Assembly (NCBI GenBank): GCA_000153145.1
Contig: CH672415.1
Coordinates: 672,565 to 712,640, forward strand
Length of the DNA: 40,076 nt
Direction: 5' to 3'
DNA from: a marine actinobacterium PHSC20C1
Lineage (GTDB): Bacteria; Actinomycetota; Actinomycetes; Actinomycetales; Microbacteriaceae
Position numbers and translations under genes: made by a program. This document shows positions 1 through 40,076 of the stretch, one piece after another (the stretch's first letter is position 1; each line of letters begins with the position of its first letter). The notes beneath the pieces are model-generated. The model saw only the letters and a program-made list of their open reading frames with translations. It had not been told where the DNA came from and did not search any database.

Positions 1-959
1 GCGCAACAAGAACTGGTGGAACCCACCCGCCGCGGGGACCCCGAATCGGCTCTGTCCTGGACCACCCTTTCCACCGGGAATCTTGCCGCCGAGCTCACCG
101 GCAAAGGGACACCCCGTGGCGTCGGACACCGTGGCAAAACTGCTCAAGGACAACGGGTTCAGCCTGCAGGCCAACGCCAAGACACTCGAAGGCGGACAAC
201 ACCCCGACCGCGACGCCCAGTTCAGCTACCTGAACAACCAGGCCGCCGAGCATCTGGATGCGGGCCAGCCGGTCATCAGCGTGGTCCGCCAAGAAAAAGG
301 GACTGGTCGGGCAGTACAAGAACAACGGTGCCGAATGGCGCCCCACAGGTGAGCCCGAACAGGTCAAGGTCCACGACTTCATCGACAAGGAGCTGGGCAA
401 GGTAAATCCCTACGGCGTCTACGATGTCGGCACCAATACCGGCTGGGTCTCGGTAGGCACCGACCATGACACCGCGGCCCTCGCCGTGAACACGATCCGT
501 TCCTGGTGGAACACCGCAGGCAAGACCGCCCACCCGCAGGCGAAACGCCTGCTGATCACCGCCGACGGCGGCGGGTCCAACGGCTACCGGACCCGGCTTT
601 GGAAAACCGAACTCGCCGCCCTGGCCGCCGAAACCGCGCTGGAAATCACCGTCTGCCACCTGCCCCCGGGCACCAGCAAATGGAACAAGGTAGAGCACAA
701 GCTCTTCTCACACATCTCCATGAACTGGCGCGGCAGGCCCCTGTCCAGCCACGATGTCATCGTCAACTCCATAGCCGCGACCACCACCAAAACGGGCCTC
801 ACCGTCCGGGCCGAACTGGACACCGAGCAGTATCCCACCGGCGTGAAGATACCCGACGCCGAAATGACCTCACTGGAGACCAGCGGGACCCTGAGCAGGC
901 ACGAATGGCACCCCGAATGGAATTACACCCTCAAACCAGGCGACACACCAACTAAATAA
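1..959 (+). pseudogene. ISAzo13-type DDE transposase, frame-broken and 5' truncated
   Basis: Three consecutive frames join into one ISAzo13-family transposase (the family annotated as Rhodopirellula-type DDE). Frame 1 reads LVEPTRRGDPES up to about base 111, frame 2 carries HPVASDTVAKLL and SLQANAKT to about base 284, and frame 3 carries KGLVGQYKNNGAEWRP, VHDFIDKELG, CHLPPGTSKWNKVEHKLF and AATTTKTGLTVRAELD to the stop at 957-959. Each shift equals one extra base, at about 109-112 and 283-288. The N-terminus lies beyond the window. Family recognition rests on the highly conserved central and C-terminal blocks. Two independent shifts mean no functional product as written; sequencing error is the alternative. 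The intact IS1380-type element starts 16 bp after the stop and may have inserted into the tail of this element. Confidence 0.8.
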
Positions 960-969
960 TCGGTGCCCC

Positions 970-990
970 CTAAGCCTGAATCCACCGGTC
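970..990. repeat. Left end of IS1380-type element: target duplication and inverted repeat
   Basis: CTAAG (970-974) is followed by the terminal repeat CCTGAATCCACCGGTC (975-990). The same 5 bp and the exact reverse complement of the 16-mer occur at the other end (2609-2629), which fixes the element boundary. IS1380-family elements are known for short 4-5 bp target duplications. Confidence 0.9.
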
Positions 991-1094
991 TGACCTTGGG
1001 TTCAACGGCGCGTTAAATAGAGAATGCCTATCTGGTCAGGGAAAATTGTTCTTACCACAGTCCAATTCGACCCAAGAAGAGAGGCATCTCTTAG

Positions 1095-2489
1095 ATGCAA
1101 CTTTCCCACAAGAATTCCGTCCTGTCAGCGAGGTTCGACGACACAAATCTCGTGTCGGCCGCCGGCCTCATCCCCGCGATGGCCTTGGCTGTAAAAACAG
1201 GTCTCGGCGACCTCACCAACAAGCACCTTCACCTGCCCGGCTACTTCGGCGCGAACGCGGGCCTGAAAGTCACCGCCCTAGTCGCAGGGATGGTCGCTGG
1301 GGCCGACTCCATCGATGACATGGCGTTGCTGCGCCACGGAGGGATGAAGAAACTCTTCACCGGCGCGTACGCCCCATCGACACTCGGTTCGTTCCTCCGG
1401 GCATTCACGTTCGGTCACGTCCGCCAGCTCGATGCGGCCGCGTGGCGGTGGCTCGTGAACCTCGCCGACACCGCGCCGATCGTGGCCGGTATCGATGAGT
1501 TCGCTCTCGTCGATATCGATGGCACCATCAAAGAAGTCCACGGGTATCAGAAACAGGGCTCCGGGTACGGCTACTCCGGAGTCCGCGGCCTGAACGCTCT
1601 CATCGGTATCGTCTCGACCCCGAGCGCGGCGCTGATGATCCTCGGGTCCCGGCTCCGCAAGGGCACTGCCGGCTCCCCACGCGGGGCGAAACGGTTCGTC
1701 GCCGATATCCTCGCGACCGTGCGCCGGCTCCGCACTGCTACCGCGTCGGGGTCGGTGTTGTTGCGCGCCGACAGCGCGTTCTATGGTCACGCGGTCGTGT
1801 CCGCGGCGCACCTTACCGGGGCGAAGGTCTCCATCACGGCCCGCATGGATCCGGCCGTGAAGCGTGCCATCGGCACGATCGCTGACGGCGCGTGGACAAC
1901 TATCCAATACACGAACGCGATCCTCGACGAGTCCTCAGGGAAGTGGGTTTCTGTCGCTGAAGTTGCCGAGGTTCCGTTCACCGCGTTCAGCAGCCGGAAG
2001 AAGACCGACCACATCGTGGGTCGTCTCGTGGTGCGCCGGATCCCGGAGCTGAATCCCAAAGAAGCGTCCGGGCAAGCGACCCTGTTCGATACCCACCGGT
2101 TCCACGCGTTCTTCACCACGTCGGATCTCGACACCGTGACCGCGGATAAGACGCATCGCGGCCATGCGATCATCGAACAGATTAACGCCGATTTGAAAGA
2201 CAGCGCCCTGGCTCATCTGCCGTCGGGGATCTTCGCCGCGAACGCGGCATGGCTCGCGTTGGCGACGATGGCCTTCAACCTGTCTCGCGCGGTCGGGACT
2301 ATGACGGGCACTGATCTTCGCAAGGCCAGAACGGGTACGATTCTCCGCAAAATCATCCAGGTCCCGGCCCGAATCTCGACCTCAGCACGCCAAGTGCGTC
2401 TGCATTTGCCGACCGGGTGGCCTTGGGAGGCGGCATGGTCGACGCTGTTCGCGGCGGCCTGCGGCCCGCCACGAACAGCGTCCAACTGA
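1095..2489 (+). CDS. IS1380-family transposase
   Basis: A 464-residue DDE transposase that cuts and joins the ends of the surrounding element. Likely catalytic acids are D142 in VDIDGTIKEVHG, D226 in LLRADSAFYG and E361 in HAIIEQINADLKDS; these blocks and their spacing, with a large insertion between the second Asp and the Glu, are typical of the IS1380 family. Length fits the family. The ATG at 1095 follows a purine-rich AGAAGAGAGG about ten bases upstream. The frame is intact, so the element may be active. The coding end overlaps a strong inverted repeat (2441-2482). Confidence 0.93.
   Translation: MQLSHKNSVLSARFDDTNLVSAAGLIPAMALAVKTGLGDLTNKHLHLPGYFGANAGLKVTALVAGMVAGADSIDDMALLRHGGMKKLFTGAYAPSTLGSFLRAFTFGHVRQLDAAAWRWLVNLADTAPIVAGIDEFALVDIDGTIKEVHGYQKQGSGYGYSGVRGLNALIGIVSTPSAALMILGSRLRKGTAGSPRGAKRFVADILATVRRLRTATASGSVLLRADSAFYGHAVVSAAHLTGAKVSITARMDPAVKRAIGTIADGAWTTIQYTNAILDESSGKWVSVAEVAEVPFTAFSSRKKTDHIVGRLVVRRIPELNPKEASGQATLFDTHRFHAFFTTSDLDTVTADKTHRGHAIIEQINADLKDSALAHLPSGIFAANAAWLALATMAFNLSRAVGTMTGTDLRKARTGTILRKIIQVPARISTSARQVRLHLPTGWPWEAAWSTLFAAACGPPRTASN
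2441..2482. repeat. Inverted repeat overlapping the end of the IS1380 transposase gene
   Basis: The perfect 11-bp arms GACGCTGTTCG (2441-2451) and CGAACAGCGTC (2472-2482) flank a 20-base GC-rich loop; outside them ATGGTC and GACCAT can pair as well. The structure sits within the last 16 codons, ending just before the stop at 2487-2489. It could act as a transcription or read-out barrier at the end of the element. No T-run follows, so it is not a classic intrinsic terminator. Confidence 0.55.
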
Positions 2490-2608
2490 CCATCCCGCCA
2501 CCCGGCCTGAAGAACCACGGAACATCATCGGCAGCAAGGCCGGACGCACCGTCATGCCCGCTGCCACGAAACTCAGATCAAACCGAAACGACCGTGCTCA
2601 CTAAACCG

Positions 2609-2629
2609 GACCGGTGGATTCAGGCTAAG
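2609..2629. repeat. Right end of IS1380-type element: inverted repeat and target duplication
   Basis: GACCGGTGGATTCAGG (2609-2624) is the exact reverse complement of the left terminal repeat, and CTAAG (2625-2629) repeats the left flank. Removing the element and one CTAAG copy would rejoin the sequence just after the ISAzo13-type pseudogene to the DNA that precedes the ABC-transporter promoter. Confidence 0.9.
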
Positions 2630-2697
2630 TAATCTAGAGGACGATTTGTCGGTTGAATCCTGAGATGCCAACTCTTACACTATATGGAGCCAAAGGG

Positions 2698-2726
2698 TTG
2701 ACACCTGATACTCTTATCATATTTAC
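2698..2726 (+). promoter_or_regulatory. Promoter with embedded palindrome before the ABC importer operon
   Basis: TTGACA (2698-2703) is a consensus -35. An AT-rich stretch containing TATCAT and TATTTA follows, with TATTTA (2720-2725) at a 16-bp spacing as the best -10. Inside the spacer lies TGATA-CTCT-TATCA (2706-2719), perfect 5-bp arms, a position where a bound repressor would block RNA polymerase. It is the only strong promoter-like sequence between the IS element and the binding-protein gene at 2779. Assignment to the GntR regulator encoded at 14484-15260 is an inference. Confidence 0.5.
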
Positions 2727-2778
2727 TTGGTTGGGCGGCTGGATCGGTCGCTACCCTTGATAGTTCAGGAGTTCAAAG

Positions 2779-4338
2779 ATGAACAGATCGAACATTCCGC
2801 TCCGGCGATCGGCATCGCGCGCGCTCGCGCTCGTGCTGTCGGCGGGTCTATTAGCGGCTTGCACTACTACTACTGGCTCAGGAAATACCGTCGCCGAGGA
2901 TCTCAACGGGAGTCTAACCTTCGGCTACTTCGAGCCTGCTACGAGCCTTGATCCCCAGCAGGGCACCTCGTCGCAGGACCTGCCTTGGCTCCTGCCCGTC
3001 TACGAGTCACTCTTCGCATATAACGAGGACGGCTCCATCGGTCTGGGTCTTCTGGACGAGTATGAGCAAACCGATCAGTCGTTGACTATGCATCTGCGGG
3101 ACGGACTCACTTTCCAAGACGGGACGTCCTTGGATGCTGATGCCGTCGTCGCGAACATCGAGCGCGGTCAAACACTTGAGACTTCGTCCGTCAAGTCGGA
3201 TCTCGCGTCGATCTCATCCGTCGAGGCTGTCGACGATCTGACGGTCGAACTCACACTCTCGGAGGGAGATGCCGCTCTTCCCGCGAAGCTCGCCGATCGC
3301 GCGGGCATGATCATCTCGCCCGCCGCGATCGAGGACGGCACGAACCTGGCCATTAATCCAATTGGTGCTGGCGCTTGGAAGCTCGTCGAGTATGCTCCGG
3401 GTGACAGCCTGCAGCTCGAGAGATTCGACGGCTACTGGAATCCGGACGCAGTCAAGCTTCAGGACTTGACCATTCGACTCATTGATGACGATGACACACG
3501 GCTCAATGCGATTCGCGCCGGCGAGGTCGACATCGCCCAGATCACGGCCGCGCAAGTCGAGCTCGCATCTGCCGACAGTGATCTCACTGTGCGTACGGAT
3601 CCGTCGCTCGCCGTCGACCACATCGGTCTGAACATTGGGACGCCGCCCTTCGACGACCCGCTCGTTCGCGAGGCGATCAACTACGCGATCGACAGGGAAG
3701 CGCTTCTCGAGGGTCTCTACCGGGGCAACGGCATCGTCGCTTGGCAGCCGTTCCCGCCGGGGTACTTTGCCAACGACCCGTCGCTCGAGAACGCCTTCCC
3801 CTATGACCCCGAGAAGGCGAAGGAACTGCTCGCCGATGCAGGGTATCCGGACGGATTCACGTTCGATCTCAAGACGAACAACCAGGCCTTCCGAGTACAG
3901 TCCTCGGAGGCGATTGCGGGCATGCTCGCCGACGTCGGGATCACAGCCAATATCATTCCTCTGGAAGGTCCCACCATCCTGGATGAGTTCTACTACCAGC
4001 TCACCGTACCGGCCTACTTCACGCCGTGGGGCGGTCGTGCGGACCCATCGCAGACCTTGGACAACCTCTTCAGTCCGACGGGGCTGAACAACCCGGCCAA
4101 GATCGCCAATCGCGAACTGACAGATCTCTTGGATGAGGCCAGGGCGTCGACGGATCAGGACGCGCGCGGAGCCCTGTTCCGTGAGGCCTCGGCGAACATC
4201 ATGGAGGAGTCTCGAATGATTCCGCTCATGTTCCCGGGCGTGACCTTCGCCATCCGCTCCAACGTGATCGGATACTCCACCGGGCTCACCGGGAAGGCCA
4301 ACTTCCTGAATGTTGGTGTAGCGGCGGAGCAAGAGTAG
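2779..4338 (+). CDS. Substrate-binding lipoprotein of a dipeptide/oligopeptide-family ABC importer (SBP_bac_5)
   Basis: A 519-residue extracellular solute-binding lipoprotein that would deliver substrate to the two permeases encoded downstream. Residues 1-28 form a lipoprotein signal: basic start, hydrophobic stretch, and lipobox LLAAC with Cys28 as the lipidated residue. The mature part has the DppA/OppA-like family features, such as VYESLFAYNEDGS, LTMHLRDGLTFQDGT, VREAINYAIDREALLEGLY and PYDPEKAKELLADAGYPDGF. AGGAG at 2767-2771 supports the ATG at 2779. Family 5 proteins carry peptides, nickel chelates, opines, sugars and other anionic compounds, so family membership does not give the ligand. 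Position beside an acyl-CoA catabolic island suggests uptake of the island's substrate, but this is inferred. Confidence 0.92.
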   Translation: MNRSNIPLRRSASRALALVLSAGLLAACTTTTGSGNTVAEDLNGSLTFGYFEPATSLDPQQGTSSQDLPWLLPVYESLFAYNEDGSIGLGLLDEYEQTDQSLTMHLRDGLTFQDGTSLDADAVVANIERGQTLETSSVKSDLASISSVEAVDDLTVELTLSEGDAALPAKLADRAGMIISPAAIEDGTNLAINPIGAGAWKLVEYAPGDSLQLERFDGYWNPDAVKLQDLTIRLIDDDDTRLNAIRAGEVDIAQITAAQVELASADSDLTVRTDPSLAVDHIGLNIGTPPFDDPLVREAINYAIDREALLEGLYRGNGIVAWQPFPPGYFANDPSLENAFPYDPEKAKELLADAGYPDGFTFDLKTNNQAFRVQSSEAIAGMLADVGITANIIPLEGPTILDEFYYQLTVPAYFTPWGGRADPSQTLDNLFSPTGLNNPAKIANRELTDLLDEARASTDQDARGALFREASANIMEESRMIPLMFPGVTFAIRSNVIGYSTGLTGKANFLNVGVAAEQE

Positions 4339-4375
4339 ACAATTAGTAGGTCTCAACGAGGAGGCGGCGGAGAAC

Positions 4376-4423
4376 ATGACAAGAATCGAAATTCACCCAG
4401 GTCCGGATGATACTCCGTGCTGA
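4376..4423 (+). CDS. Possible 15-residue leader ORF overlapping the permease start
   Basis: ATG at 4376 follows a very purine-rich stretch (GAGGAGGCGGCGGAGAAC) and encodes MTRIEIHPGPDDTPC, stopping at TGA 4421-4423. The stop overlaps the first codons of the permease gene, whose GTG start (4417) has little Shine-Dalgarno sequence of its own; the next in-frame upstream codon boundary is a stop at 4408. The best ribosome site in the gap therefore serves this short frame, consistent with translational coupling to the permease. No protein family is recognised. It may be only a coupling device, or chance. Confidence 0.35.
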   Translation: MTRIEIHPGPDDTPC

Positions 4424-5364
4424 GATTCGTTTCCCGCCGCCTCCTTGCCCTTATCCCACAGCTCCTCGTCGCTTCGCTCGTGATTTTCATCCTCACCGCG
4501 CTCATGCCTGGCGATGCGGCGATCGCTCGAGCGGGTGGCGAGAATGCGACACCGGAGCTGATTGCTGAGTACCGCGCACAACTCGGACTCGACGATCCTC
4601 TGTATCTCCGCTTCTTCCACTTCGTCGGCAATACCCTCACGGGGAATTTCGGGGTTTCATTCATCACCGGTGAGCCGGTCATCGACATCCTCGCGAGGCG
4701 TATCCCGGTAACCCTGAGCCTTGTGATCCTCGGATTCATTCTCGCCATCGCCATCGCCCTGCCCCTCGGAATATTGGCGGCGCTCAACCCCAACGGCTGG
4801 GCCGATCGTATCTCCCTCGCTGTCGCCACCACCGGCGTGGCAATTCCCAACTTCTGGTTCGGCATCTTGCTCGTGCTGCTATTCAGCCTCACGCTGAAGT
4901 GGTTGCCAGCGACCGGTTTCGTGTCCATTCAGGACAACCCGTGGCAGTGGTTTCTTCACTTGTTGCTTCCGGCGTTCACGCTCGGGCACGCACTGAGTGC
5001 CGAACTGACACGTCAGTTGCGTGCTTCGCTCGGAGACCACCTTCGCCGCGACTACGTCCGCACAATGCGCGCGGCAGGCCTAGGCGAGGTCAGCGTGGTG
5101 GGCAAGCATGCTTTGCGTTCGGCTCTTGGTCCGGCTGTCACGACGCTCGGGCTGCAAGTGCCCGTCGCAATCGGAGCTGCAGTAGTCATCGAAGCAGTGT
5201 TTGACCTGCCCGGACTGGGTAGCCAGATGGTCCAAGCTGTGTTCTCGCGAGACACACAGGTGCTGCAAGGGGTCATTCTATTCACGGTAATACTCGTTGT
5301 GCTCGGCAACTTCCTTACCGATCTAGCATACGCCGTCATCAATCCGAAGGTGAGAACATCGTGA
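4417..5364 (+). CDS. ABC transporter permease, DppB type
   Basis: A 315-residue inner-membrane permease, first of the pair forming the channel. It begins with the DppB-type N-terminal segment FVSRRLLALIPQLLVASLVIF, a single transmembrane helix followed by MPGD and an extracytoplasmic region (LGLDDPLYLRFFHF). Further transmembrane segments follow from about residue 95. The cytoplasmic EAA-like loop that contacts the ATPases is around DYVRTMRAAGLGEVSVVGKHALRSAL. Length is typical. The in-frame TGA at 4408 forces a start at GTG 4417. The stop overlaps the next gene's start by four bases (GTGA). Confidence 0.93.
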   Translation: MLRFVSRRLLALIPQLLVASLVIFILTALMPGDAAIARAGGENATPELIAEYRAQLGLDDPLYLRFFHFVGNTLTGNFGVSFITGEPVIDILARRIPVTLSLVILGFILAIAIALPLGILAALNPNGWADRISLAVATTGVAIPNFWFGILLVLLFSLTLKWLPATGFVSIQDNPWQWFLHLLLPAFTLGHALSAELTRQLRASLGDHLRRDYVRTMRAAGLGEVSVVGKHALRSALGPAVTTLGLQVPVAIGAAVVIEAVFDLPGLGSQMVQAVFSRDTQVLQGVILFTVILVVLGNFLTDLAYAVINPKVRTS

Positions 5365-6272
5365 GTCAACCGTTGGAAGTGCCTGCTGATTCGCAAGAAA
5401 CGCCAAGTAGCGATGTCATGGCTTCTGGCACGGAGTTAAAGCGCAAGGGTATCTGGCGACGTATTTTGAGTCGGGGCCCCGGTCTGGCCAGTGTCATTTA
5501 TCTCACCGTTCTTATCGGTCTCGCGATCTTCGGGCCCTTGATCGCTCCCCAAGATCCAAATCAGAATGACCTGCGCGCGGTACTCGAACCGCCGTCGATA
5601 GAACACTGGCTCGGCACAGACGCCCTTGGTCGCGATGCTCTGTCGCGACTTCTGTTTGCGAGCCAAGTCTCGCTGCTGGCGACGGCTCAGGCCGTTGCGG
5701 TCGGCTTGCTCGTGGGGGTTCTGCCGGGCGTGCTTGCGGGATACCTCGGGGGAATTATCGATACGATCATCAGCCGCATAGCTGACGTCTTGTTAAGCTT
5801 TCCATCCCTCATCCTCGCGCTTGGTATCGTCGCTATTCTCGGGCCCGGTCTCACGAACGCGATGACTGCAATCGGAATTGCATATGGGCCGCGGTTCTTG
5901 CGCATCGTGCGAGGCCAGATCCTGTTTGTTCGTGGCGAGACCTTTGTTGAGGCGGCTATCTCTACCGGCATTCCGCGATGGCGCGTTATCTGGGCACATA
6001 TGCTGCCAAACGCCTGGCCTGCACTCATCATTCAGATATCGTTCATGCTCGGTCTCACGCTCATCATTGAGTCGAGCCTCAGTTTCTTGGGGCTAGGTGT
6101 GCAGCCGCCCAACGCAAGCTGGGGATCCATGATCGGCAGCAGCAAGGCCTACATCGAGCTTGCACCGTGGCTGGCGTTCGCCCCCGGGCTGGTCATCTTC
6201 TTCACATCGCTCGCTTTCAACACCCTCGGCGATGTGCTGCGGGACGAGGTATCAGGAGGACGTGAAGGTTGA
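5361..6272 (+). CDS. ABC transporter permease, DppC type
   Basis: A 303-residue second permease. A cytoplasmic N-terminus of about 40 residues precedes the first helix, then the DppC signature FGPLIAPQDPNQND and HWLGTDALGRDALSRLLFASQ. Remaining helices surround the EAA-type loop near ETFVEAAISTGIPRWRVIWAHMLPN, and SSLSFLGLGVQPPNASWG is the usual C-terminal block. Start GTG 5361 overlaps the upstream stop (GTGA), and its own stop overlaps the ATPase start (TTGA), so the five transport genes should be made from one message in fixed ratio. Confidence 0.93.
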   Translation: MSQPLEVPADSQETPSSDVMASGTELKRKGIWRRILSRGPGLASVIYLTVLIGLAIFGPLIAPQDPNQNDLRAVLEPPSIEHWLGTDALGRDALSRLLFASQVSLLATAQAVAVGLLVGVLPGVLAGYLGGIIDTIISRIADVLLSFPSLILALGIVAILGPGLTNAMTAIGIAYGPRFLRIVRGQILFVRGETFVEAAISTGIPRWRVIWAHMLPNAWPALIIQISFMLGLTLIIESSLSFLGLGVQPPNASWGSMIGSSKAYIELAPWLAFAPGLVIFFTSLAFNTLGDVLRDEVSGGREG

Positions 6273-7309
6273 GCACTCAACAGGTGAGACAGGCTGAAGC
6301 AATACCGAGAGGACAAGCCCCCCTCGTCCGCGTCGATAATTTCTCATTAGATATAATTCGCAGTGGCGATCCGGTGGCCGTGCTGACGGGTATCAACCTG
6401 ACAGTGCACAGCGGAGAGGTCGTCGGACTCGTGGGTGAGTCCGGCTCTGGCAAGAGCACACTCGCCATGTCAATGATGGGTTTAGTGCCGAAGCGAGTGT
6501 CCCGATTACGGGGCGGGAGCATCGAGATCGACGGGTTTGAGGTTACGGGAAAGTCGACGAGGGATCTGCGGGGAATTCGCGGGAACAAAGTTGGCATGAT
6601 ATTTCAGGAGCCCATGACCAGCCTTGATCCTGCTTTCCGGGTCGGAGACCAGATTGCTGAGGTAATTCGTCGGCACCGTGGTGGCACTCGGCGGGACGCT
6701 CGGGCGGAAGCAATTGCCAATTTGAAACTAGTTGAGGTCGCTGATGCAGAGCGACGGGCCGACTCCTATCCGCACGAACTCTCGGGGGGCTTGCGGCAGA
6801 GGGTCTGCATAGCAATGGCGATCGCATGCCGTCCCGACTTGCTCATCGCGGACGAGCCCACGACCGCCCTCGACGTGACCACTCAAGCGCAGATCCTTGA
6901 CCTGTTACGACGCCTGCGCCAAGACATGGGAATGGCAATCGTACTGATAAGTCATGATCTCGCGGTCATCGCTGAGTTCTGTGATCGCGTCATGGTGCTG
7001 TACGCGGGCCAGATGATAGAGCAGGCACCTGTCGATCCGTTCTTCGATCGTCCACGTCATCCCTATTCCTCGGCATTGCTGCAATCGCTACCCGAGAATC
7101 AGAAGCCACTCGTCGAGCTATCAGTGCTACCAGGAGCTCCGCCGCAACTGGGGATGGTGGCTCCGGGTTGTCGATTCGCCGTCCGGTGCGCGCACGTTGT
7201 CGCAGGCCGATGTGATGTAGCGCCCATTCAAATGTATGGCGAGGATGCCCGCCAATACCGTTGTATCCGAGCCGATGAACTCGAACTCCCGGGAGCTGAC
7301 AATGAGTGA
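6269..7309 (+). CDS. ABC transporter ATP-binding protein, DppD/OppD type
   Basis: A 346-residue cytoplasmic ATPase. Walker A is GESGSGKST (56-64), the Q-loop is in GMIFQEPMTSLDP, the signature is LSGGLRQRVCIAMA, Walker B is DLLIADEPTTALD and the switch His is in LISHDLAVI. The C-terminal oligopeptide/dipeptide-transporter domain (HPYSSALLQSLP onward) carries the usual cysteines in GCRFAVRCAH, GRCDV and YRC. The start is TTG 6269, preceded by AGGAGGA (6254-6260) at good spacing and overlapping the permease stop. Full length for the family. Confidence 0.93.
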   Translation: MSTQQVRQAEAIPRGQAPLVRVDNFSLDIIRSGDPVAVLTGINLTVHSGEVVGLVGESGSGKSTLAMSMMGLVPKRVSRLRGGSIEIDGFEVTGKSTRDLRGIRGNKVGMIFQEPMTSLDPAFRVGDQIAEVIRRHRGGTRRDARAEAIANLKLVEVADAERRADSYPHELSGGLRQRVCIAMAIACRPDLLIADEPTTALDVTTQAQILDLLRRLRQDMGMAIVLISHDLAVIAEFCDRVMVLYAGQMIEQAPVDPFFDRPRHPYSSALLQSLPENQKPLVELSVLPGAPPQLGMVAPGCRFAVRCAHVVAGRCDVAPIQMYGEDARQYRCIRADELELPGADNE

Positions 7310-8351
7310 TGATGTAGTTCTCGCCGGTATAGACCTTGTGAAGGACTTCTCGGGACGCACCGGCCTTATCAAGCGGTCGACCGGAAACGTTCGTGCTGTC
7401 GATCACGTCACACTTGAACTCAAGCGTGGTCGCACTCTGGGGCTGGTGGGCGAGTCCGGCTCGGGCAAGTCGACTGTCGGGCGACTCCTGCTCAGGCTGA
7501 TCGATGTGAGCGATGGTGCGGTATTACTGAACGATCAGGACGTTACGCAGAGCAAGCACCGTTCGCTGCGCAAGCTGCGCAGTGCGATGCAGATGGTGTT
7601 TCAAGATCCCTACTCGTCGCTCAACCCGACTATGCGCGTCGGCGACATTATTGGCGAGCCCATCAGCTATCACCGGGGACTGCGCGGTACGGCTCGCGAC
7701 AATGAGGTCGAACGACTCTTGGTAAGTGTGGGGCTCGCAGTCGAGCAGGCTCGGCGGTTCCCAGATGAGCTCTCAGGCGGCCAGAGACAGCGTGTAGCGA
7801 TTGCCCGCGCCCTCGGTTCCGAACCAGACATCCTGGTCTGTGACGAAGCGGTGAGCGCCTTGGATATCTCGATCCAGTCCCAGATTCTCAATCTGCTTCT
7901 CCACCTGCAGAGCGAATTCGGTCTGACGATGCTCTTTGTTTCGCACGATCTCAGCGTTGTGCGGCACGTCAGTCACGACATCGCCGTCATGTATCTCGGT
8001 CAGATTGTCGAGTACGGTCCAGCGGACAGGGTTGCCGATCAGCCGGCCCACCCTTACACGGCGGCCCTCCTATCGGCGGTCCCGCAAGCCAAACCGTCGT
8101 CTCGTCGGACGAGCGAGAAGGTCATCCTGGAGGGTGATCCACCGAGCCCTTCAGCCCCGCCGAAGGGCTGCCCATTCGTGAGTCGTTGCCCCTTTGCTTT
8201 CGAGCCGTGCCACGAGTTTCGACCGGCACATACGCCTGTGAACGGTGGAGGCACCGTGGCGTGTCACTTGCAGACATCCGGTCCCACGCTTGGAGGTGCA
8301 TCGCTTGGAGGCGCAGCGTTTGACTCCGAGAAATCCGCTACGAAGCACTAA
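7302..8351 (+). CDS. ABC transporter ATP-binding protein, DppF/OppF type
   Basis: A 349-residue second ATPase, partner of the preceding one. Walker A is GESGSGKST (50-58), the Q-loop is in QMVFQDPYSSLNP, the signature is LSGGQRQRVAIARAL, Walker B is DILVCDEAVSALD and the H-loop is VSHDLSVV. The C-terminal transporter domain contains HPYTAALLSAVP and GCPFVSRCPFAFEPC. I chose ATG 7302 over an in-frame start at 7236 because GGGAG (7291-7295) is correctly placed before it and the family's normal N-terminus begins there; it overlaps the upstream gene by eight bases. Last gene of the importer operon; an AT-rich gap follows. Confidence 0.92.
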   Translation: MSDDVVLAGIDLVKDFSGRTGLIKRSTGNVRAVDHVTLELKRGRTLGLVGESGSGKSTVGRLLLRLIDVSDGAVLLNDQDVTQSKHRSLRKLRSAMQMVFQDPYSSLNPTMRVGDIIGEPISYHRGLRGTARDNEVERLLVSVGLAVEQARRFPDELSGGQRQRVAIARALGSEPDILVCDEAVSALDISIQSQILNLLLHLQSEFGLTMLFVSHDLSVVRHVSHDIAVMYLGQIVEYGPADRVADQPAHPYTAALLSAVPQAKPSSRRTSEKVILEGDPPSPSAPPKGCPFVSRCPFAFEPCHEFRPAHTPVNGGGTVACHLQTSGPTLGGASLGGAAFDSEKSATKH

Positions 8352-8397
8352 ACTAAAATAAAGTAATAGTATACTGATATAGAGAAAGAGGAGACGC
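8352..8397 (+). promoter_or_regulatory. AT-rich gap with GTATAC palindrome before the first catabolic arm
   Basis: The 46-bp spacer is far more AT-rich than the genes on each side. It contains AGTATACT (8368-8375), a perfect 8-bp palindrome sharing its GTATAC core with the palindrome in the gntR promoter (15276-15289). AAAGAGGAG (8385-8393) is the ribosome site for the gene at 8398. The gap could hold a separate promoter and operator; I see no convincing -35. Confidence 0.4.
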
Positions 8398-9264
8398 ATG
8401 GCAATCACGAAGCTGGCAGTGGTGGGTTCGGGCACAATGGGGCATGGGATCGGGCAACTCGCTGCGATGCAGGGCATAGCGGTGCGTGTGTTCGATGTCG
8501 ACGAGGTGGCTCTTGACCGTGCACGCGCAAGTGTGGCTACGAGCCTGGAGCGCTTCGTACGCAAGGAGACAATTACCGACGCACAGTCTCACGAGATCCA
8601 AGGCCGAATGGACTGGACGACCGACCTCGATGCTGCCCTTGTTGGAGTCGAAGCTGCGATCGAGGCTGTCCCCGAGGTTCTCGCGCTCAAGCAGAAGGTC
8701 TTCACCGATCTCGATGAGCGCACCGGACCCGAGGTCATGCTTGCAACCAATACGAGTCAGTTGAGTATCACCACCATTGCCTCGTCTGCGAAGCACCCGG
8801 AGCGTGTCGTCGGCATGCACTTCTTCAATCCGCCCGTCGTAATGCGCCTGGTTGAAATCATCCGCGGCACGATGACCTCGGACGAAATGCTCCAGCGGGC
8901 CATCGACTTCTCCGACCAGCTCGGCAAGGAGAACATCGTCTGCCAGCGGGACACCCCTGGCTTCATCACGACGCGAGCGATCATGGCGCTCCGACTCGAG
9001 TGCATCCGCATCTTCGAAGAGGGGATCGCATCCAAGGAAGATCTCGACAAGGCGATGCGCTTGGCCTTCAACCACCCCATGGGCCAGTTCGAGCTCAACG
9101 ACTACAACGGCCTCGATATAGCCCTTCAGGGCGCTCGCAACCTTCGTGAGGCATACGGCGACCGTTTCGCGCCTCCGCCCAGTCTGGTATCTCGCGTCGC
9201 CGCCGGACAACTGGGGCGCAAGACCGGAGCTGGCTGGTTCGAGTATCCGGACACTCAGAAGTGA
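8398..9264 (+). CDS. 3-hydroxyacyl-CoA dehydrogenase (single-domain, PaaH/HbdA type)
   Basis: A 288-residue NAD-dependent enzyme oxidising (S)-3-hydroxyacyl-CoA to 3-ketoacyl-CoA. The Rossmann dinucleotide motif is GSGTMG (10-15), with the acidic ribose-binding position in VFDVDE. The catalytic site is visible as S120 in ATNTSQLSI, H141 in GMHFFNPPVVM and E153 in LVEIIRG. The C-terminal 3HCDH domain contains DTPGFITTRAIMALRLECIRI and NDYNGLDIALQGARNL. Length fits the stand-alone family, not the fused multifunctional enzymes. Ribosome site AAAGAGGAG precedes the ATG. It is the first gene of the arm that runs to 14469 and supplies the third step of beta-oxidation. Confidence 0.92.
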   Translation: MAITKLAVVGSGTMGHGIGQLAAMQGIAVRVFDVDEVALDRARASVATSLERFVRKETITDAQSHEIQGRMDWTTDLDAALVGVEAAIEAVPEVLALKQKVFTDLDERTGPEVMLATNTSQLSITTIASSAKHPERVVGMHFFNPPVVMRLVEIIRGTMTSDEMLQRAIDFSDQLGKENIVCQRDTPGFITTRAIMALRLECIRIFEEGIASKEDLDKAMRLAFNHPMGQFELNDYNGLDIALQGARNLREAYGDRFAPPPSLVSRVAAGQLGRKTGAGWFEYPDTQK

Positions 9265-9315
9265 CCACGACGTCGTCAAAGCCCATAGATCACCAATAGC
9301 CGAGGAGAAACCATC

Positions 9316-10140
9316 ATGACCAAGGAAATGCCAACGTTCACCGATGTGTTGTACGAGAAGTCTGACCATGTTGCGCGCATCACCATCAACCGTCCTAAGT
9401 CTCTCAACGCCTACACCGGCATCACCATGCGTGAACTGTGCCTTGCGATCCAGGATGCATCATTCGATGCGGAGATCGGAGTAGTCGTCATCACCGGAGC
9501 GGGCGACCGCGCATTCTGTGCGGGCGGAGATGTCAAGTGGGAGGACGAAGGGGGTCTTGAGGCAACCTACGACTACTTCCCCGACATTCACAACGCGATC
9601 CGTTGCTGCCTCAAGCCCGTTATCGCGCGCGTCAACGGTTACGCGATCGGCGGTGGCCACCACATGGCATACGCCTGCGATCTGACTATCGCCGCCGACC
9701 ACGCTTTATTCGGCCAGAATGGCCCGAGCGTAGGCAGCCCTGCTGATGCGTTCACCGTTGCCCGACTCGCCACGATCATCGGGCACAAGCGTGCCAGGGA
9801 AATGTGGTTCCTCAACCGTCGCTACACAGCGGACCAGATGCTCGACTGGGGACTTGTCAATGCAATTGTTCCGCTCGCCGATCTCGATGCCGAAGTGGAC
9901 AAATGGTGCCAGGAGATTCTTTCCAAGAGTCCTACGTGTCTACGTGTGAACAAGGCATCCTTCGAAGGGGCGCTCGACAGCCTGCGCAATCCGACGTTCT
10001 CGGTCCAGCGCATGATCGCCCCGAACTACTTGGGTTCGGAGGAGCAGCTCGAAGGAACCAAGGCGTTCCTTGAGAAGCGCAGTCCTGAATTCAACAAGTT
10101 CCGCCGCAACATCCCCGAGTTGTACACGAGCGGAGTCTGA
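9316..10140 (+). CDS. Crotonase of the MenB/BadI type (possible ring-cleaving ketoacyl-CoA hydrolase)
   Basis: A 274-residue crotonase-fold protein. Oxyanion-hole segments are AFCAGGDVKW (66-75) and YAIGGGHHMAYACD (109-122). The two glutamates of enoyl-CoA hydratases are absent. Instead the GQNGPSVGS segment (133-141), IIGHKRAREMWFLNRRYTAD, NYLGSEEQLEGTKAF and EKRSPEF match naphthoate synthase (MenB) and 2-ketocyclohexanecarboxyl-CoA hydrolase (BadI). BadI makes pimeloyl-CoA by hydrolytic ring opening; MenB does the reverse type of chemistry. Ser141 and Tyr238 are kept, but the Asp after the Ser appears shifted by one (SPAD, with D144). No menaquinone genes are nearby, so a BadI-like role in an acyl-CoA pathway is favoured. 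Ribosome site GAGGAGA lies at 9302-9308. Confidence 0.75.
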   Translation: MTKEMPTFTDVLYEKSDHVARITINRPKSLNAYTGITMRELCLAIQDASFDAEIGVVVITGAGDRAFCAGGDVKWEDEGGLEATYDYFPDIHNAIRCCLKPVIARVNGYAIGGGHHMAYACDLTIAADHALFGQNGPSVGSPADAFTVARLATIIGHKRAREMWFLNRRYTADQMLDWGLVNAIVPLADLDAEVDKWCQEILSKSPTCLRVNKASFEGALDSLRNPTFSVQRMIAPNYLGSEEQLEGTKAFLEKRSPEFNKFRRNIPELYTSGV

Positions 10141-10147
10141 ACTGCGC

Positions 10148-10918
10148 ATGCCAATTCTTACCGAAGATCACGGCCACGTTCGCGTCATCACTATCGACAG
10201 GGCGGCCGCACGCAACGCGATCAACAGGGAAACCAGAGATGGTCTCGAGAAGGCGTTCACCGCCTTTTCCGATGACGACGATGCATGGATCGCAATTCTG
10301 ACCGGCGCGGGAGACAAGGCGTTCAGTGCTGGTGCTGACCTCAAGGAGATGGACCCGGCGGCGCGCGCCGACCCCAACTATGTCGCGCCGCCGTTTGGAT
10401 TCATCACAAGGGACTACCACACTGACAAGCCGCTTATCGCGGCGATCAACGGGGTTGCCCTCGGTGGCGGTCTCGAGCTCGCGCTTGCCTGCGATATACG
10501 GCTCGCAGCTGACCACGCAATGCTGGGCTTGACGGAGGCGCGGTGGTCACTGTTGCCGGGAGGCGGGGGTACGCAACGTCTCGCCCGCGGTATGCCGCGA
10601 GCCGTCGCCATCGAGATGCTCGTGACTGCAGAGCCGATCACGGCAGGTAGGGCGTACGAGGTCGGGCTGGTCAATCACGTCACCACATCGGCCGACCTGA
10701 TGCCGCGAGCCCTCGATCTGGCGAAGACCATCGCCAGCAACGGTCCACTTGCTGTGCGAGCGGCCAAGCGTGCCCTAGATGAGGGAGAGGGGCTCCCACT
10801 TGCTGATGCGCTCATGCTTGAACAGCGACTAAGCAAGGCGTTGTTCAGTACTGAGGATGCAATCGAAGGTCCTCGCGCATTTGCCGAGAAGCGCACACCT
10901 CAGTTCACCGCTCGATGA
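10148..10918 (+). CDS. Enoyl-CoA hydratase
   Basis: A 256-residue crotonase with both catalytic glutamates of true hydratases: E110 in LGGGLELALACD and E130 in LTEARWSLLPGGGGTQR. The oxyanion segment is AFSAGADLKEMD. It would add water across trans-2-enoyl-CoA. ATG 10148 is preferred to a longer frame beginning inside the previous gene because family homology starts at PILTEDHGHVRVITIDRAAARNA; GGAG (10132-10135) is a modest ribosome site. It follows the BadI-like gene by seven bases and precedes an acyl-CoA dehydrogenase, so the two could supply consecutive steps. Confidence 0.9.
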   Translation: MPILTEDHGHVRVITIDRAAARNAINRETRDGLEKAFTAFSDDDDAWIAILTGAGDKAFSAGADLKEMDPAARADPNYVAPPFGFITRDYHTDKPLIAAINGVALGGGLELALACDIRLAADHAMLGLTEARWSLLPGGGGTQRLARGMPRAVAIEMLVTAEPITAGRAYEVGLVNHVTTSADLMPRALDLAKTIASNGPLAVRAAKRALDEGEGLPLADALMLEQRLSKALFSTEDAIEGPRAFAEKRTPQFTAR

Positions 10919-10940
10919 TAGAAATAGATGGAGACAGAGC

Positions 10941-12104
10941 ATGACAACGACTTCCGCCCAAGAGACCGAAGGGCTATTCCAACTCCCGACGGAGGTAGAG
11001 GAATTCCGGCAATCTGCCCGCGCGTTCGCTGAGCGTGAGGTCGCTCCCTTGGTTGATGAGGCTGAGCGGACCAGCACCTTTCCTGTTCAACTCTTCAAGC
11101 GTGCGGGCGACCTCGGCTTACTCGGCCTGCAATTCGATCCCGAATGGGGAGGTGCGGGAGCGGGACTGCTTCCTGACCTGATCTTCAGGGAGGAGGTGTC
11201 GCGGGTGTGTGCCGGCATCGCTGCGGGGCTGGGCATTCAAGGGCAGATCGGCACCGCGTACCTCGCGCGTCACGGTTCGTCCGAGCAGAAGGACAGATGG
11301 TTGCGCCCAGCGCTCGCGGGCGACCTGATCACGGCATGGGCTCTCACCGAGCCTGACGCGGGCTCCGACGTCAGAGCAATTCGCACCCGCGTCAGCCGCG
11401 ATGGCGACACTTTCATACTCAATGGTCGCAAGACGTTCATCACCAATGGCCCCACCGCTGGCGCAATCGGAGTGGTGGCCCGCCAGAGTGACGACCGTTT
11501 CGCGGTGTTTGTTGTCGAGGCAGGTGACGAGGGATTCGAGTGCGAACGCGTGCTCGAGAAACTCGGCTGTCGTTCGTCCCAGGTCGGCGAGCTCGTATTC
11601 GACAACGTCAGGCTCGACGAGTCGCGTCGGCTCTCGCCGCCTGAGGGTTCAAGTATTGAGGCAATTCTCGATGTGCTCATCAGAGGGCGCGTGCTTATTG
11701 CGGCGGCTTCTCTCGGGGTGGCGAGTGCCGCGTTCGACATGGGATTGGCTTATGCGAAGGAGCGCGAAGCATTTGGCCGGCCGATCGGCCGATTTCAAGA
11801 GATCTCGATGAAGTTTGCAGAAGCTGATGCCCGCATTGCTGCCGCTCGGCTACTCACCTACCGCGCGGCTCACCTATGCGATACGCGGGATGCCGTTCCG
11901 ATCCGGGAGTGCGCACAGGCCAAGCTCATAGCCAGCGAGACCGCGCTGTGGGTAGTCGATCAGATGATGCGTGTCTTCGGCGGCATGGGCTTCATGCGGG
12001 GCTCACCTATTGAGCGGCTTTACCGCGACGTTCGGTACTTTCAGATCGTGGAAGGAACGACCGAGATCCAGCATCGCATTCTGGCAAAGGAGCTTGGACT
12101 GTGA
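10941..12104 (+). CDS. Acyl-CoA dehydrogenase
   Basis: A 387-residue FAD enzyme that makes 2-enoyl-CoA and passes electrons to ETF. The FAD/substrate segment is TAWALTEPDAGSDVRAIRTR, followed by ILNGRKTFITNGP and the C-terminal helical domain (AKEREAFGRPIGRFQEISMKFA, VFGGMGFMRGSPIERLYRD). The probable base is E371 in VEGTTEIQ, the position used by short- and medium-chain enzymes. ATG 10941 after GGAGACAGAGC is preferred over an upstream start inside the hydratase gene. It is clearly paralogous to the dehydrogenase at 26296: both share REAFGRPIGRFQEISMKFA and the same C-terminal block. Confidence 0.93.
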   Translation: MTTTSAQETEGLFQLPTEVEEFRQSARAFAEREVAPLVDEAERTSTFPVQLFKRAGDLGLLGLQFDPEWGGAGAGLLPDLIFREEVSRVCAGIAAGLGIQGQIGTAYLARHGSSEQKDRWLRPALAGDLITAWALTEPDAGSDVRAIRTRVSRDGDTFILNGRKTFITNGPTAGAIGVVARQSDDRFAVFVVEAGDEGFECERVLEKLGCRSSQVGELVFDNVRLDESRRLSPPEGSSIEAILDVLIRGRVLIAAASLGVASAAFDMGLAYAKEREAFGRPIGRFQEISMKFAEADARIAAARLLTYRAAHLCDTRDAVPIRECAQAKLIASETALWVVDQMMRVFGGMGFMRGSPIERLYRDVRYFQIVEGTTEIQHRILAKELGL

Positions 12105-12874
12105 CAACTGAACTGCTCAGCGATAGGGATGGAAGCGTAGCGATCCTGACGCTCAATCGTCCTTCTGCGGGGAACAGCCTGACGTTAGGGCTCATCGATG
12201 AGTTGGGCCGAGCACTCGCGGACCTTCGCGAAGACCCCGCTGTCGCGGTTATTGTTATAACTGGTAGTGGCGACCGTGCGTTCTGCGCCGGTACTGACCT
12301 CAAGGACGCGCCGCCCGTGACACCATGGGATGATCAATTTGGGGTCACCCCACACCATCTCTCCCGCGGCATGGAGGTATGGAAACCTGTGATCGCGGCG
12401 GTGAATGGCTATGCGATCGGTGGCGGGTTTGAACTCGCTCTCTCCTGCGACCTACGCTACGCCTCTAGCTCGGCCACATTCTCTCTGCCCGAGGCACGGC
12501 TCGGAACCATGCCAGGAGCCGGGGGTACCCAGCGGATCATCCGTCAGGCGCCGCACGCCCTTGCGATGGAACTTCTGCTTCTGGGGGAGCGATGGGACGC
12601 AGCAAGGATCCTCGCTGCAGGCTTGCTCAACGGCGTGTGCGAGCCAAGCGAGCTCATGGCAACGACCATGGATGTTGCTCATCGCGTTGCTCGAAATGCG
12701 CCGCTCTCCCTCCGAGCTATCAAGCAGGCAGTCTCTCGTGGGCGTCACTTGGAACTTGGTGCGGCGCTCACCCTTGAGCGTACCTTATTCAATTTGCTCC
12801 GCAATACCGAGGACCGCAAAGAGGGACGTGCTGCGTTCGCTGAGAAGCGCGACCCTGAGTTTCGCGGTCGTTGA
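12101..12874 (+). CDS. Enoyl-CoA hydratase
   Basis: A 257-residue crotonase with E111 (IGGGFELALSCD) and E131 (SLPEARLGTMPGAGGTQR), the pair needed for hydration, and the oxyanion segment AFCAGTDLKDA. GTG 12101 overlaps the dehydrogenase stop (GTGA), so it is translationally coupled to the enzyme whose product it would hydrate. The second ordinary hydratase in this arm, after the one at 10148; the two differ in the substrate loop after the oxyanion segment and probably act on different intermediates. Confidence 0.9.
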   Translation: MTTELLSDRDGSVAILTLNRPSAGNSLTLGLIDELGRALADLREDPAVAVIVITGSGDRAFCAGTDLKDAPPVTPWDDQFGVTPHHLSRGMEVWKPVIAAVNGYAIGGGFELALSCDLRYASSSATFSLPEARLGTMPGAGGTQRIIRQAPHALAMELLLLGERWDAARILAAGLLNGVCEPSELMATTMDVAHRVARNAPLSLRAIKQAVSRGRHLELGAALTLERTLFNLLRNTEDRKEGRAAFAEKRDPEFRGR

Positions 12875-12895
12875 CGACAATCCAAGGAGAATGAC

Positions 12896-14059
12896 ATGAA
12901 TCAAACACCATCCACCAACCTTAGGGGCCGGGGTGCCATCGTCGGTGTCGGTCGAACGGCAATGGGGAACCTGCAGGGCAGCACTGCGCTCGGACTCGGC
13001 CTCGAAGCCCTACGGCTCGCCATCGAGGATGCGGGCATCAGCAAGGATGAGATTGATGGGATCCTCACCCACCCAGGTACCACCTCGCGAGAGGGAGCAA
13101 ACCACTACCTGCGCTTCAGCGAGGCCGCAGGCATCGATCCGCGCTACGCAGCTTCGAAGTCCATGGGAGGGTCGACGGCGGGGGCGCTCGTGCAGGAGGC
13201 GATCATGGCGATCGACGCGGGACTGGCAACTACAGTCGCATGTGTTTTCGGTGACGCGGCCCGAACTGGGGGGCAGAAGTTCAATTCGCCTAGCGGAGAT
13301 CCCGGGCTCAGCTGGGGGATCTGGGGCATGTTTGGCCCGCAGGCGAACAGCGCGATGGGGGCACGGCGGCACATGGCACAGTACGGAACGACGAGCGAAC
13401 AGCTGGGCGCGGTCTCTGTCACGTTCAGGGAACACGCTCAGAACAACCCTGATGCGGTCATGTACGGCAAGACGATCACGCTCGAGGATCATCAGAAGTC
13501 TCGCATGGTGGTCGAGCCCTTCCACCTCCTCGATTGCTGCCTCATTAGTGATGGTGGAGTGGCGATAATCGTCACCTCCGCTGAGCGGGCGAAGGATCTC
13601 AAACATCCACCCGTACTCGTGGCTGGAATGGGCCAGGGATACACGGCACGCAAGAACGAGCGGGAGGACTGGTGGTATCTGCCTCACCAGAAGAATGTTC
13701 TCGAGTCGGCATTCGCGATGGCAGGAGTGGGACCCGAGGACATCGACGTTGCCCAGTTCTACGACAATTTCACATTTTCCGTCCTGCTATGGCTGGAGCA
13801 CGGCGGCTTCTGCCAACCTGGTGAGAGCGGGCCCTTCGTTGCGGAGGGAAACCTCAAGATGGGCTCGAGGCTACCTTCCAATACGCACGGTGGCAGCCTC
13901 TCCGATGCTTACATGCAGGGCTGGACACATATCGTCGAAGGGGTCCGCCAAGTGCGTGGCGAGGCAGGCGACCGCCAGGTGCCGGGCGCAGAGACATGTC
14001 TGACAACGGGCCGCGGCATGGCGCTCAACACCGCGAACGCATTGGTGCTGACTCGATGA
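12896..14059 (+). CDS. Thiolase-fold protein lacking the active cysteine; probable Ltp2-type side-chain aldolase
   Basis: A 387-residue protein of the SCP-x/lipid-transfer thiolase superfamily. Where thiolases carry the acylated Cys, the sequence reads SKSMGGSTAGAL (88-99), with no Cys. The usual HDCFT and GHPxGA motifs are replaced by QFYDNFT with Tyr289 and SLSDAYMQG with Tyr339. As I recall, the steroid side-chain aldolase Ltp2 of Thermomonospora uses two tyrosines, 294 and 344, spaced exactly as here. Ltp2 works only in complex with a DUF35 protein, and a DUF35 gene follows with a 4-base overlap. The likely reaction is retro-aldol cleavage of a beta-hydroxyacyl-CoA, releasing a short acyl-CoA and a ketone or aldehyde. 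Annotation pipelines would probably say acetyl-CoA acetyltransferase. Confidence 0.8.
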   Translation: MNQTPSTNLRGRGAIVGVGRTAMGNLQGSTALGLGLEALRLAIEDAGISKDEIDGILTHPGTTSREGANHYLRFSEAAGIDPRYAASKSMGGSTAGALVQEAIMAIDAGLATTVACVFGDAARTGGQKFNSPSGDPGLSWGIWGMFGPQANSAMGARRHMAQYGTTSEQLGAVSVTFREHAQNNPDAVMYGKTITLEDHQKSRMVVEPFHLLDCCLISDGGVAIIVTSAERAKDLKHPPVLVAGMGQGYTARKNEREDWWYLPHQKNVLESAFAMAGVGPEDIDVAQFYDNFTFSVLLWLEHGGFCQPGESGPFVAEGNLKMGSRLPSNTHGGSLSDAYMQGWTHIVEGVRQVRGEAGDRQVPGAETCLTTGRGMALNTANALVLTR

Positions 14060-14469
14060 GCGCCTACGAGAAGCTGCTGCCCGATACCTTGGATGGCTCG
14101 AAGCCCTTTTGGGATGCATGCCGTCGTCACGAGTTGACTATCCAAGAATGCCTAGAATGCGGCCATCGACGCTGGCCAATCGGTCCTGCATGCACTCACT
14201 GCTTGTCCACCGACTTCTCGTGGGTTGGGGTTGCGGGTACGGGTGAAGTGTGGTCGTGGATCACCTATCACCAAGCGTTCAATTCCGCATGGGCGGCTGA
14301 CGTTCCATACAACGTTGCTCTCATTCGGATGGATGAGGGACACACCATGATCTCGAACATTGTGGGCGTGACGCCGGACGAAATCAGAATAGGTCAACGG
14401 GTGGAGGTCCTGTTCGAGGATGTGACCGATGAGGCGTCGGTCCCCAAGTTCCGACCGGTGAAACCGTGA
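14056..14469 (+). CDS. DUF35 zinc-ribbon/OB-fold partner of the thiolase-fold protein
   Basis: A 137-residue protein with a zinc ribbon formed by Cys32, Cys35, Cys46 and Cys49 (CLECGHRRWP and CTHC), then an OB-fold beta domain (GTGEVWSWITYHQAF, NVALIRMDEGHTMISNIVG). Proteins of this family bind thiolase-fold enzymes and, in steroid side-chain degradation, are needed for aldolase activity. ATG 14056 overlaps the previous stop (ATGA); a start at 13996 lies inside the partner gene and adds no family sequence. Last gene of the first arm, ending 14 bp from the convergent regulator gene. Confidence 0.88.
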   Translation: MSAYEKLLPDTLDGSKPFWDACRRHELTIQECLECGHRRWPIGPACTHCLSTDFSWVGVAGTGEVWSWITYHQAFNSAWAADVPYNVALIRMDEGHTMISNIVGVTPDEIRIGQRVEVLFEDVTDEASVPKFRPVKP

Positions 14470-14483
14470 ACGATGCGTGCTCC

Positions 14484-15260
14484 CTAAGCGTCTCCGGGCT
14501 GGTGGCGGAACTCAGCCCAATGCGGATTCTCCAGCACAGTCTCGAACGCACCGATGTGGCGCATCATGCGTCGAGCGGCCACATCCGGTTGCTTGTCTCT
14601 GATTGCCGCAAAGATGCGTTGATGAGCCTGAATCGTGGCATCGATTTCAGTGCCGAGCGCATCAAAGGCGCGACTGAAAATGAGCTGCTGGGTCGTCGCG
14701 GTGAGCGCTGAAATTACCCCGTTGTGCGAGGACTGGGCAATGAGAACATGGAACCGTGCTGCCTCCTCGGCAACGATCGAGGGATTGTCTCGGTGTTTAA
14801 CTGTACGAGCGAGACACTCATCGATACGAGCGAGATCTTCTGCGGTCGCGCGCACTGAAGCGAGTCGCACCGCGAGGGGTTCCATGAGTGCGCGTGCTTC
14901 GAGTAGTTCATCGGTCGTCGTGTTCTCGACGGATAGGATCACGTCGAGAATCGTCGCCAATCGCTCGATTTTGGGCCGCGTAACGTATGCCCCGCCGTGC
15001 CGTCCGGCGCGCATCTGGACGAAGCCGTCGGACTCCAGCAGCATGAGCGCCTCGCGTACCGTGGCACGACTGACACCGAGTTGTTCGATTAGTTCGCGCT
15101 CAGTGGGGAGTCGGTCCCCAATCACCAACGCACCGCTGCGGATCTCGTCGCGGATTTGGGCCGCGATCACTTCGGCGAGCTTGCCCTGTTTGATCTTGTC
15201 GAACACCACATCGGGCAAATTTATCTCGTCTCCGCGAATCAGCCTGTCGACCCGACTCAT
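14484..15260 (-). CDS. GntR-family transcriptional regulator, FadR/FCD subfamily
   Basis: A 258-residue one-component regulator. A winged-helix domain (about 25-95) has the GntR pattern LPTERELIEQLGVSRATVREALMLLESDGFVQMRAGRHGGAYV. An all-helical FCD effector domain (about 105-240) has metal-site candidates H171 (ARFHVLIAQ), H213 and H235 in the usual places. FCD regulators bind carboxylic acids or acyl-CoAs and mostly repress neighbouring operons and themselves. The start at 15260 has a weak ribosome site. A perfect palindrome lies 16-29 bp upstream of it. Lying between two arms, one convergent and one divergent, it is the obvious pathway-specific regulator of this island. Confidence 0.92.
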   Translation of the reverse strand: MSRVDRLIRGDEINLPDVVFDKIKQGKLAEVIAAQIRDEIRSGALVIGDRLPTERELIEQLGVSRATVREALMLLESDGFVQMRAGRHGGAYVTRPKIERLATILDVILSVENTTTDELLEARALMEPLAVRLASVRATAEDLARIDECLARTVKHRDNPSIVAEEAARFHVLIAQSSHNGVISALTATTQQLIFSRAFDALGTEIDATIQAHQRIFAAIRDKQPDVAARRMMRHIGAFETVLENPHWAEFRHQPGDA

Positions 15261-15275
15261 CTCATTGGTGGAATT

Positions 15276-15289
15276 ACTCGTATACGAGT
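15276..15289. promoter_or_regulatory. Candidate FCD-regulator operator, ACTCGTATACGAGT
   Basis: A perfect 14-bp palindrome between the divergent gntR and CoA-transferase genes. Its core TCGTATACGA resembles the TnGT...ACnA operator pattern described for FadR-subfamily GntR proteins. On the minus strand it overlaps the region just before the gntR start, so binding would shut off the regulator's own gene. The related core GTATAC recurs at 8368-8375. Confidence 0.55.
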
Positions 15290-15324
15290 CAACTATATTC
15301 TACACCCACCGCGTGCGGTCAAAG

Positions 15325-15342
15325 TATGCTACTATTAGCATA
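15325..15342. promoter_or_regulatory. Second palindrome in the divergent promoter, TATGCTA-N4-TAGCATA
   Basis: Perfect 7-bp arms with a 4-bp spacer, 17 bases before the start of the CoA-transferase gene at 15360 and inside the most AT-rich part of the gap (CATAAT at 15339-15344 is a possible -10). GGAGGG (15349-15354) is the ribosome site. It is distinct in sequence from the GTATAC palindrome, so either a second regulator or a lower-affinity site may be involved. Confidence 0.45.
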
Positions 15343-15359
15343 ATATTTGGAGGGATCCG

Positions 15360-16580
15360 ATGAAGCTCAATTCGGCCGACGACGAAGCGGACCGCCCCCT
15401 AGCGGGAGTCAGGGTCCTTGCTCTTGAGAACTATGTGGCAGGCCCCCTCGCCACCATGCTGCTTGCGGATTGGGGCGCCGATGTGGTCAAGATTGAACCG
15501 CCTGCCGGTGACACGTACCGCACGTTCCCGCCTGTTGAGAGTTCCGCAGCCGGTACGAGCAGTGTGAGCTTTGTCCGCCTCAATCGCGGGAAGCGCAGTG
15601 TCGTTCTCGACCTGTCGACCGAGTCCGGTAGGGAGACATTCCTGCAGCTCGTCGCACGTGCAGACGTTATTGTGCAGAATCTCAAGCCGGGCAGTCTTCT
15701 CAAACTCGGGCTGGGCTATGCGGTGTTGGAAGCAGCAAACCCTCGGGTTATCCTCGTCTCAATCTCCGGTTTCGGCCAACCAGACGTGATGCCCGGGCCG
15801 TACACGACGATGCCGGCATTCGATCTGATCGGTCAGGCGATGTCCGGGTTGGCCTACACGACCGGCCAGAACGACGCCCCGCCTGCCCCGATCGGCTTCC
15901 CTATCATCGACACGACCGTCGCCGACTGGGCGGCATCGGCAACCCTACTCGCCCTCTTCCAGCGCGAACGAACGGGACGCGGGCAGCATCTCGACGTGTC
16001 GATGTACGACGTGGCCGTGCACTTGAACGAGTACAACATGGGCGCTTTTGGCTGGACAGGGAAGGTGCCCACGCGCGGTCGCCTTGCGACTTCGGCACCG
16101 TTCGAACTTATTCGCGCCAGTAATGGCTTCGTGGCAGTGGCGGTCTCCGGCCAGACCATTTTCGAGCGTTTCTGTTCAGCGATTGACCGAAAGGAGCTCG
16201 CCATGGACCCTCGATTCGCGAACGGCACAATGCGGTCCGAAGAGATGCCTCACACCCTTATCCCAATCATCGAAGAATGGTCCTCTAGAAGGACAGTCGA
16301 TGAAGCGCTGGCACGTCTCACCAAGTTTGGGGTGCCAGCATCGAAGGTTCAAACCCTTGCCGACGTTTTCGAATGCCCTCAGGTGGAGGCGCGAGAGATG
16401 ATTCTGCGCGTGCCCGACGACGTGCTGGGCGAAGTGGCAACAGTCGGCAACCCGATCAAGGGAAACCTGATTCCTTCTGTCTTGGTGCGCCCGGCTCCCC
16501 AGCTGGGCGAGCATTCATCGGAGGTCGTTGAGGAGTGGCTCGACGCTCCGGTCGCTTCCTCGGCACGAACGGACGGCTGA
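15360..16580 (+). CDS. CaiB/BaiF-family (class III) CoA transferase, copy 1
   Basis: A 406-residue CoA transferase that would move CoA from a donor thioester to an incoming carboxylic acid. Family blocks are LAGVRVLALENYVAGPLATMLLADWGADVVKIE, LNRGKRSVVLDL, VSISGFGQPD and TGRGQHLDVSMYDV. The likely nucleophile is Asp184 in PIGFPIIDTT, which forms the mixed anhydride in this class. Strongest relative in the window is the copy at 22202 (shared DVMPPGP-like loop and SMYDV/AMYDV-LNE segment). ATG 15360 follows GGAGGG. First gene of the second arm, transcribed away from gntR. Confidence 0.92.
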   Translation: MKLNSADDEADRPLAGVRVLALENYVAGPLATMLLADWGADVVKIEPPAGDTYRTFPPVESSAAGTSSVSFVRLNRGKRSVVLDLSTESGRETFLQLVARADVIVQNLKPGSLLKLGLGYAVLEAANPRVILVSISGFGQPDVMPGPYTTMPAFDLIGQAMSGLAYTTGQNDAPPAPIGFPIIDTTVADWAASATLLALFQRERTGRGQHLDVSMYDVAVHLNEYNMGAFGWTGKVPTRGRLATSAPFELIRASNGFVAVAVSGQTIFERFCSAIDRKELAMDPRFANGTMRSEEMPHTLIPIIEEWSSRRTVDEALARLTKFGVPASKVQTLADVFECPQVEAREMILRVPDDVLGEVATVGNPIKGNLIPSVLVRPAPQLGEHSSEVVEEWLDAPVASSARTDG

Positions 16581-16585
16581 TCGAC

Positions 16586-17764
16586 GTGAAGCTCACCGAA
16601 GAACTGGAAGCTGTGCAGGAGATTGCGCGCGGATTCATGCACCGAGAACTTATGCCACTTGAGTCATCGGTCATATCGACCGAAGTCACGCGTGGTTTCG
16701 ACCAGGTTCCCCTCATCGATCCCGTCGAAGAGAAGCGGCTCACAACCAGCGTGAGGGACTTGGGTCTGTGGGGGCTCGAGGTTACAGAGGAACTCGGCGG
16801 TGCCGGTCTTGGTCTGCTCGCGAAGGCTGTGGCTGTCGAGGAGATCAACTACAGCATCACACCCTATCGGCTACCACCCGAGAGTCCGAATATCTCCTTT
16901 CTCGATTCGATTGCAACACCCGAGCAAAGGGAGCGCTATCTCTATCCGCTTTCGCGAGGCGAGAAGACTTCGGCGCTCGCTCTAACTGAGCCGGACGCCG
17001 GCGCCGATGCAGGCGGGATCCGCACGACTGCGACGAAGACCGCTGACGGATGGGAGATATCGGGAAGCAAGCTTTGGATCTCCTGGGCCGACACTGTCGA
17101 CTTCTTCATCGTGATCGCCCTGACCGATCCGATCAAGCGGAATCGGGGCGGAATGACCGCGTTCCTTGTTGATTCCCCTATTGAGGGACTCGAGATTTCC
17201 AAGCCGATCGCCACGATGGGCGAGCAACGTCCGTTCGGCCTTTTCTTCGACCGGGTCCGGGTCCCCGATAGCGCCATTCTCGGCGAAGTTGGCGAAGCGT
17301 TCGCCCCTCTGACGAATCGTTTGGGCGTAAGGCGGGTCGAGATCGGGGCGCGATGTGTCGGTATGGCTCAAAGACTTGTGGACATGATGTGTCAGTACAG
17401 TCTCGAACGACACACATTCGGCGCTCCACTCGCAGAACGTCAGGCGGTTCAATTCATGATTGCGGACTCCGTCATGGAACTTCACGCAGCTCGGCTCATG
17501 GTGCGAGACGCCGCAGGAATGCTCGACAGCGGAGTGAAAGACATTCGGATGGAGGCAAGCACGGTGAAAGTCCAGAGTACTGAGATGCTCAGCCGCGTCG
17601 TCGATCGCGCGATGCAGGTTCATGGCGCGATGGGCTACTCGAAGGAGCTGCCCATCGAGTTCGTGTATCGCAATAGTCGTGTACTTCGGATCCTCGAAGG
17701 GCCATCGGAGATTCACCGTGCGCAGATCGCTAAGCTCGCGATCAAAGAAAGGGGGGCGCGGTGA
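16586..17764 (+). CDS. Acyl-CoA dehydrogenase
   Basis: A 392-residue FAD enzyme of the acyl-CoA dehydrogenase fold, less like the other two than they are like each other. Key segments are SALALTEPDAGADAGGIRTTA, GSKLWISWADTVDFFIV, ERHTFGAPLAERQAVQFMIA and MGYSKELPIEFVYRNSRVLRILEGPSEIH, with E371 as the likely base. GTG 16586, five bases past the CoA-transferase stop, is preferred to a longer frame inside that gene because the family alignment begins at LTEELEAVQEIARGFM. Its direct pairing with CoA transferases, as in carnitine-type operons, suggests it acts on the freshly made thioester. Confidence 0.9.
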   Translation: MKLTEELEAVQEIARGFMHRELMPLESSVISTEVTRGFDQVPLIDPVEEKRLTTSVRDLGLWGLEVTEELGGAGLGLLAKAVAVEEINYSITPYRLPPESPNISFLDSIATPEQRERYLYPLSRGEKTSALALTEPDAGADAGGIRTTATKTADGWEISGSKLWISWADTVDFFIVIALTDPIKRNRGGMTAFLVDSPIEGLEISKPIATMGEQRPFGLFFDRVRVPDSAILGEVGEAFAPLTNRLGVRRVEIGARCVGMAQRLVDMMCQYSLERHTFGAPLAERQAVQFMIADSVMELHAARLMVRDAAGMLDSGVKDIRMEASTVKVQSTEMLSRVVDRAMQVHGAMGYSKELPIEFVYRNSRVLRILEGPSEIHRAQIAKLAIKERGAR

Positions 17765-18870
17765 CTGCCGCGCTCGCGCACCTGAGCGTGCTTGAGGTGG
17801 GCGACGACAGCGGGGCGTATGCCGCTAAGCTTTTCGCCGGACTTGGTGCCCGTGTGATGCGAGCCGTGCTGCCCCCGACCTCCAGTATCGACGGACTAAA
17901 CGTTGATCCTGACCCCGTAGTGGAAGGCTTCCTGCACCGATCCAAGACCACGGTAATTCTTCCTGTGGACCCGGAGGAGCGGACAAAAGCACTCCTGGAG
18001 ATGATCGAGGTAGCGGACATACTCATCGAGTCCGGTCCCCCCGACGTGCTTGCACGATTCGGGATTCCGTCAAGCCACCCCGTCCTCGACCGGATCGATT
18101 TGGTGCGTACACGAGTCTCACCGTATGGGCTCGATGGCGAGCACGCACTGGATCCAGCAAGCGACTTGGTCTGCTCCGCATCCGCTGGATTTCTTTCGCT
18201 GGGGGGATGGCCCGATCGAGCTCCAACACGTGCTTTTGGCGATCAGAGTTGGCGCATGGCTAGCTTGTACGCTGCAGTTGGTTCGATGGTCGCAATCCTC
18301 GAGCGGGACGAGTCCGGGATTGGCCAGCAAGTTGATGTGAATGCGCAGGAGGCGGTCTCGACAGCCCTTGAGAATTCCTTGCAATATTACGACCTCGAGC
18401 ATGTCGAGAGGCGGCGAACCGGCGCTGGTTATTCCGAAGCTGGTTCCGGGGTTTACGCCTGCGCTGACGGATACGTCTATGTGATGGTCGGCAGGCTGAG
18501 TACAGCTCAGGGCTGGGTGAATCTCTTGAATTGGCTCGACGAGGAGAAGGTTGAGGGGGCATCAGAACTGCGACTTCCGAATTGGACAGACCACACCTTC
18601 CGTCAGAGCGACCACGCTCAAACACGGTTCCGCGAGATATTCGACGCATTCGCAAAAGATCGCCCCAAGGCAGAACTCTATGTCGAGGCGCAGCAGCGGA
18701 ACATCGCGATCTGTCCAATAAACTCCCCCGATGATCTGCTCGAGAGTGACCAGTTACGCGCACGAAACTTCTTTGTGCACAGCGGCGATGCCACGTTTGT
18801 CGGTGCGCCCTATCGCTTGTCCAAGACACCTTGGGTGTTAGAACCCAGCGTCAGCGAAGTGCAGCCATGA
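17761..18870 (+). CDS. Divergent CaiB/BaiF-family protein, copy 2
   Basis: A 369-residue, shorter and more divergent class III CoA-transferase homologue. The usual DLGADVIKVE region is altered to GLGARVMRAVLPP and the LNRxKRS segment is reduced to HRSKTTVILPVD. Asp161 in RAFGDQSWRMASLYAAVGS remains at the catalytic position, and IGQQVDVNAQEAVSTALEN is the family helix. GTG 17761 overlaps the dehydrogenase stop and its own stop overlaps the next CoA-transferase start. Heteromeric enzymes such as BbsEF pair two unequal CaiB-like chains, so this could be a subunit of the enzyme encoded with copy 3. Confidence 0.85.
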   Translation: MTAALAHLSVLEVGDDSGAYAAKLFAGLGARVMRAVLPPTSSIDGLNVDPDPVVEGFLHRSKTTVILPVDPEERTKALLEMIEVADILIESGPPDVLARFGIPSSHPVLDRIDLVRTRVSPYGLDGEHALDPASDLVCSASAGFLSLGGWPDRAPTRAFGDQSWRMASLYAAVGSMVAILERDESGIGQQVDVNAQEAVSTALENSLQYYDLEHVERRRTGAGYSEAGSGVYACADGYVYVMVGRLSTAQGWVNLLNWLDEEKVEGASELRLPNWTDHTFRQSDHAQTRFREIFDAFAKDRPKAELYVEAQQRNIAICPINSPDDLLESDQLRARNFFVHSGDATFVGAPYRLSKTPWVLEPSVSEVQP

Positions 18871-20087
18871 CCGCGGGTCACCTCCCGCTGTCGGGACTCC
18901 GAATCCTCGACCTCACGTGGGTTGGGGCAGGACCCATAACGACCAAGGTGCTGGGCGAATACGGTGCCGAGGTGATCAAGGTCGAGTCCCGCACGCGGCC
19001 TGATCCGTTGCGTCGGACACCGCCGTTCGCTCCTGGTGGTGACCCGCTTGAAGCATCGGGGTACTTCGCCGATCGCAATGCAGGCAAGAAGAGCGTTTCG
19101 ATCGATCTCAACCACCCGCGCGCGCGCGACCTAGTGCTCCGACTGGCAGCGGTGAGCGACGTGTGTGCGCAGAGCTTCCGTCCCGGAACTATGGAACGCT
19201 GGGGACTCGGCTACGAGGATCTCATCGTCGCGAGACCTGACATCATTTATCTTGCGATGCCCATGCAGGGCGAGACGGGACCACACGCCGAGTTCTCCGG
19301 ATTCGGTGCCACGTTGGTGGCGCTGTGCGGCCTGCATGAACTCTGCGGCTTTCCGGACCGTGAGCCTGTCGGGACGGGAACCAACTACCCCGATCACGTG
19401 CCCAATCCGATGCATGCCGCTGTCGCCGTGCTTGCCGCCGTGATGCACCGTCGGCGCACCGGAGAGGGACAGAGAATCGAACTCTCCCAACTTGAGTCCA
19501 CACTCAACGTCATCGGTCCAGGAATCGAGGCCGCAGCCTTGGGCGACTCGCCCCATCGTGACGGGAATCGCGTGAAATACGCGTCCCCGCACGGCGTCTT
19601 CCCGGTGAGCGGTGACGACCGCTGGATTGCTTTCGGCGTGATGAGCGACGATCAGTGGCTGGAGCTTGTCGACGAGTGCCGCATCCCAGCGCTGGCCGAC
19701 GAGAGTCTGCGTACTCTTCCAGCACGCAAGGATCGCGAGGACGAGTTGGAGGAGATAGTCGCCGCGTGGACTGCCGGTCAGGACGGCGACGCTCTTGCCG
19801 CGCGACTCATGCGTCGTGGCATCCCCGCATCTCCAGTGCGCAATGCGAGCGAATTGCTCGACCCGGCGAGTTCTCTGCGTGCACGGGGTGCGTTCGAGTG
19901 GCTCGATCATCCGGTGATGGGATCATCGGTCTACTCGGCGCCGACCGCTCGACTATCGCGGACGCCAGGGCGTCTGAGCAGTCCGGCTCCACTGCTCGGT
20001 CAGGATACCGACTCCGTACTGCTGGATACTCTCGGAATGGACGCCGCCGAGTTCGAGGACCTGCGTAGTGCAGGCGTACTCGACTGA
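18867..20087 (+). CDS. CaiB/BaiF-family (class III) CoA transferase, copy 3
   Basis: A 406-residue CoA transferase. Blocks are LSGLRILDLTWVGAGPITTKVLGEYGAEVIKVE, FADRNAGKKSVSIDLNHPRARDL, RPGTMERWGLGYEDL and TGEGQRIELSQLESTLN; Asp176 in TNYPDHVPNPMHAA is the expected nucleophile. ATG 18867 overlaps the stop of copy 2 (ATGA). A start 36 bases earlier would add a basic tail lying within the previous gene and is less likely. Immediate coupling to the divergent copy 2 suggests a two-chain enzyme. Confidence 0.9.
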   Translation: MTAGHLPLSGLRILDLTWVGAGPITTKVLGEYGAEVIKVESRTRPDPLRRTPPFAPGGDPLEASGYFADRNAGKKSVSIDLNHPRARDLVLRLAAVSDVCAQSFRPGTMERWGLGYEDLIVARPDIIYLAMPMQGETGPHAEFSGFGATLVALCGLHELCGFPDREPVGTGTNYPDHVPNPMHAAVAVLAAVMHRRRTGEGQRIELSQLESTLNVIGPGIEAAALGDSPHRDGNRVKYASPHGVFPVSGDDRWIAFGVMSDDQWLELVDECRIPALADESLRTLPARKDREDELEEIVAAWTAGQDGDALAARLMRRGIPASPVRNASELLDPASSLRARGAFEWLDHPVMGSSVYSAPTARLSRTPGRLSSPAPLLGQDTDSVLLDTLGMDAAEFEDLRSAGVLD

Positions 20088-20100
20088 TGGAAGGATGCTC

Positions 20101-21276
20101 GTGACCGATCCCCGAACTTCGCCCTTGACCGGTGTCAGGATTCTCGACCTCACGCGAGTGCTCCCCGGGCCATTCGCGTCGATGATTCTCGCAGATCTTG
20201 GTGCCGAGGTTATCAAGGTCGAGCACCCCAAAGGCGGTGACCTGGAGCGCTCCAGTGCGCCGAAGGGCGTGAACGGCGAAGCGTACCGGTTTGGCATGCT
20301 CAACCGGAACAAGCGGTCTATCGCGATCGACCTCAAGTCAAGCGAGGGTCGTGCGCTCATCCAGGAACTGGCCACCACCGTCGACGTGGTTATGGAGGGG
20401 TTCCGGCCGGGTGTCGTGACCGAGCTCGGCATCGATGCCGCGACTCTCCGAGCCATCAATCCGCGCATCGTGTACGTCTCGATTTCCGGATACGGGCAGG
20501 ACGGCCCATACGCCGACCTGCCGGGTCACGATCTCAACTACATGGCCATGTCGGGCTTGCTTCGGTACTTCGCAGTAGACGGCGCGCCGCAAGTGCCTTG
20601 GCTCCCCATTGCGGATATCGGCGGCGGCGCGACGATGGCTGTCGCGGGGGTGCTCGCCGCACTGGTTGGACGTGCTACGACCGGCAAGGGTGACTATCTC
20701 GATCTGGGCATGGCCGAGGGCGCGCTCTACTGGCAGCAGACGAGGGCTCAGTGGTACCTCGCGACGGGGGAAGACCCGACACCCGACGGGTTGCCCGTAA
20801 CGGGCGCTCTGCCAGGGTATGGGGTGTATGAGGCCGCCGACGGAGGCTGGCTCAGTATCGGCTGTATGGAGCACATCTTCTGGGAACGGTTGTGCGAACT
20901 ACTAGTGATGCCCGAAGATGTCCACCGTCAGCACGATCCTGTGGCCAGGGACGAATTGCAGAATCGGATTCGTGCGACGGTCCAGACCAAAGGGAGGGAT
21001 GAATGGTTCGCGGTAATGCGCGAGCGAGGCATCCCCGCCGCGCCCTGTTTGTCGATCGCCGAAGCGCTTGAGAACGAACACTTTCGATACCGCGGGCGTG
21101 TTGGTGGGACCGGCGCCCATGATCGGGTGCGATCACCATTCCACTTCAGCGATGCACCTCGATTGCAGACAGAACCCGCTCCAGAGCTAGGGGCCGACAC
21201 CGACGCGGTACTCGCCGAGGCAGGATTTGCGAGTGGTCGCATCGCGGAACTGCGTGGGCTCGGGGTCATCCGATGA
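20101..21276 (+). CDS. CaiB-family copy 4, probable alpha-methylacyl-CoA racemase
   Basis: A 391-residue protein with the three catalytic residues of the Mcr/AMACR branch, as I align it to Mycobacterium Mcr (His126, Asp156, Glu241): His143 in LPGHDLNYMAMSG, Asp172 in PIADIGGGAT and Glu257 in SIGCMEHIF. These enzymes interconvert 2R- and 2S-methylacyl-CoA, allowing the S-specific dehydrogenases to act on isoprenoid or sterol side chains. GTG 20101 is preferred because GGAAGG (20089-20094) sits six bases before it; an in-frame ATG at 20095 directly abuts that site. If CoA transfer were its role, Asp172 would be the nucleophile, so biochemical identity is likely but not certain. Its stop overlaps the LLM gene start. 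Confidence 0.78.
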   Translation: MTDPRTSPLTGVRILDLTRVLPGPFASMILADLGAEVIKVEHPKGGDLERSSAPKGVNGEAYRFGMLNRNKRSIAIDLKSSEGRALIQELATTVDVVMEGFRPGVVTELGIDAATLRAINPRIVYVSISGYGQDGPYADLPGHDLNYMAMSGLLRYFAVDGAPQVPWLPIADIGGGATMAVAGVLAALVGRATTGKGDYLDLGMAEGALYWQQTRAQWYLATGEDPTPDGLPVTGALPGYGVYEAADGGWLSIGCMEHIFWERLCELLVMPEDVHRQHDPVARDELQNRIRATVQTKGRDEWFAVMRERGIPAAPCLSIAEALENEHFRYRGRVGGTGAHDRVRSPFHFSDAPRLQTEPAPELGADTDAVLAEAGFASGRIAELRGLGVIR

Positions 21277-22205
21277 ACGACGTCGCCCTCGGAGTTGGCT
21301 TCGGGCCGGGCACTCTCGGGTTCCCGCCCGGTGAAGTGATGCTCAGGTTCGGCGAACTCGCAGAGGAGTTGGGCTTTGCGCATTTCTGGGCCAACGACCA
21401 CCTGTCATGGCCTCATCCGCTCGTTGACCCGCTCGTGCTCCTTTCCGCTGTCGCGGCCCGCACTCAGCACATAGGACTCGCAACGGGTGTCTACCTGCTC
21501 CCGCTGCGATCGCCCGCAGCCACCGCGCGAGCTTTCGCGAGTCTCGACTACGTGAGCGGCGGACGAGTGATTCTGGGCGTTGGCGTGGGAGGCGAATTCG
21601 CTGCGGACTTCTCGGCGGCTGGAATCACGGCGGATCGACGAGGGGCCCGAGCGGACTCGGCTATGCGGTTGCTGCACCGTTTGTGGCAAGGTGAGCCCGT
21701 TGACCACCACGATGATTTCTATGAGCTGGATCACGTCTCGGTTCTCCCTCGCCCGATTCAGCGCGACATTCCGATCATTGCGGGCGGACGATCGGAGGCG
21801 GCCCTCCGCCGCGCGGCGACCTTGGCTGACGGATGGATGCCGTACCTTATGAGCCCCGAACGCATTCGCCAAGGCATTGATCGTCTGCGCGAGATCTCGG
21901 GCAAACAGGATCACCGCGTGATCGCCCACGTCTTCACCTTCTTCGGTGAGAATCGTGATAGGGCGCGCAAGGACGCGATCGCCTATCTATCTTCTCAGTA
22001 CCAGCGGGACATGGAGCGGACCGTCGATCGGTGTGTCCCGCACGGTCCCGCCGAGGTGGTTGCCGAGGAACTGCGTCGGTTCGCTGAGGCTGGGGTTACG
22101 GATATTGTCATTCGTCCTCTTGCCGAACCCGATCAACTCCTTCGTTCGCTCGAGCAGGACGCTGGGACCGTGCGGTCCCTCTGGCTGGAAGGCAGTCGAC
22201 GATGA
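21273..22205 (+). CDS. Luciferase-like (LLM class) flavin/F420-dependent oxidoreductase
   Basis: A 310-residue TIM-barrel protein of the bacterial-luciferase superfamily. Typical blocks are AEELGFAHFWANDHL, AARTQHIGLATGVYLLPLRSPAATARAFASLDYVSGGRVILGVGVGGEF, VLPRPIQRDIPIIAGGRSEAALRRAATLADGWMPYLMSPE and the C-terminal EAGVTDIVIRPL. Members use FMNH2 or coenzyme F420 for monooxygenation or hydride transfer; the sequence does not tell me which. ATG 21273 overlaps the racemase stop and its own stop overlaps the next CoA-transferase start, so it belongs to this pathway. It may hydroxylate a CoA thioester or reduce an enone; both are guesses. Confidence 0.82.
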   Translation: MNDVALGVGFGPGTLGFPPGEVMLRFGELAEELGFAHFWANDHLSWPHPLVDPLVLLSAVAARTQHIGLATGVYLLPLRSPAATARAFASLDYVSGGRVILGVGVGGEFAADFSAAGITADRRGARADSAMRLLHRLWQGEPVDHHDDFYELDHVSVLPRPIQRDIPIIAGGRSEAALRRAATLADGWMPYLMSPERIRQGIDRLREISGKQDHRVIAHVFTFFGENRDRARKDAIAYLSSQYQRDMERTVDRCVPHGPAEVVAEELRRFAEAGVTDIVIRPLAEPDQLLRSLEQDAGTVRSLWLEGSRR

Positions 22206-23410
22206 TGTCAATGAAACCCCCGGAAGCGCTCCCTCTCAGCGGGGTTCGGGTTCTCGCGATCGAGAACTTTCTGGCCGGCCCGTACGGAAGCATGCTACTT
22301 GCGGACTTTGGTGCAGACGTGATCAAGATCGAGCCGCCTGATGGTGATGGCTACCGTCGAGCAACTCCGAACTACGAGAACGAGCGCGGCCGGATGAGCT
22401 ACAGCTTCTTGCGTGTCAACCGCAACAAGCGCAGTGTCATGATCGACCTCAAGACAGAGTCCGGGAAGGAGGCGTTTCTTCGGTTGGTGGACGAGGCTGA
22501 TGTGGTGTGGGAAAACCTGCGGCCGCAGGCGATGGAACGCCTAGGCCTCGGCTGGGATGTTCTCCACGAGCGGAAACCGAGCCTGGTCTACTCGACCATC
22601 TCAGGCTTCGGCCACGGTGACGTGATGCCGCCCGGCCCCAACGGAGCCGTACCAGCCTTTGACATCGTCGCGCAGGCGATGAGCGGGATGATGACGCGCG
22701 TGGGGGAGGAAGGGCAGGCGCCACTTTACCTCGGCGCACCCATCGCCGATCAGCTCTCCGGCATCATGGCGGCATTCGGAGTGACTCTCGCCCTGCGCAC
22801 AGTCGAGAAGACGGGTGAGGGGCAACGCGTGGACATCGCCATGTACGACGTCATGGTCTCGCTCAATGAACAGTCGGTGGGGCACTACTCCCATTTTGGC
22901 AAACTGCCGAAGCGCGGCCTGAGTCCGACGTCAGCTCCGTACGGCGCATTCCGAACTTTGGACGGCTGGGTAGCGATAGGTATCGCGAGCGATTGGATCT
23001 GGGCAAAATTCTGCACGTCGATCGACCGTCCAGATCTCATCGACGCGGAGGGGCTGCGCACCGGCATGCAACGCTCAAGCAACCAGGAGGAGATACTTCG
23101 ACCGATAATAGAAGAGTGGGCCAAAGCCCGCACTTCAAAGGATATCGCAGCACTGCTCGCCGCCGCCGGCGTTCCCGCTGGCCCCGTGCAGAACATCGCT
23201 GACCTCTTCACTGATCCTCAGGTGAAGGTGAGGGAGATGCTGGTCAACGTTGAGGACCCGGTAATTGGAAGTCTCACAATGGCGGGAAACCCAATCAAGC
23301 TCGGGCTGACTCCACATCTGCCGCTGCGGACCGCGCCACAACTCGGGGCCGATCAGGGTCTTCTCGATCAGCACGACATGTCGACCGGTGGTGGCGGATC
23401 GGAACAATGA
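22202..23410 (+). CDS. CaiB/BaiF-family (class III) CoA transferase, copy 5
   Basis: A 402-residue CoA transferase paralogous to copy 1 (15360): both share IENFLAGP/LENYVAGP, SISGFG with a DVM-P-GP loop, PAFDxxxQAMSG and MYDVxVxLNE. Asp183 in GAPIADQLSGIMAAFG is the predicted nucleophile. Other family blocks are LADFGADVIKIEPPDGDGYR and LRVNRNKRSVMIDLKTESG. ATG 22202 overlaps the LLM stop (ATGA), and its stop overlaps the MFS start. The two closest copies lie at separate points of the arm, so they may act on two different acids, for example the starting substrate and a later intermediate. Confidence 0.92.
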   Translation: MMSMKPPEALPLSGVRVLAIENFLAGPYGSMLLADFGADVIKIEPPDGDGYRRATPNYENERGRMSYSFLRVNRNKRSVMIDLKTESGKEAFLRLVDEADVVWENLRPQAMERLGLGWDVLHERKPSLVYSTISGFGHGDVMPPGPNGAVPAFDIVAQAMSGMMTRVGEEGQAPLYLGAPIADQLSGIMAAFGVTLALRTVEKTGEGQRVDIAMYDVMVSLNEQSVGHYSHFGKLPKRGLSPTSAPYGAFRTLDGWVAIGIASDWIWAKFCTSIDRPDLIDAEGLRTGMQRSSNQEEILRPIIEEWAKARTSKDIAALLAAAGVPAGPVQNIADLFTDPQVKVREMLVNVEDPVIGSLTMAGNPIKLGLTPHLPLRTAPQLGADQGLLDQHDMSTGGGGSEQ

Positions 23411-24651
23411 ACAGGGTTGCGAGCGGTGGGGCGGCCGACGGCGAAAACCCCGCTGCACCGAAGTCGCGGGGTGGATTGCTCATCGTGACTCTGACCTTGG
23501 CGATGGCGACCGGGGCCACGGGCACATACACGCTCGGGGCTCTCTCTCCGTTCATTGTGTCGGAGTTCTCCCTTGGCGCTGGTGGGATCGGAGTGCTAAT
23601 CAGCGCGCTGTACGTCACTGCGGCCAGCTTCAGCGGCATTATCGGCCGACGAGCCGACCGAGTTGATCCTGCCTTCATCATTCTGGCAGGAGCGTGTTGC
23701 TCCCTCATCGCGGCGGTTGTGTTCGCGGTTGCGCCGAACGTTGCCGTACTTGTCGTTTTCGCGCTGTTCGCCGGGCTTGCAATGGCAGCATCCAACCCGG
23801 GCAGCAACGGAATGATCGCCCGCAGGCTTCCTCCGGGTTCGCGCGCATATGCAACTGGTCTCAAGCAATCGGGTGCTACTGGGACGGGACTCTACATCGC
23901 TGGGGTCATGCCGACTCTTGCGATCATAGTTGGCTGGAGGGGGGCAGCTCTTGCGGCGGCAGTCATCCCGATGCTCGCGATCATTGCAGTTCTGTGGAGC
24001 AGGCGCGGTCAGACAAATGAACTTGATCTTGACGCCGTGCCCGACGCAATTGAGCATCCTCGCCAGTCCCGGTGGCTGTTGTGGCTATCGGCGTACGCGT
24101 TGGTCCTGGGAATCGCCACTGGGATATGCAATGCGTTCTACGTGCTGTATTCGTCCGAGAGGCTCGGATTCACTGTCGTCGAGGCCGGGTTCGTTTTCGC
24201 AAGTTTCGGCGTGGCTTCGGTGATCGCGAGAGTCGTGTGGGCGCGCCTCGCGGAGCGCGGGCTCGACACAGGCCGTCTGCTCGCGATCATCGCGGTGATT
24301 GGCGCAGTATCTGCCCTTCTTTGTCTCGCGGCTCCCTATATCGGGGGGTGGGCGATGTGGACCGCCGCGGTGTTCGCGGGCTCATCCATAGTCGGTTGGA
24401 ACGCGTTGGCCATGGTCACCATCATGAAGCGTGTGCCCGTGAATGCGGTTGGAGCCTCATCGGCAAGGATGCTCAGGGCGTTCTTCATCGGCCTTGCGAT
24501 CGGACCGCTCCTCTTCGGAGGACTTGTCGAACTAACCAACTATCTGTTGGGCTGGATACTGCAGTTCGCGGCACTTGGGCTGGCGCTCGTCTTCGCCATT
24601 CTGTTCGGACGCGCGCTGCACTCCCGTACGTCTCGGGAGGTGGCATTGTGA
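23407..24651 (+). CDS. Major facilitator superfamily transporter
   Basis: A 414-residue inner-membrane carrier with about 12 hydrophobic segments in two halves. The A-motif-like loop GIIGRRADRVDP lies between helices 2 and 3; the loop between the halves runs from about LWSRRGQTNELDLD to RQSRW. SNPGSNGMIARRLPPGSRAYATGLKQSGATG is a conserved conformational segment seen in organic-acid and drug carriers of this type. ATG 23407 and the stop overlap both neighbours by four bases. It may import a carboxylic-acid substrate or export an intermediate; family sequence does not decide. With the ABC system it gives the island two transport routes. Confidence 0.88.
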   Translation: MNRVASGGAADGENPAAPKSRGGLLIVTLTLAMATGATGTYTLGALSPFIVSEFSLGAGGIGVLISALYVTAASFSGIIGRRADRVDPAFIILAGACCSLIAAVVFAVAPNVAVLVVFALFAGLAMAASNPGSNGMIARRLPPGSRAYATGLKQSGATGTGLYIAGVMPTLAIIVGWRGAALAAAVIPMLAIIAVLWSRRGQTNELDLDAVPDAIEHPRQSRWLLWLSAYALVLGIATGICNAFYVLYSSERLGFTVVEAGFVFASFGVASVIARVVWARLAERGLDTGRLLAIIAVIGAVSALLCLAAPYIGGWAMWTAAVFAGSSIVGWNALAMVTIMKRVPVNAVGASSARMLRAFFIGLAIGPLLFGGLVELTNYLLGWILQFAALGLALVFAILFGRALHSRTSREVAL

Positions 24652-25493
24652 AGACAGGCATATCCCGCGCGGTCTACCCGCCAGATTCGTGGTCGTGGAG
24701 CGAATCAGACGTGCGAACCTACGCCCTTGCGATCGGCGCACCACATTCGCCGCTGGATGAGGATGATCTCCTATTGGTTAAGGACGATCAGCCGATCGTG
24801 TTTCCTACGTTCGCTGTTCTGCGGGCGGATGCGCATAGCCTGCGTTACGTGCCCCTCCAGGACGTGCACTACGACGCGCTCGATGTCATCTACGCGGGAC
24901 ACGAGCTTGAGGTGTTCGGCGCGCTTCCCGCGGAAGCACGAGGCACGACGACCACTCGCCTACTCGACGTGGGCGATATAGCCTCCGGTGTGCTGGTGGT
25001 CCGAGAGGCAATCACGGCCGATGAGTCGGGCCTGACTCTCGCGCGGAATGTTGTGACGAGTATCATCCGTGGGGCGTCTGTGGGCATCCCCGCGAAGCGC
25101 GCCGCACGCCCCGCAGTGCCCGATCAATTCGACTGTGAAATTGTTGTCCCAACCCTCCCGCAGCAGGCCTTCCTTTATGCCCAGACGGGGGATCACAATC
25201 CTCTTCACCTGGATCCAGTCGCAGCACGCCTGGGGGGATTCTCGCGACCGATCTTGCATGGACTGTGCACATACGCGATGGTCGCGCACGCGCTCGTGCG
25301 GGAGCTTGGCGAGAAGCGCTGGACATCGATGCGCCGAGTTGGAGCGCGGTTTACAGCGCCGGTGACTCCGGGAGATCGGATCATCGTGCGGGCCTCGACC
25401 TCTGGCGAGGGCATTCGCTTCGGGGCGTGGGTTAGGGCTGATGACGAGGAACGACAGGTGCTGGCCCAAGGCGAACTACTGTTCGATGACTGA
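24648..25493 (+). CDS. MaoC-type double-hotdog (R)-enoyl-CoA hydratase
   Basis: A 281-residue tandem hotdog protein like the hydratase-2 unit of peroxisomal multifunctional enzyme 2. The C-terminal half carries the hydratase-2 motif AQTGDHNPLHLDPVAARLGGF with catalytic Asp182 and His187, followed by RPILHGLCTYAM. The N-terminal half (about 5-150) is the substrate-binding hotdog without catalytic residues. GTG 24648 overlaps the MFS stop; a frame open from 24072 runs inside the MFS gene and has no family sequence. (R)-hydratases of this kind serve bulky or branched enoyl-CoAs in steroid and isoprenoid breakdown, consistent with the aldolase and racemase calls. Confidence 0.88.
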   Translation: MKTGISRAVYPPDSWSWSESDVRTYALAIGAPHSPLDEDDLLLVKDDQPIVFPTFAVLRADAHSLRYVPLQDVHYDALDVIYAGHELEVFGALPAEARGTTTTRLLDVGDIASGVLVVREAITADESGLTLARNVVTSIIRGASVGIPAKRAARPAVPDQFDCEIVVPTLPQQAFLYAQTGDHNPLHLDPVAARLGGFSRPILHGLCTYAMVAHALVRELGEKRWTSMRRVGARFTAPVTPGDRIIVRASTSGEGIRFGAWVRADDEERQVLAQGELLFDD

Positions 25494-25504
25494 TAGGCGA
25501 CGAT

Positions 25505-26299
25505 ATGACATCTGACTACACATACATCCGTTCAGCGACGGTCGCAGGACACGTCGCGGAGGTGCGCATCAACCGCCCCGAACGCCGCAACGCGTTGACG
25601 ATCGGCGTGCTCAGCGAGCTGTCGCATGCCCTCGATGCCGCGGTTGCCGACCCCGAGATTCGAGTGGTGATTCTGGCGGGCGAGGGGAAGTCCTTCTGCG
25701 CGGGCGCAGACCTGCACGCTGTGCACAATACTGAGCTCGCCGAGCGCAACGAGATCGGTCTCGGATCCGCGCGACTGTGGGAGCAGCTCGGCTCTCTTGA
25801 GATCCCGGTGATCGCGGCCGTACAAGGACACGCGATCACGGGTGGGCTTCATCTAGCGATGTGCTGTGATCTCATCGTCGCTGCCGAGGATGCCGTTTTC
25901 CAGGACACGCACGCCCGATTGGGCCTCGTGCCCGGATCGGGTGAGCCGCAGAGAATTTCGCGGCGTATCGGCATCGTTGCGGCCCGTGAGATGCTCCTGA
26001 CATCACGGCGATTCAGCGCGGCGGAGGCGCAGCAGATGGGAATGGTGAGCCGAGTGGTGCCTGCCGAGCAGCTTGAATCGGCGGCTCTGGCTCTCGCTGG
26101 CGAGATTGCAGCGAACAACCCCCGCGGTGTGCGCTACATCAAACGCATGCTCAATGGCGGATGGGGCAAGCCCTACGGGGAGGCCCAATGGGAGGACACA
26201 ATTCTGAACTGGGGCGGTCGCCTTAACGAACGTCCGGATGATGACGCGGCGGAGCGCTTGAAAGCCTTTCGTGAGCGTTCCAGAAGGGAGACGAAGTGA
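25505..26299 (+). CDS. Crotonase-family protein lacking both hydratase glutamates
   Basis: A 264-residue crotonase fold with normal oxyanion elements (SFCAGADLHAV; HAITGGLHLAMCCD) but His116 where hydratases have the first Glu and His136 where they have the second (FQDTHARLGLVPGSGEPQR). Simple hydration is therefore unlikely; isomerase, hydrolase or lyase activity is possible, as other crotonases use different side chains. The ATG at 25505 lies 11 bases after the MaoC stop. Its stop overlaps the following dehydrogenase start (GTGA). The name enoyl-CoA hydratase, which a similarity search would give, probably misdescribes it. Confidence 0.82.
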   Translation: MTSDYTYIRSATVAGHVAEVRINRPERRNALTIGVLSELSHALDAAVADPEIRVVILAGEGKSFCAGADLHAVHNTELAERNEIGLGSARLWEQLGSLEIPVIAAVQGHAITGGLHLAMCCDLIVAAEDAVFQDTHARLGLVPGSGEPQRISRRIGIVAAREMLLTSRRFSAAEAQQMGMVSRVVPAEQLESAALALAGEIAANNPRGVRYIKRMLNGGWGKPYGEAQWEDTILNWGGRLNERPDDDAAERLKAFRERSRRETK

Positions 26300-27441
26300 T
26301 CTCACTAGGTAGCTTGGGCACGGACCTTGACGAATTGCGACAGGTGGCGCGCGCGTTCGCGGATCGCGAAATCGAATCTCGCGTGGATGAGGCGGAGAGT
26401 GCTGAGCACTTCCCGACTGAGCTCTTCCGCCTCGCCGGAGCCAACGGATTCATCGGCAGTCACTACCCCGTCGACGTCGGCGGCGGGGGAGGAGGGATCG
26501 CTGCAGCGATGGTGCTCCGGGAGGAGTTCTCCTACAGCTCTGTCGGCATCTCCTCTGGTCTCGGCCACCAGGATCACGTGGGCACCGCCTACCTCCACCG
26601 CTTCGGGTCACCCGAGCAGATCGATCGCTGGCTGCGACCGGCACTCGCCGGGGAGTTCGTGATCGCTATGGCGGTGACGGAACCGGATGCTGGATCCGAC
26701 GTGCGGCGCATGCGCAGCAAGGCTCGCCGCGAGGGGAACGAGTGGGTGATAACCGGGCGCAAGACGTTCATCACGAATGGACCACTGGCCGATGGGATCG
26801 CCATTGTCGTTCGCCTGGCAGATACGACCGACCGGTTCGGTGTCTTTGTTGTACTGCGCGGAGATCCGGGCTACCAGTGCGAGCGCACTCTCGGCAAAAT
26901 GGGCTGCAATTCCTCCGAAGTCGGAGAGCTTGTGTTCGACGACGTGCGTGTCGGGCCCGACCGCATGCTCTCGCCAGAGGGCGGCAGCTCATTAGAAGAC
27001 GTGCTCGACGTGCTCGTCCGCGGTCGGGTTCTTGTGGCAGCCTCCGCGCTCGGACTGGCGAGGCGAGCATTCGACGTCGGGATGGAGTACGCGAAGCAAC
27101 GGGAAGCGTTCGGGAGGCCAATCGGGCGATTCCAGGAAATATCAATGAAATTCGCGGATGCGAGCACGGCGATCCGGGCGGCTCACCTGATCACCTACGA
27201 CACCGCCGCCCTGCTGGAACGCGACAGCACGGTTCCCGTGCTGGAGTGCTCGCAAGCGAAGCTCTTCGCCTCAGAGACCGCGGTCATGGTCGTGGATCAG
27301 ATGATGAGGGTGTTCGGCGGCGCGGGCTTCATGCAATCGTCCGTCATCGAGCGGCTATACCGTGACGCCCGATTTTTTACGATCGTCGAGGGCACCGTCG
27401 AGATCCAGCACCGAATAATCTCCTCCCACCTAGGGTTGTGA
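26296..27441 (+). CDS. Acyl-CoA dehydrogenase
   Basis: A 381-residue FAD enzyme, close paralogue of the one at 10941: shared segments include GRKTFITNGP, REAFGRPIGRFQEISMKFA, VDQMMRVFGG and VEGTxEIQHRI. FAD/substrate segment AMAVTEPDAGSDVRRMRSK; likely base E365. GTG 26296 overlaps the crotonase stop and follows AGAAGGGAGACGAA, a strong ribosome site. One copy in each arm suggests duplication and specialisation, perhaps for two rounds of chain shortening. Confidence 0.93.
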   Translation: MISLGSLGTDLDELRQVARAFADREIESRVDEAESAEHFPTELFRLAGANGFIGSHYPVDVGGGGGGIAAAMVLREEFSYSSVGISSGLGHQDHVGTAYLHRFGSPEQIDRWLRPALAGEFVIAMAVTEPDAGSDVRRMRSKARREGNEWVITGRKTFITNGPLADGIAIVVRLADTTDRFGVFVVLRGDPGYQCERTLGKMGCNSSEVGELVFDDVRVGPDRMLSPEGGSSLEDVLDVLVRGRVLVAASALGLARRAFDVGMEYAKQREAFGRPIGRFQEISMKFADASTAIRAAHLITYDTAALLERDSTVPVLECSQAKLFASETAVMVVDQMMRVFGGAGFMQSSVIERLYRDARFFTIVEGTVEIQHRIISSHLGL

Positions 27442-28217
27442 TCGTGGTCGATTCGCTTCTTCACGCTGCACCATCCTTCAGGCTGGATGGCAAGACTGCC
27501 CTCATTACGGGCGCGAGCAGGAACATCGGCTTCGCGATCGCCTGCGCCTTTGCGCACGCCGGAGCGGACTTACTACTCGTGGCGCGCGGAAGGGAACGGC
27601 TCGAGCAGGCAGCGGTCGCGATCCGCGATGGTGCGGGAGTCAGGGTCAAGACGGTCGTTGCCGATGTCAGCACTCCGGAGGGTCTCGACAGCGTTGCGGC
27701 AGAAGCTGACGGACTTTCCTCCGTCGACATTCTCGTGAACAACGCCCATACGGTCGGCTCCTCGCCGGGTAAGTCCCTCTTCGAGCTGGAGGAAGACGTG
27801 TGGGATGAGGTACTCGCCACTAACCTCCTTGGCCCGTTCCGCTTGTGCCGCAAGTTCGGCCGCGCGATGTTGGACGGCTCGGGGGGAAGCATCATCAACG
27901 TGGTTTCGGGCTCCGGGTTCTTGCCTGCTCCCGGGCTCGGCGCATATGGGTCGAGCAAAGCCGCGCTCTGGATGATGACTCGTTACCTCGCCGTCGAGGG
28001 CGCTCCCAAGGTTCGCGTCAACGCGCTCTGCCCCGGCCTCGTAAGTGAGGATGGTGAGCCGAGGAACGATTCGCATCGTGCCATCATCAAGGATGTGCCC
28101 ATGGGCCGGGTCGCGACACCTGATGAAGTCGCGGGGGCGGCCCTCTACCTCTCATCGCCTGCTGCGAGCTACACGACCGGCGAGGTTCTCATCGTGAACG
28201 GCGGCCGCGCGTGGTAG
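27438..28217 (+). CDS. Short-chain dehydrogenase/reductase
   Basis: A 259-residue NAD(P)-dependent oxidoreductase of the classical SDR type. Cofactor motif TGASRNIG (24-31), structural motif NNAH (101-104), and catalytic residues S157 or S159, Y170 and K174 (AYGSSKAAL). It ends with the usual TGEVLIVNGGRAW block. GTG 27438 overlaps the dehydrogenase stop. It most likely oxidises or reduces a hydroxyl/keto group on the substrate or, with the (R)-hydratase at 24648, serves as an (R)-3-hydroxyacyl-CoA dehydrogenase as in multifunctional enzyme 2. Last gene of the unbroken overlap chain; a 103-bp gap follows. Confidence 0.9.
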   Translation: MIVVDSLLHAAPSFRLDGKTALITGASRNIGFAIACAFAHAGADLLLVARGRERLEQAAVAIRDGAGVRVKTVVADVSTPEGLDSVAAEADGLSSVDILVNNAHTVGSSPGKSLFELEEDVWDEVLATNLLGPFRLCRKFGRAMLDGSGGSIINVVSGSGFLPAPGLGAYGSSKAALWMMTRYLAVEGAPKVRVNALCPGLVSEDGEPRNDSHRAIIKDVPMGRVATPDEVAGAALYLSSPAASYTTGEVLIVNGGRAW

Positions 28218-28320
28218 CACAAAGCACGTCGCTGTCGTCAATGAGTGACCGAGTCCGCCTGTGCGTTATCCTGTCACGAGCGGTTTGGCTAAGTCTCTGT
28301 GTGAAAGAAGGGTTGCCTGA
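28218..28320 (+). promoter_or_regulatory. 103-bp gap before the ETF genes, possible separate promoter
   Basis: This is the first sizeable break in the second arm. It holds no gene. AGAAGGG (28306-28312) is a good ribosome site for the following ATG. Weak promoter-like hexamers (TTATCC near 28266) are present but no clear -35/-10 pair, and no palindrome like those at gntR. Separate expression of the ETF genes is possible but not shown. Confidence 0.25.
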
Positions 28321-29091
28321 ATGAAGATCGTCGTTCTGATCAAGGAGGTCCCCGACACGTGGGGTGACCGTCGGCTCAATTCCGAGACGGGACTTCTCGA
28401 CCGTGCGGGGGCGGAACCGGTGGTCGACGAGATCAACGAGCGTGCCCTCGAGGTTGCCCTCACCTACGCGGATGCTCAGACCGGGACCGAGATCGTCGCG
28501 CTCGCCATCGGCCCAGCGAGTGTTCCCACGAGCCTGCGGAAGGCGCTCGGCATGGGCGCCGATAGTGCTGTACACGTTCTTGACGACGCTCTCGTCGGGG
28601 CCGACATCACACTGACCGCACAGGTGATCGCCGCGGCAATCAAGCGGATCGGCTTCGACCTCGTCATCGCGGGCAATGTATCGACGGATGGCGGCGGATC
28701 AGCGATCCCGTCCATGGTTGCCGAGCTGCTCGGAGTTCCCGGTGCAACCTACCTCAATGCTGTCGAGATCACGGTGGATGCGGTAACCGGTCGACGGGAA
28801 ACTGAGGCTGGTTCTTTCGGTGTGAAGGCTGCGCTGCCTGCGGTCATCTCCATAACCGAGGCACTGCCGGATGCCCGTTTCCCCAACTTCAAGGGCATCA
28901 TGGCCGCGAAGAAGAAGCCGTTCGAGACGCTGTCCTTGGGCGACTTGGATATCACGCCCACTGAGGAGTCTCGCTCGATCGTGCTCAATGTTACCCAGCG
29001 CCCCGCGCGGACCGCGGGCACCGTCATCACCGATGAGGGCGACGCGGGCCAGCAACTCGCCGACTTCCTTGCCAAGAACCAACTGATCTAG
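28321..29091 (+). CDS. etfB: Electron transfer flavoprotein beta subunit
   Basis: A 256-residue ETF beta chain, which with the alpha chain accepts electrons from the acyl-CoA dehydrogenases of this island. Evidence: N-terminal KIVVLIKEVPDT, EINERALEVAL, the AMP-binding region GNVSTDGGGSAIPSMVAELLG, and the ETF-beta signature region VTGRRETEAGSFGVKAALPAVISITEALPDARFPNFKGIMAAKKKP. Length fits the family. A dedicated ETF pair beside three dehydrogenases suggests these need their own electron carrier. Confidence 0.95.
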   Translation: MKIVVLIKEVPDTWGDRRLNSETGLLDRAGAEPVVDEINERALEVALTYADAQTGTEIVALAIGPASVPTSLRKALGMGADSAVHVLDDALVGADITLTAQVIAAAIKRIGFDLVIAGNVSTDGGGSAIPSMVAELLGVPGATYLNAVEITVDAVTGRRETEAGSFGVKAALPAVISITEALPDARFPNFKGIMAAKKKPFETLSLGDLDITPTEESRSIVLNVTQRPARTAGTVITDEGDAGQQLADFLAKNQLI

Positions 29092-29103
29092 GGACGATCC
29101 GTC

Positions 29104-30090
29104 ATGACTGAATTCGCAACCGACTCCATCCTCGTACTCGTGGAGGTGTCGCCGAGTGGCGCTGTTCTACCCAGCGCCGCCGGCCTGATCGGTGCCGCCG
29201 CCGCGATCGGATCACCCGTTGCGCTCGTGGTGGCCGCCCCGGGCGCAGGTCCCGCCGCTGCGAAGGCTGCTGGCGAGTTCGGTGCCACGCAGGTGCTCGT
29301 CGCTGAACGACCGGATGCCGCCACCTCCCTGCTCGTACCCACAGTCGACTCGCTCGCTGCCGCTGCCGCCTTGGTCAGCCCCCAAGCGGTGCTGCTCTCT
29401 CATTCGGTGCAGGGCCGGGATGTCGCCGCCCGGTTCGCGGCGCGTACGGGCTCCGCGCTGGCGGTAGACGCCGTCGGAATCTCGCGTGACGACGAGGGAC
29501 CTGTCGTCCACCACTCCGTGTACGGCGGTTCCTACCTGGTCGATTCGGCGGCCTCGTCGGGAGCGATTGTGTTGACGGTGCGGCAGGGAGCGATCGAGGC
29601 CAGGGCGGCAGCCACGAAGCCCACCATCGAGACGCTCGAGGTACCGGCGAGCGGGATGCGCGATGTCGACATCGTCGACTTCGAGGAGGTCGTCGTCGCG
29701 TCATCCCGACCCGAGCTTCGGGGAGCGAAGACCGTGGTTTCGGGCGGTCGTGGACTCGGATCGGCAGAGAAGTTCGCGCTCGTTGAGGAGCTCGCCGATG
29801 TGCTGGGAGCTGCGGTCGGAGCATCCCGAGCTGCGGTGGATGCCGGCTATGTGCCCCAATCGCACCAGGTGGGTCAGACGGGTGTCACGGTCGCTCCGCA
29901 GCTGTACATCGCGCTCGGGATCTCAGGCGCGATCCAGCACCGCGCTGGCATGCAGACCGCGAAGACGATCGTCGCCATCAACAAGGACGCGAACGCTCCG
30001 ATCTTCGAGATCGCCGACTTCGGCATCGTCGGCGACCTGTTCGCGGTCGTTCCGCAGTTGGTATCCGCGATCCAGTCGAAGCGGAAGTAG
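29104..30090 (+). CDS. etfA: Electron transfer flavoprotein alpha subunit
   Basis: A 328-residue ETF alpha chain carrying FAD. The C-terminal FAD domain contains [72 protein letters not shown] and [26 protein letters not shown], all diagnostic. The N-terminal half is the less conserved domain that packs on the beta chain. ATG 29104 lies 12 bases after the beta stop, with GGGACGATCC between. Followed five bases later by a membrane cytochrome gene. Confidence 0.95.
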
Positions 30091-30095
30091 CTCTC

Positions 30096-31199
30096 GTGGT
30101 ACGTCAGGGTCTGCCCCGTTCATCCGGAGATGATCCGGGCGCGGAGTCGAAGTCCGAGCTGACCACTCCGCCAGCCGCTCCGCCAAAGCCTGATACGGCG
30201 GCCCCGGCCGTGCGGCGCGGACTCTCAGTGCTGCCCGATCGGGTCATCGCTCCCGCGACAGTGCCGGTTGAGCCCGCGCCGCCGGGAACCCGACCAGAAC
30301 CTGCTGTAGGGCGTCGGCCGATCGGCAGGACGGCCCGCGCCATCCTGATCGGTGTGGGCCTGATCGTCCTCCTGGCGCTGGCGGTCCTTCTGGCCCGCTG
30401 GCTGGTCGGACTCGACGGCGTGCGGGACTTCATGACGACCTACCCAGGCCAGAGCGAGCTGCCCGAGGGGGCGCCGGTAGGCTTCCCCGCGTGGCTGGGC
30501 TGGCAACACTTCTTCAATACCTTCCTCATCGTGCTCATCATCCGCTCCGGCTGGCAGGTGCGCACGCAGAAGAAGCCACCAGCATCATGGACGCCGAAAT
30601 GGTCGAGTGGCCGCAAGATCAGCATCACTCTCTGGCTGCACCAGTCACTGGACCTGCTCTGGCTGGTCAACGGTGTGATCTTCGTCGTGCTCCTGTTCGC
30701 CACCGGCCAGTGGATGCGAGTTGTGCCAACCAACTGGGATATCATCCCCAACGCGATCTCCGCCGGCCTGCAGTACGTCTCCCTCGACTGGCCGACCGAG
30801 CACGGCTGGGTCAACTACAACGCCCTCCAGCTGATCGCCTACTTCGTGACAATCTTCATCGTGGCCCCGCTCGCGGCGATCACCGGGGTGCGGATGTCCG
30901 GCCTGTGGCCAGCCCAGGCAACGCGCCTGAACCGCCTCTACCCGGTCGAGTGGGCGCGCGCCGTGCACCTGCCCGTGATGCTGTACTTCGTGGCGTTCAT
31001 CATCGCGCATGTCGCCCTCGTGCTGGCGACCGGGGCGCTGCGCAACCTCAACCACATGTACGGCGGACAGGATGCCGTCAACTGGGTCGGCTTCGGAATC
31101 TTCGCCGCGTCCCTGCTGGTCATCGTCGGGGGTTGGTTCGCCGCCCGCCCATTGGTGATCGCGCCCATCGCGAGCCTGTTCGGTCGCGTCGGACGCTAA
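30096..31199 (+). CDS. Membrane cytochrome b (b561/b6-like), probable electron acceptor linked to ETF
   Basis: A 367-residue integral membrane protein. A Pro- and charge-rich N-terminus (1-78) precedes about six hydrophobic segments near 80-102, 133-150, 186-203, 245-265, 291-312 and 331-350. Histidines H138, H182, H291 and H305 sit in or at segments; the H291-H305 pair in [15 protein letters not shown] has typical heme-b spacing. No iron-sulfur, FAD or molybdenum motif is present. GTG 30096 starts five bases after etfA, implying co-translation. The simplest reading is a quinone-linked or electron-relaying cytochrome that takes ETF electrons to the membrane, as no ETF:quinone oxidoreductase is in the window. 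Other cytochrome b roles cannot be excluded. Confidence 0.75.
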
Positions 31200-31204
31200 C
31201 TAGT

Positions 31205-31415
31205 TGTACTGCCCAGGGACGTTGGTTGATGTGTGACGTCTTGAATTAATGAAGACCTCCGGTGGAGGGTGGAGCTGTCTAGGTCCCATTCCCCCAATCC
31301 GGAGGTCTTCGTGTCTCACGCTAATGCTGCTCTTGCTCCTATCCGAAGGCTGCGCGTCGCGCGGCTGATCGTCGATGAAGGATGGCCGGTCGCTCACGCA
31401 GCGGCGTTCTTTCAT
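31205..31415 (+). mobile_element. Truncated IS481-type element (left end only)
   Basis: From about 31205 (TGTACTGCCCAGGGAC, a likely terminal repeat) through the first codons of an IS481-type transposase. The frame from GTG 31311 reads SHANAALAPIRRLRVARL and VDEGWPVAHAAAFFH, the standard IS481 N-terminus, then breaks off near 31413-31416 and stops at 31422-31424. No other part of the element follows. The deletion junction leads straight into the repeat-rich non-coding region, so the truncation may mark an old recombination join. Confidence 0.8.
31251..31310 (+). repeat. Hairpin burying the ribosome site of the IS481 transposase
   Basis: Perfect 12-bp arms GAAGACCTCCGG (31251-31262) and CCGGAGGTCTTC (31299-31310) end exactly at the transposase GTG (31311). 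The right arm contains GGAGG, the gene's Shine-Dalgarno sequence, so a transcript entering from outside the element would fold and hide it. This arrangement is known in other insertion sequences as protection against read-through. It also lies downstream of the cytochrome gene and may affect its mRNA end. Confidence 0.65.
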
Positions 31416-31424
31416 GGGGTCTGA
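31311..31424 (+). pseudogene. IS481-family transposase, N-terminal remnant of 37 codons
   Basis: The GTG start, preceded by GGAGGTCTTC, is followed by a clear IS481 N-terminal helix-turn-helix start (SHANAALAPIRRLRVARL, then DEGWPVAHAAAFFH). The frame then reads GV and stops. The rest of the HTH and the whole DDE domain are missing. Confidence 0.8.
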
Positions 31425-31478
31425 TGTCGGTTTGGTTGAGTCTGTCACCTAAACGTGCAGCAGACCCTGACTCCCTCA

Positions 31479-31567
31479 GCGATAGCCGCACCACCCTCCT
31501 CCGCTCCACCCGTCCTGTGCAAAACCCCGGCGGCGATAGCCGACGGTTGACCTCGCGGCGATAGCCG
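31479..31567 (+). repeat. Three direct copies of GCGATAGCCG
   Basis: Exact copies at 31479-31488, 31533-31542 and 31558-31567; the last two extend to GGCGATAGCCGA. Start-to-start spacings are 54 and 25 bases. They begin just beyond the truncated IS481 element. Confidence 0.7.
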
Positions 31568-31949
31568 ATGGCGGGGCGGGACATTGGCCGTGCGGTGGGG
31601 CCGACCCATGTTAAGAGCTCGGCGCTTCGCGCCTCGCGTGACTCCGTGATGCCCTTCTGTGTGCAACAGGATGTTTACTGGTTGCTGCGCAACTGTTTCG
31701 GGGAGCGGGCTGTCGTGCAACGAGATGTCAGCATGAACCGTTCAGGTTCATGGGGGCGTCGAAGTTGTGCGGCAGGTTGCGACTTGTAGTGTGCTCGCTG
31801 CGCTCGCCACGCTTCGCGTGTGCAACGGTGTGAGGTTCGGTTCGCAACGTAATGTTCACCTCACCGGTCTGTGTTCATTTAAGTGGACGACTGTTTACTT
31901 TTGTGGACTCCCCGAGTTGCCGTCACGCAACGCTCAGCAGCCTCTTCGT

Positions 31950-32055
31950 GAACGTCACGTTCTGTGAATGGGTTCCCTGCCGGGGGCAGCCTTCGGCATC
32001 GGTGAGGTCAGACGGGTGACGCAACGTCTCGTGGTCGGGCCGTCAACGTCACGTT
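31950..32055. repeat. Palindrome GAACGTCACGTTC and near-copy
   Basis: GAACGTCACGTTC at 31950-31962 is a perfect odd palindrome. AACGTCACGTT recurs at 32045-32055, and both are followed within a few bases by TGAA. They interleave with the GCAACnnnATGT and CGGTGAAGTCAG-like repeats. Confidence 0.55.
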
Positions 32056-32187
32056 CGCTGAACATTGTGTTGCCCGCTGCCCGCTGCCCGCTGCGCGCTC
32101 ATGTGGGGTTACCAGACCGGTGAAGTCAGTGGCGAAGCAGGTGACTCTGGCGGTATGTGGTTGAGGCAACCGGACCGGCCAAGTCAA
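32000..32187 (+). repeat. Three direct repeats related to CCGGTGAAGTCAG
   Basis: CGGTGAGGTCAG (32000-32011), CCGGTGAAGTCAG (32117-32129) and CCGGCCAAGTCAA (32175-32187), same orientation, with flanking GACCGG in the last two. Imperfect, so less certain than the other families here. Confidence 0.4.
32073..32093 (+). repeat. Tandem CCCGCTG x3
   Basis: Three abutting exact 7-mers at 32073-32093 followed by a partial unit. Short array of no known role, directly next to an inverted GCAACnnnATGT copy. Confidence 0.7.
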
Positions 32188-32532
32188 CATGCGGGCATCA
32201 CCGGACCGGCGGGCGAACAACGTGAGCGCACGCAGTGGCCAGTTCCGGGAGGAGACGACGGGTGAGCGCAGCGAACACGGAGAGCCGCCGGGGCGACGGA
32301 GCGAAGCGACGTCTAGGTGAGGTACAGGAACGCAACGGTATGTGGCCCGGAGTTACATCGCTGGGCGGAGCACAGATTACGGAGGGAGGCTCGGCCGTCG
32401 GCGGCTAACGGCCTGGGCGATTCACGGGACAAAAATGTTGCGGCGACTGGCAGTTTTGGGGCCGGTTTCGCCGCATGTCCTTGTATCGAGGCGCGACAGG
32501 CGTTTCATCTAACGTCGGAAGGTCGTTTTGTT

Positions 32533-32958
32533 GTGAGCAAGCTATTGGCAGCACCGCGGGTGTGGCGTCTGGCACGGACGGGAACGATCGAGCCGAATGC
32601 GACAACAACGAATCAGCGGGCGGCAACTTTTGCGGCTTCGGCTCCGGACGGAACTGTGTTGCTGACCAGGCGTGATGATGACGGCCTTTCGCATTGGCTT
32701 ATTGCCCCGGATGCGACTGGTGTGGAGCGGTCAGCGCTGCATCTTGCGCAGACAGTTGCTGCTCGCGCTGTGGAGCTCGTCGATGACATTCCGGAGCTGT
32801 TCGAATCGAAGCACTTTGCGGTTGCCCGGTATGAGACTGGCAGCATCATTGGTCGTGACACTCAGGTTGGTTCTGACCTGTCAGAAATTGCGCGACGTTT
32901 GGCGACGGCTCTGAGTTCAGGTGAATGGGTTGCGGCGGTTCTGCGTCACGGCTGCTGA
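32533..32958 (+). CDS. Unknown protein, probably a truncated N-terminal part
   Basis: Not recognised. The frame is open from 32317, but the part before 32533 has an implausible composition. From GTG 32533, preceded by GGAAGG (32517-32522), it gives 141 residues with normal actinobacterial character: KLLAAPRVWRLARTG, DGTVLLTRRDDDGLSHWLIAPD, a long helix-forming region and WVAAVLRHGC at the end. It looks like the start of a larger protein cut at about 32940, as the frame stops abruptly before unrelated sequence. I cannot assign a family; a conjugation or plasmid-maintenance protein is only a guess from context. Confidence 0.4.
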   Translation: MSKLLAAPRVWRLARTGTIEPNATTTNQRAATFAASAPDGTVLLTRRDDDGLSHWLIAPDATGVERSALHLAQTVAARAVELVDDIPELFESKHFAVARYETGSIIGRDTQVGSDLSEIARRLATALSSGEWVAAVLRHGC

Positions 32959-33019
32959 TCTCCCCAAGGACGACATCCCACCCGTCTGGGGGCATTTCTG
33001 GATCGAAGTTTGTAGAGTG

Positions 33020-33241
33020 CTAACACCTCTGTGGCCTCTTCTGTGCTGCATCATGGGCTCGTTGATCCAGTGAGTCGATCGGCATTTCCTTGCTGGCGTC
33101 GACATCGCCAGCAAAGTAGTTGTTGGCTCTCTCGTCGGTGAGGGGTTCGTTGCCGTCGATGAAGATGAGGTGGTTGTCGCATTCGTTTGCTGCGATGTCG
33201 TCAAAGATTGTTTCGACTGCTGCTGGCGACCGGCGCGCTAC
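33020..33241 (-). pseudogene. Open frame without a start, remnant of an unknown gene
   Basis: On the minus strand a frame between a stop at 33242-33244 and a stop at 33020-33022 reads like real protein: VETIFDDIAANECDNHLIF, IDGNEPLTDERANNYFAG, DVDASKEMPIDSLDQR. It has no ATG, GTG or TTG near its beginning and directly follows the HIRAN gene in another frame. It may be the C-terminal end of a lost gene. No family recognised. Confidence 0.3.
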
Positions 33242-33947
33242 TTACCGAACAGCGATTTGATGAACCCAGTGATTCCTAGCGCCGTCGGTAAATCTTTTGC
33301 TGTCCGGGGCGCTGGTACTGATGGTGCTGTGACCGGCCGTGGGGCATGCAGCACAGGTGGTTTAGGTGCTTTCGGTGCTGGGGTAATGATGATGGCGTAG
33401 AGGCCATCACGGTAGTCGGACTGCGTCACTGCTAGGTTCTGCGGACGGCTGTGGACGATCTGCTTCAGTGTGTCGTCGTCGAGCTGTTTCGGGTAGAGCT
33501 TGCCGATTAGAACACCATTGACTTCGACATGGAGGTGCTCCCCATTGCGGATGACTTGGCACTTGTGGTCTCCGGCACCAAGTTCAGCTAACGCCTCCTG
33601 GTGTTTGATGGTCTGCTGAACGTTGACGCGACCTTTGCGGGGAACGTAAACCCATTCAGCCGGTACGAGCACGTCAGCGCCACCATCGCGGTAGGTGAGT
33701 GTGGTGTCGAACACCCCCCCCCCCCGGCCGCATCCAACCATTTGGCAATTTTCTCGGCTCGGGTTGAGGAGAGAAAACCGACCTGATTCTTGCCGACATG
33801 AACACCGACAGCATTCTTGTCGTAACTGTTCTTGGGGTCGCGAATCAGTCTGGCTTTGACAGTTGTTCCGTCCAAGCCAGCTTTTCCAAGTGGAGATCCG
33901 AAGTACCCATCGCCGACTACATGTAGTGCTTCCACTTTGTCCACCAT
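33238..33947 (-). pseudogene. HIRAN-domain protein gene split by a frameshift at a C12 tract
   Basis: ATG at 33947 opens a frame with VKARLIRDPKNSYDKNAV, GVHVGKNQVGFLSSTRAEK and IAKWLDAAG, a HIRAN domain (a DNA-binding module of replication and repair helicases, also found alone in bacterial and phage proteins). At 33714-33725, twelve Cs on the plus strand, the frame must change by one: the continuation VFDTTLTYRDGGADVLVPAE to the end (IKSLFGK, stop at 33238) lies in another frame. Adding one C or removing two would restore about 236 codons. The second half contains LHVEVNGVLIGKLYPKQLDDD and a Pro-rich linker. Either a slippage-controlled gene, a real mutation, or a homopolymer sequencing error. 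Confidence 0.7.
33714..33725. repeat. Homopolymer C12 inside the HIRAN gene
   Basis: Twelve consecutive Cs on the plus strand (Gs in the coding strand) at the exact frame break of the HIRAN gene. The longest homopolymer noticed in the window. Runs of this type slip during replication and are also typical sequencing-error sites. Confidence 0.9.
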
Positions 33948-34075
33948 TCACCTCATTCCTTCGGCTGACAATATCTCATTGAAACGACACCGTCAGTTTT
34001 CAAGCAAGTTGAGACGTCTGCCGGAGTTTAAGCGCATTCACCGGCTCAGGCGTTTTCGCCACACGCGGAAAGTGA

Positions 34076-34227
34076 TTACTCCGGTTGTGAGTCTTGGGCA
34101 CCGGCTAGTGCAGCAAAAGCTTCACGCAGCCCAGGTCGGTCACGATTCGTTCCCGTCAGCCCATGGTCGACATAGATGCGGTCGGGGCGACACCAAGGGC
34201 TGGGAGGCCATCACGTTGCGCGGGGGT
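34076..34227 (-). pseudogene. Serine recombinase (resolvase/invertase) remnant
   Basis: Minus-strand fragments TPAQRDGLPALGVAP and, one frame over, DRIYVDHGLTGTNRDRPGLREAFAALAG match the catalytic domain of Tn3-type resolvases in the stretch after the active-site Ser; the frame change is at about 34190. The N-terminal YIRVS segment, the C-terminal half of the domain and the HTH are absent. The frame ends at 34076-34078. The 33948-34075 and 34228-34286 flanks hold no gene I can name. A decayed transposon is the likely source. Confidence 0.7.
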
Positions 34228-34286
34228 TTATGAATGGTTGCCTCTCACCTGAATTGGTCAGTGGGGAGGTCATGTGGTGGAGGGGT

Positions 34287-34619
34287 TTACGTCAAGGGGA
34301 TATCACCCACCTCATATGCTGTACGCCCATCCAGGACCGCAACACAAAAACCACGGGCCATCAGAACTCGTGCAGAGACATACGCCTGGTCGGTATTTGC
34401 AAGCAGCGGAACGGACACCCCGTCACCTCGTTTGAGGAGAGACGCATCGAGGCCACCAACATCAAAAAGGTGGGCCAGGTCATCGAGGGCAACTTGGCAA
34501 TCCCTTTTGGAAGGGTGGTCGAGCAACCTGATTTGAATGAAAGCGGAGTGAATTGTCAGGCTGAGCGAACGGTTCCGCCGAGCTAGGTTCAAGACCCGCT
34601 TCTGTGTTGTTGTCGTCAT
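34287..34619 (-). CDS. Small protein of unknown function with a shared upstream box
   Basis: A 110-residue frame, not recognised. It has a basic N-terminus (TQKRVLNLARRNRSLSLTI), a mixed middle (DDLAHLFDVGGLDASLLKRGDG) and a C-terminus ARVLMARGFCVAVLDGRTAYEVGDI; no signal peptide or membrane segment. Strong support for being real is the 19-base sequence directly before its ATG (34620-34638), almost identical to that before the ATPase gene at 40021. No Shine-Dalgarno sequence is visible, so translation may be leaderless or unusual. It lies 28 bp downstream of the sigma-factor gene in the same direction. Confidence 0.55.
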   Translation of the reverse strand: MTTTTQKRVLNLARRNRSLSLTIHSAFIQIRLLDHPSKRDCQVALDDLAHLFDVGGLDASLLKRGDGVSVPLLANTDQAYVSARVLMARGFCVAVLDGRTAYEVGDIPLT

Positions 34620-34638
34620 ACTTCTATATGGTGCATTT
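34620..34638 (-). promoter_or_regulatory. Shared 19-base box, AAATGCACCATATAGAAGT
   Basis: Directly abuts the ATG at 34619. It matches the box at 40022-40040 in 17 of 19 positions, and the following ATGAC is also the same. The core TGCACCATATA contains an AT-rich -10-like element very near the start codon, and ATGCACCAT could be a recognition site. Two occurrences at gene starts within one module indicate function. Confidence 0.6.
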
Positions 34639-34647
34639 CAGCCGGGA

Positions 34648-35382
34648 TTACCGGTCCGAGACCAAAACTGCATTCCGCAGTCTTGCCAATGCCTTCTTTT
34701 CAATCTCAGAAATCCGTCGCTGGTCAATATTTAGCGCTGCGGAGATAGCAGCTTGGCCGGGGGCGCTGCAAGCTCCGGGGAGCTCGAATCGGGCGAGCAG
34801 AACCTCACGTTCAATTCGCGGGATTTCGCTCAGCATCCCGTCCAGAAAAATCTGCTCAACGACGGTTTGCTCAACTCCCCGAGCGTCCGAAATCAGGACA
34901 TCTGCTGCGGTACCAGGAGCATCAGATGAAAGAGGGGCATCCAGCTGGGTCGGAAAATGCCAAGCACTCGCTTCCGATGCGAGCGCCGCATTGGCTGCGT
35001 AACGTTCGGATATGCGGTCCCGATTCCCGACCAGTTCAGCATCAAATGCATGCTTGGGGATGGATACGCTGCGGCCCGAAAGTCGAATTGCCTTCCAGAT
35101 AGCTCCCTGAACGAATGCTGTTGAGTAGCCCGCAAAACGGCCACGAGTGGGGTCGAACGTCTTCGCTGCCTCGACGAGGCCGAAGTACGCCTCACTATTC
35201 AAATCATCGAGGTCGACGCCGCGGCCAGTGAATTTATGCGACAAAGATTTCGCCCATGCATAGCCGCTCATCGCGAGTTCATGCACAGCTTCCATCTCAC
35301 CATTCGAGATACGGGCTGCAAGCGCCGCTTCGCGCTCCGGAGTGGGGGCCTGAGTGCCGGGAAGGTCATTACGTTGTGCCAT
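34648..35382 (-). CDS. Sigma-70-like factor of the mobile module
   Basis: A 244-residue protein with region 2 at about 56-102 (VDLDDLNSEAYFGLVEAAKTFDPTRGRFAGYSTAFVQGAIWKAI, equivalent to core-binding and -10 recognition) and region 4 at about 182-238 (AAISAALNIDQRRISEIEKKALARLRNA, the -35-binding helix-turn-helix). Region 1.1 is absent and region 3 is short or divergent, so it is an alternative factor. ATG 35382 is preferred over an upstream in-frame start at 35427 because AGGTGG lies ten bases before it. A 10-bp hairpin lies just upstream in the leader. It probably directs transcription of the element's own genes. Confidence 0.85.
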   Translation of the reverse strand: MAQRNDLPGTQAPTPEREAALAARISNGEMEAVHELAMSGYAWAKSLSHKFTGRGVDLDDLNSEAYFGLVEAAKTFDPTRGRFAGYSTAFVQGAIWKAIRLSGRSVSIPKHAFDAELVGNRDRISERYAANAALASEASAWHFPTQLDAPLSSDAPGTAADVLISDARGVEQTVVEQIFLDGMLSEIPRIEREVLLARFELPGACSAPGQAAISAALNIDQRRISEIEKKALARLRNAVLVSDR

Positions 35383-35402
35383 GGGGTTCCACCTAAGAGG
35401 TC

Positions 35403-35427
35403 GTGAGGAACCTGGGCGGTTCCTCAC
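35403..35427 (-). promoter_or_regulatory. Hairpin in the leader of the sigma-factor gene
   Basis: GTGAGGAACC (35403-35412) and GGTTCCTCAC (35418-35427) are perfect 10-bp arms around a 5-base loop, ending 20 bases before the sigma ATG. It may be an attenuator, an mRNA-stabilising stem or part of the end of the polymerase transcript. The remaining 35428-35510 is an AT-richer gap with no gene. Confidence 0.5.
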
Positions 35428-35510
35428 TTACTTAGATGCGGCAAAACAAGGTCTCAAGGACGCGTACTAAAAGATTTATGCAAAAGAACTTCTACGGGGC
35501 TCTTCAAGAG

Positions 35511-35540
35511 TGACCCGAGAGCGCATACGCCCTCGGGTCA
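35511..35540 (-). terminator. Terminator-like hairpin after the DNA polymerase gene
   Basis: TGACCCGAG (35511-35519) and CTCGGGTCA (35532-35540) are perfect 9-bp arms, and the inner GCG/CGC can pair as well. It lies 15 bases past the polymerase stop. No T-run follows on the minus strand, so termination would need a factor or be partial. Confidence 0.5.
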
Positions 35541-35555
35541 TTAGGCATCGGGCAG

Positions 35556-37109
35556 TTACCTACTCCAAGACCCCCCAAGCTGTTTAGTCTGACCAGTGAC
35601 CGTCATGTTCAAAAACGGGACAGTCATGGCCTCTTCCAAAAGAGCTGAGCTCCGGAATACATCCCCCTGAGAAGATTGGAGCAAAATCTCATCATGTATG
35701 GGGAGTGTTAGACGATCGGCACCCAAAAGCTCTACAACATTCTTGAGGCCGACATAGAACACATCAGCGGCACTCGCCTGAATCATCAAATTGGGAGTCT
35801 GATACGGGCCTCTATTCGGGACAGGCAACAACCGGCCCCACGGGGTTCGTAGCTCCTTACCGGCGATAGCATCAGCCTTCAAACCCTCGCAGTAGGCATT
35901 CAACGCCGGGAATGAATCCCAGACTGAACGGATGGTTTCAGTGGCTTCCGCTTTCGAAATCCCCAACTGCTGACTAAGCCCCTGGGCGCCACGGCCATAG
36001 AGAATACCCAAGAAAATCGTTTTACATGTGGCACGTGCAATATCGTCCTCACGTGCCTGTTCCCCAAAGACTTTCACCGCGAGCTCCCGATAAACATCCG
36101 TGGTCGACAAAGCCTCCTGAAGGCCCTCATCTTGTGAGAGTGCGGCCGCCACCGTTGGTTCTGCCCTGTCAAAATCTAGTGAGATAAAAACAGCCCCGTC
36201 TTCGGGGATGATGAGACTGCGGTACTTCTTAGACAGGGAAGTGAGTGCCGGACCCGTCACACTCCCACGACCTGTCTTCGCCCCTCTCAGATGCACCATG
36301 GGGAAGACGTGGCCATCATCGTGGAGGTTATTTGCAATCTGGTTGAGGCTGAGACGCGCCGACCTTCTACTTGCCGCTGCGCGAAAACGTCCCCAAAAAT
36401 AGCGGCCCTCAGAGCTATCAGGAATCTGCGCCCGGTCAAAGAAATCCCGACTCAACGACGGGCGCCCATCAAAATCTCTGATGGTGATGTCGCGCCCCGC
36501 CAACCATCCAGTGACAGCTTCCGCCTGAGCATCCGTGCCCACCGCCGAAAGATCGATCCCGTCCTCCGCAGTTGCCGCAGCAGTCACACTGCGGTTCAAG
36601 TCCTGAGCCTCACGCAAACCCTCGACATCGACACGGACTCCACGCCGCTGCGATTCGCGGAACGCCTGGTCAAGCGCGACAGTCAGATTCATCATCAGGT
36701 GGCCCGCAGCCGGAACTTGAAGTGCCAGCGCCTTCATCAGAGAAGCGGCCTGGCGGGCGCGCGGGCCTGCACCCGGTGCCATTAGGGGAAGCTCCACGCC
36801 GGGGTGTGCTGAGTGGAACGCCACAGCAACGTCGTTAATCCACGAGAAGTCCTCCAAATCGTATTCAGTAACACGAGCCAAGGTATGAACAACCTCTGGA
36901 GACATAGCCCATGCCCGGCGTTGACGATCCTGAATTTTGGATGCCACCGCGCGGACCAGGAACTCATCAGCAATGTCAACCGTCCACGCCGTCTTCAGAT
37001 CTGCGACCCCAAGGACGGTGCCCGGGGCGTTGAGTGCAATGCCGAGTGGGCGCTTCTCTACAAGCCACTTATCGAAGGTCGGCAAAGTTGCTGCCGTTAC
37101 GAGCGTCAT
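35556..37109 (-). CDS. Short family A DNA polymerase
   Basis: A 517-residue replicative-type polymerase with all three family A palm/finger motifs. Motif A is VFISLDFDRAEPTVAAALS (metal ligand D312, E317), motif B is RATCKTIFLGILYG (R359, K363, Y371), and motif C is LPIHDEIL (H472, D473, E474). TGRGSVTGPALTSLSKKYR is the thumb/palm segment. There is no 5'-nuclease domain and the first 220 residues show no clear exonuclease acids, so it is about half the size of cellular Pol I, as in phage and plasmid enzymes. ATG 37109 overlaps the upstream ATPase stop (ATGA), so the two are made together and probably work together in replication. Confidence 0.92.
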   Translation of the reverse strand: MTLVTAATLPTFDKWLVEKRPLGIALNAPGTVLGVADLKTAWTVDIADEFLVRAVASKIQDRQRRAWAMSPEVVHTLARVTEYDLEDFSWINDVAVAFHSAHPGVELPLMAPGAGPRARQAASLMKALALQVPAAGHLMMNLTVALDQAFRESQRRGVRVDVEGLREAQDLNRSVTAAATAEDGIDLSAVGTDAQAEAVTGWLAGRDITIRDFDGRPSLSRDFFDRAQIPDSSEGRYFWGRFRAAASRRSARLSLNQIANNLHDDGHVFPMVHLRGAKTGRGSVTGPALTSLSKKYRSLIIPEDGAVFISLDFDRAEPTVAAALSQDEGLQEALSTTDVYRELAVKVFGEQAREDDIARATCKTIFLGILYGRGAQGLSQQLGISKAEATETIRSVWDSFPALNAYCEGLKADAIAGKELRTPWGRLLPVPNRGPYQTPNLMIQASAADVFYVGLKNVVELLGADRLTLPIHDEILLQSSQGDVFRSSALLEEAMTVPFLNMTVTGQTKQLGGSWSR

Positions 37110-40021
37110 GCTGCGAGCGATTCAGAAAGAGCTGTGACAACCCACATAGGGGCCTGCCCCTGTTGTTCCACCAAAAGGAGGTTGTGGCGTTGACCCGCAG
37201 CTACAGCAGTTGCTGCTGTGGCGAGCAGGGCTGCTCGCCATGCTTTCGGCTCATCGTTGGGGTGCGCGAACGGACCACGGAGCTCTTCAGGCAGTTCGAT
37301 TGGTGCCCCATTGCTTTCATCCGTGATTGTTGCCCGGAGTGCACTGGTCAGCATCAACGTCGCGCCTCTACGGGCAAACAACGTAGCCAGAAGTGTCTGC
37401 CACTGAGGGGACAGCGCAGGAGTACCTTCCCCCACGCCAATCTGGGAGGTGCGGGGGTCCAACTCGTTACCGGCTTTGTCCCATCCGGTAATTTGCCACC
37501 GTGCAACGCGGTTCGATTTCTCTGACTGAGTCACAGTGTCAATGCGAAAATAGCCACCCTCAACGGGTATAGATGAACCCAAAATGGTTCCAAGGGTGCG
37601 GCCCCACTCGCGATTCGCCGCCCGGTCGGACTCGAAACGGAGTGATGATAGCGCCGGCGGCAGAATCGGAAGGGAATCGGCGTTACCTGTCGTAGTCAGG
37701 GTACGCAGGACACTGGCTTCAGCGGACTTGCCCTTAAGTTGGCGCCAAGCATAGACAAGGAACTCCGCCCAGTCGTCAGAAAGAGTGCTCGACGCATCAA
37801 CACTTTCGAGCCAGCCCTCCAATGCCAGGAGGCCCACCTCCCTGCCATCCTCCGTAGTCAGGTGAGAGGCGGCGCCGACAATTCGGGCCGCCCAGTCATG
37901 GCTAAAACCAAGGCCAGGGATGATGCGTGACGGACCCGCCTGAATGCCATGCAGCAGAATCGTGTGCACAGCGGCGACAAGCAGGGGGCGAGCACCCACC
38001 ACATATTCAAGGAGAGATGGGTGGCGAAACCCAGTGCGGCTCAACACCGACCCCACACCGGAATAGGCATACCGAATGGGAAGGAACCGGCGGCTAGTGT
38101 CCCCTTTGAGGTGCACCCGGTTTCCACAGGCAGTCACAACTACGCCGGAGGCGGGCAAAGTGGTGGAAACTCCGAGCTTGCGGACAGCGAATTCGCCGTC
38201 TGTGGCCGTGGTCAACTTTGTGATGACCTCCCCATCTACGCCTGTGCCTCTGACGACCTCGTCCGCGTGGAAGAATCTGTTCTTCTCGCTAATTAGGGCG
38301 CCTAACCGTTTCTCGTTCTCTGTGTCGGCTTCTGCTGTGGCCTTGAAGTCTGTGCAGCCAGGGTGTCCCTGAGCGATTAGTCGTCCAATGAGCAGCGAGA
38401 GACTCTTACCAGTGCCGGCGTCGGATGCTGTAGCAAGGAACCCCACAGAGCCCGTAGTGATAGAACGGCCTACGGCAGTGAGGATGTACAACATGTGGCG
38501 CGCCCTGTCACCATCCGTGGCATATGGCAGGTCGTTCATGAGCTCCAGGTTGAGAAACTCATAAGCCGCTTGGGCTTCTGCGCGAGTCGGGTTTTCGGGT
38601 ACAGAATAGGCAGCCCACTTCGCTCGCTCCCGATGGGGGATTACGACCAATGCGCGGGCCTTTCGGTCATACCCAGGAATCGAAGCAATGCGGCCAGTTG
38701 ACGTCAGAATCGGGCCTGTGCTGACATGCTCAACAGGAGGTAGCACCCCGGGGTTCTCCAGGTTTGCCAACACTGCCCGGACAATGTTCGAGTCAATCCG
38801 GGCGGAGTACGTGGTCTTCGTCCCCTTTTTCGTCTCTGTCTGATAGACGGGTTGGGCGGCTGCTAGAAGCAGCGTTCCCGCATTCGCCTCGTTCCAAACG
38901 CGGACCGTGCCTGATGGCATATAGCTCACGATGGCCTGGTGTACGCCGGAGGTGGCCTGCATTGAGAATGCGAGCGGCAGAGTGCTATCGCTCGCCGAGC
39001 GGGCATCACGAACTGCTTCCGAGAATGCTTTGACGATGAGGCCAGAGTCTTGGTTCATCTCAATCTCTCTGCGTTTTCCACCGGCGACCAGTGATTCAAT
39101 GACGGGAGGGACATGCCCCTCCGTTACGAGCCAGGATGCCGCAGCGTCGGGGTTGCCCGCGTGTTCGGGGTCCAGAGTGATGAGGTCAAAGGCTCGGAGG
39201 GTGGTCCGAGCCGTAGTTCCGGGGCTTGTGACGAATACGCAAATGTCACGGATGAGTTCGGCCTGCTCCCCATCTCGGCGGTATTGGGTCGCAGGTCCAT
39301 CTGCTGAGACTTCCAGCCAACCAAGCTCGGCAAGGGACCGGGACATCTCCGAAATACCAGTTGAGCGGTTGAACTGGTCACGAACGGTATTGGTAAGAGG
39401 GGCCTGGGCGCGGATGTCATAACCAGACGCCCGATTGTCTGAGGTGTCACTCATGATGTCGATGATTACGCCCAGGCCAAGAAGTTCAGAAGGGGTGACG
39501 GAAGTCAGTTTGCCTTGTGACCCAGAGAGCAGGGGGCGTACATCCTTGGATTTTCCGAATGCCAAGTTGCCCAGAACTTTGTTACCACGGGTAGCAGTAC
39601 GGCTGGGGAGTGCCTCAATGAGTGAGATAAATTGGGCGTCCGAGGCGCACTTGACGCCGAGCCAGTAGCTTGCCAGCTCTGTAGCTACGCCTTCTGACCA
39701 GCCCTTGTTGAGCTTCTTCATGAGGGGTTCACACGAAGCCTGGGTGGCGGCATCTGTGAGGACATCCCCAAAAAAGCTATTGTCCTTTGTCGGTAGTTCG
39801 AGGACGAGCGGATAGACGGCCCCTGTTCCCGACAGGATTTTGCCCTGAATGCCCAGACGCACCGGCAGGTCAAAGACCGAACCATCCTCAATCGCTTCCA
39901 TGTCTATTGCATGGGTGGGAGAGGCAACAGTTAGACCCTTGGTCGTAAGAGAGCGGAAGCGTGATAGGACCTCTCCGCGGCGGGTGTCTTCCTTGGGGTC
40001 GAGGGTAGGTGAGTCGGTCAT
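37106..40021 (-). CDS. Large AAA-type ATPase, probable replication helicase or initiator
   Basis: A 971-residue protein. The ATPase core is at about 500-670: Walker A SDAGTGKS (533-540), Walker B NRFFHADEVV with D587/E588, a sensor Asn in VVVTACGNRVHLKG and probable arginine fingers R644/R645 (GDTSRRFLPIRY). This order resembles the D5/SF3-like helicases of phages and plasmids. The first 500 residues show no primase, HUH nuclease or polymerase motif I can see but include helical DNA-binding-like parts (TNTVRDQFNRSTGISEMSRSLAELGWLEVS). ATG 40021 is chosen because the conserved 19-base box abuts it; the longer frame to 40075 runs through that box. It overlaps the polymerase gene by four bases. 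Confidence 0.75.
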   Translation of the reverse strand: MTDSPTLDPKEDTRRGEVLSRFRSLTTKGLTVASPTHAIDMEAIEDGSVFDLPVRLGIQGKILSGTGAVYPLVLELPTKDNSFFGDVLTDAATQASCEPLMKKLNKGWSEGVATELASYWLGVKCASDAQFISLIEALPSRTATRGNKVLGNLAFGKSKDVRPLLSGSQGKLTSVTPSELLGLGVIIDIMSDTSDNRASGYDIRAQAPLTNTVRDQFNRSTGISEMSRSLAELGWLEVSADGPATQYRRDGEQAELIRDICVFVTSPGTTARTTLRAFDLITLDPEHAGNPDAAASWLVTEGHVPPVIESLVAGGKRREIEMNQDSGLIVKAFSEAVRDARSASDSTLPLAFSMQATSGVHQAIVSYMPSGTVRVWNEANAGTLLLAAAQPVYQTETKKGTKTTYSARIDSNIVRAVLANLENPGVLPPVEHVSTGPILTSTGRIASIPGYDRKARALVVIPHRERAKWAAYSVPENPTRAEAQAAYEFLNLELMNDLPYATDGDRARHMLYILTAVGRSITTGSVGFLATASDAGTGKSLSLLIGRLIAQGHPGCTDFKATAEADTENEKRLGALISEKNRFFHADEVVRGTGVDGEVITKLTTATDGEFAVRKLGVSTTLPASGVVVTACGNRVHLKGDTSRRFLPIRYAYSGVGSVLSRTGFRHPSLLEYVVGARPLLVAAVHTILLHGIQAGPSRIIPGLGFSHDWAARIVGAASHLTTEDGREVGLLALEGWLESVDASSTLSDDWAEFLVYAWRQLKGKSAEASVLRTLTTTGNADSLPILPPALSSLRFESDRAANREWGRTLGTILGSSIPVEGGYFRIDTVTQSEKSNRVARWQITGWDKAGNELDPRTSQIGVGEGTPALSPQWQTLLATLFARRGATLMLTSALRATITDESNGAPIELPEELRGPFAHPNDEPKAWRAALLATAATAVAAGQRHNLLLVEQQGQAPMWVVTALSESLAA

Positions 40022-40040
40022 ACTTATATATGGTGCATTC
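40022..40040 (-). promoter_or_regulatory. Shared 19-base box, GAATGCACCATATATAAGT
   Basis: Directly abuts the ATG of the large ATPase gene and matches the box before the small unknown gene (34620-34638) at 17 of 19 positions. No Shine-Dalgarno sequence is visible between box and ATG. The remaining 40041-40076 runs to the window edge with no gene visible. Confidence 0.6.
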
Positions 40041-40076
40041 CGCGTCGTAATACCGCTTTTTGGAAAGAATCTCAAA

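Follow-up and report, generated by a model that had tools for sequence, protein, structure and literature searches.

Gene content and extent of the island

Which acid might be degraded by the CoA-linked genes gathered in one region of the marine actinobacterium PHSC20C1 (Microbacteriaceae), and do these genes belong together? The window, i.e. the whole stretch of DNA analysed, spans 40,076 nt (assembly GCA_000153145.1, contig CH672415.1, positions 672,565–712,640 of the forward strand), and coordinates below refer to it. A first-pass annotation had proposed that about 20 genes at 8398–31199, with one regulator, form a catabolic island for a branched or alicyclic acid. We counted 23 genes in this range, and the listed families are all present: five class III CoA-transferase (CaiB) proteins, three acyl-CoA dehydrogenases, four crotonases (among them ech1, 10070–10918, and ech3, 25505–26299; both PF00378), one MaoC/MFE-2-type hydratase, a thiolase-fold and OB-fold pair, an SDR oxidoreductase (27438–28217), EtfB, EtfA and a cytochrome b. 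The range also holds an MFS permease (23407–24651; PF07690) and a single GntR/FCD regulator gene (14484–15260; PF00392, PF07729), which is on the minus strand while all other island genes are on the plus strand. Two genes were absent from that annotation, encoding a 3-hydroxyacyl-CoA dehydrogenase (8398–9264; PF02737/PF00725) and a luciferase-like oxidoreductase (21273–22205). Our preferred reading, to which we give a probability of about 0.6, retains a CoA-linked acid island with one local regulator and narrows its substrate: this would be a branched or alicyclic dicarboxylic acid, processed by CoA transfer, desaturation, hydration and a retro-aldol cut.

The functional unit is wider than first described, with 28 genes at 2779–31199 laid out in two co-directional runs of 12 and 15 mostly overlapping genes. 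The importer attributed to the island is real, but it lies outside the range given for it, at 2779–8351. It is of the Opp/Dpp-type ABC class (PF00496, PF00528, PF00005), with a binding protein (2779–4338), two permeases (4417–5364 and 5361–6272) and two ATPases (6269–7309 and 7236–8351), and we consider it part of the unit because a sister cluster retains it (71–79% identity). Nearly the same gene order, which the annotation had suggested looking for in other genomes, was found in one: it holds 27 of the 28 island genes, with 53–84% protein identity (76% for the 3-hydroxyacyl-CoA dehydrogenase) and different flanks. The gene not found there encodes a MenB/BadI-like crotonase (9316–10140). Given the co-directional overlapping runs and their conservation between different flanks, the gene grouping exceeds chance.

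The island lies within an integrated mobile element

The island had been placed on an apparent plasmid. Such an origin is ruled out, since the window is part of a single 2.77-Mb contig with no separate replicon and the island sits within a 57.45-kb integrated chromosomal element. A near-identity search of the island against a plasmid collection returned one record only, with a 44-base ETF match. The proposal that the island could move between hosts is better founded: a mobile carrier is supported by an integrase, by 30-bp direct repeats at a tRNA-Val and by a relative in which the site is empty. With regard to relaxase and type IV secretion genes, the proteins scanned included one T2SSE-type fragment. 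Related gene sets are carried by plasmids in other bacteria, and a catabolic kit on a mobile element means that the trait could spread.

A putative CoA-transferase pair suggests a dicarboxylic substrate

Of the five CaiB proteins, two resemble, by sequence, a BbsEF-type heterodimeric CoA-transferase. In a PDB search CaiB2 (17761–18870) matched the BbsE chain (9fn0_A, 189 bits; next match 56) and CaiB3 (18831–20087) the catalytic BbsF chain (9fn0_B, 333 bits; next match 163), while CaiB3 Asp188, present in 16/16 aligned rows, corresponds to the BbsF catalytic Asp. BbsEF-type pairs are known for dicarboxylic acids and the island pair therefore points to such a substrate. With Bbs, the benzylsuccinate beta-oxidation of anaerobic toluene degradation, the island shares this two-subunit class III enzyme chain by chain, together with a crotonase, an acyl-CoA dehydrogenase and a thiolase-fold plus OB-fold pair; it differs by its extra CaiB, acyl-CoA dehydrogenase and crotonase genes and by a Gly at the Cys column of its thiolase-fold protein. 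An adjacent CaiB pair beside UbiD genes on plasmid 2 of Aromatoleum EbN1, which we take to be the phthalate-type SptAB, shows 31% identity to CaiB2 and 33% to CaiB3. However, the island has no UbiD gene, and the EbN1 F-type protein reaches 175 bits with CaiB3, barely above the 168 obtained with CaiB5. CaiB1 (15360–16580; PF02515) and CaiB5 (22202–23410) are further class III CoA-transferases. As to the racemase of the annotation, CaiB4 (20068–21276) is ambiguous between CoA-transferase and racemase, with 201.8 bits for a formyl-CoA transferase entry and up to 176 for racemase entries. Against our model, four CaiB matches occur elsewhere in the genome, outside the island.

The substrate could instead have a single carboxyl group and be alicyclic or isoprenoid (terpenoid, naphthenic), as in the first-pass annotation, with CoA provided by a pathway-internal CoA-transferase. 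The crotonase, acyl-CoA dehydrogenase and hydratase set is consistent with this, and one related gene set is on a plasmid from petroleum-contaminated soil. We nevertheless regard it as unlikely: the pair described above is of a type known for dicarboxylic acids, family scans of the 28 island genes found no CoA ligase, and the models of the bad/ali cyclohexanecarboxylate pathway are not reached. The cyclohexanecarboxyl-CoA dehydrogenase model gave 180.5, 140.1 and 168.4 bits against a cut-off of 575.35, and the crotonase at 9316–10140, below the MenB cut-off as well, scored 261.8 bits against 467.6 for BadI (TIGR03210). A BadI function is thus rejected for this gene, and the BadI-like hydrolase of the annotation is a weak assignment, all the more as the sister island lacks it.

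The thiolase-fold protein resembles a retro-aldolase

The best PDB match of the thiolase-fold protein (12896–14059) is Ltp2 (6ok1, 256.5 bits), whereas the BbsB entry 7pxp reaches only 103.7 bits. Its Tyr289 and Tyr339, in columns conserved in 16/17 and 14/17 rows respectively, align with Tyr294 and Tyr344, named as catalytic residues of TcLtp2 in the cited passage (PMC12329534). Gly92 occupies the column of the thiolase nucleophilic Cys, a Cys being found there in 7yvy_A and at locus L035; the same source passage gives CtSal a Gly at this position (PMC12329534). Thiolase function is rejected on these residues, and Gly at the Cys position together with both Ltp2 catalytic Tyr means that, from its sequence, the protein should be a retro-aldolase of the Ltp2 type. 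The OB-fold/Zn-ribbon gene expected beside such an aldolase is there (13996–14469; PF01796, PF12172), so that the annotated aldolase pair is refined to an Ltp2-type protein with a ChsH2-type partner, a thiolase-fold and OB-fold arrangement shared with TcLtp2 and Sal. We count against the model that Asn replaces Ltp2 His296 (YDNF versus YDHF).

As the nearest solved relative is a steroid aldolase, the island might serve to trim steroid or bile-acid side chains, the aldolase making the cut and CaiB4 acting as side-chain racemase. The ChsH2-type partner and the MFE-2-type (R)-hydratase (24648–25493, start codon picked by eye; PF01575, PF22622) would fit, but the neighbours are not steroid genes, steroid ring-degradation families are absent among the 28 island genes scanned, and CaiB2/CaiB3 indicate benzylsuccinate-type acids, all of which leaves this role improbable. 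A benzylsuccinate-type (alkyl- or arylsuccinate) pathway with ordinary thiolysis as last step would account for the BbsE/BbsF pair, the OB partner and the thiolase fold, but it is very improbable with Gly in the column where BbsB, a thiolase, has its Cys nucleophile, and with a BbsB score below that of Ltp2.

Proposed pathway and recurrence of its core

For a branched or alicyclic dicarboxylic acid, we infer the following reaction order. The acid, probably of this class, would enter through the Opp/Dpp-type importer and receive CoA from the CaiB2/CaiB3 heterodimer and the other CaiB proteins, by transfer and not by ATP-driven ligation. Acyl-CoA dehydrogenases (acad1, 10857–12104, PF00441, with an EGTTEI motif; acad2, 16535–17764, PF00441; acad3, 26296–27441, 60% identical to acad1) would desaturate the acyl-CoA, and the crotonase ech2 (12101–12874; PF00378) would add water at the beta-carbon, yielding a tertiary alcohol. 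The aldolase and its OB-fold partner could then make a retro-aldol C–C cut, releasing an acyl-CoA and a ketone, an oxo-acid or an opened ring. The remaining dehydrogenases and hydratases may carry out additional beta-oxidation rounds, with ordinary thiolysis presumably left to the host FadA- and FadB-like pair, encoded just beyond the element edge. Against this model, the acyl-CoA dehydrogenase, crotonase and SDR genes match generic families only, below curated cut-offs, and five acyl-CoA dehydrogenase matches lie elsewhere in the genome, outside the island.

The core of the predicted pathway (CoA-transferase pair, crotonase, aldolase and OB-fold partner) recurs in Chloroflexi, Proteobacteria and Actinobacteria, its genes being grouped at 12/13 loci. 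Likewise, ech2 adjoins the aldolase at 12/13 loci, the exception being L013, where acad2 lies in between. Several observations count against our model: at L013 the aldolase occurs but the CoA-transferase pair does not, and Burkholderiales-type cores include an MmgE/PrpD-like gene. On a plasmid region of Rhodococcus opacus 3D, a BbsF-like transferase occurs with a Cys-type thiolase, and the transferase therefore does not imply the aldolase. Only 4/17 rows retain the second catalytic Glu of ech2, so the core crotonase may not act alike everywhere. We found no description of a cluster with this gene combination in open-licence PMC papers, in line with the earlier remark that no such described pathway was known, and we know of no role for the recurring module, a testable unit found across phyla.

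Anaerobic naphthalene degradation by the thn operon involves, in the cited passages, CoA transfer, an acyl-CoA dehydrogenase, a tertiary-hydroxyl intermediate and a predicted lyase (PMC11659651). These features would be common to the island pathway, while ThnP is a family I CoA-transferase and those passages name no Ltp2-type lyase (PMC11659651). The module could perform tertiary-alcohol cleavage of the kind left there to a predicted lyase.

Local control would be exerted by the GntR/FCD protein. The gap separating gntR from caiB1 contains a perfect 14-bp palindrome (15276–15289), which hints faintly at an operator; the sister stretch has no match to it, even when 3 mismatches are allowed. The luciferase-like oxidoreductase passes the F420-dependent TIGR03619 cut-off (198.7 versus 166.9 bits), but F420 use was rejected as CofD, the sole F420 gene searched, had 0 matches in the genome, with 10/14 controls positive.

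A cytochrome b as candidate electron outlet

Electrons from the dehydrogenases would pass to EtfB (28321–29091) and EtfA (29104–30090), the sole ETF matches in the genome, and from there to a membrane cytochrome b (30096–31199). This last protein has four His invariant in 15/15 sequences, and its gene is found behind etfA in 10/12 further ETF operons of the genus. Markers of ETF-QO and EtfD (PF05187, PF02754) had 0 matches each in the genome (G000), and PF02754 had 0 in G058 too. The cytochrome b may be a new ETF:quinone link. Like EtfD and ETF-QO it would be a membrane partner of ETF, and EtfD is described, in the cited passage, with a b heme beside its menaquinone site (PMC13083937). In contrast to both, the sole domain matched by the island protein is of the cytochrome b561 type (PF01292, 32.5 bits), with no iron-sulfur domain; a PDB search returned nothing at E up to 1, and no ETF-linked cytochrome b of this kind was found described in open-licence PMC papers. 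Tentatively, and at somewhat less than even odds, it could be a third, undescribed ETF:quinone oxidoreductase that takes electrons straight from ETF. If so, the island carries its own electron outlet and supplies it to hosts otherwise devoid of ETF. For bacteria without ETF-QO/EtfD markers, etfB, etfA and this cytochrome b together offer a candidate route of beta-oxidation electrons to quinone.

Gene content and conservation of the unit

The catabolic island is real, conserved and mobile, its parts are of known kinds, and we know of no precedent for their combination. Family scans recovered within 8398-31199 every gene type that the first-pass annotation had listed there, while its figure of about 20 genes becomes 23, or 28 for the whole unit once the five-gene Opp/Dpp-type importer upstream (2779-8351) is included. 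The unit consists of two co-directional runs of 12 genes (2779-14469) and 15 genes (15360-31199), within which genes mostly overlap or lie a few bases apart, divided by a GntR/FCD regulator on the opposite strand. The same scans found no CoA ligase among the 28 genes. The island's left border carries two transposase genes (ISAZ013-type and DDE_Tnp_1_4), at 258-2489.

The unit has definite borders. The same gene order had been proposed as a search target, and genome G058, titled an Actinomycetales MAG, has counterparts of 27 of the unit's 28 genes, 53-84% identical at the protein level (locus L012, the sister island), from the binding protein through the cytochrome, with the SDR gene at a different place in the row and the MenB/BadI-like gene as the only one not found. 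Apart from weak paralog matches, no other window genes were seen in the G058 flanks. At E <= 1e-100 the aldolase (12896-14059) matched only its own genome and G058 among 99 genomes searched (own included), and none of 26 same-genus genomes. The element ACTCTTATCA occurs once in the window (2710-2719), upstream of the importer, and again 5' of the sister's importer; it is possibly a promoter or operator element.

A mobile element on the chromosome

The island had been placed on an apparent plasmid able to move between hosts; mobility holds, but the DNA is chromosomal, the window being 672565-712640 of a single 2.77-Mb contig. A tyrosine integrase (contig 667090-668421) lies inside a 57451-bp element bounded by a 30-bp direct repeat at contig 666891 and 724312, whose second copy ends a tRNA-Val (gac) gene. 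In the relative G005 the site is empty, with one repeat copy in the same tRNA and both flanks aligning without gaps around it. The left marker thrS was found in 26/27 genus genomes and the right marker EI24 in 24/27; they are 58.1 kb apart in the window's genome and 0.6-11.9 kb apart in 21 of the 23 other genomes having both, the remaining two being G012 (48.6 kb) and G021, where each is at a different end of one contig. Island G+C is 61.3% versus 57.7-57.8% on each side, with a maximum of 58.2% in flank windows of the same length (n=92, overlapping). Integrase, repeats, empty site, marker distances and G+C thus identify the element as mobile DNA on the chromosome.

In G012 the corresponding tRNA-Val site is occupied by a further element (L028-L029), whose integrase shares 85% identity with the one described above over 403 residues. 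Cnuibacter and Protaetiibacter are among the relatives of single genes, which points to Microbacteriaceae as the probable host family. Window 34648-40075 belongs to the element and resembles part of a phage or plasmid; it encodes a family A DNA polymerase, a sigma-70-like factor and a protein of 989 aa whose only matches are phage families without assigned function. Further right in the element lie an XhoI-family restriction endonuclease and an Eco57I-type methylase (contig 719310-723886; L023:6670-11246).

A core shared with other phyla

A BbsF-like transferase, an ech2-like crotonase, the aldolase and the OB gene are grouped at 12 of 13 loci (L001-L012, including the sister island, with L002 and L003 appearing nearly identical), which by title belong to Chloroflexi, Proteobacteria (mostly Burkholderiales) and Actinobacteria. 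The BbsE-like subunit joins them at 11. The exception is L007, where none was seen in the locus, though its genome does have one, either elsewhere or beyond the stretch examined. No BbsE/BbsF-like pair was found within L013. All five core genes are present on a Variovorax plasmid. Chelativorans sp. AA-79, from petroleum-contaminated soil, has a conjugative plasmid on which 11 of the 20 CDS compared pair with island genes as reciprocal best matches (28-59% identity).

An MmgE/PrpD-like gene adjoins the core at proteobacterial L002-L006 and L008, where in all six it separates the BbsF-like gene from the crotonase, and at actinobacterial L011. TPP-enzyme-like, MmgE/PrpD-like or tripartite tricarboxylate transporter genes occur near the core at L014, L001, L007, L009 and L010, and such neighbours suggest polycarboxylate substrates in other phyla. 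Of the two catalytic Glu residues of the crotonase, the first is conserved in 17/17 rows and the second in just 4/17, among them window and sister, which counts against one fixed chemistry for the core.

Aldolase, CoA-transferases and proposed chemistry

The closest relative of the aldolase is the steroid aldolase TcLtp2 (6ok1, 256.5 bits), BbsB (7pxp) scoring lower at 103.7 bits, and its OB partner (13996-14469) has ChsH2-type domains. Tyr289 (YDNF) and Tyr339 align with the TcLtp2 residues Tyr294 (YDHF) and Tyr344, described as catalytic in PMC12329534, which also gives Gly in place of the thiolase nucleophilic Cys in CtSal; Gly92 of the window aldolase falls at that Cys. Among 17 aldolase rows, the first Tyr is retained in 16, the second in 14 (missing in L013, L014 and L035) and the Gly in 16, L035 alone having Cys.

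CaiB2 (17761-18870) and CaiB3 (18831-20087) pair one to one with both chains of benzylsuccinate CoA-transferase 9fn0 (189 bits, next match 56; 333 bits, next match 163). Asp188 of CaiB3 aligns with the Asp of the F chain and is conserved in 16/16 rows; the corresponding E-chain column is Asn in 9fn0, Asp in window and sister, and lacks Asp in the 13 other of its 15 rows. No comparably clear relative was found for CaiB4 or CaiB5.

Activation by a BbsEF-type transferase would imply a dicarboxylic acid, which may then be desaturated and hydrated at a substituted beta-carbon to give a tertiary alcohol, for which oxidation to a ketone is closed; the Ltp2-type enzyme would cleave it. For anaerobic naphthalene degradation, PMC11659651 reports a similar tertiary-alcohol intermediate and proposes a novel ring-opening lyase, for which the island core is one candidate type, although the CoA-transferase described there is of family I, unlike the BbsEF-type one here. 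The host itself can supply ordinary thiolysis, since just beyond the element (contig 732508-735827) it encodes a FadB-like protein and a thiolase that scores above the cut-off of TIGR01930.

A candidate ETF-linked cytochrome b

Judged from sequence, the most novel part of the island is a candidate ETF-linked cytochrome b (30096-31199), directly after EtfB/EtfA (28321-30090). In the window's own genome, PF01012 matches nothing but EtfB and EtfA of the island; acyl-CoA dehydrogenase matches elsewhere in that genome number five. PF05187 (ETF-QO) had no match in this genome, the sole one tested, nor had PF02754 (as in EtfD); weak PF02754 matches (22.7-27.1 bits) occur in open frames of ~1000 aa in 10/27 genus genomes, two of which bear ETF (G005 and G009). 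ETF is present in 12/27 genus genomes, and in the other 11 a homologue of this cytochrome follows etfA in 10 of 12 ETF operons (exceptions L046 and L048). As these genomes are without the island's aldolase, the cytochrome goes with ETF and not with the island. It is also present in the sister island and on a Cnuibacter plasmid, and His138, 182, 291 and 305 are invariant in 15/15 sequences. Against the ETF link, 14 of the 20 plasmid matches listed (of 78) coincide with genes that carry another annotation, in nearly every case molybdopterin-dependent oxidoreductase, and the cytochrome gene occurs in two Arthrobacter regions with no ETF close by; the domain therefore has other partners as well.
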